NCBI RefSeq assembly: GCF_002224285.1 | Contig: NZ_CP022436.1 | Coordinates: 2,232,001 to 2,296,000, forward strand | DNA from: Arthrobacter sp. YN | Lineage (GTDB): Bacteria > Actinomycetota > Actinomycetes > Actinomycetales > Micrococcaceae | DNA: 64,000 nucleotides | Direction: 5' to 3' | In this document: positions 1 to 64,000 of the stretch, in pieces | Layout: every line of letters starts with the position of its first letter | How positions within the stretch are numbered: the stretch's first letter is position 1 | Notes under the pieces: model-generated | What the model saw: the letters and a program-made list of their open reading frames with translations, nothing else | Told to the model about the DNA's origin: nothing | Database searches by the model: none | Made by a program: the position numbers and the translations under genes

Positions 1-1
1 T

Positions 2-1051
2 CTCTCTGACCGCTTTGGCCGTCGCAACGTTGTCATCGCCAGCCTGGCCTGGTTCTCCATCACGATGGCGGTGTGTGCAGTCGCTCCCAATGCCCAGGTA
101 TTCGAAATCGCAAGAATCATTGGCGGCTTCGGCTTGGGGGCACTCTTTCCCACGGTGACGGCACTTGTCATTGAAATAGCTCCCGAGCGCCGCAAGGCGA
201 TGGCCTACTCGTTCACACTCTTTGGCTACCTTGCCGGAGGCATCGTTGCCGGTGTCCTCGCTCTCGCGCTCATCCCCACGCTCGGCTGGCGGTCACTGTT
301 CTGGGCAGGCGCCCTGCCCTTGCTGCTGGTCCCCGTGGCACTGAAGCTCCTGCCCGAGTCACCTGCATGGTTGGCAGCGAAGTCCCTTTCGGCAGAGGGC
401 CAGGCAGCCGTACGAAAGAGCGCAACATCCTCCATCTCCGCATTGTTCAAAGACGGGCTGGCGCGAAACACGCTCCTCGCGTGGGGCATCCAGTTCTGCA
501 GCCTGCTCCTGGTCTTCGGCATGGTCAACTGGCTGCCCACCATCATGATCGGCATGGGGTACAACCTTCAGTCCGCCCTCTTCTTCGCAGTCACGCTCAA
601 CGTCGGCGCCGCCATCGGATCCCTCATAGCCGCACGCATAGCCGACAAGGGCAGGACCAAGTCGGTCGTTGCAGTACTCTTCACGATCGGTTGTCTGGCA
701 GTCGCTGCGCTTAGTTTCGGCCCGCCCACGGTCGTCATGTTTGCCCTGGTCGCTTTGGCAGGTGCCGGCACCCTGGGCACGCAAATCCTTGTCAACGTCT
801 TCATCAGCTCCATTTACCCCGCCGAGATTCGTGGCACCGGCCTGGGCTGGGCACTGGGCGTCGGACGTCTTGGCGCCATCATGGGTCCGCTTATCGGCGG
901 CGCCATCCTCGGTGCAGGAATGCCCGCACAGTTCAACTTCTACGTCTTTGCCATCGTCGCCGCAATCGGAATGCTCCTCGTCCTGCCCGTCGCTGTCAGC
1001 ATCCGCAACAGCCAGAACAATGTCAACAACCTCAAGACCGTCAGGAACTAA
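2..1051 (+). CDS. MFS transporter, aromatic-acid/H+ symporter-like, 5'-truncated by window edge
   Basis: The reading frame is open from base 2 and begins inside the protein at LSDRFGRR, the conserved MFS loop-2/3 motif (DRxGRR). The N-terminal two transmembrane helices therefore lie outside the window. The remaining 349 residues contain about ten hydrophobic helices and a central hydrophilic loop. The PESPAWL segment after helix 6 is typical of the AAHS and sugar-porter branches of the major facilitator superfamily. The role is probably proton-coupled uptake of an organic or aromatic acid into the cytoplasm. The gene ends 3 nt before the amidohydrolase start, so the two are probably co-transcribed and the transporter likely feeds that enzyme. 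The substrate cannot be read from sequence. Confidence 0.85.
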   Translation, partial: LSDRFGRRNVVIASLAWFSITMAVCAVAPNAQVFEIARIIGGFGLGALFPTVTALVIEIAPERRKAMAYSFTLFGYLAGGIVAGVLALALIPTLGWRSLFWAGALPLLLVPVALKLLPESPAWLAAKSLSAEGQAAVRKSATSSISALFKDGLARNTLLAWGIQFCSLLLVFGMVNWLPTIMIGMGYNLQSALFFAVTLNVGAAIGSLIAARIADKGRTKSVVAVLFTIGCLAVAALSFGPPTVVMFALVALAGAGTLGTQILVNVFISSIYPAEIRGTGLGWALGVGRLGAIMGPLIGGAILGAGMPAQFNFYVFAIVAAIGMLLVLPVAVSIRNSQNNVNNLKTVRN

Positions 1052-1054
1052 GAC

Positions 1055-2011
1055 ATGATCAACGGAATGAGGGTCATCACCCTCGAAGAACACTTCGCAA
1101 CACCCGACTACAGCAAAGGTGAAGGCGGCAACTTCGTACCCGATTTCGCCGAATCCGTAGCTCGACGTATCAGCGACGTTGAAAACCTGAGGCTTCCAGA
1201 GATGGACGCAGCAGGAATCGACATTCAGGTCCTATCCCTGACAACTCCGGGTGTCCAAGGCGAGAGCCGCAGCGCAGACGCCGTGGAAAAGGCCAGGAGA
1301 AGCAACGATGTGATGGCCAAAGTCGTCCGTGAACATCCCGACAGGTTCGCGTCATTCGGTGCCCTCCCCACCCAAGACCCACAAGAAGCAGTCAATGAAC
1401 TAAAACGTGTGGTCCTAGACCTGGGGTTCAAGGGAGTGCTGGTCAACGGCCACACCGCAGGCGCCTACCTCGACCATCCCCGCTTCGACGTTCTCTGGGC
1501 AGAACTCTCCAACCTCAAAGTCCCGCTCTACATCCACCCCACATTCTCACCGGCACCCCTACCGCCGCTCCAGGGATACCCCGAGCTCGCTGGACCGGTA
1601 TGGGGTTGGGGCTTCGAAACCGCCTCGCACGCTTTGCGCCTCGTCGCAGGAGGAGTTTTCGACAGACATCCTGAAGCACAAATCCTGCTGGGACACATGG
1701 GCGAAGGCCTCCCCTTCACACTGGACCGACTGGATGACCGATGGGCTGTACTCCAACACGCCACACCATTGGAACGGAAACCCTCCGACTACATCCGCAA
1801 CAACATGTACGTCACCACTGCCGGCGTCGAGAGCGCTCCGCCGCTGCATTGTGCCCTTCAAGCCATGGGAAGTGACAGGGTGTTGTTCTCCGTGGATTAC
1901 CCCTATCAGTCCGCAGAAACTGCAACAGAGTTTCTGCGGACTGTAGAAATCGAGCCCCCAGTCAAGGACGCCCTTGCATCAGGAAATGCCGCCCGGCTCC
2001 TGGGCCTATAA
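1055..2011 (+). CDS. Amidohydrolase-2 family protein (gamma-resorcylate decarboxylase-like)
   Basis: 318-residue TIM-barrel metal-dependent hydrolase/decarboxylase of the Amidohydro_2 family. It starts with the LEEHF segment typical of gamma-resorcylate and 2,3-dihydroxybenzoate decarboxylases, in place of the HxH of classical amidohydrolases. It also has a YIHP motif, a GHMGEGLPF motif and a late SVDYP aspartate, the usual metal and active-site positions of ACMSD-like decarboxylases. The ATG at 1055 is preceded by AGGA, and an alternative ATG lies at 1067. Together with the upstream acid transporter it suggests uptake and non-oxidative decarboxylation of an aromatic acid. The exact substrate is an inference, and a hydrolase of a ring-opened product is also possible. 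Confidence 0.8.
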   Translation: MINGMRVITLEEHFATPDYSKGEGGNFVPDFAESVARRISDVENLRLPEMDAAGIDIQVLSLTTPGVQGESRSADAVEKARRSNDVMAKVVREHPDRFASFGALPTQDPQEAVNELKRVVLDLGFKGVLVNGHTAGAYLDHPRFDVLWAELSNLKVPLYIHPTFSPAPLPPLQGYPELAGPVWGWGFETASHALRLVAGGVFDRHPEAQILLGHMGEGLPFTLDRLDDRWAVLQHATPLERKPSDYIRNNMYVTTAGVESAPPLHCALQAMGSDRVLFSVDYPYQSAETATEFLRTVEIEPPVKDALASGNAARLLGL

Positions 2012-2017
2012 AAATGC

Positions 2018-2045
2018 GCCCCGCCGCCAGTTGGTGCGGCGGGGC
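2018..2045 (+). terminator. Hairpin after the amidohydrolase gene
   Basis: A perfect 10-bp G/C stem (GCCCCGCCGC / GCGGCGGGGC) with an 8-nt loop starts 7 nt after the stop codon. There is no U-tract on the plus strand, but on the minus strand the stem is followed by five T. It may act as a terminator in either direction. Confidence 0.6.
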
Positions 2046-2732
2046 AAACGCCGCCATTCGCCCGCACTCAAAAAAGCCGATAATGGACCATACGTTAACC
2101 CAGGGGTTCGGCATGTGGAGGAGTCCGTGGTTCCTATATCGCTATCGCCCCGAAGCTTCTCCATGCGGAGCCTACAAACGCTGCCACTACTGCCAGGGCC
2201 ACAACCAAACCAAAGATTCTCCCTCCCCACTGCATACAAGAACGCTATCTCGCAGACGCTCAGTCCATTCAGACAATCGAATCAGCTGGTCTTTGGCGTT
2301 TGATGAATGGGGTATTCGTCCTCGCAGTCTGGTCCCATCGGTTGGGCGTTGACTGCTGGGACTGATTGTTTCATGACGAGGGGGCCACATGTCACTATCC
2401 CCTTGCGTTCAAGCAACGCTGATCGAGACTTCATAGCTGCCGCTTCCTTTCTCCAGCGTGCAAAGTAAAGGCCCAGATTCGGGTTGTCGTCTTGACCTGC
2501 GCGGCCCTTCGAACGGGGGCTGAATTCCCGGAACTTACGTTCGGAGAGTCTTCGAGTCTTTGCTATTGCCAATGTTCGTCATTGCTGTGGATGGGGACTA
2601 TTATCGTCAAGCACAAAAACTCTGGCCTTAGTTATAGATCCCCATAGGGTTTGGTGTTAGATCTAATCCTGCACCCTGCGTTTATGTCTGAGCATAATGG
2701 CATGGCGACTGCATCACTGTGACACTTTTCAC
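2046..2732. other. Non-coding stretch upstream of the first SDR copy
   Basis: About 690 bases without a convincing gene. Short open frames on both strands lack ribosome-binding sites and recognisable motifs. The stretch presumably holds the promoter of the SDR gene, but I cannot point to a defined one. The last 12 bases, from 2721, are shared with the second SDR copy at 21510. Confidence 0.5.
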
Positions 2733-3497
2733 ATGGTTAATCGATTGGAAAACACGGTTGCGCTAGTCACCGGTGCCGCGCAGGGTCAGGGTGCCGCCCA
2801 TGTCGAGCGTCTTGCTCGTGAAGGTGCCCGGGTTATTGGAACGGATGTCCTTGATGAGCAGGGGGAGATGCTTGCCGAGCAGCTCACCGCTGAGGGGCTG
2901 AAGGTTGTCTACCGGCACGCCGACGTTTCATCCAAGGATGACTGGGACGCCGTCATTGCCAGCATGGATCCGAGCTGGGGTCCGGTCAACGTTCTGGTCA
3001 ACAATGCCGGCATCGGGTCGCCCGCTGCCGTGTCCGACATTGGCATCGAGGAGTGGGACCGGGTCGTCCGGATCAACCAGACAGGCATTCTGCTGGGGAT
3101 GCAGGCGGTCATTCCCGGGATGATTGCCCACGGTTCGGGCTCGATCATCAACATCGCCTCGTCCTGGGCGCACCGCGGCGGTACCGAAACCGGTGCCGTC
3201 GCCTACGTCACGACCAAGGCCGCCGTGCTGGGGATCACCAGGAACGCGGCCATGAACCTGGGCACGCGCGGGATCCGCGTGAACTCGATCTCGCCCGGCT
3301 ATGTCCGCACCGCGCAGATCGAAGCAGCCGAAAAGACAGACCCCGAACGCGTGGCCAACGACGTGGCCAAGATTCCCATGCGCCGCATGGCCAAACCCGC
3401 CGAGATCGCCAAAGCCGTTAGCTTCCTGGCTTCGGATGATTCCTCGTACATCACCGGCATCGACCTCCTCGTCGACGGCGGCATCAACCTCACCTAA
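2721..3497 (+). repeat. Long direct repeat, copy 1 (SDR gene plus 12 nt upstream)
   Basis: This block recurs in the same orientation at 21510-22286. By eye I count seven differences over the gene (2765, 2768, 2798, 3416, 3458, 3491, 3496), all synonymous or in the stop codon. The 617 bases between 2799 and 3415 are identical. Homology ends abruptly 12 nt upstream of the ATG. Confidence 0.95.
2733..3497 (+). CDS. Short-chain dehydrogenase/reductase, copy 1 of an identical pair
   Basis: 254-residue classical SDR. The NAD(P)-binding TGAAQGQG motif is at residues 13-20, NNAG at 90-93, the catalytic Ser near 143-144 and YVTTK (Tyr158, Lys162) at 158-162. The C-terminal VDGG is also present. I place the start at the ATG of MVNRLEN, where identity with the second copy (21522-22286) begins within the coding frame; an in-frame ATG 36 nt upstream is not shared. 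The family oxidises secondary alcohols or reduces ketones with NAD(P). The fold resembles hydroxysteroid and cyclic-alcohol dehydrogenases, but the substrate is unknown. The gene stands alone, 64 nt before the ABC operon. Confidence 0.9.
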   Translation: MVNRLENTVALVTGAAQGQGAAHVERLAREGARVIGTDVLDEQGEMLAEQLTAEGLKVVYRHADVSSKDDWDAVIASMDPSWGPVNVLVNNAGIGSPAAVSDIGIEEWDRVVRINQTGILLGMQAVIPGMIAHGSGSIINIASSWAHRGGTETGAVAYVTTKAAVLGITRNAAMNLGTRGIRVNSISPGYVRTAQIEAAEKTDPERVANDVAKIPMRRMAKPAEIAKAVSFLASDDSSYITGIDLLVDGGINLT

Positions 3498-3561
3498 GCA
3501 TCCCCCAATATCGCTGCGCTTTTGGCGTAGTTACAGATGACCAACACCCACGGAGTGTCCT

Positions 3562-5168
3562 ATGACCATGAATCCATTTTCCCCGGAGCCTCGAAATAGC
3601 GGGGGTTCGTTCAGCCGTCGAACGTTGCTTCAAGTAGGGGCACGGCTGTTGCCGTTTTGGGCCTAGGAGCCCTTACTGCGTGTACCGGCAAGGGTGGTGC
3701 CGGGCAGGGCGGAGGCGGTGCCACGCCGGTGCGCGGTGGTTCGCTGCGGGTCGGGGCGACCTCGGGCGGCAGTGGGGACACCCTCGATGCCCAGAACCCC
3801 CTGACGACGATGGACTTTCTCCGCACGGGGGCGTTGTTCGAGCAGCTTGTGATGATGAACGGGACTACGGGCCGGCCGGAGTTGGTGCTGGCTGAGGCCA
3901 TTGAACCCAATGCGGATGCCACCGAGTGGACCATCCGGGTCAAGCCGGACATCAAGTTCCACAACGGCAAGCCACTCACAGCCGATGACGTTCTGTTTTC
4001 ACTGCGCCGGATCGAGCAGAACAAGTTCCCCGGGTTGAGCACTATCGGTCCTATCGATCTTGCGTCGGCGACGGTGATGGATAACCGTACGCTACGTATC
4101 CCGTTCACTGCCCCGTTTGCCATTTTCCTCGAGGGCCTGGCCGACGTCTTCGCCACTCGTATCGTTCCTCAGGATTATGATCCTGCAAACCCTGTTGGAA
4201 CGGGGCCGTTCAAGTTCGGCTCCTTTACACCTGGGCAACGCTCGAGCTTCCCGCGTTTTGATGAGTATTGGCAAAATGGTCAGCCGTACCTTGATGAGCT
4301 CGTAATCATCAACTTCGCTGATGAAACGGCACAGATCAACGCGCTTCAGTCCGGCCAGATCGATCTGGTCAACCAGCTTTCCTCGACGTCTGTTGCGGCA
4401 GTCAAGTCCGCCGGCGGCAAGGTCGTCGTTTCGAAGACCCGCGGGTTCGTGCCGTTGACCATGCGTGTGGATACCGCACCGTTCAGTGATGTCCGCGTAC
4501 GCCAGGCGTTGCGTCTGCTGGTTAACCGGGACGACCTCAACCAGCAGGTCTACGGTGGCTTGGGCGAGGTCGGAAACGATATCTATGGTGCGATCGATGC
4601 CGCCTACGAGGGCACGGTCCCGCAGCGCAAGCAGGATCTTGAGCAGGCCCGTTCGCTGCTGCGTTCGGCCGGGCATTCGGATTTGCAGGTCGAACTCGTA
4701 GCGGCCCCGACCGGCCCGGGCGCGGTGGCTATCGCAAGTGTTTTCGCCACTCAGGCCAAACAGGCCGGCGTGACCGTGAATATCCGCACCGAAGAATCTA
4801 CTCAATTCTGGTCACAGTCCTATGGCAAGGCCGCCTTCGCCCAGAGCTTCTGGAACACCGGTTCCTACCTGACAATGGCTGGCCACGGCATCGCCGACGG
4901 GGCGCCCTTCAACGAGATCCACCAAACGGACCCCACCTGGCAAAGCACCTACGCAAAGGCGCTGGCCACCGTGGACAAGAATGCCCGCGATGAACTGGTC
5001 AAGGAACTGATGGCGTTCGACTACGAAAAGGGCGGCTACATCATCCCGGTCTACTTCCCAGGAATCGAAGGCATGACCTCCCGCGTGGGCGGAGTCAGCG
5101 AAAACATCACTGGCATACCCATCAACGGCAGCTCCGGATGGCAGAACATCTGGTTACAGGGATCATGA
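3562..5168 (+). CDS. Peptide-type ABC transporter solute-binding lipoprotein (family 5), apparent frameshift in signal sequence
   Basis: Extracytoplasmic binding protein (SBP_bac_5) of an oligopeptide/nickel-type ABC importer. The ATG at 3562 has a GGAG site and encodes a twin-arginine signal start (SFSRRTLLQVG). The frame then runs into a stop at 3664. In the next frame the expected continuation (TAVAVLGLGALTAC, a lipobox) leads into the whole mature protein to 5168. One missing base in the GGGG run at 3637-3640 explains the break, and restoring it gives 535 residues. Either this is a sequencing indel, or the exported protein is lost. A TTG at 3657 could start only an unexported form. It is first in an operon with two permeases, a fused ATPase and OtnK/OtnC-like enzymes. 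Confidence 0.85.
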
Positions 5169-6196
5169 TGGGCACGCAACAAACCATCACCAGCGCCGGA
5201 AAGGCACCGCACTCGAAGCCGGGCCGGCCTCGTGTTCAGCATCCTGTCCGGGACCTCCTTCTATGGAGGGTTCCATTGGGGCTCATGTCAGTGCTTTTCG
5301 TCGGAGTGCTCACGTACTTGGCTACCAGAATCCTTCCCGGCGATGCTGCCCAGGCTGTGCTTGGGCAGTACGCCACCCCCGAGGCTGTTGCGGCGTTGCG
5401 GGAAGAGCTCGGACTGAACCAGGGCCTCCTCCCCGGGTTGTTTTCCTGGTTCGGAGACTTCGTTTCCGGTCAGTATGGTGATTCGCTCGCCGCGCGGGTG
5501 CCAGTGACCGATGTCGTTATTCCCCGCCTACAGAACTCGGCGGTCTTGGTCATCATCGTCGCTCTGGCTTCGACATTGGTCGGCATTGTCGGCGGTGTCA
5601 TCGCAGCGCACCGACGCGACGGCCTCTTCGACGACACAGCGTCCGTGATCGCTTTGGTTGTCAGTGCCTTGCCCGAGTTCGTCGTGGGCGTTTTTGTGAT
5701 CTTCATTTTTTCTGTAGGGATCCTGGACTGGTTCCCGGCCGTGTCAATCATCTCACCGGAGGAACGTATCTGGGACCAGCCGATCAAACTGGTCCTGCCT
5801 GTCCTAACGTTGGTCATTGTCACCACACCGTACATGTTCCGCATGGTGCGAGCAGCGATGATCGAAGCTTTGACCAGTGATTATGCTGAAGTCGCACAGC
5901 TCAAGGGAGCGAGTTCGGGAAGGCTCTTGTTTCGGCACGCTCTCCCCAACGCTGTTGCACCGGCCATTCAGGTTTTTGGTCTGAACCTGCTGTATCTCGC
6001 TGGCGGCATTGTGCTCGTTGAAACCGTCTTCCAGTACCCCGGCATCGGCCTTGCATTGGCCGGCGCCGTTCAAACACGCGACGTCCCTGTCCTGCAGTTC
6101 ATCGTCGTCCTGCTTGCGATTTTCTACGTAGGACTGAACATCCTCACTGACCTGTTCGTGCTTCTTTCGACTCCGCGCAGACGCGCACCTAGGTAG
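5165..6196 (+). CDS. ABC transporter permease, DppB/OppB type
   Basis: 343-residue inner-membrane permease with an N-terminal helix followed by the LPGDAAQ segment typical of DppB-like subunits, then five further helices. The EAA-like cytoplasmic loop (YAEVAQLKGAS) that contacts the ATPase is present. I chose the ATG at 5165 because it overlaps the stop of the binding-protein gene by 4 nt (ATGA); an ATG at 5138 would overlap by 31 nt. It forms the pore with the next gene product. Confidence 0.9.
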   Translation: MMGTQQTITSAGKAPHSKPGRPRVQHPVRDLLLWRVPLGLMSVLFVGVLTYLATRILPGDAAQAVLGQYATPEAVAALREELGLNQGLLPGLFSWFGDFVSGQYGDSLAARVPVTDVVIPRLQNSAVLVIIVALASTLVGIVGGVIAAHRRDGLFDDTASVIALVVSALPEFVVGVFVIFIFSVGILDWFPAVSIISPEERIWDQPIKLVLPVLTLVIVTTPYMFRMVRAAMIEALTSDYAEVAQLKGASSGRLLFRHALPNAVAPAIQVFGLNLLYLAGGIVLVETVFQYPGIGLALAGAVQTRDVPVLQFIVVLLAIFYVGLNILTDLFVLLSTPRRRAPR

Positions 6197-6198
6197 CC

Positions 6199-7152
6199 AT
6201 GTCCAACAAAGTTTCTACGACCACTAAAACCCCTGCCTCTCCCAAGGTCCCCGGCCGAAAATCCAATGCAGCGGTACGTGTCCTCCGGGCGGCCCTTCGT
6301 ACGTGGCGCGGGCGGATTGGTGCAGGTCTTGCGCTGTTCGTTTTGGCTGTCGTTTTCCTTGGCCCGCTTTCCCCGGCGTCACCGACGGAGTTCGCCGCAG
6401 CTCCCTTTTCTGACTCAAGCGTCGAAGGTGCTGGGTTGCTCGGAACAGATGTTCTTGGGCGAGGTGTGTTGGATCGCGTTCTGCACGGTGGGCTCAACCT
6501 GATGCTCTTGGCCTTTGCCGCAACAGTTGTTGCCGTGGGGTCTGGTGCGATCATCGGCGTAATCGCGGCTTATCGTAAGGGTTTGGTTGAGAACCTCCTT
6601 ATGCGTGGCGTCGATATGGTCCTGGCGATTCCGCAGCTTGTGTTCGCGCTGCTGTTGCTCAGCCTCGTCGGACCCCAGTGGTGGCTGCTCATCTTGGCAG
6701 TGGGCCTGTCCCAGGCCCCTCAGACTGCCCGTGTCATCTACGGCGCAGCCCAGTCGGTCACGGAGAAGGATTTTGTTAAGGCGGTGGCGGTGTGGGGTGT
6801 GCCCACGCGGTTGATCCTTGCCCGTCACGTTCTACCGAACCTTACAACGCCACTGATGGTGGAGCTTGGCTTGCGGCTCAGCTACTCGATTGTCCTCATT
6901 GCAGGGCTGAGCTTCCTGGGATTCGGCGCGCCGCCGCCATCTCCCGATTGGGGTGTGATGGTCAACGAGAACCGGATCGGATTGGCATCCAATGCATGGG
7001 GAGTGCTTGCTCCAGCGCTCTTGTTGGCCTTGCTCGCGGTGGGAACCAACACATTTGCCGATGCAATTGCGCGAGCGAACCTCGGCGAAAACCGCGGTGA
7101 AGAAGCCGTTCTCAACGCATCTATCAGTGCCACATCGAAAGGGTCGAAGTGA
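6199..7152 (+). CDS. ABC transporter permease, DppC/OppC type
   Basis: 317-residue membrane protein, second pore subunit of the peptide-type importer. It has a cytoplasmic N-terminus of about 30 residues, one helix, a periplasmic LGTDVLGRGVLDR segment (the hallmark GTDxxGRDxxSR of DppC subunits) and five further helices with an EAA-type loop near the middle. It starts 2 nt after the previous stop and ends in a GTGA overlap with the ATPase gene. Confidence 0.9.
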   Translation: MSNKVSTTTKTPASPKVPGRKSNAAVRVLRAALRTWRGRIGAGLALFVLAVVFLGPLSPASPTEFAAAPFSDSSVEGAGLLGTDVLGRGVLDRVLHGGLNLMLLAFAATVVAVGSGAIIGVIAAYRKGLVENLLMRGVDMVLAIPQLVFALLLLSLVGPQWWLLILAVGLSQAPQTARVIYGAAQSVTEKDFVKAVAVWGVPTRLILARHVLPNLTTPLMVELGLRLSYSIVLIAGLSFLGFGAPPPSPDWGVMVNENRIGLASNAWGVLAPALLLALLAVGTNTFADAIARANLGENRGEEAVLNASISATSKGSK

Positions 7153-8969
7153 CCGAGATATCACAACCTGCTCCGGTTCAAACCCGTCTCCGCGTCGAAG
7201 GGCTGGGTGTCGTCCTCGGTCGGTCCAACATCCCCGTAGTCCAGGATGTTTCCTTTTCCGTCGGAGCTGCCCAAGTGATGGGACTTGTCGGTGAATCCGG
7301 ATCGGGGAAGAGCACCGTCGCCCTGTCCCTGTTGAACTACGCTCGACGTGGTCTGAAGATCACCGAAGGTACAGTCCACATCGACGGCACAAACGTACTG
7401 GATTTGTCGGGAACAGCCTTGCGCAAGGCAAGGGGAACGCTCGTTTCCTACGTTCCCCAGGACCCCACCAGCGGCTTGAACCCTGCCCTGACACTCGGGT
7501 ACCAGCTGGGTGAAGCAATGCGCATTCACGACGAAGGCCAAGTCACAGAGCCCATCGGCGAACGCGTCGCGGCCCTGCTTGAAGAGGTGCGCTTACCAGC
7601 CACCCGGGAGCTGCTGAACAGCTACCCGCACCAGGTTTCCGGCGGTCAAGCGCAACGGTTAGCCATTGCGATGGCCTTCGCATGTCGGCCCCGTCTTGTG
7701 GTTCTTGACGAGCCGACGACCGGGTTGGACGTCACGACACAACGCCACATCCTGGAGACGATTCGTCGCCTCTCCACTTCCCACGATGTCAGCGCAGTGT
7801 ACGTGAGCCACGACCTGCCCGTGGTGGCCGAAATCGCTGACAATGTGGCCGTGATGTACGCGGGACGGCTTGTAGAACACGCATCCGCTCCCGCCATCTT
7901 CAACACGCCCCGTCACCAGTACACTGCTGGATTGCTCAAGGCGGCCCCCACACCCGAGCGTGCTGGGGCCCTCGTCGGCATTCCCGGCCGCCCTCCTCGG
8001 CCCGGCCAGTGGCCAAAAGGGTGTGCGTTTGCGGACCGCTGCGCAGCGGCAACGACGATTTGCCGGGAGACCATACCCGTCCTTGAAACCTCCGAACCCG
8101 GGCACGTCCACCGGTGCTACCACCCCGTGCAGCCTACGGCCACAACACAAGAAGTTCCGGCATCGGACACTGTCCCGCTGCCCCCACCCAGCGCCCGAAA
8201 GGGTGCTTTGGAGGTCGGAGGGCTCTCGGCCTGGTACGGTTCCAAGCCAACACTTCACGATGTTCGGTTCACCGTGGAAGCCGGCAGCTGCCTGGGCGTT
8301 GTGGGTGAGTCGGGATCCGGGAAGACAACGCTCGCACGCTGCCTGGCCGGACTTCACTCCGCGTGGGAAGGCCCCGTCAGCTTTGACGGGCAACTACTGG
8401 ACCCACAAGTACGCCGACGTCGCGCCCAGGAACGGCGACGGATCCAGTACATCTTCCAGAACCCCCATGCCTCGCTGAACCCGAGGCTGTCAGTCGGGGA
8501 GAACGTGGAAGAGCCCTTGCGGTTCTTCGAGCGGCTCTCATACGCCGACCGGCGTAAAAAAGTTCTTGAAACCCTGGAGATCGTGGCCCTCGGTGGCGAC
8601 TTAGCTGACCGCATGCCCGAACAACTCTCCGGCGGCGAGCGTCAGCGCGTCGCAGTTGCACGGGCTCTGATTGTGGACCCTGAACTTTTGATCTGCGACG
8701 AGATCACGTCTGCGCTGGACGTATCAGTTCAGGCACTCGTGATTGAACAGTTGCGCGAGCTGCAGTATCAGCGCGGATTATCAATGGTGTTTATTACGCA
8801 TAACGTCGCCGTGGTCCGGAGCATCGCTCAGGACATCATGGTGCTGAAACGAGGGCATGTAGTGGAGACAGGACCAGTGGAACTGGTGCTTACAGAGCCC
8901 CAGGATGCATATACAAGGCAGCTAATGCACGACCTGCCCCGCTTCTCTGACTCGGTGGTGGCCAAATGA
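7149..8969 (+). CDS. ABC transporter ATP-binding protein, DppD-DppF fusion
   Basis: 606-residue cytoplasmic protein with two complete nucleotide-binding domains. Domain 1 has Walker A GESGSGKST (residues 48-56), an SGGQ signature and a DEPTTGLD Walker B. It is followed by the Cys-containing oligopeptide-transporter C-terminal extension (GCAFADRC). Domain 2 repeats Walker A (GESGSGKTT), LSGGERQR and an unusual Walker B, CDEITSALD, with Ile in place of the common Pro. It energises the importer formed by the three upstream genes. The GTG start overlaps the permease stop (GTGA) and the stop overlaps the kinase start (ATGA). Confidence 0.93.
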   Translation: MTEISQPAPVQTRLRVEGLGVVLGRSNIPVVQDVSFSVGAAQVMGLVGESGSGKSTVALSLLNYARRGLKITEGTVHIDGTNVLDLSGTALRKARGTLVSYVPQDPTSGLNPALTLGYQLGEAMRIHDEGQVTEPIGERVAALLEEVRLPATRELLNSYPHQVSGGQAQRLAIAMAFACRPRLVVLDEPTTGLDVTTQRHILETIRRLSTSHDVSAVYVSHDLPVVAEIADNVAVMYAGRLVEHASAPAIFNTPRHQYTAGLLKAAPTPERAGALVGIPGRPPRPGQWPKGCAFADRCAAATTICRETIPVLETSEPGHVHRCYHPVQPTATTQEVPASDTVPLPPPSARKGALEVGGLSAWYGSKPTLHDVRFTVEAGSCLGVVGESGSGKTTLARCLAGLHSAWEGPVSFDGQLLDPQVRRRRAQERRRIQYIFQNPHASLNPRLSVGENVEEPLRFFERLSYADRRKKVLETLEIVALGGDLADRMPEQLSGGERQRVAVARALIVDPELLICDEITSALDVSVQALVIEQLRELQYQRGLSMVFITHNVAVVRSIAQDIMVLKRGHVVETGPVELVLTEPQDAYTRQLMHDLPRFSDSVVAK

Positions 8970-10234
8970 ACAACGCCTTACGTCCGATCGGGTTTATCGC
9001 CGATGACATAACTGGTGCGACTGACCTTGCGAGTGTGCTCGCAACCCGTGGAGTCGATGTGCGCCTGGCCTTTGGGACTGACATGCTTCCCGCCGATACC
9101 GGGGACGCTGTTGTCGTGGCTTTGAAGATCCGCAGTGTGCCTGCCACAGAAGCGCGTTCTGCCGCGCAGGAAGCGGCCAAGGCACTGCAGGCTGTCGGCG
9201 CCGAACAGATATTTTCCAAGTACTGCAGCACCTTCGACTCCACGGCTGAGGGAAACATCGGGCCTGTCACGGACGCTCTCATCGACCTCGCCGGCTCGGG
9301 CCGTGTAGTCCACTGTCCTTCGTACCCCGCCAATGGCCGGACGGTATATCAAGGTCACTTGTTCGTATGGCAGGAACTGCTCAGCGATTCCCCCATGCGC
9401 AACCATCCCCTCAATCCCATGCGTGATCCGCAGTTACGGCGTGTGCTCGCCGAACAGACACCGCACGCAGTGGATTCGGTCTATCTATCGACGGTGGACC
9501 AAGGCCCCGGTGCCATTTCGGACCGCCTTGCCGAAATCGGGGCTCAGCACACAGAGGCGCACCACGTAATTGTCGACGCGGTCAGGGACTCAGACCTTGA
9601 CAAGATCGCTGTAGCGGCCGCGGATGACCGCGTCGCCGCCGGCGGTGCCGCCTTTGGAGCCGCCTTCGCAGTTGCCGTCCACGAGCGTTCCGGACGAGAC
9701 CTGGCAGCCGACCCGAGAGTCTCAGCGTTGCCGCCCGGTCCAGCGGCAATCCTGGCCGGTAGCCTTTCCCGGGCAACACAGGAACAGGTGCGCAATTTTG
9801 ATGGACCTACGTTGACCCTCAATGTGCAAGATCTTGTAGATGGTGAGGCCGCCTTGCGCAAAGCGGCAGACTTTGTCGAAAACAGGATCTCTGACGGCCC
9901 CATGCTGATCACGACAGACCACAATTCCTTCGGAGCGTCCATTGCCGAGGGACTGAGTTCGGCGCAGGTCTCACGACGCGTGGAACTTGCCATGGGGGAC
10001 ATCGCTGTCGAGCTTGAGCGTCTGGGCGTTCGAAGGTTCATCATCGCAGGGGGTGAGACCTCCGGAGCAGTGGCCGAAGCACTCAATTTGCGGTCGGCGC
10101 GGATTGGTCCCGACATCAGCGTGGGCGTCCCATGGATTGTGGCAGAGGACCGGGGACTGGCGTTGGCTTTCAAATCGGGGAACTTCGGCGGGCCGTTGTT
10201 CTTCAGTGATGCTCTCGAAAGGGCTGGAAAATGA
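8966..10234 (+). CDS. Four-carbon acid sugar kinase family protein (OtnK-like)
   Basis: 422 residues of the DUF1537 kinase family. The N-terminal domain begins with IGFIADDITGATDLA, the family's substrate-binding aspartate motif, and the C-terminal nucleotide-binding domain contains a Gly-rich FIIAGGETSGAVAEAL segment. Characterised members phosphorylate 3-oxo-tetronates, threonate or erythronate at the 4-OH. The neighbouring OtnC-like aldolase/decarboxylase would act on the product, giving a dihydroxyacetone-phosphate-type intermediate. ATGA overlaps on both sides show translational coupling to the transporter and the aldolase. No dehydrogenase or isomerase that would supply the 3-oxo acid is in the operon, although unlinked SDRs nearby could serve. 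Confidence 0.88.
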   Translation: MNNALRPIGFIADDITGATDLASVLATRGVDVRLAFGTDMLPADTGDAVVVALKIRSVPATEARSAAQEAAKALQAVGAEQIFSKYCSTFDSTAEGNIGPVTDALIDLAGSGRVVHCPSYPANGRTVYQGHLFVWQELLSDSPMRNHPLNPMRDPQLRRVLAEQTPHAVDSVYLSTVDQGPGAISDRLAEIGAQHTEAHHVIVDAVRDSDLDKIAVAAADDRVAAGGAAFGAAFAVAVHERSGRDLAADPRVSALPPGPAAILAGSLSRATQEQVRNFDGPTLTLNVQDLVDGEAALRKAADFVENRISDGPMLITTDHNSFGASIAEGLSSAQVSRRVELAMGDIAVELERLGVRRFIIAGGETSGAVAEALNLRSARIGPDISVGVPWIVAEDRGLALAFKSGNFGGPLFFSDALERAGK

Positions 10235-10872
10235 GTTTTGACGATGCAATGCGAACCCACATGGTTGCTCTGGGAGCTGCACTTTATGATCGAGGCCTGA
10301 CTCCGGGCAGAACAGGAAACCTCAGCATCCGTGTCGGGGACAAAATCATGATCACCCCCACTAACGCTTGCCTGGGCCGACTCGACCCGGACCGACTGGC
10401 CATCACCTCTCTTGATGGAGAGCACATCGCCGGCGACAAGCCATCGAAAGAACTTGTCCTGCACCAGGCGCTCTATCAAAACCATCCCACGTGCGCTGCC
10501 GTGGCACATCTGCATTCGACTTCCGCAGTCGCGGTATCCTGCCTACCTGATCTGGACGTAGAGGATGCACTTCCTCCCTTGACGCCCTACTACGTTATGC
10601 GGGCTGGCCGCCTGCCCGTAGTCGACTATGCGGCTCCCGGGAGCACAGCACTACAGGAGGCAGTCGCACGGGCATCGGAGCGTTCGCGGGCAGTGCTGCT
10701 ACGTCACCATGGGACGCTGGCCACAGCCGCGACATTGGACGGCGCAGTTGATGCTGTGGAGGAAATCGAGGAAACAGCACGCCTGCATCTGCTTCTGGAA
10801 CGGCACTCACCGAGGTATCTCAGCGAGCATGACGTCGCTGATCTGCGGCAACGCTTCCCCCAAGCTCCATAG
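10231..10872 (+). CDS. Class II aldolase/adducin family protein (OtnC-like 3-oxo-tetronate-4-phosphate decarboxylase)
   Basis: 213 residues of the class II aldolase/adducin fold. The zinc ligands are in AHLHSTSAVAVSC, and a late RHHGTLA contributes the third histidine. The N-terminal GLTPGRTGNLSIR phosphate-binding loop and a general-base glutamate region (KELVLHQ) are also visible. With the adjacent OtnK-like kinase it forms the two-gene OtnK-OtnC module that phosphorylates and decarboxylates four-carbon sugar acids. An L-fuculose-phosphate-type retro-aldol reaction is the main alternative. It is the last gene of the operon and is followed by a strong terminator. Confidence 0.87.
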   Translation: MSFDDAMRTHMVALGAALYDRGLTPGRTGNLSIRVGDKIMITPTNACLGRLDPDRLAITSLDGEHIAGDKPSKELVLHQALYQNHPTCAAVAHLHSTSAVAVSCLPDLDVEDALPPLTPYYVMRAGRLPVVDYAAPGSTALQEAVARASERSRAVLLRHHGTLATAATLDGAVDAVEEIEETARLHLLLERHSPRYLSEHDVADLRQRFPQAP

Positions 10873-10877
10873 GACAC

Positions 10878-10903
10878 AGTGGCACCCCCGCGGGGGTGCC
10901 ACT
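10878..10903 (+). terminator. Rho-independent terminator of the ABC-kinase-aldolase operon
   Basis: A perfect 26-nt palindrome (AGTGGCACCCCC and its complement around a central GC) begins 6 nt after the aldolase stop and runs into a short T-rich tail (TTTCCTTA). Confidence 0.85.
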
Positions 10904-11220
10904 TTCCTTAAGTTCCTAGAGCCGGCAAACCCACCGCTTGAACAATTCAACAACTATAGCCTCTGTTTATTCGGGGATATAGTCCCGAAGCGCACTGGGT
11001 AGAGATACCATGTGCACGTGAACGGCTATGAGCATCTGCGTCTCTTTTGTAGTTGCATACTGACTAATCGGCGGAGCATCGCACTAGAAGGCAGCATGGC
11101 CGCGCCCGAAAAGGTCAGAGCGCCGGAACCAACGCCCAGGGGAGTGCTGTCGTCACAGCAACTCCAACGCCTCGATACGCAGATTCTGCCTTCCCATACT
11201 TCTCCATGTGAGGTGAAAAC
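10904..11220. other. Intergenic region upstream of the PucR gene
   Basis: Roughly 317 bases between the terminator and the regulator. It contains a small inverted repeat (TTGAA CAA TTCAA at 10938-10950) and a GAGGTGA ribosome-binding site just before the GTG start. A 70-codon frame at 11012-11224 has no features I would trust. Confidence 0.5.
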
Positions 11221-12780
11221 GTGACAACACCCCCTGCTAATCAGCCAGCTGGGCCTCCCCGGACCACAGCGGGGTTGGGCAAAATCTCAGTACGCGACCT
11301 CGTCGAGCTACGCTACTTGCAAGCAACCCCATTAGCGGGAATGTCCGGGCTGGACCGCCGGGTTTCCTGGGCTCATGTGAGCGATGCCTTCGACCCTTGG
11401 AATTGGCTCGATCCCGGCGATTTGGTACTTACGTGCGGTTACATCGTGCCCGAAGAACCCCACGATCAGGTGCGGTTTGTTGAGAAGCTTGCAGAGGCCG
11501 GGCTAAGCGGCCTAGTCATAGGCGAAGACAAACGTTGTCCAACGATCTCGACTGAGATGCTCGAAGCTGCCGACCGCGCCGAGTTCCCACTGATCAAGGG
11601 GGCGCACAGTGTGGGCTTTGCCCAGTATGTCCGCTTTGTGGCCGTCGCCAATGCAAAAGAAGAGAATCAGTCCTTCACCAAAATCGCCCGTGTACACGGC
11701 GAGGTGATGGCCAGCCTGCGTGAGGAACTTGCAGGCACGGAGTTCGTAGACCGGCTCAGTAATGTCGTCAATTGCACGCTGCAGGTCGTAGACCCGGACC
11801 TGTGGGAGTCATTGGTCCCCGGCGGGGGTACACCCGGGCTTGAATGGAAGAACGCCTACGATGAAGAGGTTCGCCGGTCGTCCGGTCGGGCACCTTTTGT
11901 TATGAACCTCACCGTCGACGACAAAGTCGCGCTGGCGATGCCGATCCCCAGCGAAAGGTCGGCCTGCCTCATCGCCTTCCCCGACGGTGAGACGAAACCG
12001 CCCCTGGCTGTTCTCCACCAGATCGCAGCGGCGTGCGCACTGGAGATCGGGCGAGTCGACGCCACGGTGGAGCGCTACCGCCGCTCCGGCGCCGGGCTTT
12101 TGAATGATGCGCTGGTCGGCCGCTTTGACCCGGTAGTTCTGACGGAGCTATTCCGCGAACGTCGACTACAAGGTGACCTTCGCGTCCTGGCGATCGACGG
12201 CCGACCCGACGCGATAGACAAACTGGCCCGGAGTTGGCTTATTCGTCGCATCCCGTTCCTATTCGGCGAGATCGGGCAAGTCGCAGTGGCGGTAGTCAGA
12301 TCTGAGGACGTCCCGACCTCCGTCCTGGAGGAACGAACCGCCCTTGAACGCTGGAGAGCCGGCCTGAGCGACACCTTCAGCGACACCGGCAACCTTGGTG
12401 ATGCGGTTCGTCAGGCGCGGTGGGCTCTCGAAACCATCAACCCGGAAAGCACAGCTCTCGTACCGTACGGACAGGGCAGTCCCACATTCCTTCCACGAAC
12501 CTTGGCTGAATCCAAGCTGACTGCTGATCGCGTCCTTGGCCCCCTCATGGATTATGACCGAGATCAAGGTACGGAATTGGTCAGAACCCTTCAGACGTAC
12601 TTGGAGTGCGATCGCTCTCCGAGCCGGACCGCTGAGCTGCTTTACATCCATACGCAAACCGTCAACTACCGCATGGCACGCGTCCAGGAATTGACGGGTC
12701 GATCCATGCGGTCCACAGGTGACGTCAGCGAGTTGTGGTTTGCCCTGCGTGCCCTGGCACTTTCACAAACCGTACAGTAG
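11221..12780 (+). CDS. PucR family transcriptional regulator
   Basis: 519-residue one-component regulator. The N-terminal PucR domain (about residues 25-150, with the DLVELRYLQATPLAG and LVLTCGY segments typical of the family) is followed by a degenerate GGDEF-like sensor region. A C-terminal CdaR-type helix-turn-helix (TAELLYIHTQTVNYRMARVQELTG) completes it. The GTG start has a strong GAGGTGA site 7 nt upstream. PucR proteins usually activate neighbouring catabolic genes in response to a pathway metabolite. Lying between the sugar-acid operon and the SDR/flavin-enzyme genes, it is a candidate regulator of either. Confidence 0.9.
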   Translation: MTTPPANQPAGPPRTTAGLGKISVRDLVELRYLQATPLAGMSGLDRRVSWAHVSDAFDPWNWLDPGDLVLTCGYIVPEEPHDQVRFVEKLAEAGLSGLVIGEDKRCPTISTEMLEAADRAEFPLIKGAHSVGFAQYVRFVAVANAKEENQSFTKIARVHGEVMASLREELAGTEFVDRLSNVVNCTLQVVDPDLWESLVPGGGTPGLEWKNAYDEEVRRSSGRAPFVMNLTVDDKVALAMPIPSERSACLIAFPDGETKPPLAVLHQIAAACALEIGRVDATVERYRRSGAGLLNDALVGRFDPVVLTELFRERRLQGDLRVLAIDGRPDAIDKLARSWLIRRIPFLFGEIGQVAVAVVRSEDVPTSVLEERTALERWRAGLSDTFSDTGNLGDAVRQARWALETINPESTALVPYGQGSPTFLPRTLAESKLTADRVLGPLMDYDRDQGTELVRTLQTYLECDRSPSRTAELLYIHTQTVNYRMARVQELTGRSMRSTGDVSELWFALRALALSQTVQ

Positions 12781-12892
12781 CAAGCTATATCGGGACACAG
12801 CTTCGCCCTCTCGATTTATATGGAAGACACATGGACGACGACGGTTGCGGACGGAATAGTTCTAGGGGCTGAGCGAACGAGAGGAAAAGCCC

Positions 12893-13648
12893 ATGAGTAA
12901 GTCATTTGAGGGACGCAGTGTGATCGTTACAGGAGTAGCTTCCGGCCTCGGAAGCGCCCTGGTCAAGGAGTTCGCTGCCGAAGGCGCTCAAATCCTCGGT
13001 TGCGACGTGAACGACGCCGCCGGCGAAGCCGCCATGGAGGGTCTTGGCTTTTACCGTCACACGGACGTGTCCAAAGAAGCTGAGGTTGAGTCTCTGGTCG
13101 ACGAAGCGGTAAAGCGCTTCGGCCGCCTGGATGTCCTGGTCAATAACGCAGCCATCCAGATCGAAGAAGAACTGGCGGACACCACAGAGGAGCAGCTGGA
13201 CAAGGTTCTGGGAGTAAATCTGAAGGGGCCGTTCTTCGGCTGCAAGCACGCCATCCGCGCCATGAGGGGCGCCGGCGGGGGCTCCATCGTCAACGTCTCC
13301 TCGGTACTGGCGGTAACGGGTGATCCCATGCTCGCAGCCTACGGAGCCGCCAAAGGCGGAGTTCTCGCCCTGACCAAAGCCGCAGCCGTGAAATACGGAC
13401 GCGATAACATCCGCTGCAACACCGTCCTTCCAGGCGACATGCAAACTCCACTCGTTGAAGCCTATTTTGCGGCGGCAAAGGACCCGGCAGCTCTGCGCGC
13501 ACAAGCGGAGGGAGAATACCCTCTCGGCCGCATTGGTCAGCCCAGCGAAGTTGCGCGCGCCGTACTGTTCCTGGCCTCAGACGCGGCAAGTTTCATCACG
13601 GGTGAGGCCCTCGTCGTCGACGGCGGCCTGCTCGCCGAATGCTACTAG
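12893..13648 (+). CDS. SDR family oxidoreductase
   Basis: 251-residue classical SDR with TGVASGLG cofactor loop, NNAA, a Ser-Ser active site (VNVSSVLAV), YGAAK catalytic Tyr/Lys and terminal VVDGG. It starts at an ATG with GAGAGGAAA upstream. It differs from the duplicated SDR of this window (the cofactor loop and active-site neighbourhood are clearly unlike), so it represents a separate dehydrogenation step. The aspartate after strand 2 (GCDVND) favours NAD over NADP. The substrate is unknown. Confidence 0.88.
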   Translation: MSKSFEGRSVIVTGVASGLGSALVKEFAAEGAQILGCDVNDAAGEAAMEGLGFYRHTDVSKEAEVESLVDEAVKRFGRLDVLVNNAAIQIEEELADTTEEQLDKVLGVNLKGPFFGCKHAIRAMRGAGGGSIVNVSSVLAVTGDPMLAAYGAAKGGVLALTKAAAVKYGRDNIRCNTVLPGDMQTPLVEAYFAAAKDPAALRAQAEGEYPLGRIGQPSEVARAVLFLASDAASFITGEALVVDGGLLAECY

Positions 13649-13807
13649 CCACCACCGCTTAAACCGGGTCAGGATTCAAAGCCGCAATTACGTCGACCAT
13701 GAACGCAAGATCTTATCTGCACACGCGTACTACCGGCATCACGTTTGACGGTCTTGGGTCCTGATCCGCGGCTACACGAGTCATTACGTCTAGAAACAGG
13801 GATATCC

Positions 13808-14470
13808 ATGTCCAAACTCGGTCTCATCCACACTGTATCCAAGCTTGGATCCACCTTTGCCGAGCTCACAGAAGAGCTGCTTCCGTCCGTGGAGACGATC
13901 GTTATTAGTGACGAATTGCTCCTGAAACGCACCGTTCGCGACGGAGAAATCGATAGTGTCACCCGTGACCGGCTTCGCGCCCACGTGGCTGCCCTCACTG
14001 AGTACGGCGTCGACGCGGTCCTGGTCACGTGTTCTTCCGTGGGCGGGGTTGTCGATGAGATAGCCAGAAACGCAGAAGTTCCGGTCTTTCGGGTGGACCG
14101 GGCCATGGCAGAACGTGCCGTTGAATTGGGAACCAGGATAGGTGTCCTCGCCACATTGCCAACAACGTTGGCACCGACCGCTGCTGTCGTAGAAAGCGCT
14201 GCACGCGCAGCCGGCCGCGATGTCTCCGTTATCCCCCGCCTCTGCGAGGGCGCCTTTTCCGCGCTGGACCGTGGCGACGCCGCCCGGCACGACGCCATCA
14301 TCGCAGAGGAACTCGATTCTTTGCTCGCCGAGGTCGATGTAGTCGTTCTTGCACAGGCATCCATGGCAAGGATCGCCGCCATGCGACCCATCGATGGTTC
14401 CCGTGTCCTATCGAGCCCGAGGCTCGCATTGGAGCGCCTGGCCACGCAAGGGCCATTTCTCTCCAAGTAA
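13808..14470 (+). CDS. Aspartate/glutamate racemase-fold protein, paralogue 1
   Basis: 220-residue member of the Asp/Glu/hydantoin racemase superfamily, which also includes maleate isomerase and arylmalonate decarboxylase. Cys75 sits in VLVTCSSVGG and Cys145 in the RLCEGAF segment, so both thiol positions are present. A paralogue with the same two signatures lies at 23318-23998. I start at the ATG before SKLGLIHT rather than the upstream in-frame codon at 13745, because the paralogue starts at the same point. Members act on chiral acids without a cofactor. Here it could isomerise, racemise or decarboxylate a dicarboxylate-type intermediate. Confidence 0.8.
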   Translation: MSKLGLIHTVSKLGSTFAELTEELLPSVETIVISDELLLKRTVRDGEIDSVTRDRLRAHVAALTEYGVDAVLVTCSSVGGVVDEIARNAEVPVFRVDRAMAERAVELGTRIGVLATLPTTLAPTAAVVESAARAAGRDVSVIPRLCEGAFSALDRGDAARHDAIIAEELDSLLAEVDVVVLAQASMARIAAMRPIDGSRVLSSPRLALERLATQGPFLSK

Positions 14471-14508
14471 GGGGTCCTTGCACGCAGACATAAACAGCCT
14501 GACCAGGT

Positions 14509-14563
14509 CTGTATAACGCGCTAATAGTGAGGATCACAAAGATCCTCGATCATTGTTATACAG
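14509..14563. promoter_or_regulatory. Nested inverted repeats upstream of the flavin reductase gene
   Basis: An outer perfect repeat CTGTATAAC (14509-14517) / GTTATACAG (14555-14563) encloses an inner hairpin GAGGATC-acaaa-GATCCTC (14529-14547). The outer arms look like a regulator-binding site; the inner stem could terminate the upstream gene. The half-site CTGTATAA recurs just upstream of the monooxygenase start at 21317-21324. Confidence 0.6.
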
Positions 14564-14638
14564 GCACGGAGCCACAAGCTACTCGACACGGGCCGAGACA
14601 ACATTCCGGCCTTCGCCCGGGAACAGGAAGGAAAGATC

Positions 14639-15175
14639 ATGACTACCGCACAAGTTACCGAATCTCCCACGACTTCTCTGTCGTCCGATGATTTCAAAGC
14701 CGCATTCCGCCAGCACCCCGCAGGCGTAGCCGTCATTACGGCTAACTCAGGAAACGGCCCGGTGATGCTCACGGCAACGTCCGTCTCCTCCGTGAGCGCC
14801 GATCCGGCACTGCTCATGTTCTCCCTCTCGGCGCATTCCTCAAGCACGCCCACCATTCGACGAGCAGAAACCGTAGTCGTCCACCTGCTCGGCGCCGGCC
14901 AGCTGGAACTGGCCAAGCTTGGCGCCACAAGCGGCATCGATCGTTTCGCCAACACCGAACTCTGGTCCACCCTGCCGGGCGGCGAGGTTTACTTCCCGGG
15001 CGCCCGCGCCTGGATCCGCGGCCGCGTCCTGACATCAATGGATGCCGGCGGCTCGGCGATCGTCCTGGTTGAGGCAATTGAAGCCAGCACACAGGACGGC
15101 GCTGAGGAGCAGGTGCCATTGGTCTACTACAACCGCACCTGGCACGAACTCGGAGACCACAGCCAAGTCGCCTAA
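14639..15175 (+). CDS. Flavin reductase family protein (HpaC/NADH:FMN oxidoreductase type)
   Basis: 178 residues of the flavin-reductase-like split-barrel domain. The FRQHPAGVAVITA start, the TATSVSSVSADPALLMFSL flavin-binding stretch and the late YYNRTWHEL segment are all characteristic. It reduces FMN or FAD with NAD(P)H and would supply reduced flavin to a two-component monooxygenase. The natural partner in this window is the luciferase-like enzyme at 20193-21314. The start is supported by GAAGGAAAG at the proper distance. A nested inverted repeat lies upstream. Confidence 0.9.
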   Translation: MTTAQVTESPTTSLSSDDFKAAFRQHPAGVAVITANSGNGPVMLTATSVSSVSADPALLMFSLSAHSSSTPTIRRAETVVVHLLGAGQLELAKLGATSGIDRFANTELWSTLPGGEVYFPGARAWIRGRVLTSMDAGGSAIVLVEAIEASTQDGAEEQVPLVYYNRTWHELGDHSQVA

Positions 15176-15266
15176 CCCGCGGTTATTCTGCAAGAGCTGT
15201 GCGCGCTAAAGACGATCATGTGCCCGCACATGAAGTGCATTTCCAGGCTGACAAGGAACTAGTGAC

Positions 15267-16145
15267 GTGACCCGAGCAATCGACATCCCCATAACGGAGC
15301 AGGCCCAGATCTCCACGGGCGTACCTGCTTCCGTTATTGGAAGCGGCCTGAGGACCGTAGTGGACGGGTTGGATCACGCCGAGGGAGTATGCTGGTCGCC
15401 TTTGGATCAAGTCCTCTACGCAGGAGGGGAAGGCGGCCAGCTTTACCGCTTCAACCTCGAGGGCGGGGCCGTGGAGACTGTTTGCACGGTACCAGGTGCT
15501 TCCATGCTGGGTCTGGCAGTTGACGGTTCGGGTCACGTCTACGTCTGCGATACCGGAAACAGCTGCGTCCAACGAGTCGACACCGCTGGAGTCGCCCGAC
15601 CCTATGGGGATTCGATCGGCTATCCCAACTATCCTGTTTTCGACAGCACCGGAAGCCTATGGGTTTCCGACTCGGGGGACTGGGGCAAACCCAACGGCGG
15701 CATAGTCCGAATAGACCCCGATGGCACCACAGAACGCGTACTCGAGGGCCTAAATTTTGCCAACGGACTGGCGATAAGCGGTGATTGGCTCTACATCGTA
15801 GAGTCGACCTGGCCCAGAGTCATCCGGATGCCCCTCGTCGGGGGACCCACCGAAGTGGTCGTGGTTCTGGACCAGGTGGTACCGGACGGAATCGCATTCG
15901 ACGCCGACGGGGGATTATGGATTAGCTGTTGGCAGCCCAATCGCGTCTACCGCCTGTCCGTGGACGGTCAACTCGATGTTAAGGTCGACGACTGGTCGGG
16001 AGTGTACGCCCCGACACCGACAAATATCGCCTTCGCCGGCCCCCAGCTGAATGTGCTCGCACTTGCCTCACTCGGCACCGGAGTAGTGACAGCCTGTGAC
16101 CCAGGCGTTCAGGGTTCCCCACTTCACCTGCCGATCCACCACTGA
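15267..16145 (+). CDS. SMP-30/gluconolactonase/LRE family protein
   Basis: 292-residue six-bladed beta-propeller. The early EGVCW segment contributes the metal-binding glutamate, NFANGLAI the central asparagine and VPDGIAFDADGGLW the late aspartate, the usual divalent-metal ligands of SMP-30 lactonases. It likely opens a lactone produced by an upstream oxidase or dehydrogenase. The GTG start is preceded by AAGGA. It lies between the flavin reductase and the amine oxidase, all in the same direction. Confidence 0.87.
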   Translation: MTRAIDIPITEQAQISTGVPASVIGSGLRTVVDGLDHAEGVCWSPLDQVLYAGGEGGQLYRFNLEGGAVETVCTVPGASMLGLAVDGSGHVYVCDTGNSCVQRVDTAGVARPYGDSIGYPNYPVFDSTGSLWVSDSGDWGKPNGGIVRIDPDGTTERVLEGLNFANGLAISGDWLYIVESTWPRVIRMPLVGGPTEVVVVLDQVVPDGIAFDADGGLWISCWQPNRVYRLSVDGQLDVKVDDWSGVYAPTPTNIAFAGPQLNVLALASLGTGVVTACDPGVQGSPLHLPIHH

Positions 16146-16217
16146 TCAACACAACGTCGTGTAAAACCCCGGTGGCGAAGTAGCCGCCGACCAGGAACAA
16201 AAGATAGGGACCAGATA

Positions 16218-17537
16218 ATGAGTAGCGAGATATACGACGCAGTGGTTATTGGAGCTGGCTTTGCCGGCATAACGGCCGCCCGCGACCTTGCCAAAGACGG
16301 CAAAAGGGTCCTGATCGTAGAAGCCCGGGACCGAATCGGCGGCCGCACCTGGTACCGTCCCTTCGCAGATACACACGTATCCGTCGAGATGGGCGGCAAC
16401 TGGCTCGATCCGGTAGGAAATGAAGCCATCATGGCAGAAGTCCAGCGGTACGGGGTTGAGCTCAGCACCAGCCCTCAGGCCGAGAATCATGTTTCCATCT
16501 TGGATGGCGTCCTGAGCCATGCAGCCTGTCCCATCAGTCGAGATGACGAACTCGCTCTCCGACTTTTTGTGGAAGAAGTCCGCAAGCAAGTGGAACGCAT
16601 CGACCCGACGCTGCCCTTGGACACTCAGAATGTCGGAGACCTCGATGTGCCACTGGATGACTACATCGACGGGTTCGGGCTCTCGGTGACTCTGAAAGAG
16701 CTCATGGGCGCGTGGATTCGACAGGAAACTGGTTGCCACCTCTCCCAAATCTCCGCCCTCCACCTGATGGCTTGGATCCCTGTTCTCAACTACGACGTCA
16801 TGGCCATCGGCCACACTCCAACGCACCGGTTCGCAGCCGGCACCACAGATCTCCTGCAGCGCATGTTGGACGACTCAGCTGCGGACCTGAGACTTTCTGC
16901 CCCCGTCAGCCAAGTCGAACAGTCTGACGACCAAGTCACGGTACGGCTGGAGAGTGGAGAGGTCGTGCGCGCACGAGGCGCCGTAATTGCCATTCCCCTG
17001 AACTGCCTCCCTGACGTCGAGTTCGTACCGCCGCTCTCACCCGAGAAGACCGCGGCCGCGGCAATCGGGCAGTCAGGAGCGGCAAAGAAGCTCTGGGCTC
17101 TCGTCACAGAAGTTCCTGAGAAGGTTCTTGGAATTGGCGAGCACGACGAACCAATCGACGTGTTCTTCACCGACTATCCACGCGACGAGACTGCTCTTGA
17201 AGGCGACCTCATCGTTGGGTTCTCGACACCAGAACGTTCTTTGAGAATTCTGGACCGGGAAGACGTGGAAAAGGCCTTCCGAAGGTACCTTCCTGACGCC
17301 CAGGTCCTCAAAGTTGACGGTCATGATTGGTTCGCTGACCCCTACTCCAAGGGAACCTGGTGCACCCCGCCGGCAGGATTGCTGTCGAAGTACGCTTCAG
17401 CACTTGAAGCCACGGAAGGCCGTGTCGTATTTGCGGGGTCGGACATCGCCCACGCATTCCGTGGCTGGATGGAGGGCGCAGTCGCAACCGGTGCCATTGC
17501 CGCGACACGCCTCTCCGCGATATTGGCCCAGGCTTAA
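16218..17537 (+). CDS. FAD-dependent amine oxidase family protein
   Basis: 439 residues. The N-terminal Rossmann dinucleotide motif VIGAGFAGITAARDL is followed by the EARDRIGGRTW signature of flavin monoamine oxidases. The C-terminal FAD-binding element (VVFAGSDIAHAFRGWMEGAV) is also complete. Relatives oxidise primary or secondary amines such as putrescine, tyramine or 6-hydroxynicotine to imines, releasing hydrogen peroxide. The cofactor is expected to be non-covalent or covalent FAD depending on subfamily; I cannot decide from sequence. This implies that the pathway handles an amine-containing intermediate. Confidence 0.88.
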   Translation: MSSEIYDAVVIGAGFAGITAARDLAKDGKRVLIVEARDRIGGRTWYRPFADTHVSVEMGGNWLDPVGNEAIMAEVQRYGVELSTSPQAENHVSILDGVLSHAACPISRDDELALRLFVEEVRKQVERIDPTLPLDTQNVGDLDVPLDDYIDGFGLSVTLKELMGAWIRQETGCHLSQISALHLMAWIPVLNYDVMAIGHTPTHRFAAGTTDLLQRMLDDSAADLRLSAPVSQVEQSDDQVTVRLESGEVVRARGAVIAIPLNCLPDVEFVPPLSPEKTAAAAIGQSGAAKKLWALVTEVPEKVLGIGEHDEPIDVFFTDYPRDETALEGDLIVGFSTPERSLRILDREDVEKAFRRYLPDAQVLKVDGHDWFADPYSKGTWCTPPAGLLSKYASALEATEGRVVFAGSDIAHAFRGWMEGAVATGAIAATRLSAILAQA

Positions 17538-17710
17538 TCTCGACGAGCTCAGGCCCTAGCAACTATTAGAGCCAGGGAAGCAACCCGGCACGTCTTCTCC
17601 ATACTCTCAACGGCTACAAACCGGCGCGGCTCCGCTAAACCCAGCGGAGCCGCGCCTACTTAACTTTCCAAAGAGGCGAACCCTGCGGACTACCTGACGA
17701 GGAACACTCA

Positions 17711-18970
17711 TTGAATCGAGAACCCACCATAGGAGCAGCACCCGCCGCTTCAACCACCCAGCCAAACCTCCACACGCAGACGAGCTCCGGAGATACCGCC
17801 CATACCCCGTGGGGTAGGCTTCTGCTGCTTTCCGCAGCGGCATTCACTGCCGTTACCACCGAGTTGCTCCCTTCAGGACTGCTCCCCCAGATCAGCCGTG
17901 ACCTAAGGGTTGAGGAAACCAGTGTTGGCATCCTCACAGGGGCCTACGCACTGGTTATCGTATTCACAGCGTTGCCCTTGTCACGGGTGTTGGGCGGTCG
18001 AGTTCCTCGGAAGAACCTACTGATCGCGACCATGTTTACATTCGCGGTAAGTAACGTGCTCCTTGCATGCAGCCCAACGTTGGAACTTGCCATGGCGGCC
18101 AGGCTACTTGGCGGCATTGCGCACGGGATGCTGTGGGTTGGCATTGCTCCATACGCGGCACGGATCGTTCCGGAAGCTTCTGTGGGCAAAGCAATGGCAA
18201 TCGTTTTTGCCGGCAACAGTGTCGCTCTGACCGCCGGCGCGCCAGTGGGCACACTTATGGGCTCCATTATGTCGTGGCGTCTGTCATTCCTGCTCCTGGC
18301 AGGAATCGGACTAGCCATTTCCGCGGTATGCATCTGGCTGCTGCCTGCTGCACATGACAAGGACACCAAAACAAGCCCGTCGATTTTCAAGGCGTTTAGA
18401 CTGCCAGGCGTTGTTGCGGTCGTCACGGCTTGGCCGCTGCTAGTGCTTGGCCATTTCACACTCTTCACCTACGTTGCGCCTTTCCTCCATGCCACCGGTC
18501 TACCTGAGGAATTCACCGGTGCACTCCTGTCCCTCGTAGGAGGCGCAAGCCTGGTAGGAATCTGGATTGCAGGTCGGACAGCGGATTCCTACCCGAGACG
18601 ATCCCTTCTGTGGACTGTCGCGGGGCTAGTTACCGCTTTCGGCCTGCTGCCAGTGCTGGGCGGCATAGGGGTAGCTGGACCTCTTCTTGTGGCCCTTTGG
18701 GGGGCAGCGTTTGGAGCACTGGGCATCTATAACCAAGCAGCGATCCTGCGCGCCGGTGGAGAACACAAAGACGCAGCCAACAGTCTCTCCGTTGTGACTA
18801 TTCAGCTTGGCATCAGCATCGGATCAGCCTTCGGTTCCATGGCCATGACCTTGCTCGGTCCCCAGCAGGTGCCGCTGGCAGCAGCGATACCAGTTGCCGC
18901 CGCCCTCGCAATCATCTTCGTCAGCAGGCGCAGTGGATATCCGGCAGGTCCCAGGGAGTCGCGGTCCTAG
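17711..18970 (+). CDS. MFS transporter, DHA1 drug/metabolite exporter type
   Basis: 419 residues with a hydrophilic N-terminal extension of about 35 residues and twelve predicted helices. The TTELLPSGLLPQISRDL start of helix 1 and the RVPRKNLL loop 2/3 motif place it in the DHA1 (Cmx/AraJ-like) branch, usually exporters. The TTG start at 17711 is supported by GAGGA 8-12 nt upstream. It lies in the same direction as the amine oxidase gene, 170 nt downstream, and probably exports a pathway intermediate or confers tolerance to the substrate. Confidence 0.85.
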   Translation: MNREPTIGAAPAASTTQPNLHTQTSSGDTAHTPWGRLLLLSAAAFTAVTTELLPSGLLPQISRDLRVEETSVGILTGAYALVIVFTALPLSRVLGGRVPRKNLLIATMFTFAVSNVLLACSPTLELAMAARLLGGIAHGMLWVGIAPYAARIVPEASVGKAMAIVFAGNSVALTAGAPVGTLMGSIMSWRLSFLLLAGIGLAISAVCIWLLPAAHDKDTKTSPSIFKAFRLPGVVAVVTAWPLLVLGHFTLFTYVAPFLHATGLPEEFTGALLSLVGGASLVGIWIAGRTADSYPRRSLLWTVAGLVTAFGLLPVLGGIGVAGPLLVALWGAAFGALGIYNQAAILRAGGEHKDAANSLSVVTIQLGISIGSAFGSMAMTLLGPQQVPLAAAIPVAAALAIIFVSRRSGYPAGPRESRS

Positions 18971-19372
18971 TTCTTCCGCAAGGCGTGTCTGCATCCCGCC
19001 CACATTTCGCTGCTGGACATGATCGAGGATCATCAGCTGCAAATCCAATCCAGGAAGAGCCCGCCGTCCTCCGTGTGCGAAGCCGTGCGGCGCCGCCGAC
19101 CTTTGGGCCGCCTGCTCATAGTTTCCGGCTGGGAATCCCGGTGAGGTCGACATGGAGATCAAACAACCCTCTCACCTGCAGCCTCCCACTCCTGTAAAGG
19201 AGCTGCCGGCATATGCTTACGTTTGTGGGCAAACTGGCGGCCCAGCGTCATGCCTTTGCACAACTTTTCTCTTGCGTTTCAGCACGGCTGACGTTGAAGG
19301 TTCTGATTGTTTGAAAGTGATCTGGGCTGCGATGTTGCGCCAGTCAAGGACTGACGTTTCGGATTCACGTTT
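18971..19372. other. Intergenic region between converging genes
   Basis: About 400 bases between the MFS gene and the terminator of the opposite operon. I see no credible gene, repeat or promoter in it. Confidence 0.4.
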
Positions 19373-19418
19373 AAGCACGAAAGGGCCGCGTCCTAACGGA
19401 CGCAACCCTTTCGTGCTT
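19373..19418. terminator. Bidirectional terminator hairpin
   Basis: The outer stem AAGCACGAAAGGG / CCCTTTCGTGCTT (13 bp) encloses an inner stem GCGTCC-taac-GGACGC. It lies 11 nt beyond the stop of the minus-strand SnoaL gene and between converging transcription units. Confidence 0.85.
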
Positions 19419-19429
19419 CAAGCCAACGC

Positions 19430-19807
19430 TTAGACGGTGGCCGCTGCCACGGGAACCGGCGCATCTTCGTAGTAGCGGACGGCCGTAAACTTGCCGTCCT
19501 GGATTTCAACGAGGATCACACCATCGAGTGTGACGGCCCCCCCATCGTTGTCTTTCAGATTAACGCGGAATTCAAAGACCGCCGAGGACTCTCCGTTGCC
19601 CCATTCATTCAGGATTTCAATGGAGAGTTCCGGGTAGACGCTGTAGAACTCCTCGGTCATCTCTCGAATGGCATCGTGCCCCTTCTTTGCGGGTCCGCCT
19701 GCGGGATGGAAAACGGCGTCCGGGTGGAAGTGGCTCAGCACCGCCTCAAGGTCGCGCCTGCACTCGGCGTCCCAGACGGACGTCTGAAGTTCTCTGGCTG
19801 TGGTCAT
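19430..19807 (-). CDS. SnoaL-like/nuclear transport factor 2 family protein
   Basis: 125 residues with the compact alpha+beta barrel pattern of SnoaL-like proteins: an N-terminal helix pair (LQTSVWDAECRRDLEAVLSHF), HPDAVFHPAGG, then FRVNLKDNDGG and ILVEIQDGKFTAVRYYED. The family includes steroid isomerase-like, polyketide cyclase-like and dehydratase enzymes, which often have no cofactor. It is the last gene of a three-gene operon: its start overlaps the cupin stop (TGATG) and it ends just before a strong hairpin. A small lyase or isomerase step acting on the monooxygenase product is plausible. Confidence 0.8.
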   Translation of the reverse strand: MTTARELQTSVWDAECRRDLEAVLSHFHPDAVFHPAGGPAKKGHDAIREMTEEFYSVYPELSIEILNEWGNGESSAVFEFRVNLKDNDGGAVTLDGVILVEIQDGKFTAVRYYEDAPVPVAAATV

Positions 19808-20196
19808 CAGTTTTCTCCTGTTTCAGTTGCGGTAGGTACGTTCCAAATGGTGTAGATTTTCCGGACCGTCTCTTCGATATCCCATGTGCCGCGCCAGCCG
19901 AGGGGAGCGATGAGTACGGCCCCCGGCTTTATCTCGTGGACGGTTCCGTCTGCGCTGGTGATGGTGCCCTTGCCGGAGAGGAAGTGCATCAGTTCCGTGT
20001 CATGTTCGCGTGCTGAGTCGAATCGACCCGGCGTGCACTCCCACACTCCACTGCGCCCTCCTGCGTCCGCATGCAGGACCCGGAATGACTCCACTGGCGC
20101 GCCGGACAGCGCGGGGACGCGGGGGCGGCTCTGGGTTAGCTCTTCGGTCTCTGGTGCACCGCGGTAGACGATTACGCCTAGGGCTTCTTCGGTCAT
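19807..20196 (-). CDS. Cupin domain protein (DUF861/ureidoglycine-hydrolase-like)
   Basis: 129 residues with a single cupin_3 barrel. The GRSGVWECTPGRFDSAREHDTELMHFLSGKGTI segment carries the first cupin motif, and the IKPGAVLIAPLGWRGTWDI stretch the second. The Glu-containing ELMHFLSG form and the GWRGTW stretch are typical of the DUF861 cupins linked to (S)-ureidoglycine aminohydrolase and to unknown catabolic genes. It overlaps the monooxygenase by 4 nt (ATGA), so the two are translated together. The exact role is unknown. Confidence 0.8.
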   Translation of the reverse strand: MTEEALGVIVYRGAPETEELTQSRPRVPALSGAPVESFRVLHADAGGRSGVWECTPGRFDSAREHDTELMHFLSGKGTITSADGTVHEIKPGAVLIAPLGWRGTWDIEETVRKIYTIWNVPTATETGEN

Positions 20197-21314
20197 TCGG
20201 CGGCACCTCGGGGTCCGAGGTCTGCGATCCTCGGCCGAACTTCGCGGCCCAAGAGCTCAAGATGGCGGCGGTAGGGCTCAGGGTCTTGGCTGTAGTCGAA
20301 AGTGAACGACAGAAGCGCCCCTACGCCACCGAGCTCGTCATTGAACTTGGTGATCTTATCCACGACGGTGTCCGGCGAGCCGATGATGAAGAAGTTGTCC
20401 ACCATCCACTCGAGCGTCAGTTCATCAATGGTCATACCAGGATCCAGAAGCAACTCCCCGAGAGCGTACTTCTTGCCACCACGATCACGTACTGCCCTGA
20501 ATGTCGGCAGTACAAGGTCTTCCCAGGTACGGCCAGCAGGGCCTTCAAGGAAGAGCTTGCGCGCTTCAGCGTCCGTGTCTGCAACGAACACGTCACGCAT
20601 GACGCGCCAGTTTGAGCGATCCGGCGTGTGGCCAGCTTCTACGGCGGCTCGTTCGTAGGTGTCCCACTGCTGGAGCAGTGCGGCCATGCCTACCTGCTGG
20701 CTCATGGGGGAGAAGCCTCGACGACCGGCCTCTACGAAGGTCGGTGAAGTGGGCTGGACGCCCGTCATCATGACCTCTGGATGCGGGTTCTGGAAGGGCT
20801 TGAGGTGGGGGCCGTTCCATTGGTCGGAGTGCGCCGGCATGTCTACGGTCCAGAATTCGCCTTCAAGGCGAAAAGGTCCCTGACGGGTCCAGATGGACGT
20901 GATGACGTCCACTGCCTCGTCGAAACGCTTCGGATTTCCCAGTTCGATGTTGAAGAGCTGGGCGTCGGTTGGGAACGAGCCCGGGGCGAACCCTGCGATG
21001 TAGCGTCCACCAGTCATGTGATCCAGGTACATCAGCCTGGTCGCGAGTGCGATGGGGTTGTGATAGGGGAGCAAGTGTGCCGCAGCCCCCAGTTTAAGGC
21101 GCGTAGTTTCACGCGCTGCTGCCGCAATCATGAGATCGGGAGCCGGGTTCGGCTCGTGCCCAATCGTGTGGTGTTCGGCAAAGAAGATCTCGTCCAGACC
21201 ATATTCGTCGGCCCATCGAGCCACCTGAAGGTCCCACTCGATCACTTCCTGCAGTGTCCGCTTTCCGTCCACGTATGCTTGCGCATACGGAGGGCTGAAG
21301 AATCCAAGTTCCAT
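20193..21314 (-). CDS. LLM class flavin-dependent monooxygenase
   Basis: 373-residue TIM-barrel bacterial-luciferase-like enzyme. MELGFFSPPYAQ starts strand 1, EIFFAEHH and DLMIAAAA are typical early elements, and YNP/IALATRLMYLDHMTGGRYIAGFAPG is the conserved flavin-binding region. The late FFIIGSPDTVVDKI segment is the family C-terminal signature. I chose the ATG at 21314 because the upstream 25-residue extension has no homology-like features. It oxidises a substrate with reduced FMN and oxygen; the flavin reductase at 14639-15175 is the only obvious reductase of the matching type nearby. It heads an operon with the cupin and SnoaL genes. The half-site TTATACAG overlaps its leader. Confidence 0.9.
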   Translation of the reverse strand: MELGFFSPPYAQAYVDGKRTLQEVIEWDLQVARWADEYGLDEIFFAEHHTIGHEPNPAPDLMIAAAARETTRLKLGAAAHLLPYHNPIALATRLMYLDHMTGGRYIAGFAPGSFPTDAQLFNIELGNPKRFDEAVDVITSIWTRQGPFRLEGEFWTVDMPAHSDQWNGPHLKPFQNPHPEVMMTGVQPTSPTFVEAGRRGFSPMSQQVGMAALLQQWDTYERAAVEAGHTPDRSNWRVMRDVFVADTDAEARKLFLEGPAGRTWEDLVLPTFRAVRDRGGKKYALGELLLDPGMTIDELTLEWMVDNFFIIGSPDTVVDKITKFNDELGGVGALLSFTFDYSQDPEPYRRHLELLGREVRPRIADLGPRGAAE

Positions 21315-21445
21315 AGCTGTATAAATTCCCTTCAGTGCACGCTGGAATGGTGGTCCTACTAACCTCCCCGAGCGGCACCAGAGGGACAATTAGCGCAAAC
21401 CTCAAACATTCGCTGTCTGCTTGTGGATGCGCATAGGACTAGTGT

Positions 21446-21461
21446 CTTCATCTAAATGAAG
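21446..21461. promoter_or_regulatory. Palindrome in the divergent promoter region
   Basis: CTTCAT-ctaa-ATGAAG, a perfect 6-bp inverted repeat in the 207-nt region between the divergent monooxygenase operon and the second SDR copy. A regulator-binding site is possible; no direct proof. Confidence 0.4.
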
Positions 21462-21509
21462 AGGTTGGTTCCATATGTTGGGACAGTGGTGCCGTCACTT
21501 AGGGAGCGG

Positions 21510-22286
21510 GACACTTTTCACATGGTTAATCGATTGGAAAACACGGTTGCGCTTGTTACCGGTGCCGCGCAGGGTCAGGGTGCCGCGCATGTCGAGCGTC
21601 TTGCTCGTGAAGGTGCCCGGGTTATTGGAACGGATGTCCTTGATGAGCAGGGGGAGATGCTTGCCGAGCAGCTCACCGCTGAGGGGCTGAAGGTTGTCTA
21701 CCGGCACGCCGACGTTTCATCCAAGGATGACTGGGACGCCGTCATTGCCAGCATGGATCCGAGCTGGGGTCCGGTCAACGTTCTGGTCAACAATGCCGGC
21801 ATCGGGTCGCCCGCTGCCGTGTCCGACATTGGCATCGAGGAGTGGGACCGGGTCGTCCGGATCAACCAGACAGGCATTCTGCTGGGGATGCAGGCGGTCA
21901 TTCCCGGGATGATTGCCCACGGTTCGGGCTCGATCATCAACATCGCCTCGTCCTGGGCGCACCGCGGCGGTACCGAAACCGGTGCCGTCGCCTACGTCAC
22001 GACCAAGGCCGCCGTGCTGGGGATCACCAGGAACGCGGCCATGAACCTGGGCACGCGCGGGATCCGCGTGAACTCGATCTCGCCCGGCTATGTCCGCACC
22101 GCGCAGATCGAAGCAGCCGAAAAGACAGACCCCGAACGCGTGGCCAACGACGTGGCCAAGATTCCCATGCGCCGCATGGCCAAACCCGCCGAGATCGCCA
22201 AAGCGGTTAGCTTCCTGGCTTCGGATGATTCCTCGTACATCACCGGAATCGACCTCCTCGTCGACGGCGGCATCAACCTGACCTGA
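21510..22286 (+). repeat. Long direct repeat, copy 2
   Basis: Second copy of the 777-nt block at 2721-3497, in the same orientation. The flanks differ completely. The two copies bracket about 18 kb carrying the ABC operon, the PucR gene, the flavin enzymes and the monooxygenase operon. Confidence 0.95.
21522..22286 (+). CDS. Short-chain dehydrogenase/reductase, copy 2 of an identical pair
   Basis: 254 residues, identical in sequence to the protein encoded at 2733-3497 and with the same SDR motifs (TGAAQGQG, NNAG, YVTTK). The DNA differs only at the third positions of six codons and in the stop codon (TGA instead of TAA), all near the two ends. Here the gene is divergent from the luciferase-like monooxygenase operon, which suggests that this dehydrogenase acts in the same pathway. 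An in-frame ATG at 21456 is not shared with copy 1 and is probably not used. Confidence 0.9.
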   Translation: MVNRLENTVALVTGAAQGQGAAHVERLAREGARVIGTDVLDEQGEMLAEQLTAEGLKVVYRHADVSSKDDWDAVIASMDPSWGPVNVLVNNAGIGSPAAVSDIGIEEWDRVVRINQTGILLGMQAVIPGMIAHGSGSIINIASSWAHRGGTETGAVAYVTTKAAVLGITRNAAMNLGTRGIRVNSISPGYVRTAQIEAAEKTDPERVANDVAKIPMRRMAKPAEIAKAVSFLASDDSSYITGIDLLVDGGINLT

Positions 22287-22703
22287 ACACCAACCCAAGG
22301 TACAACGGTGGCTTCAGGGCCGGCGATCTACTCGCCGCTCTGGAGCCACACCTATCTCTGGAGCCTTTCGTAGCAGGTATTCATGATCCGCATGATGCCA
22401 ACGGCAGGGACACGGGGGAGTGTCCTCCCAGCTTAAGCGCTGGCCGTCATGTGTCTTCGGCGTCCTGCTTGTCATGGCATATAGAGATTCGACGGTCTTT
22501 CATGTGTAGAGCTAATGGTGAGAGCAGACCATACCGTCCATCATCGTTAATGTGCTCCCGGACAAAAGTTGGAACGGGAAATTCACAAGATCCTTGCGGT
22601 TTCTCGAGCGAGCAGAAGCCCAAGGTACTGGCACCCATCAGACCGGCAGCGACGCCCTGCTTCGACACGCCACCGTACCCTCTCACGTACTCGAAGGACG
22701 ACG
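22287..22703. other. Intergenic region before the Nudix gene
   Basis: 417 bases without a convincing gene. A small stem GGACAC-ggggga-GTGTCC at 22408-22425 may terminate the SDR transcript. AAGGAC just before 22704 is the ribosome-binding site of the Nudix gene. Confidence 0.4.
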
Positions 22704-23228
22704 ATGAAAACTCAGACTCTAGGGTCAGTAGCCTCGATGCACCCCGCTGAGGCGACTGAGGTCCCAGCGGGACACACTGTGGTTGCTGTGGTCGTTCAGT
22801 GGCGGGCAAAGATCGCTCTCTTCAAACGTAGTCAGAGCCTCCGCCATGAGAGCGGCCAATGGCACTGCATTACGGGCTATATGGAGCCAGGGCGCACCCC
22901 CGTGCAGCAGGCCATGGAGGAGTTGCGGGAAGAAACCGGCTTGGAACAGTCAGATATTTCCGAACTTCGATCCGGTCCGAAACTGATGATGAGAGACGGC
23001 AGCGGTGCACCGTGGCTCGTACATACATTTACGGCAGTCACATGTACCCGCCGACTCGAGATCGACTGGGAGCATGAGGCCTACCGTTGGACGCCACCTA
23101 GCAAGGTCAAGCGCTTTTCCAACCGCGCCTACTGGTTGGATCAGGTGTTGGAAGCAACTGGCTTCCATGTCCAGGGAGCCGCGGGGTTTGGTCCCCGAGC
23201 AGCCTCATTAAGGAAGCAGTCAGCCTAG
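22704..23228 (+). CDS. Nudix hydrolase family protein
   Basis: 174 residues with a Nudix fold: GQWHCITGYMEPG leads into the box region PVQQAMEELREETGL. The REUxEE core reads EELREE, so the arginine of the consensus box is Glu, and the glutamate expected seven residues after the first Gly is Arg. The box is therefore imperfect, and the normal diphosphate hydrolysis may be altered. I place the start at the ATG at 22704 with AAGGAC upstream rather than at 22569. Its role among catabolic genes is unclear; a house-cleaning or sensory function is possible. Confidence 0.75.
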   Translation: MKTQTLGSVASMHPAEATEVPAGHTVVAVVVQWRAKIALFKRSQSLRHESGQWHCITGYMEPGRTPVQQAMEELREETGLEQSDISELRSGPKLMMRDGSGAPWLVHTFTAVTCTRRLEIDWEHEAYRWTPPSKVKRFSNRAYWLDQVLEATGFHVQGAAGFGPRAASLRKQSA

Positions 23229-23317
23229 ACCGCTAACCGACACCGCTGGGCGCTGCAAAGCATCCCGTTTTAGCCACAGCACGTTTCTAACGAACCTTGA
23301 ATTTAGGAGTAGTTTCC

Positions 23318-23998
23318 ATGTCTAAGAAGATCGCGATCTTGCACACCAGCTTCGTGTTCGTGTCAGTCGAACCCATCATTACCGACCTCATAGCGGAACT
23401 TATTCCTGAAGCCGAAATTATTCATTTTGTTGACTCCGACGTTCTAGCGACAGTAGTGCGCGAAGGAGGCATCTCGTCACAGAGCGAAGCACGGATGGTC
23501 CATCTGGCCCAAGCCGCTGAAGCGGCGGGCGCGGACATCATCTTTTCTGCCTGCTCCTCTCTGGGCCCTGCTCTGGATACAGCGGCCCGGAATGTCGACA
23601 CGCCAGTCATAAAGATTGATGAAGCGATGGCAACAATCGCCGCCCGAGATGGCAATCGAATCGGTGTCCTTGCCACAGTACCGACCACCCTGGGCCCGAC
23701 ATCTGACCTCATTCGGACGAAAGCTGATGAAATGGGTCGAGTGACGTCCATTGAACAGAGGCTCTGCGAAGGGGCTTTTTCTGTTCTCATGTCCGGGGAC
23801 CGGGACAAACACGATGCCATTGTCATAGAGCAAGCGACAGATCTTGCCAGGACCACGGACATGATCGTGCTCGCTCAGGCATCCATGAACCGTTTGGCCG
23901 GGGTCATCGAGGAAAGGTCTAAGGTCAAGGTCCTTTCCAGCCCCCGACTGGGCGTAGAGCACCTTGCTGAGCACCTCACACGCAGTTCTGTCGCCTAA
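23318..23998 (+). CDS. Aspartate/glutamate racemase-fold protein, paralogue 2
   Basis: 226 residues, clearly paralogous to the protein at 13808-14470. They share ILHT/LIHT at the N-terminus, CSS-(L/V)-G around Cys79, the RIGVLAT-PTTL-PT stretch, RLCEGAFS with Cys150, and VLAQASM near the end. The TAGGAG site 8 nt before the ATG supports the start. Having two copies in one catabolic region suggests either two related chiral acids or two steps on one. The superfamily covers racemases, maleate isomerases and arylmalonate decarboxylases. Confidence 0.8.
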   Translation: MSKKIAILHTSFVFVSVEPIITDLIAELIPEAEIIHFVDSDVLATVVREGGISSQSEARMVHLAQAAEAAGADIIFSACSSLGPALDTAARNVDTPVIKIDEAMATIAARDGNRIGVLATVPTTLGPTSDLIRTKADEMGRVTSIEQRLCEGAFSVLMSGDRDKHDAIVIEQATDLARTTDMIVLAQASMNRLAGVIEERSKVKVLSSPRLGVEHLAEHLTRSSVA

Positions 23999-24211
23999 CC
24001 GGCACCTGGCCGCCGTTCCGACTTGACTCGGAGCTGCTTCATTTCACGGTGATCGCTCATCAGGTCATTGGCGAAGCACGTAGGCCGAGGACGTGCTCCG
24101 CCAGTCCGCCTCAATAAAAGCTGAGGTGATACGTCAACGCCATGGACCCGCCGCCTTCGGAGAAAGCGCACCAACGACAGGAAACAAACTATCCCCTGCT
24201 GAGCTGCACTG

Positions 24212-24938
24212 TTATCCGCTAAGCAAGCCCCGAAGGACCGCTGTACAGCTGCCCGTCAGGGCTAGGCCGAGAACGAGTGTATTGCCCGCTTTCTGGGGGA
24301 TGAACGGACTCAGGAAATGTCCTGTTCCTGCCCTAGGGCTACTGCTGCCAGGGATGATACCCAGCGCATAGGGGGCACTGTTTGCGGGTAGCCCTTTTGC
24401 TGCTAGGGAAAGAGTGTTTACGCCCAAGAGGAATACTTGCGCGGTGCCTACAAATTCTTCACGGGGCCAACGCTCGGACGCCGAGTGGACGGCTACCATG
24501 GGCCCCCAATCCGGCCGTGGTGGTCATGAAACCCGACAGTGCCCCGGCGATGAGTGCGCCTGGCAGTCCCGGAAGTAGTGCCCTTCTACGGCCTAGGATC
24601 ACTGCCAAGACTGCAGCAACGGAAATGCTTCCTACTCCGAGAAGGAGAGTTGTGGCGGAAACGGAAGAAGCCATAAGGGCGCCAAGCCGGATACCTGCCA
24701 GGGCCGGAATGAACATCGTCAGCACCCGGCGCCACTGGATACTTCGCCAAGTTGTGGCTACGACAGTTAGGCACAGCGCAGCGGATTGAGCATTTTCGAG
24801 TGAGACGCCCTCGGCCGGGCCGATCACCAGCACGAGAAATAGTGCGGCAACTAAGGCGAACCCCAGTCCGGTTATGCGTTGGGTAGCAGCGCCGAGCCAG
24901 ACTGCGGCGCAGACAAGCACGATTTGCTCGATGGTCAT
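24212..24938 (-). pseudogene. TauE/SafE-family permease, broken by an apparent +1 frameshift
   Basis: The first 140 or so residues (frame from 24938) form the N-terminal repeat of a TauE/SafE sulfite/organosulfur exporter, ending in FMTTTAGLG. The reading then shifts into a short unrelated tail. The C-terminal repeat (PMVAVHSASERWPREEF to LALTGS) continues in another frame from about 24500 down to 24212. Removing one base from the G5 run (CCCCC on the plus strand at about 24504-24508) restores 241 residues, a normal length. It is either a pseudogene or a sequencing indel. The family exports sulfonates, sulfite or small carboxylates. Confidence 0.75.
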
Positions 24939-25008
24939 GGAGAGGCAGCTCCCTTTGTGCTACCAGTCTCGTGGGGGAGTTGCCGGCACTGGAAGTACTT
25001 GGCGGTGC

Positions 25009-25467
25009 TCAGGGACGGCCGCCGCCTTCAACAGCTGCTCCCTCATCCAAGGAATCTCTTGAGATCCCGTCCAAAGCCGGGAACTCATATCCTTTGGGCA
25101 TCCAAACTCGCGTTCCCTCATCCCTGAACAGGGCTATGCGCCCACGTCCACCATCGAGCCATATCCAAACGACAGACGCATCGCGGGTTAATTCGTCGAC
25201 CTCGCCGCCAAGAACCGGACCGTTATCCCGCTCTACAAGGACGTAGATGCCCTCTTCCAGAAGCGCCCAGTCGTCGCTCTGAAGCTCGTCCCCCTTCTCA
25301 TAAGGGGTTTGCATACGGCGTCTGGCGCCACGGGCGTCGTGCGGAAATGCTTTGAGGTGGCGATGTAATCTGGTTTCCAGCCTGCCCCAGGGGTCTGTGT
25401 TGTAGGCGAAGGCCGTACCGGCGCTGGTGTGCTCGTCTTCTTGGATAGTAGAGGAAGATTTGTCCAT
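25009..25467 (-). CDS. Hypothetical protein, unrecognised
   Basis: 152 residues, acidic, no signal peptide or membrane helix. An Arg/His-rich segment in the first 50 residues (GRLETRLHRHL) is followed by a beta-rich stretch (WALLEEGIYVLVERDNGPVLGGEVDEL, then ASVVWIWLDGG) that resembles a small beta-barrel. I do not recognise the family. The beta-rich part loosely resembles the small proteins at 25633-25869 and 48088-48387. It follows the TauE remnant on the same strand. Confidence 0.55.
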   Translation of the reverse strand: MDKSSSTIQEDEHTSAGTAFAYNTDPWGRLETRLHRHLKAFPHDARGARRRMQTPYEKGDELQSDDWALLEEGIYVLVERDNGPVLGGEVDELTRDASVVWIWLDGGRGRIALFRDEGTRVWMPKGYEFPALDGISRDSLDEGAAVEGGGRP

Positions 25468-25632
25468 CAGAACTCCTAAAAGTTGGGACGCGTCGTTAGG
25501 GAATGCGCCACTGAACCATCAGTGCGTGAATTTGAGCGGTTGTCGAAGCTGCCAGATGCTGAGAGGCCGCGCTTAGTGCTGGCGACAGTATGCGAAGCAT
25601 CGCAGCATGGCATGTGGCGGACGAGCAGGCGC

Positions 25633-25869
25633 CTATACGTGACTGTACTTTTGGCTTGCTATCCCAACGATCTCCAGGACGTGGGCGTCAATCAAACGGA
25701 CCTCTCGTGTTGGCGTACGTAGGACTACTAGCCCAAGCGCTGGATAAGTCCGGAGTACCCTGCCTGTGTGATAAATCTTTCCCCTATGCCAGGCTTGTAA
25801 CCGATCTCCGGTCTTCAACTCCCTGAGCATCTCCAACACTGACTCGCTGACACCGTTGTCACCATCCAA
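25633..25869 (-). CDS. Small hypothetical protein
   Basis: 78 residues, soluble, mostly beta: LKTGDRLQAWHRGKIYHTGRV, then GLVVLRTPTREVRLIDAH. The pattern (L-R-x-L, G-x-I-x-H-x-G-x-V, G-L-x-x-x-x-x-x-T-R-x-x-x-x-x-x-x-H) also appears in the 99-residue protein at 48088-48387, suggesting a shared small domain. Function unknown. Confidence 0.5.
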   Translation of the reverse strand: MDGDNGVSESVLEMLRELKTGDRLQAWHRGKIYHTGRVLRTYPALGLVVLRTPTREVRLIDAHVLEIVGIASQKYSHV

Positions 25870-26611
25870 AATCTACTCATTCCATTTAGGTGCCTGGGCG
25901 ACTGACTGATTCAGGCAGAGTTCAACAGGCGCCCGTTCCGCACTTCGACACATACTTATACGGTCTCGGAGTCAACCAGGCAGTTCAATTAGCAGCGAAT
26001 AAGAGGCTGGGTCCTCGGGTTGTTGAGGCATATGAAATACCTGCTACGACTTCAGCGCTGACTTGATCGTCAGCGCCATGCCTGAGGCGACGATAACGAA
26101 GGCATCAACCGTGGACTTCATCACGACACAGCACAAAAGCACTCTGGGATCCGTACGGCGGGAGCACTGGAGGTGACAGCCGCCCCCAGCAGGCACCTAT
26201 AGGAAGCTCTAGTCCACATCAGATAAATTGTGTTCAAGCACAGTGGCCGCCTAAAGGGTGATCGAGGACACTTTAATTCACGGCTAGGAAAACGCACGCA
26301 TCCCCACAAAGCACGTCGGTCTGAGCTCAGGGCAGAGCGTCATGCTTATCAACGACGTTGTATCACCGGGTTTGCGGGTGAACTCTGACCCATCAGGCTA
26401 AGGCAGCAGCCAGGCTGATACTCCGCAAGGAGGATCTGGCGGCGGAATGTCGGGTGCTAACTAACATTGCCAAGGTTCTACTTCTCCTCCCCTCAGAGGA
26501 TCCACGAATGGCCAAGGAAGGGTCCTTTCCTTCAGCGGAGCGGAGGCTCCCTGAAGCGCCGCGCACTACAAATGCGTGGCCTCGACCCGATACACACCGG
26601 AGTTTTACACT
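25870..26611. other. Long intergenic region before the APC permease
   Basis: About 740 bases with no credible gene on either strand; frames are short and lack ribosome-binding sites. It probably contains the permease promoter and possibly eroded sequence. A GGAG site lies just before 26612. Confidence 0.5.
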
Positions 26612-28228
26612 ATGAAAAATCCAGGCAGCTCAGCACCTGAAAACGGTGCTTACTTGATCCCAAATGGGTCGCGCTGGACCGCACAAGACGTTCAGGGGCA
26701 GGGCAAAATGAAGCCAGCTACCACGCTCACACTCGAAGCTCCAGGAAAAGCTGAAGCCGGCTCAACACAAATTGGTCTTAGCGGATCAATGGGAACCTTC
26801 CGCCTCTTTGCCCTCGTCATGGCTTTCGTGTCACCGCTCGTTACGGTGGCGGGCTGGGTCTCCATCCTGATCGTCTATGGGGGTGAGGGAGCACCGCTCC
26901 TGATGTTGGCCGCCACGGTTGTGGTGCTCATCTTCTCCATTGGATTCGTAGCAATGGGCCACCACATGCCCAACCCGGGGGCCTTTTACTCATATGTAGG
27001 TGCCAGTCTAGGGCGCGTGGTAGGACTCGGAACCGGCTTTGTTGCAACGCTGACTTACGCATTTCTCGGCCTGGCCTGCTTCATCTTCTTCGGCATTGTG
27101 GCCGCGGGTTTCGTCGTCGATCGTGGTGGACCCGACGTGAGTCCTTACTGGTATGCGCTGGCAATGCTGATTCTGGTCAGCATCTTCGGATACTTCCACA
27201 TCGAGGTGTCGGCAAAAGTACTCCTGGTAGCGATGGCCATCGAGATCTTGATCGTCGTCATATTCGATTTCGCAGTATTCGCCGGCGGAACATCACCCAC
27301 CGGAGGCGTCTCGGCTGCCCCGTTCTCATTGAGTTCACTCTCGGGCGGGGGAGCCTCATGGGGCATTGGGATACTTTTCGCGATCCTGTTGTTCAACGGC
27401 TTCGAGGGCACAGCCGTCTTTCGTGAAGAAGTTCGTAACCCGGCTCGAACGATCGGTCGTGCTTCAGTAGCTGTTGTGCTCTTCGTTGGAGCCTTCTACG
27501 CCCTCTCATCGTGGGCGCTCATCTCCTACTTTGGCGGCGACAAGGCAATTGAGCTGGCCACGAGTGATCCGGCGCACATGTTCACTAATGCCCTTGCTGG
27601 TTCCGCAGGCCAGTTGATGGTAGATATCACTAACGTAATGATCCTGACCTCGAGCTTCGCGGGTGGGGTGTCGATTCACAGCATCTTGTCGCGCTACATT
27701 TTCTCCCTTGGCGTCGACCGAGTTCTGCCGCGTCAACTCGCCACCGTTCACCCTCGTCACAATTCTCCTTTCATCGCAGCAATCGCTGCCACGGTGCTTT
27801 TCCTGGCTCTCGCGATTCCGTTCGTGCTTGCCGGATCAGATCCTTCGCTCCTCTACGGCCAGCTTGGTGGAACCGGCGGCTACGCCTACTTGTTGCTCTT
27901 CACGCTTGTGAGCCTCGCCGTCTTCGTCTACTTCTGGCGCAAGCGTCGCTCACACTCCGTCAACAAATGGGTTGCCGTTGTAGCCCCAGGGATATCCATT
28001 CTGGCAATGGGAACCCTCTTCGTTATCGCAATTGCAAACTTCTCAACACTGACGGGCGGCTCAGGCCCACTTGCCGTCATTCTTCAGGGAAGCGTCTGGG
28101 GGGTAGGTGTAATCGGAATCGCGCTGGCGCTGATCTTCCGTGCCAAACGACCCGAAATCTATGCCCGGATCGGGCGTCGAACCAATACCTCCACCGCTAG
28201 CTCCGAAAAGGCCAGCACCGAGGCGTAA
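26612..28228 (+). CDS. APC family amino-acid/polyamine permease
   Basis: 538 residues with a hydrophilic N-terminus of roughly 60 residues and twelve hydrophobic helices. The FVSPLVTVAGW start of helix 1, the GHHMPNPGAFYSYVGASLGR loop and FNGFEGTAVFREEVRNPARTIGRA are hallmarks of the APC superfamily. This branch resembles amine and amino-acid importers. The ATG at 26612 has GGAG upstream; a later ATG at 26708 is possible. The gene stands alone and is closed by a strong terminator. The substrate is unknown. Confidence 0.87.
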   Translation: MKNPGSSAPENGAYLIPNGSRWTAQDVQGQGKMKPATTLTLEAPGKAEAGSTQIGLSGSMGTFRLFALVMAFVSPLVTVAGWVSILIVYGGEGAPLLMLAATVVVLIFSIGFVAMGHHMPNPGAFYSYVGASLGRVVGLGTGFVATLTYAFLGLACFIFFGIVAAGFVVDRGGPDVSPYWYALAMLILVSIFGYFHIEVSAKVLLVAMAIEILIVVIFDFAVFAGGTSPTGGVSAAPFSLSSLSGGGASWGIGILFAILLFNGFEGTAVFREEVRNPARTIGRASVAVVLFVGAFYALSSWALISYFGGDKAIELATSDPAHMFTNALAGSAGQLMVDITNVMILTSSFAGGVSIHSILSRYIFSLGVDRVLPRQLATVHPRHNSPFIAAIAATVLFLALAIPFVLAGSDPSLLYGQLGGTGGYAYLLLFTLVSLAVFVYFWRKRRSHSVNKWVAVVAPGISILAMGTLFVIAIANFSTLTGGSGPLAVILQGSVWGVGVIGIALALIFRAKRPEIYARIGRRTNTSTASSEKASTEA

Positions 28229-28285
28229 TCACTGCTTCTTGAACAGAGCTAAGTAGTTAAGTTCGCATCATCAAGAAGTCTTCAC

Positions 28286-28325
28286 AGGGCGCTTGTCCCC
28301 CGTACCGCGGCGGGACAAGCGCCCT
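28286..28325 (+). terminator. Rho-independent terminator of the APC permease gene
   Basis: Perfect 14-bp stem AGGGCGCTTGTCCC / GGGACAAGCGCCCT with a 12-nt loop and a TTTC tail, 57 nt after the stop codon. Confidence 0.88.
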
Positions 28326-29195
28326 TTCTAGTTGAGTAAAAGTAAGATACGCGAACTCAAGCCGGTCACCATACGGGCGCTGTGGACAAGCCGGAAGGCG
28401 GGCTACAGCTGCAGCAGGCTCATCCTGCAAGGCAACGAAGACGCGGAATCCGCAGTTCAGTGCGGCGCCTACGGCATCACGAGGCGGGCAACAAGGTGCA
28501 GTCGTTCATCTAACTAGTAACACCGCTCAATGCGAGACTCTTTCATCTACTGAACGATCCGGATGAACGCCGATAACGGGTGATATGTCGCGTTCCACGG
28601 ATGAGCGTGTGTCGGCGTCGTCTCAATTTCACGGTGGCTCCCAGCGCCGAATGGGCGGGAGGCGGCGGGTAGCTCCTTGGCATGAAGTAGCCGTGGATAA
28701 CCTCTACGAACTGCCCCGCCTGTGGCGGCGGCACCATACGTCGTATTGTCTGCTTTCGGGGTACGTTCATCCTCCATCGCTGCAGAGGTCGTCTCCTACT
28801 TGTCAGTCAGGGGCGGCGAAGTCCTGTCCGATGCGCGGCGGGAGTTCTCTTTAGCAGGTCCAAGGCCCGTGAGGGACTCAATTACATCCAATCGCAATGC
28901 CCAGCCTTGCCGAAATCTTTCCAAAGAATGAAATTGCGTCTCCGAAGACGTCCGCGAAACAGAAGGGTTCAAGGGAGGCTGGCGACGCCCAGACTCTCCA
29001 GAGCGCGAGTCCTTGGCACTGTGCCAAGGGGGCTGTGGATCCGCATCGGCACACGTATCAAAGGAAAGCAATGGCAAGGTTTTTATCCAAACTAGACCGC
29101 ACCCCTATGTGCAGGAGTAGCGTCCGTCCTGCTAGAAGAAGTGCGCCAAGATGTCCTGGAGGCGTTTGCTGTGGTGGGCGGTTCGGAGCATGAAT
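28326..29195. other. Long intergenic region without recognisable genes
   Basis: About 870 bases. All frames are short and none carries a recognisable motif or ribosome-binding site. It may be eroded coding sequence, but I found no fragment I could name. GGAG at 29185-29188 belongs to the next gene. Confidence 0.5.
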
Positions 29196-30026
29196 ATGAT
29201 CGCTGTAGAACCGCGCTGCCGTCTCATTCTCGACAACGACTGGGCGGGTGACCCGGACGGACTCCTCGGGCTGGCGCACCATGCGCTATCGCCGGCCAAC
29301 GAATTGGTCGCGATCACCAGCTCGCTAACTAATCCGATGTTCGGGCCCCCGGAGGGCATGGCGAAGCTCGGCGCGGATCTTGCTGAGGACCTGCTCAGTG
29401 TTCTGAAGCCCCATGAACCCGCATCCGTGCACGCCGGCCCTGATGCCCCCTTCGACGGCCAGGCCCGAGAGACTGCTGCTGCCCGCGCCATCATTTCCGC
29501 AGTCAAGGCACCCGGACATACTCGAGTAATCCTGGTGTGCGCCGGACCGCTCACAAATGTTGCCGACGCACTCCTCCTGCAGCCGGATATAGCTTCCATG
29601 TTCACCCTCGTGTGGGTCGGGGGCTCGGCCAGGGGCGACGATGAGGAGGAGTACAACTACTTCACAGACGCGGCAGCTGCACGTTTCGTCCTCGACAATC
29701 AGGAACTCGCAGTATGGCAGTTTCCTTCTGAGACATACCGAAAAGTGGTCATATCTGTTGCGGAACTCGATTACTCACTCCGGAACGGGGGACCTGTGGG
29801 TACGTGGCTCTGGGAACGGTTCAACAGCCTGGAAGTTCCCGATTTCGTCAAGTTTGGCCCCTTGTGGTGCCTTGGGGACAACGCCCCCCTTATCGTGACG
29901 GCATTGGATGACATTACGTGCACATACGAAGAGACAAGCGCAGTGCCCTACCGAAGGATTTACACATCGGTGGACACCAGGCTAATCATCTCGGATTTCT
30001 TCGCACGCCTTAGTATGCGTAAATAG
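29196..30026 (+). CDS. Nucleoside hydrolase family protein
   Basis: 276 residues. The N-terminal calcium-binding motif reads LDNDWAGDPDGLLGL, a variant of the usual DTDxGxDDAxAL; the second aspartate pair is spread as D-P-D. VWVGGSARG and the later NYFTDAAAARFVLD match the GGA/FN-DPEAA substrate-binding elements. The family hydrolyses the N-glycosidic bond of ribonucleosides. Variation in the metal site means the substrate may be atypical. I start at the ATG at 29196, 7 nt after GGAG, rather than upstream frame codons. It is monocistronic. Confidence 0.8.
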   Translation: MIAVEPRCRLILDNDWAGDPDGLLGLAHHALSPANELVAITSSLTNPMFGPPEGMAKLGADLAEDLLSVLKPHEPASVHAGPDAPFDGQARETAAARAIISAVKAPGHTRVILVCAGPLTNVADALLLQPDIASMFTLVWVGGSARGDDEEEYNYFTDAAAARFVLDNQELAVWQFPSETYRKVVISVAELDYSLRNGGPVGTWLWERFNSLEVPDFVKFGPLWCLGDNAPLIVTALDDITCTYEETSAVPYRRIYTSVDTRLIISDFFARLSMRK

Positions 30027-30210
30027 GTTCCCGACACTGCCACCAATGCCAGACGCCCGGCTGAAAAACAATCAGGCGGGCCTCCTTGTTGCTGCTGCGG
30101 CCCACATCGACGTCGGGCTGCGACGCCAAGTTTCCGCAGGGAGAAGTGCAGTGTGCCTGGGCGTGCCCTATGTTGGGATGGTGGTGAGACAGGCCACTCA
30201 CTGCGTTACC

Positions 30211-31179
30211 TTAGTGGGCGGGCGGGATCTGTATGGTGTGGCCGGCATGGTCGCGTTTGGAGATCAGGTATCGGTGATTGCTGGCCGTGATGTGCACGCC
30301 AGTAGGTACCCGCTCCGTTACTTCGAGGCCGTGACTCTCCAGCTGGCGAGCCTTTTCGGGGTTGTTGCTCAGGAGCTTGATCTGGTCAACACTGACTGCG
30401 CGCAGCATTTGCACAGCCGGGAAATATTCTCGAGCATCCTCCTCATGCCCGAGGGCGAGGTTTGCTTCGAAAGTGTCCAGACCTTCGTCTTGGAGCGCAT
30501 AGGAATCGATTTTGGGATAGAGCCCAATGCCGCGCCCTTCTTGCCGGAGGTAAAGCAGGAAGCCGCCAGCTTGTGAAAGTTGTTCCACGGCTTCGCGGAG
30601 TTGGGGCCCGCAGTCGCACCGTTGGCTACCGAAGACATCGCCGGTTAAGCACTCACTATGAATTCGTACTAACGGCACGGGACTGGACGGGGTCTGCTCC
30701 CAATCTCCGAACGCTAGTAGCAGGTGTTCCTTGCTGTCAGCCAAGCCATTGAAGGTGAAGACAGTGGCCGTGGCTGTGAAGCCGTCCGAGAATTGCAACG
30801 GCACAGTGACGCGGTTTCGTACAGCGGCTGGTATCTCGACATTTTCCATAGGTAGGGCCGGTTTGGCGGGTACAAGCTTCAAACCGATCACAGAAGCCAC
30901 AATTCCCGCGAGGAAAAGTATGCGTAGCACGGTCGGTGTCTCGTTGCCCGTGATCATGGCCCAAGTTACAGTCAGGGCCGCGCCGGTCCCAGTCCATACT
31001 GCGTAGGCCGTGCTGATGGGGATGCGTTTCGCAGCGTAGCCCAAGCCGAGCATGCTCAGTATGAGCCCCACGGCAAACACGACTGTTGGAAGTGGCGCAG
31101 TGAAACCTTCGCTCTGCCCCAGGGCTGTTGCCCACACGGCTTCGAGTACGGCGCTGGCAAGAAGAACTATCCAGTGCAT
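30211..31179 (-). CDS. Gdx-type SMR transporter fused to GTP cyclohydrolase II
   Basis: 322 residues with two complete parts. Residues 1-104 are a four-helix small multidrug resistance protein with Glu13 and Trp16 (SAVLEAVWATAL), the guanidinium-exporter (Gdx/SugE) pattern. Residues about 120-322 are a RibA-type GTP cyclohydrolase II: zinc ligands Cys177, Cys188 and Cys190 (C-x10-C-x-C), RQEGRGIGL at 212-220, then YALQDEGLDTFEANLALG and SNNPEKA. The frame is open across the join, with a short linker. The start overlaps the stop of the second SMR gene (TAATG). An upstream in-frame extension to 31488 only shadows that gene. The fusion is unusual; no other riboflavin genes are nearby. Confidence 0.88.
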   Translation of the reverse strand: MHWIVLLASAVLEAVWATALGQSEGFTAPLPTVVFAVGLILSMLGLGYAAKRIPISTAYAVWTGTGAALTVTWAMITGNETPTVLRILFLAGIVASVIGLKLVPAKPALPMENVEIPAAVRNRVTVPLQFSDGFTATATVFTFNGLADSKEHLLLAFGDWEQTPSSPVPLVRIHSECLTGDVFGSQRCDCGPQLREAVEQLSQAGGFLLYLRQEGRGIGLYPKIDSYALQDEGLDTFEANLALGHEEDAREYFPAVQMLRAVSVDQIKLLSNNPEKARQLESHGLEVTERVPTGVHITASNHRYLISKRDHAGHTIQIPPAH

Positions 31180-31493
31180 TAGCTGACCACCTTCAGTCCA
31201 ATGACGCATCCGATCAGGGCTGCTAGGAGGGCGGTGCGTGCCAGGGAGAGGCGCTCCTGCTTCCGGAGGACGGCGAGCACGGCTGTCAGGACCGCGCCGA
31301 TACCCACCCAGACAGCGTAGGAAGTGCCGGTGGGAAGCTCGGTCATTGCATAGGCCAGGCCTGCCATGCTGATGGTCATGGACCCGACGAAGATGAAAGT
31401 TGGGAGCTTGCGTTTGAAGCCGTCGGATGCTCCCAGTGCGGTTGCCCAGACTGCTTCGAGCACACCGGAGACGATTAATACGAGCCACGCCAT
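31179..31493 (-). CDS. SMR family transporter, Gdx/SugE-like guanidinium exporter
   Basis: 104 residues, four transmembrane helices. The N-terminal MAWLVLIVSGVLEAVWATAL (Glu13, Trp16) and LPTGTSYAVWVGIGAVLTA follow the SugE/Gdx pattern rather than the EmrE drug-exporter pattern. Gdx proteins exchange guanidinium ion for protons. It is translated together with the SMR-GTP cyclohydrolase II fusion, so the two SMR parts may form a heterodimer, as paired SMR proteins do. Candidate cargo here is the hydroxyguanidine or guanidine released by the proposed canavanine gamma-lyase. That link is inference. Confidence 0.87.
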   Translation of the reverse strand: MAWLVLIVSGVLEAVWATALGASDGFKRKLPTFIFVGSMTISMAGLAYAMTELPTGTSYAVWVGIGAVLTAVLAVLRKQERLSLARTALLAALIGCVIGLKVVS

Positions 31494-31568
31494 TAGCTTT
31501 TCCTTGCTGAGATGATCCCTGATTAGCACGACTGCTGTGCGAGTGAATTGTGTAGTACGGATTTAATT

Positions 31569-31597
31569 ATGCACTATTAGGGCAGTCAAATGCACTA
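31569..31597 (-). promoter_or_regulatory. Direct repeats in the promoter of the SMR genes
   Basis: ATGCACTA occurs at 31569-31576 and 31590-31597, 21 bp apart (two helical turns). On the minus strand they overlap a possible promoter (TTGACT at -35). Spaced direct repeats are typical of MocR operators, and a MocR gene ends 42 nt away. The half-site also resembles the TGCACTT operator of the B3/4 genes. Confidence 0.5.
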
Positions 31598-31639
31598 CTT
31601 TGCGCGTGTATCTTCCGGAGGGCCTAGCCGCTTACGTCG

Positions 31640-33037
31640 CTACCCGGCGCCGTCCAAGAGTTTTCCAAGGATGTGTAGCGCCTGAGCCAACTGAGTGTCG
31701 GAGACCGCACCATAGCCGATGACCAAGCCGTTCGAGGGTGCGCGGTCAGCGTAGTATCCCGCCAGGGGGATCACGCGTACTCCCAGCTTCAGCGCATTCG
31801 CTGCCAGGTCCGCCGCGTAGGGTTGTTCGAAGCGGATGACCGCATGCAATCCTCCGTCGAGGGCTGCGAGGTCCAGGTCCTCCCGGGAACCCAGGCGCTC
31901 AATGAGCAGGGAACGGCGGTGGGAGTATTCCCGGCGGGCTCGGGTGATGTGCCTTGAGAGCCCGCCGCCGTGAATGTAGTGGGCAAGGGCTGATTGCAGG
32001 ATTCCGGCCACCGGGGTGTCGAGGGCTTCGCGTGCTGCTTTTAGCTGACGGCCGGCATCCCCGCGTACTGCCAGATAGCCGCAGCGTAGCCATGGGCTCA
32101 GGTTCTTCGAGAATGTTCCCACCAGCACTACCTCGGCGTTGGCCGGCAGGGAAGCGACGGCAGGAAGGGGCATCCTGGTGTGCCTGAATTCGCTGTCGTA
32201 GTCATCTTCCAGGACGAGAACACCGTGCTGGTCAGCCCATTTCAGCAGCCCCAGCCGTTCCTGGACGGCCATCCTGCCACCCAAGGGGTACTGGTGGCTG
32301 GGAGTAACAAGGACTGCATCCGGAATGTCCGTGAGTGCGGCCAGCTGTGAACTTTTCAGACCGTTCTCATCCACTGGGACTGTGACGAGCTGTGCTCCGG
32401 CGGCTATCAGGACGCGGCGAGCCGTGGGGTAGCCTGGATCCTCAACCAGGATTCGCGGATTTTCCCGCTTTCCTCGGAGCATAGCCACCATCAATTGCAG
32501 AGCATCACTGGTGCCGGCAGTAATGATCACGTTCTCGGGTTCGACGGAGAGCCCTCGCGATACTGCCAGGTGCCGAGCGACAGCTTCCCTTAGCGCCCAG
32601 GTTCCCAACGCTGGCGGCAGATGAGTGTTTCCCTCTTCGGACAAGGCGGCTTTCCAGGCGCTTCGCCATTCCCTGTCCTTGAATGGCGAACCGGATGGTC
32701 TGCCCGGGGTCAGGTCAATGACGTCCTGCTCGGTTGGGTTGCTGCTTGGCTCTTTTTCCTGGATGGGGAGTGCCTGAAGGTCCGGGCGGACAGCCACTTT
32801 CGTCCCGCCTGCTCCGTTGCTTTCCAGGAACCCTTCTCCGGACAGCTGCTCAAACGCGCGAACCACGACACCTCGTGATACGCCCAAATCCGTGGCGAGT
32901 CGGCGGGTCGCTGGAAGCGTGTGCTCTGCCCGAAGAAGTCCGCTCAGGATAGCGTCGCGCAGTTCACTGGCCACCTGTGCGGTCAGGGATACAGCGCTTT
33001 GCCTGTTCAGTTCGATGGGTATTTCGGCCTCGCTCAT
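31640..33037 (-). CDS. MocR/GabR-type transcriptional regulator with aminotransferase domain (PLP-dependent)
   Basis: 465 residues. The GntR winged helix at about residues 15-80 (LPATRRLATDLGVSRGVVVRAFEQL) is followed by a class I aminotransferase-like domain. It keeps the PLP-binding elements LVEDPGYP, LEDDYDSEFR and Lys311 in VGTFSKNLSP. GGAGGT stands before the ATG. Such regulators sense PLP or an amine/PLP aldimine. It is divergent from the DapA-family gene, with repeated TTGGACCT elements between, and lies upstream of the SMR genes on the same strand. Confidence 0.9.
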   Translation of the reverse strand: MSEAEIPIELNRQSAVSLTAQVASELRDAILSGLLRAEHTLPATRRLATDLGVSRGVVVRAFEQLSGEGFLESNGAGGTKVAVRPDLQALPIQEKEPSSNPTEQDVIDLTPGRPSGSPFKDREWRSAWKAALSEEGNTHLPPALGTWALREAVARHLAVSRGLSVEPENVIITAGTSDALQLMVAMLRGKRENPRILVEDPGYPTARRVLIAAGAQLVTVPVDENGLKSSQLAALTDIPDAVLVTPSHQYPLGGRMAVQERLGLLKWADQHGVLVLEDDYDSEFRHTRMPLPAVASLPANAEVVLVGTFSKNLSPWLRCGYLAVRGDAGRQLKAAREALDTPVAGILQSALAHYIHGGGLSRHITRARREYSHRRSLLIERLGSREDLDLAALDGGLHAVIRFEQPYAADLAANALKLGVRVIPLAGYYADRAPSNGLVIGYGAVSDTQLAQALHILGKLLDGAG

Positions 33038-33082
33038 TGGACCTCCAGAGTTAGTGATTCTTGGACCTAGTGTAGGACCAAG
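33037..33082. promoter_or_regulatory. Repeated TTGGACCT operators between the MocR gene and the aldolase gene
   Basis: TTGGACCT at 33037-33044 (overlapping the MocR start codon) and at 33061-33068, 24 bp apart, plus an inverted AGGACCAA at 33074-33081. The last two form a near-perfect dyad (CTTGGACCT / AGGACCAAG). The arrangement suits autoregulation by MocR and control of the divergent aldolase. Confidence 0.65.
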
Positions 33083-33162
33083 AGATTTGGCAGCATGAAA
33101 CACGTACCCATCTCCGCTCAGTCGGGCCCTTACCCCGCAAAGCCAAATGAAAGCAGGATTCC

Positions 33163-34050
33163 GTGTTCAACGGCCTTAGTGCATTCCCTCTATCACCCAT
33201 GACCGGCGAAAACGTCGATCTCGACGCCGTGGCCAAGTTGGTGAACCGCGCGGCCCAGGCCGGAGTGGACTCCCTGGGTGTACTTGGCTCGACGGGCAAC
33301 TATGCCTACCTGTCACGTGATGAACGCCGAGCTGTCCTTGAGACGGCAGTGGGTGCTGCTGACGGCGTTCCGGTTCTCGCCGGCGTTGGGGCAGTACGCA
33401 CCCGGGACGTGCTGGTGCTGGCCGAGGACGCCCACTCCGCCGGAGCCTCGGCATTGCTCCTTGCCCCGGTTTCCTACCAGCGCCTGACCGAGGCGGAAGT
33501 GTTTGGCTTGTACGAAGACGTTGCTGCCGAATCGCCACTTCCCATCGTTGTCTACGACAACCCGGGCACAACCGGCTTCACTTTCTCTGATGACCTGCAC
33601 GCCCGCATCGCCCGGATCGCCGGAATCGCGTCGATCAAGATCCCGCCGCCCGGCACGGACGTGATGGCTTCCAGACTGGGCAAGCTCCGCTCAGGTCTGC
33701 CGGAAGGAACGTCGGTGGGTATCAGCGGGGACTGGGTGGCAGCTGAAGCCCTGCTCGCCGGTTGTGACCTCTGGTATTCGGTGATCGCAGGGGTGCTCCC
33801 ACATCAGGCCAGGACCATTGTGGATCACGCCACAGCTGGGCGGCGGGCCCTGGCACTTGAGGCGTCCGCCGAGCTGGAACCGTTGTGGTCGCTGTTCCGT
33901 ACCTATGGAAGCCTTCGTGTCACTGCGGCCCTCGCCGAGGATCTCGGATTGATTCCATCCGGGGCGCTGCCGCGTCCGCTGCGAGGCCTGGACAGCGAAG
34001 GACGAAGCAAGCTGGGCGAGGCCATAGGCGCCATTGGGTTGGAGGCCTAA
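33163..34050 (+). CDS. Dihydrodipicolinate synthase/N-acetylneuraminate lyase family aldolase
   Basis: 295-residue class I (Schiff-base) aldolase barrel. LGSTGNYAYLSRDERR is the GTTGE-type substrate loop, with Asn replacing the usual Glu. VYDNPGTT carries Tyr131 and ASIKIPPPG the Schiff-base Lys159. The family includes DapA, NanA, KdgA-like and 2-oxo acid aldolases; divergence from lysine-biosynthetic DapA argues for a catabolic aldolase or dehydratase. GTG start with AGCAGGA upstream. Divergent from the MocR gene, which probably regulates it, and followed closely by an MFS gene. Confidence 0.87.
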   Translation: MFNGLSAFPLSPMTGENVDLDAVAKLVNRAAQAGVDSLGVLGSTGNYAYLSRDERRAVLETAVGAADGVPVLAGVGAVRTRDVLVLAEDAHSAGASALLLAPVSYQRLTEAEVFGLYEDVAAESPLPIVVYDNPGTTGFTFSDDLHARIARIAGIASIKIPPPGTDVMASRLGKLRSGLPEGTSVGISGDWVAAEALLAGCDLWYSVIAGVLPHQARTIVDHATAGRRALALEASAELEPLWSLFRTYGSLRVTAALAEDLGLIPSGALPRPLRGLDSEGRSKLGEAIGAIGLEA

Positions 34051-34079
34051 CCGATGTCGGGTTCTTCGCGGAGAGAGTC

Positions 34080-35318
34080 GTGAGTCGTCCCGACGGCAGC
34101 ATCCAGCTCGACCAAGTTTTGGGGAGGGCCACCGCTCGTGGGGGCCTTGCCCGGTATGTCCTGGCCGCCACGCTCGCCCGTAGCGCCGACGGCGGTGCCG
34201 TCGTCGCGATCGTCCTGCTCGTGACAACCAGTGGAGCCCCTGGTTGGCTTGCCGGAGTTCTCGGCGCCTGCATCACCGCACCGCATCTCTTCGGTCCCCT
34301 CATCGCCAGGCGTCTGGACACTGCCCGTGACGGCCGAACGGTGATCGCTTTGGCCTGCATGGCGCACGGGGTGACGCTGGCAGCCGCCGTTCTTCTGTAT
34401 CCGGTCACGTGGCCGATAGTCCCTGCCTTGCTGCTCATAGCGTCGGGGCTGGTTGGTCCCCTTTTGACAGGTGGTATCAGTAGCCGGCTGGCTGCGATTG
34501 CCGGAAGCGACAGGATCAGTCAGCGTCGTGCGCAGGGGTGGGACGTTGCCACGTACGGTATCGGAGGGACCATCGGGCCGTCGTTGGTTGCGGCTGTCTC
34601 CGCGTGGGCGAATCCTGCCGTGGCAGCGTTGATCCTTGCCGGATCGACTTTCGTCGCGGCCGCAATGGTCAGGCTTTTGCCGTATTCGCCTCCGGCGGCC
34701 GTACCCTCGGAGGTTCCTCGCCCAGGCGCGACTTTGCGGATGATGGTCTCCAACGGCCCTTTACGCCGCACGCTCTACCTGACGGTCGCCGTCGCCCTGT
34801 CCGTGGCGGCATTGCCTATTACCGCGGTCGCCTCCACGGGTGAACTTCGGGTTGAACCGGCCGCAGCGGGTGTTCTGACGGCAGCCTACGGGCTCGGTGG
34901 TCTTATAGGTTCCGCCGGGGTGATGATCAGGCCCATGCGAACCGATGCGGACCCCTTGATGACCTGGCTGGGAGCTGCCGTGGGGGCTGCTCTGTGTGGT
35001 GCCGCCGTCGCGGGCGTGTTTCCTGTAGCTGTCGCAGCATACTCCGTTGCAGGGGTCCTCAACTCCTACTTCTTTGCAGCTACTTTGGCAGCTCGCAGTG
35101 AATACGCCCCAGCGGCGGTTCGCGGCCAGGTTTTTGTTTGGATTGGAGCCTTGAAAATCACTGCGGGGTCAGCTGGCACAGCTTTGGCGGGGGCTATCAT
35201 CGCACCAGCAATCCAGCTTCCGTTGTTCCTCGCAGCCGGCCTTATCGGTGTTGCCATGTTGGCATCGGTCCTTGACCGTCATCGCGAGCAAAAGCGTTAC
35301 CCGAAATTCACCTCCTAG
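34080..35318 (+). CDS. MFS transporter
   Basis: 412 residues with about twelve hydrophobic helices and few charged loops; a loop after helix 2 reads RRLDTARDGRT. No family-specific substrate signature is visible. I chose the GTG at 34080, which has GGAGAG 8 nt upstream and begins 29 nt after the aldolase stop; the in-frame extension back to 33885 would lie inside the aldolase gene. It is probably co-transcribed with the aldolase and either imports its substrate or exports a product. Confidence 0.8.
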   Translation: MSRPDGSIQLDQVLGRATARGGLARYVLAATLARSADGGAVVAIVLLVTTSGAPGWLAGVLGACITAPHLFGPLIARRLDTARDGRTVIALACMAHGVTLAAAVLLYPVTWPIVPALLLIASGLVGPLLTGGISSRLAAIAGSDRISQRRAQGWDVATYGIGGTIGPSLVAAVSAWANPAVAALILAGSTFVAAAMVRLLPYSPPAAVPSEVPRPGATLRMMVSNGPLRRTLYLTVAVALSVAALPITAVASTGELRVEPAAAGVLTAAYGLGGLIGSAGVMIRPMRTDADPLMTWLGAAVGAALCGAAVAGVFPVAVAAYSVAGVLNSYFFAATLAARSEYAPAAVRGQVFVWIGALKITAGSAGTALAGAIIAPAIQLPLFLAAGLIGVAMLASVLDRHREQKRYPKFTS

Positions 35319-35416
35319 CATCAGGACGGGGGAACGCCTCGTAGCCCGCCAATCGGCCGCCAACCATTGTTGCGGCGCAGTTTGGCGGGCTTTGTGCGTT
35401 GGCCACTCAGCGGGCT

Positions 35417-36052
35417 CTAGGCCAGTTGGACGAGGGAGACAGTGTCGCTCGTGGGACGGAACCCGTGCTGAGCGCCGAGACCGAAGTAGTGGCGAAAGCT
35501 GTAAATGGTGGGTTCCCACGATTGCGGATCAATGTGGTTCGTTCCAGGAACGACGATGCCTGGGTTGGCGTGGACTCGGACCACTTCGGCCTCGACCATG
35601 AAGTAGTTACCCACACCTTTGCTGGCCCGGCGAACCTTGGCTTCGAACTGAAGGGCACATTCCTGAATGCGCGGGGGAGCGACCGTATCGGATGCTCGGC
35701 TCGTCAGGCCAGCTCGGCCGAGCTTGTCCTTTTCATGTGCATAGCGTGGAGATTTCGCCTCGGGTACAGGGTCTGAACCTGTGGTGTCGGCGATGGATTC
35801 GATGCGCTGCCACAGCTCAGGTCCGGGGAAGTTTACTGTCAGTTCCGGCCTTTCATGAAGGTTCGCGATGGTGTGGCCGTCGGCGAGCAGCCCAAGCACC
35901 AGCATCTTCTCAAGTGCCCAATACGAGGAGGCGGGTGAAATGTTGGGTGATCCATCGGCATTCTCCGTGCACAGCAGCATGACGGGGGTTCCGACGTAGA
36001 GGACGTTGGGCTCGATGGTGATGTGTTCAGGGGTGATCATGGGTTCTTTCAT
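35417..36052 (-). CDS. Flavin reductase-like (FMN-binding split barrel) family protein
   Basis: 211 residues. LYVGTPVMLLCTENADGSPNISPASSYWALEKMLVLGLL is the flavin-binding start of the DIM6/NTAB-type flavin-reductase-like family. It is longer than classical HpaC-type reductases and lies nearer to the family often annotated as flavoprotein oxygenases. The start may be Met1 or Met5; neither has a clear ribosome-binding site. The strong hairpin at 36108-36148 separates it from the upstream lyase operon, so it is likely transcribed alone. Confidence 0.75.
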   Translation of the reverse strand: MKEPMITPEHITIEPNVLYVGTPVMLLCTENADGSPNISPASSYWALEKMLVLGLLADGHTIANLHERPELTVNFPGPELWQRIESIADTTGSDPVPEAKSPRYAHEKDKLGRAGLTSRASDTVAPPRIQECALQFEAKVRRASKGVGNYFMVEAEVVRVHANPGIVVPGTNHIDPQSWEPTIYSFRHYFGLGAQHGFRPTSDTVSLVQLA

Positions 36053-36107
36053 TTAGGCGCGGATCGGATTCGGTCTGGGGCAAACAGGGTGGAGGTAACG
36101 ACGACAA

Positions 36108-36148
36108 AGCCTGGGACGGGGGCCTTATCAGGCGCCCCGTCCCAGGCT
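36108..36148 (-). terminator. Terminator of the gamma-lyase operon
   Basis: Perfect 14-bp stem AGCCTGGGACGGGG / CCCCGTCCCAGGCT, 18 nt beyond the lyase stop. On the minus strand the stem is followed by TTTGTCGTC. Confidence 0.85.
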
Positions 36149-36165
36149 CGTGCATTCAGCGGTAG

Positions 36166-37383
36166 CTACTGCCCGGGGAACGTCTTGTCCAGGGCATTGA
36201 GGATGTCGTCAACGAGATCTTCGGCGTCCTCAAGGCCGATCGAAAGACGCATGTGGCCGTACTTGTGGAACGAGGCAGGGTAGTTTTCTGACCCTCCGCG
36301 TGCGTCCGGGCCAACGTGGACGATCAAAGATTCATCATGGCCAAGGGACACTGCAGAGGTAATGACCTGCAGGTTGTTGACGAAACGGTTCTGGGTGTCG
36401 GAGTCACCGTCCACGGCGAAGGCCAGGACTCCGCCGTAGCCGCGTCCGGCGAATTGTTTGGCAGCGGTTTCGTGCTGTGGGTGGGATGCAAGGCCCGGGT
36501 AGAGGACATAGGCGACCCGTGGGTCTGATTCCAGGACCGCAGCTACTTTCTCGGCGCTAGAGAAGTGCTGCTTGAGTCGCAACGGCAACGTGACGGAGCC
36601 GCGCATGATCATCCAGGCGTTGAAGGGTGAGATCACACCGCCGACCTCGACGACGGCTTCGTGCTTGATGTGCTGAATGAGCTCGCGGCGACCGGCTACC
36701 ACCCCGCCCATGGCGTCGCCATGGCCGTTGATGTATTTGGTCAGTGAGTGGACGACCAGATCGGCCCCGTCATCGAGGGCCCGGTAGAACGGGGCCGGCG
36801 TGAACGTGGCATCGATGCTGAACAGTACGCCCGCATCCTTGGCGATGCGGGACAAGGCCGCCACGTTGGCGACCTTGGTGGTCGGGTTGGCGATGGTTTC
36901 AGCGTGGATGAGCTTAGTGTTGGGGCGCACCGCGGCCTGGACAGCTTCAAGGTCAGCCACGTCCACGAAGGTAACTTCGATCCCGTATTTCTCGGGGAGG
37001 AGCTCGCCGAACAGGCGGTAGACAGCTTCATATGTGACGTTGGAGACCACTACGTGATCGCCGACTTTGAGAAGACTGAAGAAGATTCCGTGCAGTGCCG
37101 CCACGCCTGTGGCGAAGGCGGCGGCGGCTTCGGCGCCTTCCATGGCGGCAAGCTTGGTTTCAAGCGCCACCGAGTTCGCACCGGACGTCCGGTTGTAGAC
37201 CAATCCGTCGTCCACGCTCGACCAGTCCATGTCGGACGGGTCCTCGGGCAACAGGTAGGAGTTGGCCATGATCAGCGGGGTGCGGAGGGCGCCGGTGCCC
37301 TTGTCGATGTTGTTTCCACCATGGACCGCCCAGGTGTAGTCATGGACGGAGTCACGGTTGTGCTTATCCGGGTTTCGCTTCAT
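36166..37383 (-). CDS. Cys/Met-metabolism PLP enzyme, candidate canavanine gamma-lyase
   Basis: 405-residue fold-type-I PLP enzyme of the cystathionine gamma-synthase/methionine gamma-lyase family. YNRTSGANSVALETKLAAMEGAEAA matches the Tyr/Arg cofactor-phosphate motif, SIDATFTPAPF carries the pyridine-binding Asp191, and VHSLTKYINGHGD carries the Schiff-base Lys216. It is last in an operon with an XRE-cupin regulator, a stand-alone B3/4 protein and an Lrp regulator. Canavanine gamma-lyases, which release homoserine and hydroxyguanidine, belong to this family and occur with exactly such B3/4 and RidA genes. Methionine or homocysteine gamma-lyase is the main alternative; the assignment rests on context. 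Confidence 0.8.
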   Translation of the reverse strand: MKRNPDKHNRDSVHDYTWAVHGGNNIDKGTGALRTPLIMANSYLLPEDPSDMDWSSVDDGLVYNRTSGANSVALETKLAAMEGAEAAAAFATGVAALHGIFFSLLKVGDHVVVSNVTYEAVYRLFGELLPEKYGIEVTFVDVADLEAVQAAVRPNTKLIHAETIANPTTKVANVAALSRIAKDAGVLFSIDATFTPAPFYRALDDGADLVVHSLTKYINGHGDAMGGVVAGRRELIQHIKHEAVVEVGGVISPFNAWMIMRGSVTLPLRLKQHFSSAEKVAAVLESDPRVAYVLYPGLASHPQHETAAKQFAGRGYGGVLAFAVDGDSDTQNRFVNNLQVITSAVSLGHDESLIVHVGPDARGGSENYPASFHKYGHMRLSIGLEDAEDLVDDILNALDKTFPGQ

Positions 37384-37416
37384 TGCTGGTGTTTCCTTTC
37401 GGATGGGTATGCATCG

Positions 37417-37887
37417 TCAGAGGCCAATGGTTTGAGGTGTCGGGCGATGACAGAAAAGGGGTTGGGTTGTTGATACGTCGAGGGCCAGTACCGCTGACTG
37501 AACTTTGAAAAAGGTGGTGATCTTGTCGAGCCGATCAAGGTCGGGGACCTGGAGCCTCAGGAGAACTGTGTGGGCGTTGTCGACGAGTTCGGCTGTGATG
37601 ATTTCCGGGATGGACTTCAAGCTGCGTTGCAGGTCGTGCCCAGAGCGCCCCGGCACCTGCACAATTCTGATGACGGCGGTTATGGGCCTCGTGGTTGGAT
37701 CGGGATAGTCGCGGATGATCGTGTAACCGCCGATGTGCCCGTCCAGTTCGAGCCTGAAGATCCGTTCGGCGCACTGGCTTTTGGTCAGGCCGGTACGTAG
37801 GGCGATCGTTGCGCTCGGAAGCCTGCCTTCGTCCTGCAGAATGCCCAGGATTTTCAGGTCCATCGGGTCCGGCTCAGGTACGTTCAC
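37417..37887 (-). CDS. Lrp/AsnC family regulator 1
   Basis: 156 residues. An N-terminal winged helix (MDLKILGILQDEGRLPSATIALRTGLTKSQCAERIFRLE) is followed by the RAM/ligand-binding domain. The GTG start at 37887 is supported by GAGCGAGGA upstream; an internal Met at 37863 is the alternative. It lies between the B3/4 gene (16-nt gap) and the lyase gene (33-nt gap), so it is likely the amino-acid-responsive regulator of this operon. AsnC-type regulators sense free amino acids such as the proposed canavanine or homoserine. Confidence 0.88.
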   Translation of the reverse strand: MNVPEPDPMDLKILGILQDEGRLPSATIALRTGLTKSQCAERIFRLELDGHIGGYTIIRDYPDPTTRPITAVIRIVQVPGRSGHDLQRSLKSIPEIITAELVDNAHTVLLRLQVPDLDRLDKITTFFKVQSAVLALDVSTTQPLFCHRPTPQTIGL

Positions 37888-37903
37888 GGCGTCCTCGCTC
37901 CGG

Positions 37904-38641
37904 TTACTGTCCTGGCTTGTGGCCGTCGGATTGAACCAGTTGCTGAGCGGTAACGACTTCCGGCCCCAGGAGGAGCAGGTGCTCTGTGAGGTCCTTGCCA
38001 GCGGCAAGCAGAGCTTCAGTGGTCTTCGGTTCGAGAGCGTCGAGAATGAACAACGCCGAGGTCGTGTCGTCGCGCAGTTGCGTGCGGCGGCCTTGGCGCC
38101 AGTTCCAGCGGCGGCAAGTGACCCCATCCTCGTCGCACCAAACGACTTCACCTGCGTCCGGGTAGTCGATGAGTGGTTCACCGCTGGCCACGGTCTCGAA
38201 GGGTTCATGGCCCGTTGCGCGGACCAGCCGCGGTGCTCCGCGGTAGCTGGCGAGGTCCTCGCCGCCGAGCGGAATCTGGTGCAGCACTGAGACTGCGTTG
38301 TAAAGGTCGGTGAGCCTGTTGACCCGGGGGAGACCTGCGTCCGCACGGCGGACCAATGCTTCGAGGCTGTTGCGGGTGCGGTTGGGCTTGGCTCCGAAGG
38401 ACTGGTACGCCTCCCGCCACGCAGCAACGTGCGGGAGGTGCTCGACTTTCTGCTGGCTCAGTGCGGCCCGGGCAGCGGCCTCAGCCTGTTCCAGCAAAGC
38501 ATTGCCGGCTTCATCGCTGGGTTCCGGGACGAGCCCGTCGACGGCGATCAGCAGGGCCCGGTAGTCGGGTCGAAGCTCGAATACCTCGGGGGCGACGTGT
38601 GCTTGGTTGAGGAGTTCCTGAAGAGTTTGGGAGCTATGCAT
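37904..38641 (-). CDS. Stand-alone B3/4 tRNA-editing domain protein, paralogue 1 (CtdA-like)
   Basis: 245 residues consisting of the B3/B4 domain otherwise found in the beta subunit of phenylalanyl-tRNA synthetase, where it hydrolyses mischarged tRNA. Visible family stretches are FELRPDYRALLIAVDGLVP, AYQSFGAKPNRTRNSLEAL, NAVSVLHQIPLGGEDL, WCDEDGVTCRRWNWRQGRRT and SALFILDAL. Stand-alone members include CtdA, a deacylase of canavanyl-tRNA(Arg). The start has GGGAG 7 nt upstream and overlaps the cupin stop by 8 nt. A close paralogue, roughly 70% identical by eye, is at 49396-50124. The substrate is inferred from neighbours. Confidence 0.85.
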   Translation of the reverse strand: MHSSQTLQELLNQAHVAPEVFELRPDYRALLIAVDGLVPEPSDEAGNALLEQAEAAARAALSQQKVEHLPHVAAWREAYQSFGAKPNRTRNSLEALVRRADAGLPRVNRLTDLYNAVSVLHQIPLGGEDLASYRGAPRLVRATGHEPFETVASGEPLIDYPDAGEVVWCDEDGVTCRRWNWRQGRRTQLRDDTTSALFILDALEPKTTEALLAAGKDLTEHLLLLGPEVVTAQQLVQSDGHKPGQ

Positions 38642-39235
38642 TGCCAGTCTCCCGATGCCCTGACCCGACGCCTCGCTCAAAAACGGCGAGGGAGAACCGT
38701 GCGGCCTTGGCGCTGTCGTTCGAGTACGAATGGGCTACGTCACCAGGAAAGGAGACCGAGTCGCCAACTTCCAGAGTGACCGTCTGGTCCCCGGCGACAA
38801 CCGTGACTGTTCCTTCTTGAACCTGCAACAGCTCTTTCGTGCCGGGCGTATGTGCCTCGCTGGAGTGCTGGTCACCGGGGCCCAGCGTCCAATCCCACAG
38901 TTCAACAACTTCTGGCGGTTCGGTTCCGGCGACGAGAACTCCGCGTCCGCCTGAATCGCTGCTCCACAGCACGGCGCCTTCGCCCTTGCGGGTCACCTTC
39001 ACGGCCTTGGGTTCGGGGACTGGACCAGGTCCGGGAGTCCTACGCCGAGGGCGTCGCTGATCCGCAACAGCGTGCCGACGCTGGGGTTCATTGTTGCCTG
39101 TTCCACGTTGACGAGCATGCGTCGGCTCACACCGGCAGCTTCCGCGAGCTGGTCCAGGGTCCAGCGGCGTGCCTGACGCTCCTGCTTGACCCGTACCCCG
39201 ATGGCTGAGGCCAGGGTTGCGATGTTTTCATCCAT
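38634..39235 (-). CDS. XRE-cupin transcriptional regulator, apparently split by a one-base deletion
   Basis: The N-terminal 78 residues (39235 to 38999) form an XRE helix-turn-helix (RRWTLDQLAEAAGVSRRMLVNVEQATMNPSVGTLLRISDAL). The C-terminal part, in the next frame from 39002 to 38634, is a cupin_2 sensor (HTPGTKELLQVQEGTVTVVAGD, then SFPGDVAHSY). Such regulators are normally one protein of about 190-200 residues; adding one base near the CCCAAGG at about 39003-39010 gives 200 residues. Alternatively, two coupled proteins (GTGA overlap) are made. It heads the B3/4-Lrp-lyase operon, and a 15-nt palindrome lies 14 nt upstream, probably its own operator. Confidence 0.8.
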
Positions 39236-39243
39236 AAATGCAG

Positions 39244-39264
39244 CATACTGCACTTGAAGTGCAC
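39244..39264 (-). promoter_or_regulatory. Palindromic operator upstream of the XRE-cupin/B3/4 operon
   Basis: Contains the perfect palindrome TGCACTT-g-AAGTGCA (39249-39263). The surrounding 21 nt differ from the sequence upstream of the second B3/4 gene (50173-50193) at only two central bases. The site lies 9-29 nt before the regulator's ATG, suiting autorepression. Confidence 0.75.
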
Positions 39265-39302
39265 TTTTCAAGACCTGCCCGACAGATCCATGTAGAAACA
39301 AC

Positions 39303-39336
39303 TGAGCCGCCACTGCGATGTTGCGGTGGCGGCTCA
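39303..39336 (-). terminator. Terminator after the RidA gene
   Basis: 14-bp stem TGAGCCGCCACTGC / GCGGTGGCGGCTCA (one G-T wobble) with a 6-nt loop. On the minus strand it is followed by GTTGTTTCT. It separates the APC-RidA unit from the XRE-led operon. Confidence 0.8.
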
Positions 39337-39368
39337 CTTTGAACCCGGTCCGGTTCGGGTAAAGGAGG

Positions 39369-39761
39369 TTATGCAGTGTCCGGGAGTACGGCCAGGACTT
39401 CGATTTCCACGAGAGCACCAGGAACCAGTTCGGCTCCGACCGTCACACGGGCCGGATAGGGTTTGGGTACATGCCGGCCGTAGGCGGCGTCAAACTCGTC
39501 AAAGTCATGATCCGTAGAGAGATAGACGCGGCTGATCAGCACATCGGACCAGCGGGCGCCGGCGTGGATTAGGATCGAGTCGATCTGGGCAAGAACCTGC
39601 GACACCTGCTCGGTGACGCTGCCCTGGAGAATGCCGCCCGTTTGGGGGTCAATGGGGATTTGACCGGAGACTTGGAGGAAGCGGCCGATCTGTTTGGCCT
39701 GGCTGTAGGAGCCGACCGGCGCCGGGGCGTTGGGTGATTCGATGACGCGGTTTACGGACAT
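39369..39761 (-). CDS. RidA family enamine/imine deaminase
   Basis: 130 residues. APVGSYSQAKQIGRFLQVSGQIPIDPQTG is the RidA N-terminal signature, and YPARVTVGAELVPGALVEIEVLAV carries the conserved catalytic arginine and the terminal Glu. RidA proteins hydrolyse reactive enamines/imines released by PLP enzymes, protecting other PLP enzymes. It lies beside the gamma-lyase locus and downstream of the amino-acid permease gene (45-nt gap), and RidA homologues accompany PLP gamma-lyases in other bacteria. Confidence 0.92.
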   Translation of the reverse strand: MSVNRVIESPNAPAPVGSYSQAKQIGRFLQVSGQIPIDPQTGGILQGSVTEQVSQVLAQIDSILIHAGARWSDVLISRVYLSTDHDFDEFDAAYGRHVPKPYPARVTVGAELVPGALVEIEVLAVLPDTA

Positions 39762-39806
39762 GTTCGTCTTTCCCTTGCTTGATAGTGGAAGTTAATGTGG
39801 CGTGGC

Positions 39807-41231
39807 TTATGGAACGGGGAGTGATTCCTTCGGCGGCCTCTGGCGTAGTCGGGAGTGGCCGATGGAGTAGGTGAAGTAGAACGCGGTGGCCAGCAGGAGC
39901 CATGCGATGAATGCGATCAACGTGACCGGACGAAGATCTTTGATGATCCACAGGCAGCCGAGGATGGAGAGAATCGGCACGACCGGGTAGAGCGGGACCT
40001 TGAACGGAGCGGGTTGGTTTGGGTATTGGGCGCGTCGGATGATGACGGCCAGCGCCACCACGATGAACGCGACCAGAGTGCCAATGCTGGTCATCTCGGC
40101 AAGGAAGCTGATAGGCAGCAAGCCTGCGAGCACGGCGACAGCCGAACCGGTGATGAAAGTGCCGGCAATTGGTGTCCGGGTGCGGGCGTTGACGCGGGAA
40201 AACACTGGCGGCACGAGCCCGTCGGTGCTCATCGCGAAAAAGATGCGCGTCTGTCCGTACAGCACGACCAGGGTCACGCTGAAAATCGAGACGATGGCGG
40301 CCAGGGCCAGTATGGTGCCGGGCCAGCTTGCGTTGGTGACGGTCTGCAGGATCTCCGCCAAACCTGCTTCCTGGCCTTCGAAGGCCCGGGTTTCCTGGGC
40401 TCCGATGGCCACCACGGCGACTGCGATGTACAGGGCCGTGACGACAGCGAGGGTGATGAGGATGGCCAGTGGCATGGTGCGGGACGGGTTTTTGGCTTCG
40501 TTTCCTGCGGTGGAGACCGCGTCCAGCCCGATGTAGGAGAAGAAGATGATGCCGGCGGCGCCGGTGATGCCGGCTATGCCCATCGGTGCGAAGTTGGAGA
40601 AGTGGTCTTGGTTCCACCCCGTTACCCCAATGACGATGAACATCACCAGGACGGCCAATTTGATCATCACCATGGCTGCGTTGGCTTTCGCTGACTCGCT
40701 CACACCGCGCACCAGTAACAGCGTGCACATGGCAACCAGGGCGATGGCGGGCAGGTTCACTACGCCGCCGGCTTCGGGTGCACTGGACAAAGCCTCGGGG
40801 ATGCGGACCCCGAAAAGGTTCTCCAGAGCCTGGTTCAGGTACTCGGACCAACCGACGGCGACAGCTGCCCCCGAGACCCCGTACTCCAGCAGGAGGCAGG
40901 CGCCGACGGCGAGGGCCGGGAACTCGCCCAGTGTCGCGTAGGCGTAGGAATAGGAGGAGCCGGAGGCGGGGATGGCACTGGCCATCTCTGCGTAGCAGAG
41001 AGCGGTGAGTCCGGCTACGACCGCGGCGATCACGAAGGACCAGATCACTGCCGGACCGGCGACGGGAACGGCCTGGGAGAAGACGATAAAGATTCCCGTT
41101 CCCACGGTGGCGCCGATGCCCAGCATGGACAGCTGGAAGGTTCCCATGCTGCGCGCCAGTGCTGGCTGCTCCGTGGATTGCTGCGTTCCTGGTGTCGTTC
41201 TGCGAAAGAGAACGTGGCGAAGTGAAGACAT
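39807..41231 (-). CDS. APC/CAT-family amino-acid permease
   Basis: 474 residues, twelve or more hydrophobic helices. The N-terminal SMGTFQLSMLGIGATVGTGIFIVFSQA and AEMASAIPASGSSYSYAYATLGEFPA are hallmarks of the cationic-amino-acid-transporter branch of the APC superfamily, whose members carry lysine, arginine or ornithine. AGGAAC precedes the ATG at 41231. It is divergent from a LysR gene and transcribed with RidA. A cationic-amino-acid permease suits uptake of arginine-like canavanine; the specificity is inferred. Confidence 0.85.
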   Translation of the reverse strand: MSSLRHVLFRRTTPGTQQSTEQPALARSMGTFQLSMLGIGATVGTGIFIVFSQAVPVAGPAVIWSFVIAAVVAGLTALCYAEMASAIPASGSSYSYAYATLGEFPALAVGACLLLEYGVSGAAVAVGWSEYLNQALENLFGVRIPEALSSAPEAGGVVNLPAIALVAMCTLLLVRGVSESAKANAAMVMIKLAVLVMFIVIGVTGWNQDHFSNFAPMGIAGITGAAGIIFFSYIGLDAVSTAGNEAKNPSRTMPLAILITLAVVTALYIAVAVVAIGAQETRAFEGQEAGLAEILQTVTNASWPGTILALAAIVSIFSVTLVVLYGQTRIFFAMSTDGLVPPVFSRVNARTRTPIAGTFITGSAVAVLAGLLPISFLAEMTSIGTLVAFIVVALAVIIRRAQYPNQPAPFKVPLYPVVPILSILGCLWIIKDLRPVTLIAFIAWLLLATAFYFTYSIGHSRLRQRPPKESLPVP

Positions 41232-41525
41232 CTGAAAGTTCCTAGCGGTATGGCCTGACCGAGGGTCAAGCAGTCCCGCCTCCACGGCGTCCGTGGCGCA
41301 AGGCAGGAGGGGTCAAGTACGGGAGAGGCTCCTGCACCTGACCGGAGATCGGCAAAGACAAGTTCTGAACACAGCGGGAGCCGAATTGTTGATGTTGGAT
41401 CCCGTCGGGGAGTGGGTCACGCAGCGCGTCTGGTGGGACGGCTGGCTGTGACTTGTGTCAATGCTAGATAGGATTAAGCACCATACCAATGGCATATGTT
41501 CTAATCAATGATTTAGGTAACCCTT
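41232..41525. other. Divergent promoter region, APC permease and LysR genes
   Basis: 294 bases between divergent starts. A weak dyad ATACC-aat-GGCAT lies close to the LysR gene, where a LysR autoregulatory site would be expected. Nothing else is recognisable. Confidence 0.4.
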
Positions 41526-42470
41526 ATGGATCCGTACCAACTCAGCGTCTTGCGTGAACTCGGTGATCATGGCAGTGTGGCCGCTACAGCCCGCGCCCTG
41601 GGGGTCAGTCCGTCCGCGGTTTCGCAGTCCCTCGGGGCCCTTCAGCGCAAATTCAAGGCACCGTTGACCCAGAAGCGTGGACGCTCCGTGGAACTCACGG
41701 ACGCGGGTCAGGCTCTTGCGGTCGCGGCTATCGCCGTCTCGGAAGCGATCACCCGGGCGGAGGCAACAGTGGATGAATTCGTTGGCGGTATCGACCGAAC
41801 AGTGCACGTCAGCGCCTTCCACAGCGCCGCAATGACGTTCTTTCCTGACCTCGCGGCCTTGGAAAATACGGAAGGGTTCCCAGTGGTTGAATGCGTCGAT
41901 GAAGACGTGGACCGTCTCTCGTTCCCGGCCCTAACCGCCAGCTACGACATCGTCATTGGCCATAGGATGAGCCACACACCGCCTTGGCCCAGGGACAGGT
42001 TGGCAGTGTTGTCGCTGTTGCGGGAACCCATGGACGTGGCCATGCACTCGTCCCACGATTTGGCCATGAAGAAGACGCTGAAACCCTCAGACCTCGTGGG
42101 GACAACGTGGATTTCGACGCACGCAGGGTTTTCGCCGGCTGACATGTTGGACGCCGTAGCCGCGGCGGCGGGACATCCCATGCGGGTGGTGCACCGGATC
42201 AACGACTTCAGCACTGCCGCGGCCATGGTCTCCGAAGGCGGACATCTTGCACTACTGCCCCGGCACACGGTCCGAATCCCGGCGTCCCATGACGTTGTGC
42301 TGCGGCCTCTCCAGGGCCTGGAGACAGTTCGGCATGTGGACATGCTGATCCGGCCTGAACGGGTTGTCCACAGAGCAGTAGCTGTCGTCATCGATGCTCT
42401 GCGCGAGATCGCCCAATCACATGTTCAATCCCCCTCAGTCAGGAGCACCCGTGCCGAAGAGTCCACGTGA
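41526..42470 (+). CDS. LysR family transcriptional regulator
   Basis: 314 residues. The N-terminal winged helix (ELGDHGSVAATARALGVSPSAVSQSLGALQRKF) is classical LysR, followed by a two-lobed effector domain with the late STAAAMVSEGGHLALLPRH segment. It is divergent from the APC permease-RidA unit, the standard LysR arrangement for controlling a neighbour. Its end overlaps the second Lrp gene by 20 nt. Confidence 0.88.
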   Translation: MDPYQLSVLRELGDHGSVAATARALGVSPSAVSQSLGALQRKFKAPLTQKRGRSVELTDAGQALAVAAIAVSEAITRAEATVDEFVGGIDRTVHVSAFHSAAMTFFPDLAALENTEGFPVVECVDEDVDRLSFPALTASYDIVIGHRMSHTPPWPRDRLAVLSLLREPMDVAMHSSHDLAMKKTLKPSDLVGTTWISTHAGFSPADMLDAVAAAAGHPMRVVHRINDFSTAAAMVSEGGHLALLPRHTVRIPASHDVVLRPLQGLETVRHVDMLIRPERVVHRAVAVVIDALREIAQSHVQSPSVRSTRAEEST

Positions 42471-42906
42471 TGAAATAGATGCGCAGATTCTGGCCGAGCT
42501 TCGGCGCAATGCCCGCATCAGCTTGGCCCAGCTGGGGGAGAAGGTGCTGCTGTCCCGTAACGCGGTTCGGCAGCGAATCGAGCGGTTGGAACGTGATGGC
42601 TACATTAACGGCTACACCATCAAAGAATCAGCAGGAGATGGAATCCCCACCGTCAATGCCGTGCTGTTGATTCAGAGGCATGACCGCATGCGGGGCAGCG
42701 ACGTCATTGCAGGTTTGCGGGCCATCCCGGAAATCGCCACCTGCGATGTCGTCAGCGGCGAGCTTGATCTCATCGTCAGGGTCGAGGCGCCGGACGCTGC
42801 GAGGATCCAGGAGATCTGGAGGCAGGTCTCAGAGTTCCCCGGAGTCCGTGACACCACCACCGCGCTGTCCCTTTCGACCGTGATTGACAGGCAGGTGCCT
42901 CGCTGA
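42451..42906 (+). CDS. Lrp/AsnC family regulator 2
   Basis: 151 residues. The winged helix (IDAQILAELRRNARISLAQLGEKVLLSRNAVRQRIERLERDGYI) precedes the RAM effector domain. The GTG at 42451 with AGGAG upstream is preferred over an earlier ATG without such a site. It is co-transcribed with the LysR gene. As the second Lrp protein within 5 kb it is a further sign of amino-acid-responsive control. Confidence 0.87.
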   Translation: MPKSPRDEIDAQILAELRRNARISLAQLGEKVLLSRNAVRQRIERLERDGYINGYTIKESAGDGIPTVNAVLLIQRHDRMRGSDVIAGLRAIPEIATCDVVSGELDLIVRVEAPDAARIQEIWRQVSEFPGVRDTTTALSLSTVIDRQVPR

Positions 42907-42932
42907 GGCTTGTCCCCTTCGGATATTAAAAG

Positions 42933-42974
42933 AATCCGGCGTTGCGGAAACGAGTATGTCCGCAACGCCGGATT
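42933..42974. terminator. Bidirectional terminator between Lrp and aspartase genes
   Basis: Perfect 16-bp stem AATCCGGCGTTGCGGA / TCCGCAACGCCGGATT with a 10-nt loop. On the minus strand it is followed by CTTTTAA; on the plus strand it follows the Lrp stop by 27 nt. Confidence 0.88.
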
Positions 42975-43116
42975 TGCCTCAGGCGGGTCAATGCAGGAAG
43001 AGGCGACCGCGCCTTCAGCGGCGCCGGGGCGGAAGTGCAGGCCTAGGAAGAAGCTCGGTGCCAATCATCACTTGCTGTCCTGGCCGTCCGCTCCGGCGAG
43101 CTTGATGCCCTGAGGA

Positions 43117-44493
43117 TCAGGCGTTCATCAGGGCCTCGACCTGCTCGGGCAGCAACAAGCCCTCACTGACAGCGATGTCCATGACACTCTGCCCCGAGAC
43201 AAGGGCCCTGTGGGCGACCTCGGCCGCGACTGCGTAACCCAAGACCGGCAGCAGCGCCGTGGCCTGCGCCGTAGACGCCCGTGCCCTGGAACGAAGCAAC
43301 GCCTCGTTGGCTTCGATGCCGGTCACGCATAGCTCGCGTAGGACGTCGCAGCCGTTGGTCAGCCAACTCAGCGACTGCAGCAACGCGTGGGCGATGACTG
43401 GCTCGAACGCGTTCAGCTGAAGCTGTCCGTTGTCAGCGGCCATGGTCACAGTGACGTCGGCGCCGGCGACGAAGAACGCGATCTGATTGATGACCTCGGG
43501 GATGACAGGGTTGACCTTGCCGGGCATGATTGAGGAGCCTGCTTGCCGCGGGGGCAGATGAATCTCGCCGAGCCCTGTCTGGGGTCCGCTTGAGAGCAGG
43601 CGCAGGTCGCTGCAGATCTTGGAGAGCTTTATTGCGGTGCGTTTAAGCGCCCCGGAGAACGTCATGAACGCCCCGGTATCCCAGGTTGCTTCGACAAAAT
43701 CGTGGGCACGGGTCAACCGGACCCCGCTTACCGCTGAGAGTCTATCGATGACGAGCTCCACATACCGTGGATCCGCGGTGATGCCGGTACCGATCGCTGT
43801 GGCGCCCAAACTGCACTCCTGCAGCAGCGCTGCTGCCTCGCGCAGGCGACGCTGGTCCTCCTCGAGCGTGACGGCGAATGCAGTGAACTCCTGCCCAAGC
43901 GTCATAGGCACAGCATCCTGCAACTGCGTGCGGCCGACCTTCGGGATGGCCGCAAACGCCTGGCCCCGCTGGGCGAACGCCGCTGACAGCAGGGCCAGAC
44001 GCTCCAGGAGGTCCTCCAAAGCGAATACCAGCGCCAAGCGCACTGCAGTCGGGTAAACATCATTGGTGGACTGGCATTTGTTGACGTGCCCGATCGGGTC
44101 GATCACTCCATATGCCCCACGAGGATGCCCCAATGACTGCAACGCCAGGTTGGCGATGACTTCATTGGCGTTCATGTTCGTCGAGGTTCCGGCCCCGCCC
44201 TGGATGACGTCCACGGGGAAAGCGTCGTCGACCTCGCCGGCAGCGACCGTGTCGCAGGCCAACGCGATGGCTTGGCCAATATCGGCTGGGATCAAGCCCA
44301 GCTCGGCGTTGGTCAGGGCTGCGGCCTTCTTCACATACGCCAGGGCGCGGATGAGGTGCCGGTGGGTTCCCAACTGAATGCCGCTGATCGGGAAATTAAG
44401 GATGGCCCGTTCAGTGTGTATGCCCCACAGGGCGGATTTGGGGACGGCCAAGGAGCCCAGGCTGTCCTGTTCGATTCTGACCCCTGCGCTCAT
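43117..44493 (-). CDS. aspA: Aspartate ammonia-lyase
   Basis: 458 residues of the fumarase/aspartase superfamily. TSTNMNANE at 103-111, the KCQSTNDVYPTA region and the signature GSSIMPGKVNP at 319-329, whose Ser provides the catalytic base, are intact. It deaminates aspartate to fumarate and ammonia. It is the third gene of a coupled operon with homoserine dehydrogenase and an aldehyde dehydrogenase, so it would finish conversion of homoserine to a TCA intermediate. A fumarase activity is less likely, because the TSTNMNANE form is typical of aspartases. Confidence 0.9.
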   Translation of the reverse strand: MSAGVRIEQDSLGSLAVPKSALWGIHTERAILNFPISGIQLGTHRHLIRALAYVKKAAALTNAELGLIPADIGQAIALACDTVAAGEVDDAFPVDVIQGGAGTSTNMNANEVIANLALQSLGHPRGAYGVIDPIGHVNKCQSTNDVYPTAVRLALVFALEDLLERLALLSAAFAQRGQAFAAIPKVGRTQLQDAVPMTLGQEFTAFAVTLEEDQRRLREAAALLQECSLGATAIGTGITADPRYVELVIDRLSAVSGVRLTRAHDFVEATWDTGAFMTFSGALKRTAIKLSKICSDLRLLSSGPQTGLGEIHLPPRQAGSSIMPGKVNPVIPEVINQIAFFVAGADVTVTMAADNGQLQLNAFEPVIAHALLQSLSWLTNGCDVLRELCVTGIEANEALLRSRARASTAQATALLPVLGYAVAAEVAHRALVSGQSVMDIAVSEGLLLPEQVEALMNA

Positions 44494-45905
44494 GAAGCGA
44501 TCGCAATGACTTTGGGTTGGGTCATTTCCTCATAGGCGAAGTGGACGCCTTCCCGGCCCATGCTGCCGTACTTGGAACCGCCGAACGGCATCGCATCATG
44601 CCGGTAGTCGGAAGAATCGTTGATCATCACACCGCCTGCGTCGATCGCCTTGGCCGTGGCCAGGGCTCGGCCCAGATCCTTGGTGAATACCCCGGCCTGC
44701 AGCGCGTACTCGCTGTCGTTGGCCAGCTCGATGGCCTCTTCGGCCGAGTCGAACGGTTCGATAAGGACAACCGGTGCGAACAGTTCCTCGCTCCAGGCTT
44801 CGCACGTGTGGGGCACTCCGGTGAGCACAGCGGGGGTGAGGACCGGCCCGTTCAGGGTGCCGCCCGTCAGCAGTTGCGCCCCGGCGGATACGGCCTCATC
44901 GATCTTTCGTTTCGCTTCGGCGGCGGAGTCGTGGCTGATCATCGGCCCGACATCGGTGTGTTCGTTGCGAGGGTCGCCGGTTTTCAGGGCGGCAGTTTGG
45001 GTGACGAAGGCATGCAGGAAGGTGTCGAAGACTGCCCGCTGGACAAGGATACGCTGGGCGCCAATGCAGTTCTGGCCGGCTGCCCAGAAGGAACCGGACA
45101 CACTGGCCTCCACGGCGGCCGGAATGTCGGCGTCATCGAAGACGATGACGGGCGCGTTACCGCCAAGTTCCATGGACAGGCGCTTGAGTCCTGCGTCAGC
45201 AGCGATGGCCCGGCCGGTGGCGAATCCTCCGGTGAAGGAGACCATGCGAACCAGTTTGGAGGAAATGATGGTTTGCGCGACCGTGCGGTCACCCAGGACA
45301 ACAGTGACGAAGTCCGACGGCAGGCCAGCCTCGCGCAGCAGGTCCACGAGGAGGGTGGCCGTCAAAGGTGTCAGCTGGGAAGGCTTGAGAATGACAGAGT
45401 TGCCACCGGCGATCGCCGGTCCGAGCTTGTGTGCCACCAGGTTCAACGCGTCGTTGTAGGGCGTGATAGCTGCGATGAGTCCAAGTGGTTCACGGGTGAA
45501 CCATCCCTGGCGGTTCTCCGAACCAGCGAACGAGTCGAACGGAACGACTTCGCCGACGTTCCGGCGGGTTTCCGCCGCCGAAAGTTTGAGCGTGTTCACC
45601 GCGCGGGAGACTTCCTTGCGGGCCTGCTTGATGGTCTTTCCGGCCTCGGCGACGATCAGTTCGGCGACCTTCTGCGACCGCTGCTGCAATAGCTCCGCAG
45701 CGGCATCCAAAATCCTGCCACGCTCATGGCGCGGCATGGCAGCAGCTGCCGGAACGGAGGCAGCAGCGCGGATGAGCTCCACACGCACATCCGCCTCGGT
45801 GCACTGGGACAGGGTGGCCAGAACGGTACCGTCAAACTTGTTGCGCACCACCAGATCGTTGATCGTGGCTTCGCTCTTGGTCTCGGCGATGGCTGTTTCA
45901 GGCAC
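44490..45905 (-). CDS. NAD(P)-dependent aldehyde dehydrogenase, candidate aspartate-semialdehyde oxidising enzyme
   Basis: 471 residues. Asn151 (TPYND), Glu246 (MELGGNAP) and Cys280 (GQNCIGAQR) form the ALDH active site. I chose the GTG at 45905, which has AGGAG 6 nt upstream inside the end of the homoserine dehydrogenase gene and overlaps its stop; the end overlaps the aspA start by 4 nt. This coupling predicts oxidation of L-aspartate 4-semialdehyde to L-aspartate. Succinate- or lactaldehyde-type semialdehyde dehydrogenases are the nearest known relatives by general pattern. The substrate is inferred from position. Confidence 0.88.
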   Translation of the reverse strand: MPETAIAETKSEATINDLVVRNKFDGTVLATLSQCTEADVRVELIRAAASVPAAAAMPRHERGRILDAAAELLQQRSQKVAELIVAEAGKTIKQARKEVSRAVNTLKLSAAETRRNVGEVVPFDSFAGSENRQGWFTREPLGLIAAITPYNDALNLVAHKLGPAIAGGNSVILKPSQLTPLTATLLVDLLREAGLPSDFVTVVLGDRTVAQTIISSKLVRMVSFTGGFATGRAIAADAGLKRLSMELGGNAPVIVFDDADIPAAVEASVSGSFWAAGQNCIGAQRILVQRAVFDTFLHAFVTQTAALKTGDPRNEHTDVGPMISHDSAAEAKRKIDEAVSAGAQLLTGGTLNGPVLTPAVLTGVPHTCEAWSEELFAPVVLIEPFDSAEEAIELANDSEYALQAGVFTKDLGRALATAKAIDAGGVMINDSSDYRHDAMPFGGSKYGSMGREGVHFAYEEMTQPKVIAIAS

Positions 45906-46944
45906 GGACGGCTCCTTTGACGAATTCGTCGACGGCAATGATGTCGGAAATGAGGGCGTAGGCGGTTTCCACGCGTCCGGCTCCCGGGCCGGACACAGTC
46001 ACAGCACCGAGCAGGTCGGTGGTGAACGACACGGCGTTGGTGGCACCGGAAATGCCAGCCAACGGGTGATCGGCCGGGAGGGCTATGGGCTGGACGGTAG
46101 CGACGATGCGACCGTCTTCCTCGCGGCGGGCTTCGCCGATCAGCTTCCAACGGAAGCCGCTGGCCAAGGCTTGGGCGACGTCATCACTCTTGATGTCTTG
46201 GATGCCGGTGGTTTCCACGTCGTTGGGGCGGATGTTTGCGCCGAGCAGTTCGTTGGCCAGGATGGCGACCTTCAACCGGACGTCGGAGCCTCCGATGTCT
46301 GCGGTGGGATCTGCTTCGGCGTATCCACGATCCTGGGCTTCGGAGATGGCTTCATCCAGGCGCAGACCGGATTCCATCCGGCCGAGGACGTAGTTGCTGG
46401 TTCCGTTCAGGATCCCTTGAACGGCGTTCAGTTCCAGGCCTCCGAGCATCTTGTGCGCCAAGCGGATGACGGGCGTTCCGCTCATGACAGCGCCCTCGTA
46501 CTCGAAGCGGACGCCGTTGTTTGCGGCAAGTTTGCTCAGCTCCTGGCCGTGCAAGGCCACGGGACCCTTGTTGGTGGTCACGACATGCTTGCCAGACTCG
46601 ACGGCCCACTTCACGTGCGAAACGGCAGGTTCCCCGTCAATGGGGCTGGTGAAGGTGGCTTCGACGACGATGTCGGCCGGGCTGTTCTTGATGACATCTT
46701 CGTTGCGGGGATCCGGGCTTCCGCCGGGGAGGCCCTCAAAGGAGGAACCTCGAGGCATGGCGAGGACGGAGGCCAGATCGATGCCATCGCCCTGGACTAG
46801 CGAGCCGAAGGAAAGGTCGGTGATGGCTACGACGCGGAGCTCGAACCCGAGGGAAGCGAATCGCTGGGGTTCGTCGCGGATCAGTTCGGCCAAGGCGCGG
46901 TTCACGCCTCCGAAACCAATCAGGGCCAGGTTGTAAGTCGTCAC
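45898..46944 (-). CDS. Homoserine dehydrogenase family protein, probably catabolic
   Basis: 348 residues. It has an N-terminal Rossmann motif LIGFGGVNRALAEL, the TTNKGPVA stretch at 123-130 and the catalytic-domain signature GILNGTSNY at 177-185. The regulatory ACT domain of biosynthetic actinobacterial enzymes is missing (348 instead of about 430 residues), and no asd, thrC or thrB is adjacent. The GTG start follows AAGGAG. It would oxidise homoserine to aspartate semialdehyde as the first step of the operon. Confidence 0.88.
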   Translation of the reverse strand: MTTYNLALIGFGGVNRALAELIRDEPQRFASLGFELRVVAITDLSFGSLVQGDGIDLASVLAMPRGSSFEGLPGGSPDPRNEDVIKNSPADIVVEATFTSPIDGEPAVSHVKWAVESGKHVVTTNKGPVALHGQELSKLAANNGVRFEYEGAVMSGTPVIRLAHKMLGGLELNAVQGILNGTSNYVLGRMESGLRLDEAISEAQDRGYAEADPTADIGGSDVRLKVAILANELLGANIRPNDVETTGIQDIKSDDVAQALASGFRWKLIGEARREEDGRIVATVQPIALPADHPLAGISGATNAVSFTTDLLGAVTVSGPGAGRVETAYALISDIIAVDEFVKGAVRA

Positions 46945-47108
46945 AGTGATCTCCTTGATGGGGCGGTAATGCTGTCCTTTAAGCCTCGGCCCCGGGAGCG
47001 TCAGTTCCCTAGAAGCGAAACGCTCGTCGGGCATGACGAAACGGCCAAAGGAGCTGGCAGTTCGGTCCCATCGGTCAGACGTCCAGAGCACCGACCCCTT
47101 CACGCAAA

Positions 47109-47157
47109 AAAGCACAACACGGCCTTCACCGTTCAGTGAGAAGCCGCGTTGTGCTTT
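47109..47157 (-). terminator. Terminator after the pdxS gene
   Basis: 15-bp stem AAAGCACAACACGGC / GCCGCGTTGTGCTTT (one mismatch). On the minus strand the stem runs into TTTTTTG. It separates the pdxS operon from the homoserine dehydrogenase operon, which must have its own promoter in 46945-47108. Confidence 0.88.
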
Positions 47158-47173
47158 GGATTTGCCGGGCTGG

Positions 47174-48091
47174 TTACCAGCCGCGTTCTGCGAGGCGGTG
47201 GGGCTGCGGGATGTCGTCGACGTTGATGCCGACCATGGCTTCGCCGAGGCCGCGGGAGACCTTGGCGATGACATCGGGATCGTCGTGGAAGGTAGTGGCC
47301 TTCACGACGGCGGCGGCGCGCTCTGCCGGGTTGCCGGACTTGAAGATGCCGGAACCAACGAATACGCCGTCGGCGCCGAGCTGCATCATCATCGCAGCAT
47401 CAGCCGGGGTCGCGATGCCGCCGGCGGTGAACAGGACCACGGGGAGCTTGCCGGTGGCGGCAACTTCCTTGACCAGTTCGTACGGGGCCTGCAATTCCTT
47501 GGCCGCGACGTACAGCTCGTCCTCGGGAAGAGCGGCGAGCTTGGCGATCTCGGCACGGATCTTGCGCATGTGCCCGGTGGCGTTGGAAACGTCACCGGTA
47601 CCGGCCTCGCCCTTGGACCGGATCATGGCCGCGCCCTCGTTGATGCGGCGCAGGGCCTCACCGAGGTTGGTGGCACCACAGACGAAGGGGACGGTGAAGT
47701 TCCACTTGTCGATGTGGTTGACGTAGTCGGCCGGGGTCAGGACCTCGGACTCGTCGATGTAGTCAACACCGAGGGACTGCAGGACCTGGGCTTCGACGAA
47801 GTGGCCGATGCGGGCCTTGGCCATCACCGGGATGGACACGGCAGCGATGATCGCATCGATCATGTCCGGATCGGACATGCGGGACACGCCGCCCTGGGCG
47901 CGGATATCGGCCGGGACACGCTCAAGCGCCATGACAGCCACGGCACCGGCGTCCTCGGCGATGCGGGCCTGCTCGACGTTAACGACGTCCATGATGACGC
48001 CGCCCTTGAGCATCTCCGCCATGCCACGCTTAACGCGGCTGGAGCCCGTTTGGGCGGTGGCGGGTGAGGGCGTGAAGGGTGATGTACTCAT
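47174..48091 (-). CDS. pdxS: Pyridoxal 5'-phosphate synthase lyase subunit PdxS
   Basis: 305 residues, closely matching Pdx[20 protein letters not shown] carries the N-terminal lysine region, and [35 protein letters not shown] and [15 protein letters not shown] are all conserved. It makes PLP from ribose 5-phosphate, glyceraldehyde 3-phosphate and ammonia, the last normally from the PdxT glutaminase. No pdxT is in this window, so it is an orphan. The start overlaps the stop of a small gene (ATGA). It may boost PLP for the nearby gamma-lyase. Confidence 0.95.
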
Positions 48092-48387
48092 TGCTGTTCC
48101 TTTGGCTCTTCGGTGGTGCTGTCGGTCTTCAGACGCGCCAAGATGGTGAATTCGTGGGTTTCGATGATTTTGCGGGTCCGTGATTGTTCGTCAAAGATCC
48201 AGAGGAGGCCGTGTTTGGATGAGACGTCGGTGACGGGGCCGGCATGGCATACGGCTCCGTCCCGCAAGGCCCGGATGAGCATTCCCGGGTCAAGGTCTGC
48301 GAGCTTGGCAGGCGGGATGAAACCATCGTCCCGGTGGACTGCCAAGGCGGACGGCGGGAGGGGCGGGCCCGGAAACTGTGATCTCAT
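48088..48387 (-). CDS. Small hypothetical protein in the pdxS operon
   Basis: 99 residues, soluble, no signal sequence. A proline-rich N-terminus is followed by a beta-rich part ([41 protein letters not shown]) that resembles the 78-residue protein at 25633-25869. I start at the ATG at 48387; upstream frame would overlap the exporter gene. It is 8 nt from the exporter stop and overlaps pdxS by 4 nt, so it is a real operon member. Function unknown. Confidence 0.6.
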
Positions 48388-48395
48388 GTCAGTCC

Positions 48396-49340
48396 TTATG
48401 AGCTTTTCTGCCGGGCCTGGTGGTCGGCGTCGCTGCCCTTCACTTCCGTGCCGTACGCGGGTTGGGCATCGGAGTCCGGCGGAAGTGGGTTCGGGTGACG
48501 GCGCCCGCCGCGTTGGGCTGCCGCGCCTGCGAAGACCACCAGCAGGATGCCCACGAGTTGGAGGATCGAGGGGGATTGCGCCAACACGATCATGCCGAGC
48601 AGCAGGCCGATAGCCGGTTCCAATGCCAGGAGGGTGCCGAAAGCTGTGTGGGTCATGCGGCGTAGGGCCCGCATTTCCAGAATGTAAGGCAGGACCGGTA
48701 TCAGCACCGCCAGGCCGGCGGCTACGGCTACGATTTCCCACGTCATGTGTCCGAAAGCCTGCGGCACTCCGAACGGCGCCACGACCACGGCTGCGATGGG
48801 GATGGTCAGGGCCAGAGCCCCAATTCCGCTGAACCGATCGCCGACTTTTTGGGTCAACAGGACATAGGCGGCCCAGCCGATGGCGCCCATGACAGCAAAG
48901 CCGACACCGAGCAGGTCAACCTGGCCTGCCCAGGGTTCGGTGAGCAGGACGACACCTGCCAGTGCTGTTGCCGGCAGTAACAACGAACGCACTCCGCGGC
49001 CCCGAAGGGCGGCAACACTGAGAGGGCCGAGGAATTCGATGGCGACCGCGGTTCCCAGGGGAAGGCGTTCCATGGCTGCGAGGAACGTCACTGACATGAC
49101 GCCGGTGGCGATGCCGAGGCCGAGGACGGCCGGAGCATCACGAAGGCGCAGGGACCTGAGTGGTGGACGGGCCAGCAGGAGCAGGATGAGTGCGCCCATG
49201 CTCAGTCGCAGCCAAGCCGTTCCGATGGGACCCAGGGTAGGCATCAATCCTGCTGACAGGGCGGAGCCGAGCTGGATGGAAAACATGGCCGCTATGGTCA
49301 GGGCCCAGGGTGGAATCGGGCCGTTGGTTGTTGTGGTCAT
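48396..49340 (-). CDS. EamA-family exporter, RhtA-like (threonine/homoserine efflux type)
   Basis: 314 residues with ten predicted helices in two EamA repeats. The N-terminal FSIQLGSALSAGLMPTLGPIGTAWLRL and the central AIEFLGPLSVAAL match the RhtA branch, which exports threonine and homoserine. The last 35 residues are a hydrophilic tail. Start at the ATG at 49340 with GAGGGGAA upstream. In this locus, export of surplus homoserine is the natural guess. It lies between the second B3/4 gene and the pdxS genes on one strand. Confidence 0.85.
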   Translation of the reverse strand: MTTTTNGPIPPWALTIAAMFSIQLGSALSAGLMPTLGPIGTAWLRLSMGALILLLLARPPLRSLRLRDAPAVLGLGIATGVMSVTFLAAMERLPLGTAVAIEFLGPLSVAALRGRGVRSLLLPATALAGVVLLTEPWAGQVDLLGVGFAVMGAIGWAAYVLLTQKVGDRFSGIGALALTIPIAAVVVAPFGVPQAFGHMTWEIVAVAAGLAVLIPVLPYILEMRALRRMTHTAFGTLLALEPAIGLLLGMIVLAQSPSILQLVGILLVVFAGAAAQRGGRRHPNPLPPDSDAQPAYGTEVKGSDADHQARQKSS

Positions 49341-49395
49341 TGCTGGTTCCCCTCGGTCGGGCAGCCACTTCGTGCACGCCACCTTGGAGGCTGGA

Positions 49396-50124
49396 TCACG
49401 TCAGGGTGGTTTTGGTGATGAGATGGTCGGTAATGGTGATGTCGGGGCCGAGCCCGCTGAGGTGTGTTGCGAGTTCCTCGGCGGCTGCCTGCAGGGCGTC
49501 GGTGGTCATCGGGTCAAGGGCGTCCAGAATGAACAACGCCGTGGTGGTCTCGTCTTGTAGTTGCGTCCGCCGGCCCTGTCGCCAGTTCCAGCGTCTGCAG
49601 GTGACACCTTCGTCATCGCACCAGATGACTTCGCCGGGCTCGGGGTGTTCGATGACTGTCTCTCCGTTGGATGCAGTATCGAAAGGTTCCTCGCCTGTGG
49701 CGCGGATTAGTCGGGGCGGGCCGCTGTATTTGGAGAGGTCTTCGCCGCCGAGCGGGATTTGGTGAAGCACCGAAATGGCGTTGTAGATGTCGGTCAGCCG
49801 GTTCACCCGGGGCAGCCCGGTGACGGCTCGGCGCAGGAGGGCCTCGAGGCTGTTCCGTGTCCGGTTCGGTTTGGCACCGAAGCCCTGGTAAGCCGCACGC
49901 CACGCGGCTACGTGGGGGAGGGATTCGACCTTTTGTTCCTGAAGCGCCTGACGCGCAGAGGCTTCGGCTTTCTGCAGCAGCGCCTCGCTGGCATCGTTGC
50001 TTGCTCCCGGTACGAGACCATCGACGGCCAGCAGTATGGCCCGGTAGTCGGGGCGCAGTTCAAAGATGGCAGGGTCGATGGTGCTGGCCTTGACGAGTTT
50101 CTGAAGCTGGGCAGTCTCAGACAT
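49396..50124 (-). CDS. Stand-alone B3/4 tRNA-editing domain protein, paralogue 2 (CtdA-like)
   Basis: 242 residues, aligning end to end with the protein at 37904-38641. They share FELRPDYRA, YQGFGAKPNRTRNSLEAL, NAISVLHQIPLGGEDL, the GVTCRRWNWRQGRRTQL motif and ALFILDAL. GGGAG stands before the ATG at 50124. It heads the B3/4-exporter-small protein-pdxS unit and has the same palindromic operator as paralogue 1. Duplication of a trans-editing enzyme in one locus suggests strong selection for tRNA quality control, plausibly canavanyl-tRNA(Arg). Target tRNA is inferred. Confidence 0.85.
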   Translation of the reverse strand: MSETAQLQKLVKASTIDPAIFELRPDYRAILLAVDGLVPGASNDASEALLQKAEASARQALQEQKVESLPHVAAWRAAYQGFGAKPNRTRNSLEALLRRAVTGLPRVNRLTDIYNAISVLHQIPLGGEDLSKYSGPPRLIRATGEEPFDTASNGETVIEHPEPGEVIWCDDEGVTCRRWNWRQGRRTQLQDETTTALFILDALDPMTTDALQAAAEELATHLSGLGPDITITDHLITKTTLT

Positions 50125-50172
50125 CGGTAGGCTCCCTGAGTGGGGCGAAATATGCGGTATCCATAAAGGCAT

Positions 50173-50193
50173 CATACTGCACTTATAGTGCAC
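50173..50193 (-). promoter_or_regulatory. Palindromic operator upstream of B3/4 paralogue 2
   Basis: TGCACTT-a-TAGTGCA at 50178-50192, within 21 nt that match the operator at 39244-39264 except for two central bases. It lies 49-69 nt before the start codon, a position suited to repression of transcription by the XRE-cupin regulator. Confidence 0.75.
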
Positions 50194-50208
50194 AGCGGAA
50201 GATGGATG

Positions 50209-51081
50209 TCAGTTTTGCCTCAACTTGCTGCCCGCGGTCCGCACGGCTGCAGTGATCCGTTCCAGGCGCGGTGAGGTCAGAGACCAGCACTGCCAATAGA
50301 GTGCGACGTCGTGGGCCGCGGCGCCCGGAAGAGCCACAAGTCCATCACGGAGCCTGCCTTGCTGAAGCTGCTGTTCCGGTATCATGCCCCACCCCAAGCC
50401 GGCGCGGGCCGCCTCGAGAAACCCCTCGGAGGAAGGAATAGTGTGCGTTGGCGGGAAGCGTTCGACACCTTGGGAGCGGAGGAGATGATGCTGCATGTCA
50501 TCATTGGTGCTGAACTGAAGCATCGGCATTTCCGGCCAGTTGATTCCGTCAGTGGTTTCGTAGCATTCGCGTAGCCCAGGTGAGGCGGCTGGGATGTAGC
50601 GCATGACTCCCAGCGGCTCGGCCCGGCATCCACCGACCGGCTTGGGCTCGGTGGTGACGGCCCCAAGAACATCCCCTTGTCGGAGTAGGCGGCTGCTGTG
50701 GTCTTGATCCTCGATATGCAAGTCCAGCTCTGTGTCGGTCCATGTCGCGGCTTCGTGCAGGACCGGGATGAACCACGTGGCCAGTGAATCGGCGTTGACG
50801 GCAATTGAGGCGGTGGCGCGTCCGGCGGGGCCCTGCCCCAGGGACTGGAGGGCGTCTGCTTCAAGCGCCTGGATTTGTCGGGCTGTCCGCAGCAGTATGG
50901 CCCCTGCCTCTGTAGGGCTGCTTGGCAGGCTGCGGCGCACCAAAATCTGCCCTGCAGAGGTCTCCAGGGCTTTGATCCTTTGGCTAACAGCTGACGGGGT
51001 GATGCCCAGAAGGGTTGCTGCGCCGTCAAAGGATCCCGTCGCAACGATGGCGCTCAGTGCCTTCAAATGTTCGAAGTTCAT
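50209..51081 (-). CDS. ArgP/LysG-type LysR regulator
   Basis: 290 residues. MNFEHLKALSAIVATGSFDGAATLLGITPSAVSQRIKALE and the following GQILVRR and LLRTARQIQALEADAL stretches are the ArgP (IciA)/LysG pattern. Characterised members sense lysine, arginine and analogues and activate basic-amino-acid exporters. No LysE/ArgO-type exporter is adjacent; instead the RhtA-like exporter and a polar amino-acid importer flank it. Start at the ATG at 51081. In E. coli the ArgP system is linked to canavanine sensitivity, which fits the locus. Confidence 0.85.
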   Translation of the reverse strand: MNFEHLKALSAIVATGSFDGAATLLGITPSAVSQRIKALETSAGQILVRRSLPSSPTEAGAILLRTARQIQALEADALQSLGQGPAGRATASIAVNADSLATWFIPVLHEAATWTDTELDLHIEDQDHSSRLLRQGDVLGAVTTEPKPVGGCRAEPLGVMRYIPAASPGLRECYETTDGINWPEMPMLQFSTNDDMQHHLLRSQGVERFPPTHTIPSSEGFLEAARAGLGWGMIPEQQLQQGRLRDGLVALPGAAAHDVALYWQCWSLTSPRLERITAAVRTAGSKLRQN

Positions 51082-51225
51082 GGTGTAAACGTAGGGTACC
51101 TTGGGACTTTTTTGGCCCACCATGGTGCGGACCGTCTCGAACGATCAGTCCACACCATGGTCGGCGTGATGGTGGTTGTACCAGCTTGCAGTTACCGATA
51201 TTCTCTGCGGCTTCCTCCACGGGGC

Positions 51226-52038
51226 TCAGAGAACCTTGCTGAGGAAGCCTTTCGTGCGCTCATGCTGGGGAGTGGCGATGACTTCGCGGGGGTTGCCCGA
51301 CTCGATGACAACGCCTCCGTCCATGAAGGTGAGCGTGTCACCGACTTCCCGGGCAAAGCCGATTTCGTGGGTGACCACAATCATGGTCATGCCGGATTTC
51401 GCGAGGTCTTTCATGACGTCCAGTACGTCTCCCACCAGTTCGGGATCGAGAGAGGAGGTTGGCTCATCGAAGAGCATGAGTTCGGGCTCCATTGCGAGGG
51501 CCCGGGCGATGGCAACGCGCTGTTGTTGGCCGCCGGAAAGCTGTGCCGGATAGTAACTCGCCCGATGAGCCAGGCCCACGCGGTCCAGGAGTTCCTGGGC
51601 CCGGCGCTTCGCCGGCACCCTGTCCTGGCCTTTCACCTGCACCGGAGCTTCAATGATGTTCTCCAAAACAGTCTTGTGCCCGAACAGGTTGAATCTTTGG
51701 AACACCATGCCGATGTTCCGGCGTTGGCGCGCGATGTCTTTGAGGTGCAACTCGTGGAGCTTTCCATCCTTCTCCTTGTAGCCAATGAGTTCGTCATTGA
51801 CCCGGATGCGACCGGCGCTGATGGTCTCCAGATGGTTGATGCACCGTAGAAGGGTAGATTTACCGGACCCTGACGGGCCGATTAGAACAGCAACTTCTCC
51901 CTGTTTGACGGTCATATCTATGCCGTTGAGAACGTGGTGGTCACCGAAGTACTTATGAACTCCCTCGATCTTGACCAGATCGTTCTTGACTGACGCATCG
52001 GACGCGGGGCGGGATAAGGAATGGGCAGAAGCGCTCAT
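51226..52038 (-). CDS. Polar amino-acid ABC transporter ATP-binding protein
   Basis: 270 residues of the GlnQ/HisP type: Walker [18 protein letters not shown] signature, [10 protein letters not shown] and the switch His in [30 protein letters not shown] is typical of polar amino-acid importers. It overlaps the permease gene by 4 nt, so the binding protein, permease and ATPase are made together. Confidence 0.95.
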
Positions 52039-53009
52039 CGGCCGTTCTCCTCTGTGGTCGGGGTGGTCGGTGCCGGGTCAGCAGTTGCCCGTGCCGCCTG
52101 CAGTGCTGCGGGGTTGACTGTAACGCGCGCCGCGGTATCGATGCCTTTTCCATAGTGCTTTTCGATGAAATGCTGGCCAACCATCAAAATGCTGGTGACC
52201 GCCAGGTACCAAAATGCCGCGACAATGAGCAAGGGAATGGGGAGGTAGCTGCGGTTGGCCAGCGTGTTGGTGACAAAGGTGAGGTCGAGGGTGAATGGCA
52301 CTGCCAGAACCAGCGAGGTGGTCTTGAGCATCCCGATGGTTTCGTTGCCGGTGGGTGGGACTATGATGCGCATCGCCTGGGGAAGGACGATCCTCCACAT
52401 GATCTTGGTGCCTCGCATGCCCAGGGCTTCTGCGGCTTCGATCTGTCCTTTGTCCACCGATTTCAGGCCGGCGCGGAAAATCTCCGCCAGATAAGCCGAT
52501 TCGTTCAGTGCGAGTCCTAGGACGGCGGCCCAAAAGGCGTTGAGCAGGTCTTGGGTGGTCAGGCTCAGAAGTTCCGGACCGAACGGCACTCCGAGTGTGA
52601 TCTTGGGGTAGAGGACGGCGACCAGGCCCCAAAAGATCAGCTGGGTGTAGACGGGGGTGCCGCGGAAGAACCAGACCCAGAACCAGCTGGACCAGCGGAA
52701 GATGGGATTGTCCGACTGGCGCATGAAGGCGAGCAACACCGCCAAGGTGACGGCGATGGCCATCGATAGAACGGTGAGCAGGAGTGTCCAGCCGACACCG
52801 CGGACAACACTTTCGTCCAGGACGTACAGGGCGAACGTCTCCCAGTGGAAGTTGGGGTTGGTGGCAAGACTTTGAACCCCAAGAACTGCAAGGACGAGGA
52901 TGACCGCGGCGCCCACCCACCGGCCGGGGTGCCGGACGGGCACTGCCTTAATAAGCTCCGGCGCGGCCTTGTTCACAGATGTTTCCTGATGGTCAGCGGT
53001 GATACTCAT
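52035..53009 (-). CDS. Polar amino-acid ABC transporter permease
   Basis: 324 residues of the HisMQ family: an N-terminal cytoplasmic part of about 30 residues, then helices with [26 protein letters not shown] and the EAA loop [24 protein letters not shown]. It overlaps the binding-protein gene by 4 nt. The C-terminal 40 residues (about [20 protein letters not shown]) are a hydrophilic tail. A single permease suggests a homodimeric pore. Confidence 0.93.
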
Positions 53010-54022
53010 GATGTGACGGTCGGGTTGACTTCAGGGTTCGTGATCGCGCCGTCAGCGTTGTTCCACGAATCCAGGATGGTTTTGTAGGTGCCATCGGAGA
53101 TCAGTTTGGCCACGGCCTTCTGGATCAGTTCAGCCAAGGCCTGGTCGTTCTTTGGGACCGCGATGCCGACCGGGGAGGTGTTGTAAACCTCGCCGGCCTT
53201 TTCCACGGCGCCGTTGGTTTGCTGGATGGCGTACCCAATGAGAGTGGATTCGGCGATCATGGCGTCGATGCTGCCGTTGACCAGACGTGTGGTGACGTCT
53301 GTCTGATTCTTGAGCGTGACAACGTTGATTGGCTGCTTGCCTGCTTTGATGCATTCATCGTTGCGGTTCTTGAGATCAGGATCTTCCTGCGTGGTGCCGG
53401 TCTGGACGCCGACGGATTTACCGCAAACATCGTCGGGTGAGAACTTCTTCGGGTTGCCTTTTTGGACGGCCCAGGTGGTGCCGGCGCTGAGGTAGCTGAC
53501 GAAGTTCACAGCCTTCAGGCGCTCGGTGGTGATGCTGAAGGAGCTGATCCCCAGATCGTATTTGGGGCCCAGGGCGGGGAGGATGCCGGTGAATTCTGCT
53601 GTCTGAATGTCGACTTTCAGGTCCAGGGTCGCGCCGATCGCCTTGGCGAGGTCAACACCGTAGCCCATCGGCGTCCGGTTGTCTGCGCCGCCGAGGAATT
53701 CGGCGGGGGCGTAGGTGGTGTCGGAACCAATGACCAAGGTGCCCTTGGACTTGATGGCGGCCGGCACCTGGGACGCCAACGTTTCGTCGGCTTTGATGCT
53801 GGCGGGATCGAAGCTGGTAGTGGGCGAGCCTGCCTGGGTCGAGCCGTTCCCCGCCGATCCTGATGCATTGGTGCACGCCGAGAGTGCCAGAACGCAGGTG
53901 GTCAAAAGTGTTGCACCCTTGACCAAGGCTCCTGTACGGCGGCGGGCGGTGCCCTTGAGAGCTGATATGCGCTGTTCCTGGTGGACCGGCTGGCCCGATG
54001 ATGTGATCGTTGATTTCGACAT
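53006..54022 (-). CDS. Polar amino-acid ABC transporter substrate-binding lipoprotein (family 3)
   Basis: 338 residues. A long N-terminus leads into LLTTCVLALSAC, a lipobox that anchors the protein outside the membrane. The mature part shows the SBP_bac_3 pattern: GTLVIGSDTTYAPAEFLG, GYGVDLAKAIGATL, YDLGISSFSITTERLKAVNFVSY and the VGVQTGTTQEDDLK-like region. AGGAG precedes the ATG at 54022. The family binds basic or polar amino acids; given its position it may bind canavanine or arginine. Confidence 0.9.
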   Translation of the reverse strand: MSKSTITSSGQPVHQEQRISALKGTARRRTGALVKGATLLTTCVLALSACTNASGSAGNGSTQAGSPTTSFDPASIKADETLASQVPAAIKSKGTLVIGSDTTYAPAEFLGGADNRTPMGYGVDLAKAIGATLDLKVDIQTAEFTGILPALGPKYDLGISSFSITTERLKAVNFVSYLSAGTTWAVQKGNPKKFSPDDVCGKSVGVQTGTTQEDPDLKNRNDECIKAGKQPINVVTLKNQTDVTTRLVNGSIDAMIAESTLIGYAIQQTNGAVEKAGEVYNTSPVGIAVPKNDQALAELIQKAVAKLISDGTYKTILDSWNNADGAITNPEVNPTVTS

Positions 54023-54471
54023 GCTGTCTCCTGATGCTGTGTGCCGATGCGGGCGAAAGACGGGAACCGCTCCGGGATGGACCATCCCCGCATCACTGCA
54101 GGGTTTGTCGTGGGAGCGATGGGGATGTTCTGTGTATCTCGGTTGGGAGGCCAGGTCTGGCCGTGTAGCTACCATGAGAGGGATCAAGCAGGAAAGGATC
54201 TACTCTTTGCTGAATCTCCCTGTCGCCTCCGCCTCATGCGGCGTGCGGGCGATGGGGTCAATGGTATGGATCACAAAACTAAAGACCAACGGTGCATGTT
54301 GAAATCGACAGTTAAGGTTTGCCTTACGGTTAACCCCATTGCGGTTCGCGACTTTGCCTTGGAAGGGGATTGTCCGAATTTGTGGGGTACAGGTCGTTTA
54401 GGACGGTTCCGCCGACGGTGTCCACGCTCGAGGATGGAAGTGTGACTCAAGCCGAAACCAAGGAGGAATTC
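54023..54471. other. Divergent promoter region, amino-acid ABC operon and HD-domain gene
   Basis: 449 bases between divergent genes. I see no gene; a strong AAGGAGG at 54460-54466 serves the HD-domain gene. No clear operator palindrome of the TGCACTT type is present here. Confidence 0.45.
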
Positions 54472-55110
54472 ATGAACGAATCGATTGCCGGTGTCACGGT
54501 CCCCGATACGGCGCTGGTCCGCGAGGCAACTGCTCTGGTTATGGATGCAGCGGACGAGGCCGTCTACCACCATTCCCGGAGGGTCTATTTTTGGGGGATG
54601 CTTCAATCGGCAGCACGGGGATGGGGCGTCGATCCCGAACTTGCCTATGTTGGCGGGCTCTTCCATGACCTGGGGCTGACAACGAAGTACCGGACCAACG
54701 ATCAGCGATTCGAAGTGGACGGCGCCGACCTTGCACACGACTTCCTTCGGGAACATGGCCGGACCGAGCAGGAGGCCCGCAACGTCTGGTTGGGCATCGC
54801 CCTGCACACTACCCCGGGGATCCCCGTACATCTGGCACCAGAAGTGGCTGTGGTGACACTTGGCGTCGAAACGGACGTGCTGGGACTGGACCTGGACCGT
54901 ATCGACCTTCAGCAGCGTGAGCAGGTGTTGGCAGCGCATCCCCGTCCGGACTTCAAGCGCAAGATCCTCCAAGCGTTCTACGATGGCATGCGTGACCGGC
55001 CGGAGACTACGTTCGGAACAATGAACGACGACGTGCTTGCCCACTTTGATCCCACCTTCACGCGAGAGAATTTCGTCGACATCATTCAAAAAAACGACTG
55101 GCCGGAATAG
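54472..55110 (+). CDS. HD domain protein, cyanamide-hydratase-like
   Basis: 212 residues. The metal site is formed by His33/His34 (VYHHSRRVYFW) and His65-Asp66 (GGLFHDLGL), the arrangement of HD-domain cyanamide hydratase-type enzymes (Ddi2-like), with later HDFLREHGRT and GIALHTTPG. The start has a near-perfect AAGGAGG. Members convert cyanamide to urea or hydrolyse other small nitrogen compounds. Next to the canavanine-type locus, a role on a guanidine-derived nitrogen compound is thinkable, but many such genes with GlxA regulators have unknown substrates. Confidence 0.8.
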   Translation: MNESIAGVTVPDTALVREATALVMDAADEAVYHHSRRVYFWGMLQSAARGWGVDPELAYVGGLFHDLGLTTKYRTNDQRFEVDGADLAHDFLREHGRTEQEARNVWLGIALHTTPGIPVHLAPEVAVVTLGVETDVLGLDLDRIDLQQREQVLAAHPRPDFKRKILQAFYDGMRDRPETTFGTMNDDVLAHFDPTFTRENFVDIIQKNDWPE

Positions 55111-55198
55111 TGACCCGTTGACGCCGTCATAGCCTGGCGGCGTCAACAACGGCCGCCCGCAGTTGACCCCAGAACCTCACTTGTCCGGAAGGAGCCCC

Positions 55199-56191
55199 AT
55201 GGACCACAGCCACACGATCGCCTTCCTCGTGTTTGATGGCGTGAAAATGCTGGACATCGCGGGACCGGCGGAAGTTTTTGCCGAAGCGAACAAGCTCGGG
55301 GCCAGATACTCCCTGACGTACATCTCTCCTTCTGGGGATTCAGTCAGCACCTCCATCGGGCTTCCGCTCTCAGTCGACGCTGGCATCAGCCAGCTGACCA
55401 GAATGGACACGCTCGTGGTTCCTGGTGGCGACGACCTGCCGTCCAAGCCCATCCCGACCGAGCTGATCGAAGCAGTTCTGTCCCTGCACCGACCGAGCCG
55501 ACGACTCGTAGCCATCTGCACGGGCGCCTTCATCCTCGCCAAGGCCGGCATCTTGGACCAGCGCCAGGCAACAACGCACTGGCAACACACGCGCCTGCTA
55601 GCCGCGTCCTACCCTGAAATCCAGGTGCATCCCGACTCGCTCTTCGTGGCCGACGGCTCAGTGTTTACCTCCGCAGGCGTTTCCGCCGGCATCGATCTTG
55701 CACTGGCGCTGGTCCAAAGAGACCACGGGGCTTCCCTGGCGCGTTTGGTCGCCCAAAGGTTGGTCCTGTTCATGCAACGGCCCGGAGGTCAATCTCAATT
55801 CTCCGCTCCGCTATCCATCGAGACCCCAAAAAATGAACCGCTTCGAAAAGCCGTTGAACTCATCTCGGCGAGACCAAACGCGGACTACAGTTCTGCGTCC
55901 CTTGCCGAGCTCATGGGGCTCGGCCCGCGGCAGGTCGCGAGACTGTTCGCCGCCGAACTCAACACCTCTCCGGCGAAATTCGTTGAACAGATGCGGCTGG
56001 ATCACGCCAAGGCTATGTTGGCCGCCGGCCAAAGCATCACAAAGACAGCGACAGCCGCGGGCTTCGGAAGCCCGGAAACGATGCGAAGGATCTTTAACCA
56101 ACGACTTCGCTCGTCACCCAGCGAATACCGCGCGCGGTTCCACCCTGCCCGTTTCCCCGACGAGGCCCAAGGGCTGCTCCAACCGACGTAA
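55199..56191 (+). CDS. GlxA-family AraC-type transcriptional regulator
   Basis: 330 residues. The N-terminal DJ-1/PfpI-like domain (FLVFDGVKMLDIAGPAEVFAEA, then TLVVPGGDDL and VAICTGAFILAKAGIL with its nucleophile-elbow Cys) precedes a C-terminal AraC double helix-turn-helix (SLAELMGLGPRQVARLFAAEL). The ATG at 55199 follows GGAAGGAG. GlxA-type regulators often control the adjacent gene, here the HD-domain protein 88 nt upstream. Confidence 0.9.
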   Translation: MDHSHTIAFLVFDGVKMLDIAGPAEVFAEANKLGARYSLTYISPSGDSVSTSIGLPLSVDAGISQLTRMDTLVVPGGDDLPSKPIPTELIEAVLSLHRPSRRLVAICTGAFILAKAGILDQRQATTHWQHTRLLAASYPEIQVHPDSLFVADGSVFTSAGVSAGIDLALALVQRDHGASLARLVAQRLVLFMQRPGGQSQFSAPLSIETPKNEPLRKAVELISARPNADYSSASLAELMGLGPRQVARLFAAELNTSPAKFVEQMRLDHAKAMLAAGQSITKTATAAGFGSPETMRRIFNQRLRSSPSEYRARFHPARFPDEAQGLLQPT

Positions 56192-57088
56192 GGTCGCAGG
56201 ATGCCTGACCCAGCCACTTGTCTGCGTTTTTTCCTGTCAGGCAGACAACTCTTCCCATAGTGCATGCTAAGTGTAGAATATTGCACTATAGTAAGGATGA
56301 TAAGTGATGAAATCTGCCGTGGGGTGGAGCTCTTGCTGAGTCTCAACTTCCAGTTGCCTCTCCCATGAGTCCAACGACAACACTGTTTCAGGAGTTTCAA
56401 AGACGCTGGGCATGGCCGGTGTCCGGATTGGCTGGACGGTTACCTCGAACGCGGCGGCGACAGAAAAGCTCCTCAACTACGTACTGCACAATTCTCGCTA
56501 CCAGCGCCCCCAGTGAAATCCTTGCCGTCGCAGGTCTGCAAGCAGCACCTGCCCTTCTGGAACGGGCCAATACCTTCGCTTCGGTATGGGGCGAGCCCCC
56601 TTCCAAGAGGGCATGGCCTCACTTACCGAAGCCTGGCCCGAGTGGGTGAACGGAACTCACTGACAAGGAACGGCCATGCTTCATGGAATAGACCGCGTCG
56701 GCCCGGTCCCGAAGGTGAATTTCGGACACTGCAGGGGCTGTTTAGGAGGACGGACAGGCAGCCAGCGAAGGCCGCGTATTCATCTACCATAGAGCAGCCC
56801 CTACTCCAGGAGCGCTACAGAAACCACCGCAAACACGCGTACACTGTGGTCCATGCGCGAAGCACAAGCAATCCCGCTGCGCAGGCAAATCGGCGCGGTT
56901 TTCCGCCTGCTGCGGCTTCGTCCAAGAGAGGGTCATTCGCAATTGGGAAACGGCGATTTTCTTGGACGGTAGTTCTCGCCGCTACTGCCCCTTCCGTACT
57001 TCGAACCTCGATATTGTCGCCTTGACTTTAAGTGGACTGCTAATCCGTGGGTAGAGGGCAGCATTTGTGGTCGTGGAATTGCCGGCGC
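56192..57088. other. Degraded intergenic region
   Basis: About 900 bases without an intact gene. It contains the aminotransferase remnant described separately. Near 56853-57060 the frames IPLRRQIGAVFRLLRLRP and TSNLDIVALTL look like pieces of an XRE helix-turn-helix protein in two frames, too short to name with confidence. A stem TTGTCTGC / GCAGACAA at 56218-56248 may terminate the GlxA gene. Confidence 0.5.
56270..56645 (+). pseudogene. Remnant of a class I/II aminotransferase
   Basis: Three frames read as consecutive pieces of one PLP aminotransferase. ISDEICRGVEL (around 56300-56335) matches the SDEIY motif. NDNTVSGVSKTLGMAGVRIGW (around 56375-56440) contains the Schiff-base lysine context. 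PSEILAVAGLQAAPALLERANTF (around 56512-56580) matches the following helix. Frame changes and stops interrupt it, and both ends are lost, so it is a decayed gene rather than a single sequencing indel. Confidence 0.7.
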
Positions 57089-58123
57089 CTACTGAACTGA
57101 CCAACCACCGTCTGATGGAAGGACTGCTCCGGAGATGTTGGTTCCGTCATCACTGAGGAGGAAGGTGATCGAAGCCGCCAGCTGAGAAGCTGCTGCCACC
57201 GGTGGGATCATCTGCATGAAAGGGCCCAACCGATTGGTGCCGAGTTCAGACCGGAAGGTGGCCTCGATGCCTGTTGCGACCGGTCCCGGGGCGACAGCAT
57301 TGACCCGGATTCCTTGAGGTGCATACATGAATGCCGTACTGCGCGTGATGCCGAGTACCGCGTGTTTGGAAGCGGTGTACGCCAGGCCCGCGGAGTTTCC
57401 GCGAAGTGCTGCTTCGGAGGCCACATTTACGATGGAGCCGTGGCGCGCGGCCATCATAAATGGGAGGACGGCACGGGTCAGGCGGAACATGCCATCAACG
57501 TTGACAGCGAAAACTCGGTTCCAGACCTCATCTGCTACCTCGTGCAGTGGGGTCATATCATCCATGATGCCGGCTACGTTAGCCAGCGCGTCCACCCGAC
57601 CCCCGGCCGCCTCAATAACCCGGGCGATGTCTTCGTCCTTCGTGATGTCGGCCTGCACTATCACCACTTCTGCGTGCGGCTGGGCCGCCGCCAAGGCTTC
57701 AAGCCGGTCACCAGCGATGTCCACAGCAATCACCTTTCCGCCTTCGCGGGCAACCCTTGACGCGGTGGCACGGCCGATGCCGGAGGCGGCACCCGTCACG
57801 ATGACGGTTTTGCCAGTGAATCTACCTTCGGTGACACGTTCCTCCCACACCCCTGCCTCGGTGGTGTCCTCTCTGTTTTCGGCGTCTTCAGTAATGGCGC
57901 CGCCGTTTGCGTCCCTCACCAATTGGTCCAGCAGTGACTGGGGGAACTGCGCGCCGCCAAGTTCAACAAGTTGCTCAAGTGCCAGGTGTTCTATGGGTTT
58001 TAGGGCTGCTTCGTTCTGCCCTGATTCGTGGAGCATCCCCCGGAGGAGCGGGCCGCCAGCGGGATGGGCCAGCCATTCCCGGATAGGGCGGGATCCGGTC
58101 AGTGCCTTGCTGTTGTCAGTCAT
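57089..58123 (-). CDS. SDR oxidoreductase with an N-terminal extension
   Basis: 344 residues. Residues from about 105 to the end form a classical SDR (TGAASGIG, NVAG, ASEAALRG, YTASK and terminal PSDGGW). The first 100 residues are additional: SRPIREWLAHPAGGPLLRGML and LEQLVELGGAQFPQSLLDQLV resemble the short helical tail found at the C-terminus of some actinobacterial GH3 glycosidases. This comparison is from memory. The start overlaps the glucuronidase stop by 4 nt, so it belongs to the glucuronide operon and may oxidise a released aglycone or sugar. Confidence 0.8.
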   Translation of the reverse strand: MTDNSKALTGSRPIREWLAHPAGGPLLRGMLHESGQNEAALKPIEHLALEQLVELGGAQFPQSLLDQLVRDANGGAITEDAENREDTTEAGVWEERVTEGRFTGKTVIVTGAASGIGRATASRVAREGGKVIAVDIAGDRLEALAAAQPHAEVVIVQADITKDEDIARVIEAAGGRVDALANVAGIMDDMTPLHEVADEVWNRVFAVNVDGMFRLTRAVLPFMMAARHGSIVNVASEAALRGNSAGLAYTASKHAVLGITRSTAFMYAPQGIRVNAVAPGPVATGIEATFRSELGTNRLGPFMQMIPPVAAASQLAASITFLLSDDGTNISGAVLPSDGGWSVQ

Positions 58124-59976
58124 TTTGCTCCTTCGAGGGCAGGTTCGGCACGGACGTCCGTGCTTGTGTTTTCCGCAGCTTTTGTTTGGCCCTCGGTGGG
58201 CTTGGCCCCATTGAGACCGGTCCACCGGGCACGCAGGGAGTGTGCTGCGGCTTTTGGTTTGCGATCCCGGGTAAAGACACCCTTCCGGTTTCCGTCCACG
58301 CGGTGGATTCCGTTCGAGGTCTGGAAGTCCGCGAAGTTCCAGACGTGTTCACCGATGAACGCGTCGATCCTGTCGAAGACGCGGTGGTTCATGTCCAGGA
58401 AGGACTGTTGGTACTCCTCGCTCCAGGGCATGTCCCAGATGGAGTGCTGCCCCGGCATGGTGTCGGCTCCGTACTCGCTCATCATGATGGGCTTGCCGAA
58501 CGCCTCTACCCAGCCGCGCATGTCTCGTTCCAGGTATTGTTCCGCGGTCTTAAGATCGCCGGTAAACACGTACCAGCCGTAGTAGCGGTTGATGCTGAGG
58601 ACGTCGAAGAGGTCCGCGATCTTATCGTTCTGGAAGGTCGCGAACATGACTGCGGCGTAGGTCAGAGGACGCGTAGGATCGAGCTGCCGGGCAAGTTTGA
58701 CCAACGGTTCGAAGAACTCGCGGGCACCGTCCTCATTAGAGGCTGGCTCGTTGGCGATACTCCACATGACGACACTCGGATGGTTTTTATCGCGCGCAAT
58801 GACCTCGCGGAGGTGCTGTGCGTGGGCTGCTTGTGTTTCGTGGTTGAAGGTGTCGGGGGAGAACGTAGGTTGGGGACCAATTCCCGTGAGGCCTCCCTGG
58901 ACACCAAGATTCAGACCGACGGCGGCTGTTTCGTCAACGACGACGATTCCGTGGCGGTCGGCGAATTCCAGCACTTCCTCTGCATAGGGGTAGTGGGAGG
59001 TCCTGAAGGAGTTGGCCCCGACCCAGTCCAGCAGTTGGAAGTCGTGCACGAGGTATGCGTTGTCGTGGCCCTTGCCGCGAACAGCAGTGTCCTCGTGCTT
59101 GCCGAAACCAGTGAAGTAGAACGGTTCACCGTTGATGAGGAAATCAGTGCCGCGGACCTCGACAGTCCTCACACCGAAATGCTCGGTGTAGCTATCGACC
59201 ATATCCTCGCCGTCGAGGAGTTCCACTACCAAGTCGTAAAGATACGCCGCGCCGGGTCGCCACAGGAGGACATCTTCAATACTGAGAGTTCCTACGCTTC
59301 CCACGGCGTTCGTCACTTCGCGTCCTGTTGCGTCCAGAACACGGACGCGGACTTTCGTTTCCTGGCTGGCTTCAACGGAATAGTCGACGACACCGGTCCG
59401 GCCGATGATGCCGGTAACAATGGTGACGTCGGTGATATGACGCTCGGGTTTGCTGTAGAGCCACACCGACCGCGCCAGGCCAGCGTAGTTGTAGAAGTCG
59501 TGCAGGTAGGTCTGCTGGCGCCGGCCATCCTGGCTAACGCTGATGGTTCCGGGTGGGATGGTCGCTCTGGTCAGCTCGTTGTTGACTCCGACCGTAAGCC
59601 TGAAGTCGGCACCCGGGGTGACGTGCTCGGTGATGTCGGCTTCAAAAGGCGTGTAGCCGCCGACGTGATGGGCCACCAATACGTCGTTCACATAAACCTT
59701 GCCCTCGTGTGTGGCCGCGTCCAGGCGGAGGAAGACTCTTTCGCCTGACCAACCGCGGGGGACCCACGCCGTCCGCTGGTACCACACCCACCCAACGTGG
59801 TCGCGGATCTGCTGGTCTGCAAAGAGGTCGTTGTAGCTGGATGGCACCGGTGCTTCGAGTTTGCTCACCAGTGCGCCGGTCCAAGGCTCACGGACGTTGG
59901 CATCCTCAAGAGCGAAGCGCCAGAGACCATCGAGGTTTACTAGTTCTCGAGTGAGAGTAGAGCGGGGCTTAAGCAA
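58120..59976 (-). CDS. Beta-glucuronidase (GH2)
   Basis: 618 residues. The acid/base Glu410 is in WSIANEPAS and the nucleophile Glu501 in MMSEYGAD. The GNRKGVFTRDRKPK segment near the end keeps the Asn-x-Lys that binds the glucuronate carboxylate, arguing for glucuronidase rather than galactosidase. I chose the TTG at 59976, preceded by AGGAG, which gives the usual MLKP-type N-terminus; the upstream Met at 60015 would add 13 residues. It releases glucuronate from conjugates, probably imported by the ABC system encoded upstream in the same direction. Confidence 0.92.
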   Translation of the reverse strand: MLKPRSTLTRELVNLDGLWRFALEDANVREPWTGALVSKLEAPVPSSYNDLFADQQIRDHVGWVWYQRTAWVPRGWSGERVFLRLDAATHEGKVYVNDVLVAHHVGGYTPFEADITEHVTPGADFRLTVGVNNELTRATIPPGTISVSQDGRRQQTYLHDFYNYAGLARSVWLYSKPERHITDVTIVTGIIGRTGVVDYSVEASQETKVRVRVLDATGREVTNAVGSVGTLSIEDVLLWRPGAAYLYDLVVELLDGEDMVDSYTEHFGVRTVEVRGTDFLINGEPFYFTGFGKHEDTAVRGKGHDNAYLVHDFQLLDWVGANSFRTSHYPYAEEVLEFADRHGIVVVDETAAVGLNLGVQGGLTGIGPQPTFSPDTFNHETQAAHAQHLREVIARDKNHPSVVMWSIANEPASNEDGAREFFEPLVKLARQLDPTRPLTYAAVMFATFQNDKIADLFDVLSINRYYGWYVFTGDLKTAEQYLERDMRGWVEAFGKPIMMSEYGADTMPGQHSIWDMPWSEEYQQSFLDMNHRVFDRIDAFIGEHVWNFADFQTSNGIHRVDGNRKGVFTRDRKPKAAAHSLRARWTGLNGAKPTEGQTKAAENTSTDVRAEPALEGAK

Positions 59977-60065
59977 TGTATTTTCTCCTGTTGGGTGGCT
60001 TGGTCTGGGCGTCATTGTGTTGCGTTAGGCCGAGTTTTGGATAAGGTCCGTCGAATCCAGTTGCC

Positions 60066-61126
60066 TTAGCGGACTCGCGGACGTGTGTCTTTGAAAGCGG
60101 GGGTGCCAACCCCCAAGGATTCGCGTACCCGCTGGGCGATGGTGTCCAAGGTGCGGAACACAGCGATCGTCTCTTCGGCTGGATGTATGGGGTGCTGGGT
60201 TTCCCCGGAGCGTATTGCTTCGCTGGCGGCTCGGAGCATGGGGACGTATCCGTTGCCTTCGCGTGGATGAATGGTGGGCTCGGGGGCGAACATTTTTTGC
60301 CAGGATCCTGCATGTAAGAGCAGGGTGGTGGCAGTCCAGAACATGCCCGGGATCGTGATCCACCCTTTAGTGCCGTTGATTGCAGCCGAGGGATCGACGA
60401 ATTCAGTCATTGAACTGGCGCATTGGGCAAACTGGCCCCCGGCGAACTCAAGGGTGAAATGTTCGGCGAAATCCAGGCCGTCGGCTCTGAGGCGTCCGCG
60501 GGCGGTGACTTCCGTTGGTTGGCCAAAGATCGTGTGAGCCAGCGTCACCGGATAGATCCCTTGATCAAGGAGTGTCCCTCCGCTGCGTGCAATGTCCCAT
60601 CTGCTGCCCCATCGTCGATCAAGGGAAATCCGAATCCTGCGCGAAGGCTGGACGGGCTTCCAATGGCCCCGGAGTTGAGGAGTCCGAACAGGTGCTGGAA
60701 AGTGGGGTTGAACTTCATCCACATGGCCTCCATGAGGAAGAGCCCTTGGCTTTCCGCCAACGCGAACAGGCTCTCGACTTCTTCGGCGTTCAACGCCATC
60801 GGCTTTTCGACGACGACGTGCTTTCCGGCGAGCAGCGCCTGACGTGCCATGACCGCGTGGGTGGCGAACGGCGTCGCGAGATACAGGGCGTCTATGCCGG
60901 GGTCTTTTAGAAGTAGCTCATAGTCGTCGGTCCATCGGTCCAGCCCGAACTCCTCGGCGAAGCGTGCTGCGTTTGCTCTCTTCCTGCTGTAGACAGTTTC
61001 CACATGGCTCCCGGGCAGGAGCTGCAGGTCCGGGACGATGCTTCGGGAGATGGTGCCTGCCCCTGCGATAGCCCACTTCAGTGTGCTCTGGGGGGCGGGG
61101 GTTTGGTCCACGGTTCTGCCCCTCAT
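60066..61126 (-). CDS. Gfo/Idh/MocA oxidoreductase, split by an apparent one-base deletion
   Basis: The N-terminal half (61126 to about 60615) has the Rossmann motif AIAGAGTISRSIV, the catalytic EKPMALNAEE and FLMEAMWMKFNP. The frame then shifts. The C-terminal half (DRRWGSRWDIARSGGTLLDQGIYPVTLAHTIFG, ending at 60066) follows in another frame. Adding one base near CCCTT at about 60620 restores 353 residues, a normal length. The enzyme type oxidises sugars or cyclitols with NAD(P). Its start overlaps the un-shifted stop of the upstream ATPase gene (ATGA). Confidence 0.8.
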
Positions 61127-61985
61127 CCTGTCACTCCGGCCTGGACGTGCTGTTCCCGGTGGAGCTGGGCAAGCCGGTGTCGATCCGCCCGGCGTTTCTC
61201 TTGCTCAACAGGGTCTGCGATGGGCGCTGCCAGCAGCAGCTTCTGTGTATAGGGGTGCTCCGGCGCGGAAGTAACCTGGGCCGCGGGCCGGTTTCAACGA
61301 TGTCTCCCCTATAGACGACGCTGACCCGGTGGCTGATGTGCCGAACGACCGCAAGGTCATGGGAGACAAAAAGGTAAGCAACCCCCGTACGTCGCTGGAT
61401 GTCGATGAAGAGGTCCATGACACGGGCCTGGGTGGATAAGTCCAGGGCCGATACTGGTTCATCGCAGACGATGAGTTTAGGTTCCGGCGCCAGCGCACGG
61501 GCAATGGCGACCCGTTGCCGCTGCCCGCCGCTGAACTCCCGGGGTAGGCGCTCGGCAGCATCGCCGGGCAACCCGACCTGATCCAGCAACATCCGCACCC
61601 GTGCCCTTGCCTGCGCTGCTGTTGCGCCCTGGACGATGAGCGGCTCGCTCAAAGTGTCGCCAATGGTCAGGGAGGGGTTGAGGGAGGTGTAGGGGTCCTG
61701 GAAGACCACTTGGATGTCTTTGGACAGGGTGCGACGCTGTGTGGGGCTGGCGTGGGTGATCTCAGAGCCGTTGAAGTGGATTTGTCCTCCACTGGGTTTC
61801 ACCAAACCGAGGACGGCCCGCCCGATGGTCGTTTTTCCGGATCCCGATTCACCCACCACCCCGAGTGTTTCGCCCTCAGCGATGGTCAGGGACACTCCGT
61901 GAAGTATTTCAACTTCGCGGGCCCGGAACCCCCGGCCCTTGAAAGCTACGCGGAGGTCTGCCACGTCCAACAGCGGTGTTGTCAT
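61123..61985 (-). CDS. ABC transporter ATP-binding protein, DppF type, with apparent C-terminal frameshift
   Basis: Walker [26 protein letters not shown] and SHDLAVVRHI form a complete ABC ATPase. After GDIVETGP the frame as read gives a 41-residue Arg-rich tail ending at 61131. One extra base at about 61293 restores the expected AAQVTSAPEHPYTQKLLLAAP ending, with a stop at 61123 that overlaps the next gene by 4 nt (287 residues). The restored overlap argues that the base is missing from the sequence, not from the gene. Confidence 0.85.
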
Positions 61986-63766
61986 CAGTTCATCTCCCCG
62001 GTTGCGGTCCCGACCGGCATCGGCTGGTCGGTCCGGACGGTGTGCTCGTCGAGGATGGACCCCAGGAGCATCTGTGTGTAGGAATGTTTGGGTTCATGGA
62101 ACAGCTCCATTGCAGTGCCGGACTCGACGACCCTGCCGTCCTGCATGACAGCGATGCGATCACAGATGTCAGCGACTACGCCAAAGTTGTGCGTCACGAG
62201 CAAGACCGCCATGTTCAGCTCCGTCTGGAGATCGCGAATCAGGTCCAGGATCTCCGCCTGAACGGTCACGTCCAGGGCCGTCGTGGGTTCATCTGCGATG
62301 AGGAGCTTGGGACGGCTTGCAACCGCGCCGGCAATGAGGACGCGTTGGGCCATTCCGCCGGAGATCTGGTGAGGGTAGGAATCGAAGGTACGTCGGGGAT
62401 GTTCGATACCCACCCGTTCCAGAAGGGCGAGGACTCTGGACGTGGCTTCCCCACGTGACATCCGTGCTGAAGCGCGGATTCCTTCGACCAGTTGGGCGCC
62501 GATCGTGTAGGAGGGATCGAGGTTGGACATCGGCTCCTGGGGGATGTACGCGATGTCGCGGCCTCGAAGCGCTCGCAAGCCTTGTTCTGAGAGGCCAAGC
62601 AGATTTCGGCCCTCCAGTGTAATGGCTCCCCGGGTGACCACGGCCTCTGTCGGGAGTACTCCAAGGATGGAGAAAGCGGTTTGGGTCTTTCCGGAACCGG
62701 ATTCCCCCACCAGGCCCAGGGTTTCACCCGCGCGCAGGGTGAGGTTGACGCCTTTGACCACTTCTCGAAGTGCCCCTGAAGGGGTGGGGTAGGCGATGAC
62801 CAGGTCTTTGACGCTGAGCAGGTCCGTCGTTTCGTCTGAGGGGTTTTCTTCGGTGGATCTGGCCGCGGTCGGTGTGGAGACTTTGGACGGCTTCAGTTTT
62901 ACGCCTTCGAACGCGTCACGGAGGGAGTTTCCAAGCAAGACGAGCGAGGCTGTCAGCGTTCCGAGCATGACACTTGGCCAGATGAATTGTGTGGAGTCAA
63001 CGTAGAGGTTCGTGAATCCGTCCGCGATCATCGCGCCAAAGCTGGGAACAAGGTTCGATCCGACACCCAGAAATGCCAGGCCTGATTGGAGGCTGATTGC
63101 CGACCCTATGAGGAACGCCGCCGCGATGATGATCGGACCCCGGACAACGAACAGCACGTGGCGGCTGAGTATCCGCAGGTTGGACAACCCCGACACACGT
63201 GCTGCGTCGACGTAGAGCTCGTTCTTGACGCCAACCACAAGGTTCCTGACGATTCGGTAGACACCAGGGGAGAGCAGCACCCCGAAAATCAGCATTGTCG
63301 CACGATAGTCGCCTTTGGTAACGGGCATCAGGACAATGAGCAGCAGGAGTCCCGGGAAGGTCATGATGAGGCTGAACACCCACTCCGTCACACTTCGAAG
63401 CCGCCGCCCGAAGTAGCCTCCGATAAGACCAAAGGTCACGCCCATAACAAGAGCAACGCCTGCACCAATCAGGCCTGCGATTACGCTCGTATTGATCGAA
63501 TGGAGAAGGCGCGAAGCGATGTCGCGTCCGTTTTGGTCCGCTCCCAATGGATAATCGGGGGTTCCCGGAGCGGCGTTTATGGCACTGAGTTGTGCCTCGT
63601 TGGGGTCGTGAGGGGCGATCCACGGTGTGAGAAGCCCCAGAACGATGATGACCAGCAACAGCAGTGATGTGATGACTGCTTGGGGGTCTTTGAGAAGTTT
63701 CCGCAGTGGGGATTTCCTGGGCGGTGCAGCCAGCCCGGGATCGACGCTGAGTTCTTCGATGCTCAA
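61985..63766 (-). CDS. ABC transporter permease/ATP-binding fusion (DppC-DppD)
   Basis: 593 residues. Residues 1-280 or so are a DppC-type permease: six helices, [15 protein letters not shown] and the EAA-type loop [12 protein letters not shown] linker of about 40 residues leads to a DppD-type ATPase ([25 protein letters not shown]). Such fusions occur in other actinobacteria. The TTG at 63766 overlaps the upstream permease stop (TTGA); the frame upstream of it is a shadow of that permease. The stop overlaps the next ATPase start by 1 nt. Confidence 0.88.
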
Positions 63767-64000
63767 TAGATTCTCGCCTTCGGGTTCAGCCAGCCATTTG
63801 CTACGTCTGTGACCAGGTTTACGGACACCACGAGCAGGACACTGAAGAGAGTGATGCCCATGATGATGGGGATGTCGCCTTGGAGCGATGCGTTGAAGGC
63901 ATAGGCGCCGAATCCGGGAGGGCGAACACGTTTTCGATGATGAGCGCCCCACCCAGCATTTGAATGAATTCAAGTGATAGGACGGTGAGCGCAGGACTGG
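63763..64000 (-). CDS. ABC transporter permease, DppB type, 3' part only, with apparent frameshift
   Basis: The gene enters from the right edge. SPALTVLSLEFIQMLGGALIIENVFALP is the end of a DppB-type permease; after it the expected GFGAYAFNASLQGDIP and the last helix continue in another frame to the stop at 63763. One base is apparently missing in the CCC run near 63914-63921. It pairs with the permease-ATPase fusion as the second pore subunit. Confidence 0.75.

Follow-up and report, generated by a model that had tools for sequence, protein, structure and literature searches.

The genes at positions 30862-54022 of the window, a 64,000-nt stretch of DNA from Arthrobacter sp. YN to which all coordinates refer, very probably form a locus for canavanine utilisation and tolerance. 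As judged from sequence, this soil actinobacterium most likely feeds on the plant toxin canavanine and excludes it from its own proteins. The case was built from gene content, orthology and conserved linkage, all computed here, and the activities of the locus proteins are predicted from characterised proteobacterial relatives. The chemistry of the locus is already known: a canavanine gamma-lyase pathway is described for Pseudomonas canavaninivorans and Rhizobium leguminosarum in the available parts of PMC10018355, PMC12508155 and PMC11018352. What is new is the phylum, the arrangement, the CtdA duplication and the genes for PLP supply. A preliminary description of this DNA had held that such a system was undescribed in Actinobacteria, and among the listed titles of open-licence papers on Actinobacteria or the lyase we likewise found none describing canavanine catabolism in this group. 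With the locus, canavanine catabolism would reach beyond legume-associated Proteobacteria into Actinobacteria, which would gain a candidate role in legume soils.

The genes that the preliminary description had claimed within 36108-54022 were all present at their positions according to Pfam or NCBIfam models (Table 1). That boundary proved too narrow, as the SMR pair, the PdxR-type regulator, the DHDPS-family enzyme and the MFS transporter (30862-35318) also belong to the locus. The genes named there stand, and those missed were a second LysR gene (41526-42470, + strand), the HTH/cupin pair (38634-39418, - strand) and the linked genes at 30862-36052. The "CAT-type permease" can be kept as an amino-acid permease; its best NCBIfam match was BcaP, and a cationic amino-acid permease model also matched, both below cut-off.

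Table 1. Genes of the predicted canavanine locus, with positions in the window, strand and basis of assignment.
Feature	Position	Strand	Basis or remark
SMR-family exporter subunit b	30862..31179	-	NCBIfam best match SugE, below cut-off; order kept in G165, G198, G220
SMR-family exporter subunit a, candidate hydroxyguanidine/guanidine exporter	31179..31529	-	NCBIfam best match SugE, below cut-off
MocR-family, PdxR-type regulator (PLP supply)	31640..33103	-	NCBIfam PdxR 408.1 bits, cut-off 320
DHDPS/N-acetylneuraminate-lyase family enzyme	33163..34050	+	PF00701
MFS transporter	33885..35318	+	PF07690 30.2 bits, cut-off 33.4; linked in relatives; true start probably near 34002
Flavin-reductase-like FMN protein	35417..36052	-	PF01613
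Predicted canavanine gamma-lyase orthologue, Cys/Met PLP lyase	36166..37383	-	Pfam Cys_Met_Meta_PP, identity, RGG loop
Lrp/AsnC regulator 1	37417..~37884 (start approximate)	-	Lrp-type
CtdA1, B3/4 canavanyl-tRNA deacylase homologue	37904..38680	-	PF03483; PDB 9f7e E 2.7e-51
Cupin part of HTH-cupin regulator	38634..39002	-	single frame in relatives
HTH (XRE) part of HTH-cupin regulator, other frame	38999..39418 (start approximate)	-	single frame in relatives
RidA-family imine/enamine deaminase	39369..39761	-	PF01042
APC amino-acid permease	39807..41285	-	NCBIfam best match BcaP, below cut-off
LysR-family regulator 1	41526..42470	+	ArgP models far below cut-off
Lrp/AsnC regulator 2	42394..42906	+	53-56% to Lrp of two rhizobial clusters
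Aspartate ammonia-lyase	43117..44493	-	NCBIfam PRK12273 666 bits, cut-off 510; 52-53% to two rhizobial clusters
Aldehyde dehydrogenase (putatively aspartate-semialdehyde to aspartate)	44490..45938	-	58-59% to two rhizobial clusters
Homoserine dehydrogenase	45898..46947	-	NCBIfam PRK06270 436.8 bits, cut-off 373; 61-62% to two rhizobial clusters
pdxS, PLP synthase	47174..48091	-	one of three genome copies
EamA/RhtA-like exporter	48396..49382	-	RhtA model 140.7 bits, cut-off 354
CtdA2, B3/4 canavanyl-tRNA deacylase homologue	49396..50193	-	PF03483; PDB 9f7e E 1.3e-47
ArgP/LysG-type LysR regulator	50209..51123	-	NCBIfam ArgP/LysG 333.8 bits, cut-off 197; 37-38% to R. leguminosarum cluster ArgP
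Polar amino-acid ABC importer, ATPase	51226..52038	-	49-51% to two rhizobial clusters
Polar amino-acid ABC importer, permease	52035..53009	-	27-36% to two rhizobial clusters
Polar amino-acid ABC importer, substrate-binding protein	53006..54022	-	PF00497

In the mechanism that we propose, canavanine would be taken up by the polar amino-acid ABC importer, with the APC permease as a possible second route, and the PLP lyase would eliminate hydroxyguanidine at the gamma carbon to leave homoserine. Oxidation would convert homoserine through aspartate semialdehyde to aspartate, from which aspartase would yield fumarate and ammonia, while CtdA1 and CtdA2 would hydrolyse canavanyl-tRNA(Arg) and keep canavanine out of proteins. 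Export of hydroxyguanidine may fall to the SMR pair and that of canavanine or homoserine to the EamA protein. PLP trapped by canaline might be replaced through pdxS and the PdxR-type regulator, and the ArgP, HTH-cupin and Lrp regulators might sense the substrate.

The lyase was 68-71% identical to the lyases of rhizobial and Pseudomonas clusters (69% for R. leguminosarum), where those of P. jessenii, P. uvaldensis, P. batumici and a Pseudomonas MAG served as stand-ins for P. canavaninivorans. Among 1364 plasmid records matched, identity was 65-75% for 15 plasmid-borne lyases and then dropped to about 41%. This identity, together with a common RGG loop, T92 and V121, marks the window lyase as a predicted orthologue of the rhizobial and pseudomonad enzyme. 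The enzyme could instead be a methionine gamma-lyase or transsulfuration enzyme amid genes of general amino-acid catabolism, as its Pfam family (Cys_Met_Meta_PP), its top NCBIfam model (methionine gamma-lyase) and its nearest solved structures (also methionine gamma-lyases) would allow. However, its score with that model (314.8 bits) was below the equivalog cut-off of 549.7, and the other 24 listed of the 64 NCBIfam models matching it all fell below their cut-offs as well. Furthermore, its clade has E119-A120, N219, G222 and H349-D350 throughout, in place of the GG, G, S and GV (or GI) of eight transsulfuration-type paralogues, and methionine breakdown would gain nothing obvious from a linked CtdA. 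We consider this alternative highly improbable.

A first quick tree had placed the proteobacterial lyases inside the actinobacterial tree, whose rows were the best 80 of 581 confirmed loci plus plasmid and genus loci. In an AU test on a subset of 75 rows that we selected from the 104, however, a tree holding the actinobacterial lyases as one clade was not rejected (p-AU 0.58) and was even better by 5.1 log units, so that the lyase may have passed between the phyla in either direction.

Many related actinobacterial lyases lack linkage to CtdA, and the lyase family alone is therefore no proof of canavanine use. Lyases of this wider family (58-68% identity), which may act on another substrate, are mostly unlinked: a CtdA-like gene was found in the fetched stretch of 12 of all the best 80 of 581 loci, and anywhere in the genome in 11 of 50 genomes tested (E 1e-15). 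The neighbours of four CtdA-less lyases (from Williamsia, Pseudonocardia, Cryobacterium and Gordonia) showed no common theme. Among the same best 80 loci, the RGG loop was present in 11 of 12 CtdA-linked lyases, and a CtdA-like gene occurred in the fetched stretch of 11 of 20 loci with an RGG-loop lyase versus 1 of 60 without. All 22 rows of a CtdA-linked lyase set, which was picked after the tree was seen and has two identical rows, had RGG, T92 and V121. Four Burkholderiaceae genomes carried an RGG-loop lyase and no CtdA, and genome G071 had an 81% identical lyase with a changed loop, also without CtdA.

It is very unlikely, in our estimate, that the locus handles homoserine itself or another gamma-O-substituted homoserine, with CtdA acting on some other mischarged amino acid. 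Among the best 80 of 581 loci, 13 from Microbacterium or Leucobacter do combine a related lyase with homoserine dehydrogenase and aldehyde dehydrogenase and have no CtdA in the fetched stretch, but none of these 13 lyases has the rhizobial/pseudomonad RGG loop seen in the window lyase. The Arthrobacter genome also holds a second homoserine dehydrogenase-aldehyde dehydrogenase-aspartase set away from any lyase, and homoserine use therefore need not imply canavanine; the window's B3/4 proteins, however, match canavanyl-tRNA deacylase.

CtdA1 and CtdA2 both aligned over about 220 residues with PDB 9f7e, which is named canavanyl-tRNA deacylase, kept its strongly conserved blocks, and consisted of a stand-alone B3/4 domain (PF03483 above cut-off). 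In this domain and in homology along their length they resemble the characterised CtdA (PMC10018355; PDB 9f7e), and they differ from it in being two copies and in having no guanidine riboswitch match: no Rfam family reached its gathering score anywhere in the 64-kb window. Riboswitch control of CtdA genes is frequent, not universal, and no condition of membership, according to the available part of PMC10018355, and a Clostridium homologue 35% identical to the Pseudomonas protein was still active. The two window copies are 67% identical to each other and 43-44% to R. leguminosarum CtdA, lower than the 69% of the lyase, and look like a duplication inside the lyase-bearing lineage.

The canavanine operon of Hauth et al. 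in 2022 reportedly itself includes homoserine dehydrogenase, aldehyde dehydrogenase and aspartase, and all three genes are present in the window locus, where CtdA is linked to the lyase. The clusters of R. leguminosarum, M. amorphae, Rhizobium BT04 and S. alkalisoli contain HTH, B3/4, ABC importer, lyase, SMR or FMN, homoserine dehydrogenase, aldehyde dehydrogenase, aspartase and Lrp genes. Across the rhizobial and Pseudomonas clusters with a related lyase, a B3/4 protein occurred in all, and most also had both dehydrogenases, an SMR exporter, an importer for amino acids, and Lrp and HTH-cupin regulators; no aspartase was found in the fetched stretches of the Pseudomonas loci. The window locus shares with that of R. 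leguminosarum the orthologous lyase, CtdA, polar amino-acid importer, both dehydrogenases, aspartase, and Lrp, SMR (NCBIfam best match likewise SugE), HTH-cupin and ArgP-type genes. The preliminary reading of canavanine utilisation is thus upheld at the level of homology, by a lyase in the same narrow family as those of canavanine-type clusters, downstream homoserine genes 52-62% identical to rhizobial ones, and two B3/4 proteins matching CtdA. The different arrangement that it had proposed was also borne out. Unlike the proteobacterial pathway, the locus has an actinobacterial host, lies on both strands in several units, has two CtdA paralogues and an SMR pair rather than one gene, and additionally holds pdxS, a PdxR-type regulator and an EamA exporter. 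In the fetched Pseudomonas loci, the only counterpart of the APC permease is a distant one (23-25%). MsiA belongs to the LysE type of exporters, whereas the window's candidate is an EamA protein. By analogy, the placing of this gene near an ArgP-like LysR gene resembles the MsiA system, MsiA being described in the available part of PMC3333776 as the canavanine exporter of Mesorhizobium tianshanense.

The gene order recurred in the two closest genomes of the genus (G165 and G198; 84-99% identity over longer matches), and the locus was rearranged in G220 and G157, which argues that the grouping is not due to chance; G108 and G210 had a reduced set in their fetched stretches. CtdA was present in 7 of 8 lyase-bearing genomes of the genus versus 19 of 198 others (Fisher p 1.7e-6, indicative since the genomes are related). 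In 18 of the 19 lyase-free loci with CtdA an HTH-cupin regulator and an EamA exporter lay in the same stretch, as did a DHDPS-like enzyme in 14 of 19, and G213 had CtdA, homoserine dehydrogenase and aldehyde dehydrogenase and no lyase. These 18 islands, and the splitting of the HTH-cupin regulator between two frames in the window (one frame in relatives), would suit a role in tolerance only, in which the lyase acts on canavanine merely to detoxify it and canavanine is no growth substrate, perhaps since the regulator is broken. However, the lyase comes together with importers and with every step from homoserine to fumarate, and we regard this reading as unlikely; it overlaps with utilisation plus tolerance, so that the odds given to the readings do not sum to one.

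The tolerance island is commoner in the genus and can be set apart from the rarer utilisation locus. We suggest only tentatively that Actinobacteria have a modular canavanine defence with HTH-cupin, CtdA, EamA exporter and DHDPS-family enzyme, not the lyase, as its core, to which lyase-bearing strains add catabolism. The DHDPS-family enzyme might then provide an undescribed canavanine-handling step, for example as a Schiff-base lyase whose substrate is the 2-oxo acid of canavanine; PLP lost to canaline might be repaired by pdxS and PdxR. Counterparts of the DHDPS-family enzyme, at 49-51% identity, are encoded in the R. leguminosarum cluster and in three of the Pseudomonas clusters. Testable candidates can be named for the exit or use of hydroxyguanidine and for the role of this enzyme as a recurrent CtdA neighbour. 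Elsewhere, pdxS also adjoined CtdA in locus L252, from the same Williamsia soli genome as locus L119.

In the window, the reading frame of SMR subunit b continues into a RibA-like stretch (30211-30861), a neighbour not found in G165, G198 or G220. The flavin-reductase-like gene was intact in G165 and a fragment in G198, with no copy found next to the lyase in G220, G108, G210 or G157, and its link to the pathway is weak. We rejected its product as a hydroxyguanidine reductase on this lack of conservation; in addition, the Mesorhizobium cluster's own FMN protein matched nothing in the window at E 1e-6. Vetch makes cyanamide from canavanine, according to the available part of PMC4650597. A cyanamide branch through the HD protein at 54475-55110, a distant relative of cyanamide hydratases, was also rejected (TIGR03401 53.9 bits, below the cut-off of 109.85). 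Relatives of this HD protein occurred in 2 of 44 genomes tested, one at 39% identity, and in the genus members G015 and G021, whose best lyase matches (E about 4e-63 and 4e-62) are at the level of general paralogues.

The genes that the preliminary description had assigned to a canavanine-utilisation locus at positions 36108-54022 were all found in the window, which belongs to a host genome of 5.06 Mb in a single contig. The order is SMRb, SMRa, a PdxR-type MocR regulator, the DHDPS-like gene, MFS, (FMN protein), the candidate canavanine gamma-lyase, Lrp1 and CtdA1, followed by HTH-cupin, RidA, APC, LysR1, Lrp2, aspartase, ALDH and homoserine dehydrogenase, and then by pdxS, EamA, CtdA2, an ArgP-type LysR and the ABC importer. 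Among relatives from the same genus, the full order from SMRb to the ABC importer was retained in G165, and the order was retained over the fetched stretch of G198, where the FMN gene is a fragment. G220 has a contiguous but rearranged set with one CtdA, G157 a shorter set on a contig of 16.9 kb, and the sequence retrieved around the lyase of G108 and of G210 includes CtdA as well as HTH-cupin, MFS, DHDPS-like and MocR genes. Because this order and content recur in the genus, we placed the locus at approximately 30862-54022, keeping the right edge proposed earlier and moving the left edge outward. The SMRb frame (30211-31179) continues into a RibA-like GTP cyclohydrolase II stretch; a RibA match beside SMRb was not found in G165, G198 or G220.

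Coordinates of features in and beside the candidate canavanine locus
Feature	Positions	Strand
SMRb and SMRa	30862-31529	-
DHDPS-like gene	33163-34050	+
Lyase	36166-37383	-
CtdA1	37904-38680	-
HTH-cupin regulator	38634-39418	
EamA exporter	48396-49382	-
CtdA2	49396-50193	-
HD protein	54475-55110	
HD protein with DJ-1/AraC regulator	54475-56191	

The lyase is a Cys/Met PLP enzyme that scored far under the cut-off of all 25 listed of the 64 matching curated models (for methionine gamma-lyase, 314.8 of the 549.7 bits needed), and its nearest named relative among the matches listed was that of Arthrobacter sp. fls2-241-R2A-200, at 99% identity. A search of 72,556 plasmid records gave 1364 matching records, 15 of them at 60-80% identity (65-75% as listed), with the next listed match at 41%; one of these 15 hosts was a Streptomyces and the others were rhizobia, Agrobacterium and Paraburkholderia. 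In four fetched rhizobial clusters, the lyase relatives were accompanied by B3/4, ABC importer, SMR or FMN genes, by genes for homoserine dehydrogenase, ALDH and aspartase, and by regulators of the Lrp and HTH types; the canavanine operon of the 2022 lyase paper reportedly includes the three enzyme genes. In R. leguminosarum, the CtdA gene shares its location with genes of canavanine degradation (PMC10018355). The best 80 of 581 confirmed genome loci came from Pseudomonas, Mesorhizobium, Rhizobiaceae, Burkholderiaceae, Variovorax and many Actinobacteria, and their fetched stretches, some shortened by contig ends, held a CtdA-like gene in 12/80 and homoserine dehydrogenase in 20/80. On the Streptomyces sp. 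NBC_01445 plasmid, one 37-kb stretch combines an EamA exporter with a pair of canavanine-type lyases (75% and 65%) and two B3/4 proteins that differ from each other.

An RGG loop at positions 362-364 was present in 32 of 104 alignment rows, including the window lyase and that of every rhizobial or Pseudomonas cluster fetched, and most other actinobacterial rows were one residue shorter at this site. Residues Y63, R65, Y118, D191 and K216, which have catalytic roles in methionine gamma-lyase, were present in all 104. The loop occurred in 20 of the best 80 loci, and a CtdA-like gene lay in the stretch of 11 of these 20 versus 1 of the 60 loop-free loci, the exception being L149 (Streptomyces), whose B3/4 protein is distant. 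In 22 CtdA-linked rows, picked after the tree was seen and including two identical rows, RGG, T92 and V121 were invariant (22/22), versus T92 in 1/64 and V121 in 8/64 other family members. A quick tree grouped the window lyase with proteobacterial enzymes in a set of 34 rows (SH-aLRT 97), but a constrained test did not reject a single clade of all actinobacterial lyase rows (p-AU 0.58); the case for a putative subgroup rests on the loop and gene context rather than on the tree. When 50 of 61 selected wider-family lyase genomes were checked (E 1e-15), CtdA was found in 11, namely 4/8 with the loop and 7/42 without it, several matches being distant (30-38%). At this threshold CtdA was not found in four RGG-loop Burkholderiaceae genomes nor in Variovorax with RRG, and it was not found at E 1e-30 in G071, a genus member with a deviant lyase. 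At L078, in Kineosporia babensis, the lyase (72%) has the loop and adjoins P450-like genes; no CtdA was found in the stretch, and the surroundings are perhaps a biosynthetic cluster.

Compared with solved structures at E < 0.01, CtdA1 and CtdA2 matched only two entries: 9f7e, which bears the name CtdA canavanyl tRNA deacylase, and 9mkl, named B3/4 domain-containing protein. Both window proteins are 43-44% identical to R. leguminosarum CtdA, and a Clostridium homologue at 35% identity to the Pseudomonas protein is still active, according to PMC10018355. Across 206 genomes of the genus, 8 had the lyase at E 1e-100, 26 had CtdA at E 1e-30, and 7 had both. In a 51-row CtdA tree, in which one row duplicates window CtdA1 and from which matches shorter than 150 residues or with stops were removed (hence the absence of G106 and G207), CtdA1 and CtdA2 sat together in one 13-row set (96) drawn from lyase-bearing genomes only, except for one row from G213. 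The other genus copies, from lyase-free genomes, fell outside this set, where branches were long. The pair appears to stem from a duplication that took place in the lyase-bearing lineage. Upstream of CtdA1, the HTH-cupin regulator occupies two frames in the window versus one in 8/8 relatives; the split may come from a sequencing error or a true lesion, or the two frames may function as separate genes. In Clavibacter michiganensis subsp. insidiosus, recorded from Medicago truncatula, a further CtdA homologue with 65% identity to CtdA2 is plasmid-borne (L047:5019-5735).

In the putative tolerance islands of the 19 genus genomes with CtdA and without the lyase, HTH and cupin parts were present in 18 stretches (the cupin part alone in one) and the EamA exporter in 18, directly adjoining CtdA except in G213, where they are ~5 kb apart and where homoserine dehydrogenase and ALDH are kept without the lyase. 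The DHDPS-like gene was present in 14/19 and an MFS gene in 8/19. Across the genus, the DHDPS-like gene (E 1e-50) occurred in 55/206 genomes, comprising 22/26 with CtdA versus 33/180 without (Fisher p 4e-11, relatedness ignored), a distribution by which it is linked, yet not bound, to CtdA; in G214 it is distant from CtdA. Its closest solved structure was 2r8w, named only AGR_C_1641p (E 1.6e-69). Aligned to 3pud, the enzyme has threonine in place of the arginine with which true DHDPS binds aspartate semialdehyde, and lysine biosynthesis is therefore not expected.

The lyase loop, gene context and CtdA homology support the earlier proposal of canavanine-type lyase/CtdA chemistry in a high-GC actinomycete, and this predicted role of the window locus is a supported reading. 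The split HTH-cupin regulator, the low share of wider-family lyase genomes with CtdA, the loop-bearing genomes in which CtdA was not found and the case of G071 count against it. The chemistry itself is already known; within the literature searched, what seems new is its occurrence in this phylum, the way the genes are arranged, the duplication of CtdA and the existence of tolerance islands. Among the matches listed from the open-licence literature, no paper was titled for canavanine catabolism in Actinobacteria, and a prior mention is possible.

By analogy with characterised relatives, canavanine would be imported and undergo gamma-elimination, homoserine would be converted to fumarate, and tRNA would be edited. 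We infer that the SMR pair may export hydroxyguanidine, because SugE was the best model for SMRa, SMRb and the R. leguminosarum cluster SMR (all under cut-off) and because P. canavaninivorans secretes this compound (PMC11018352). PLP repair by pdxS and the PdxR-type regulator is suggested by the presence of both genes in the locus, by the formation of oximes from canaline and carbonyls (PMC10018355) and by a Williamsia genome in which pdxS adjoins CtdA. The locus pdxS is one of three in the host genome (positions 514795, 2279177 and 2960962; 97-100% identity). A cyanamide branch of canavanine use is a weak candidate; the host genome has a urease match above cut-off, and if cyanamide were to yield urea, the strain might therefore be able to use it. 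The HD protein, a remote relative of cyanamide hydratases, adjoins a DJ-1/AraC regulator, and this pair recurs in the loci of G165 and Streptomyces NBC_01445. Elsewhere in the host genome (L243, ~2.57 Mb) there is a second homoserine dehydrogenase-ALDH-aspartase set without a lyase, at 88-93% identity, in which homoserine dehydrogenase matches as two overlapping pieces.
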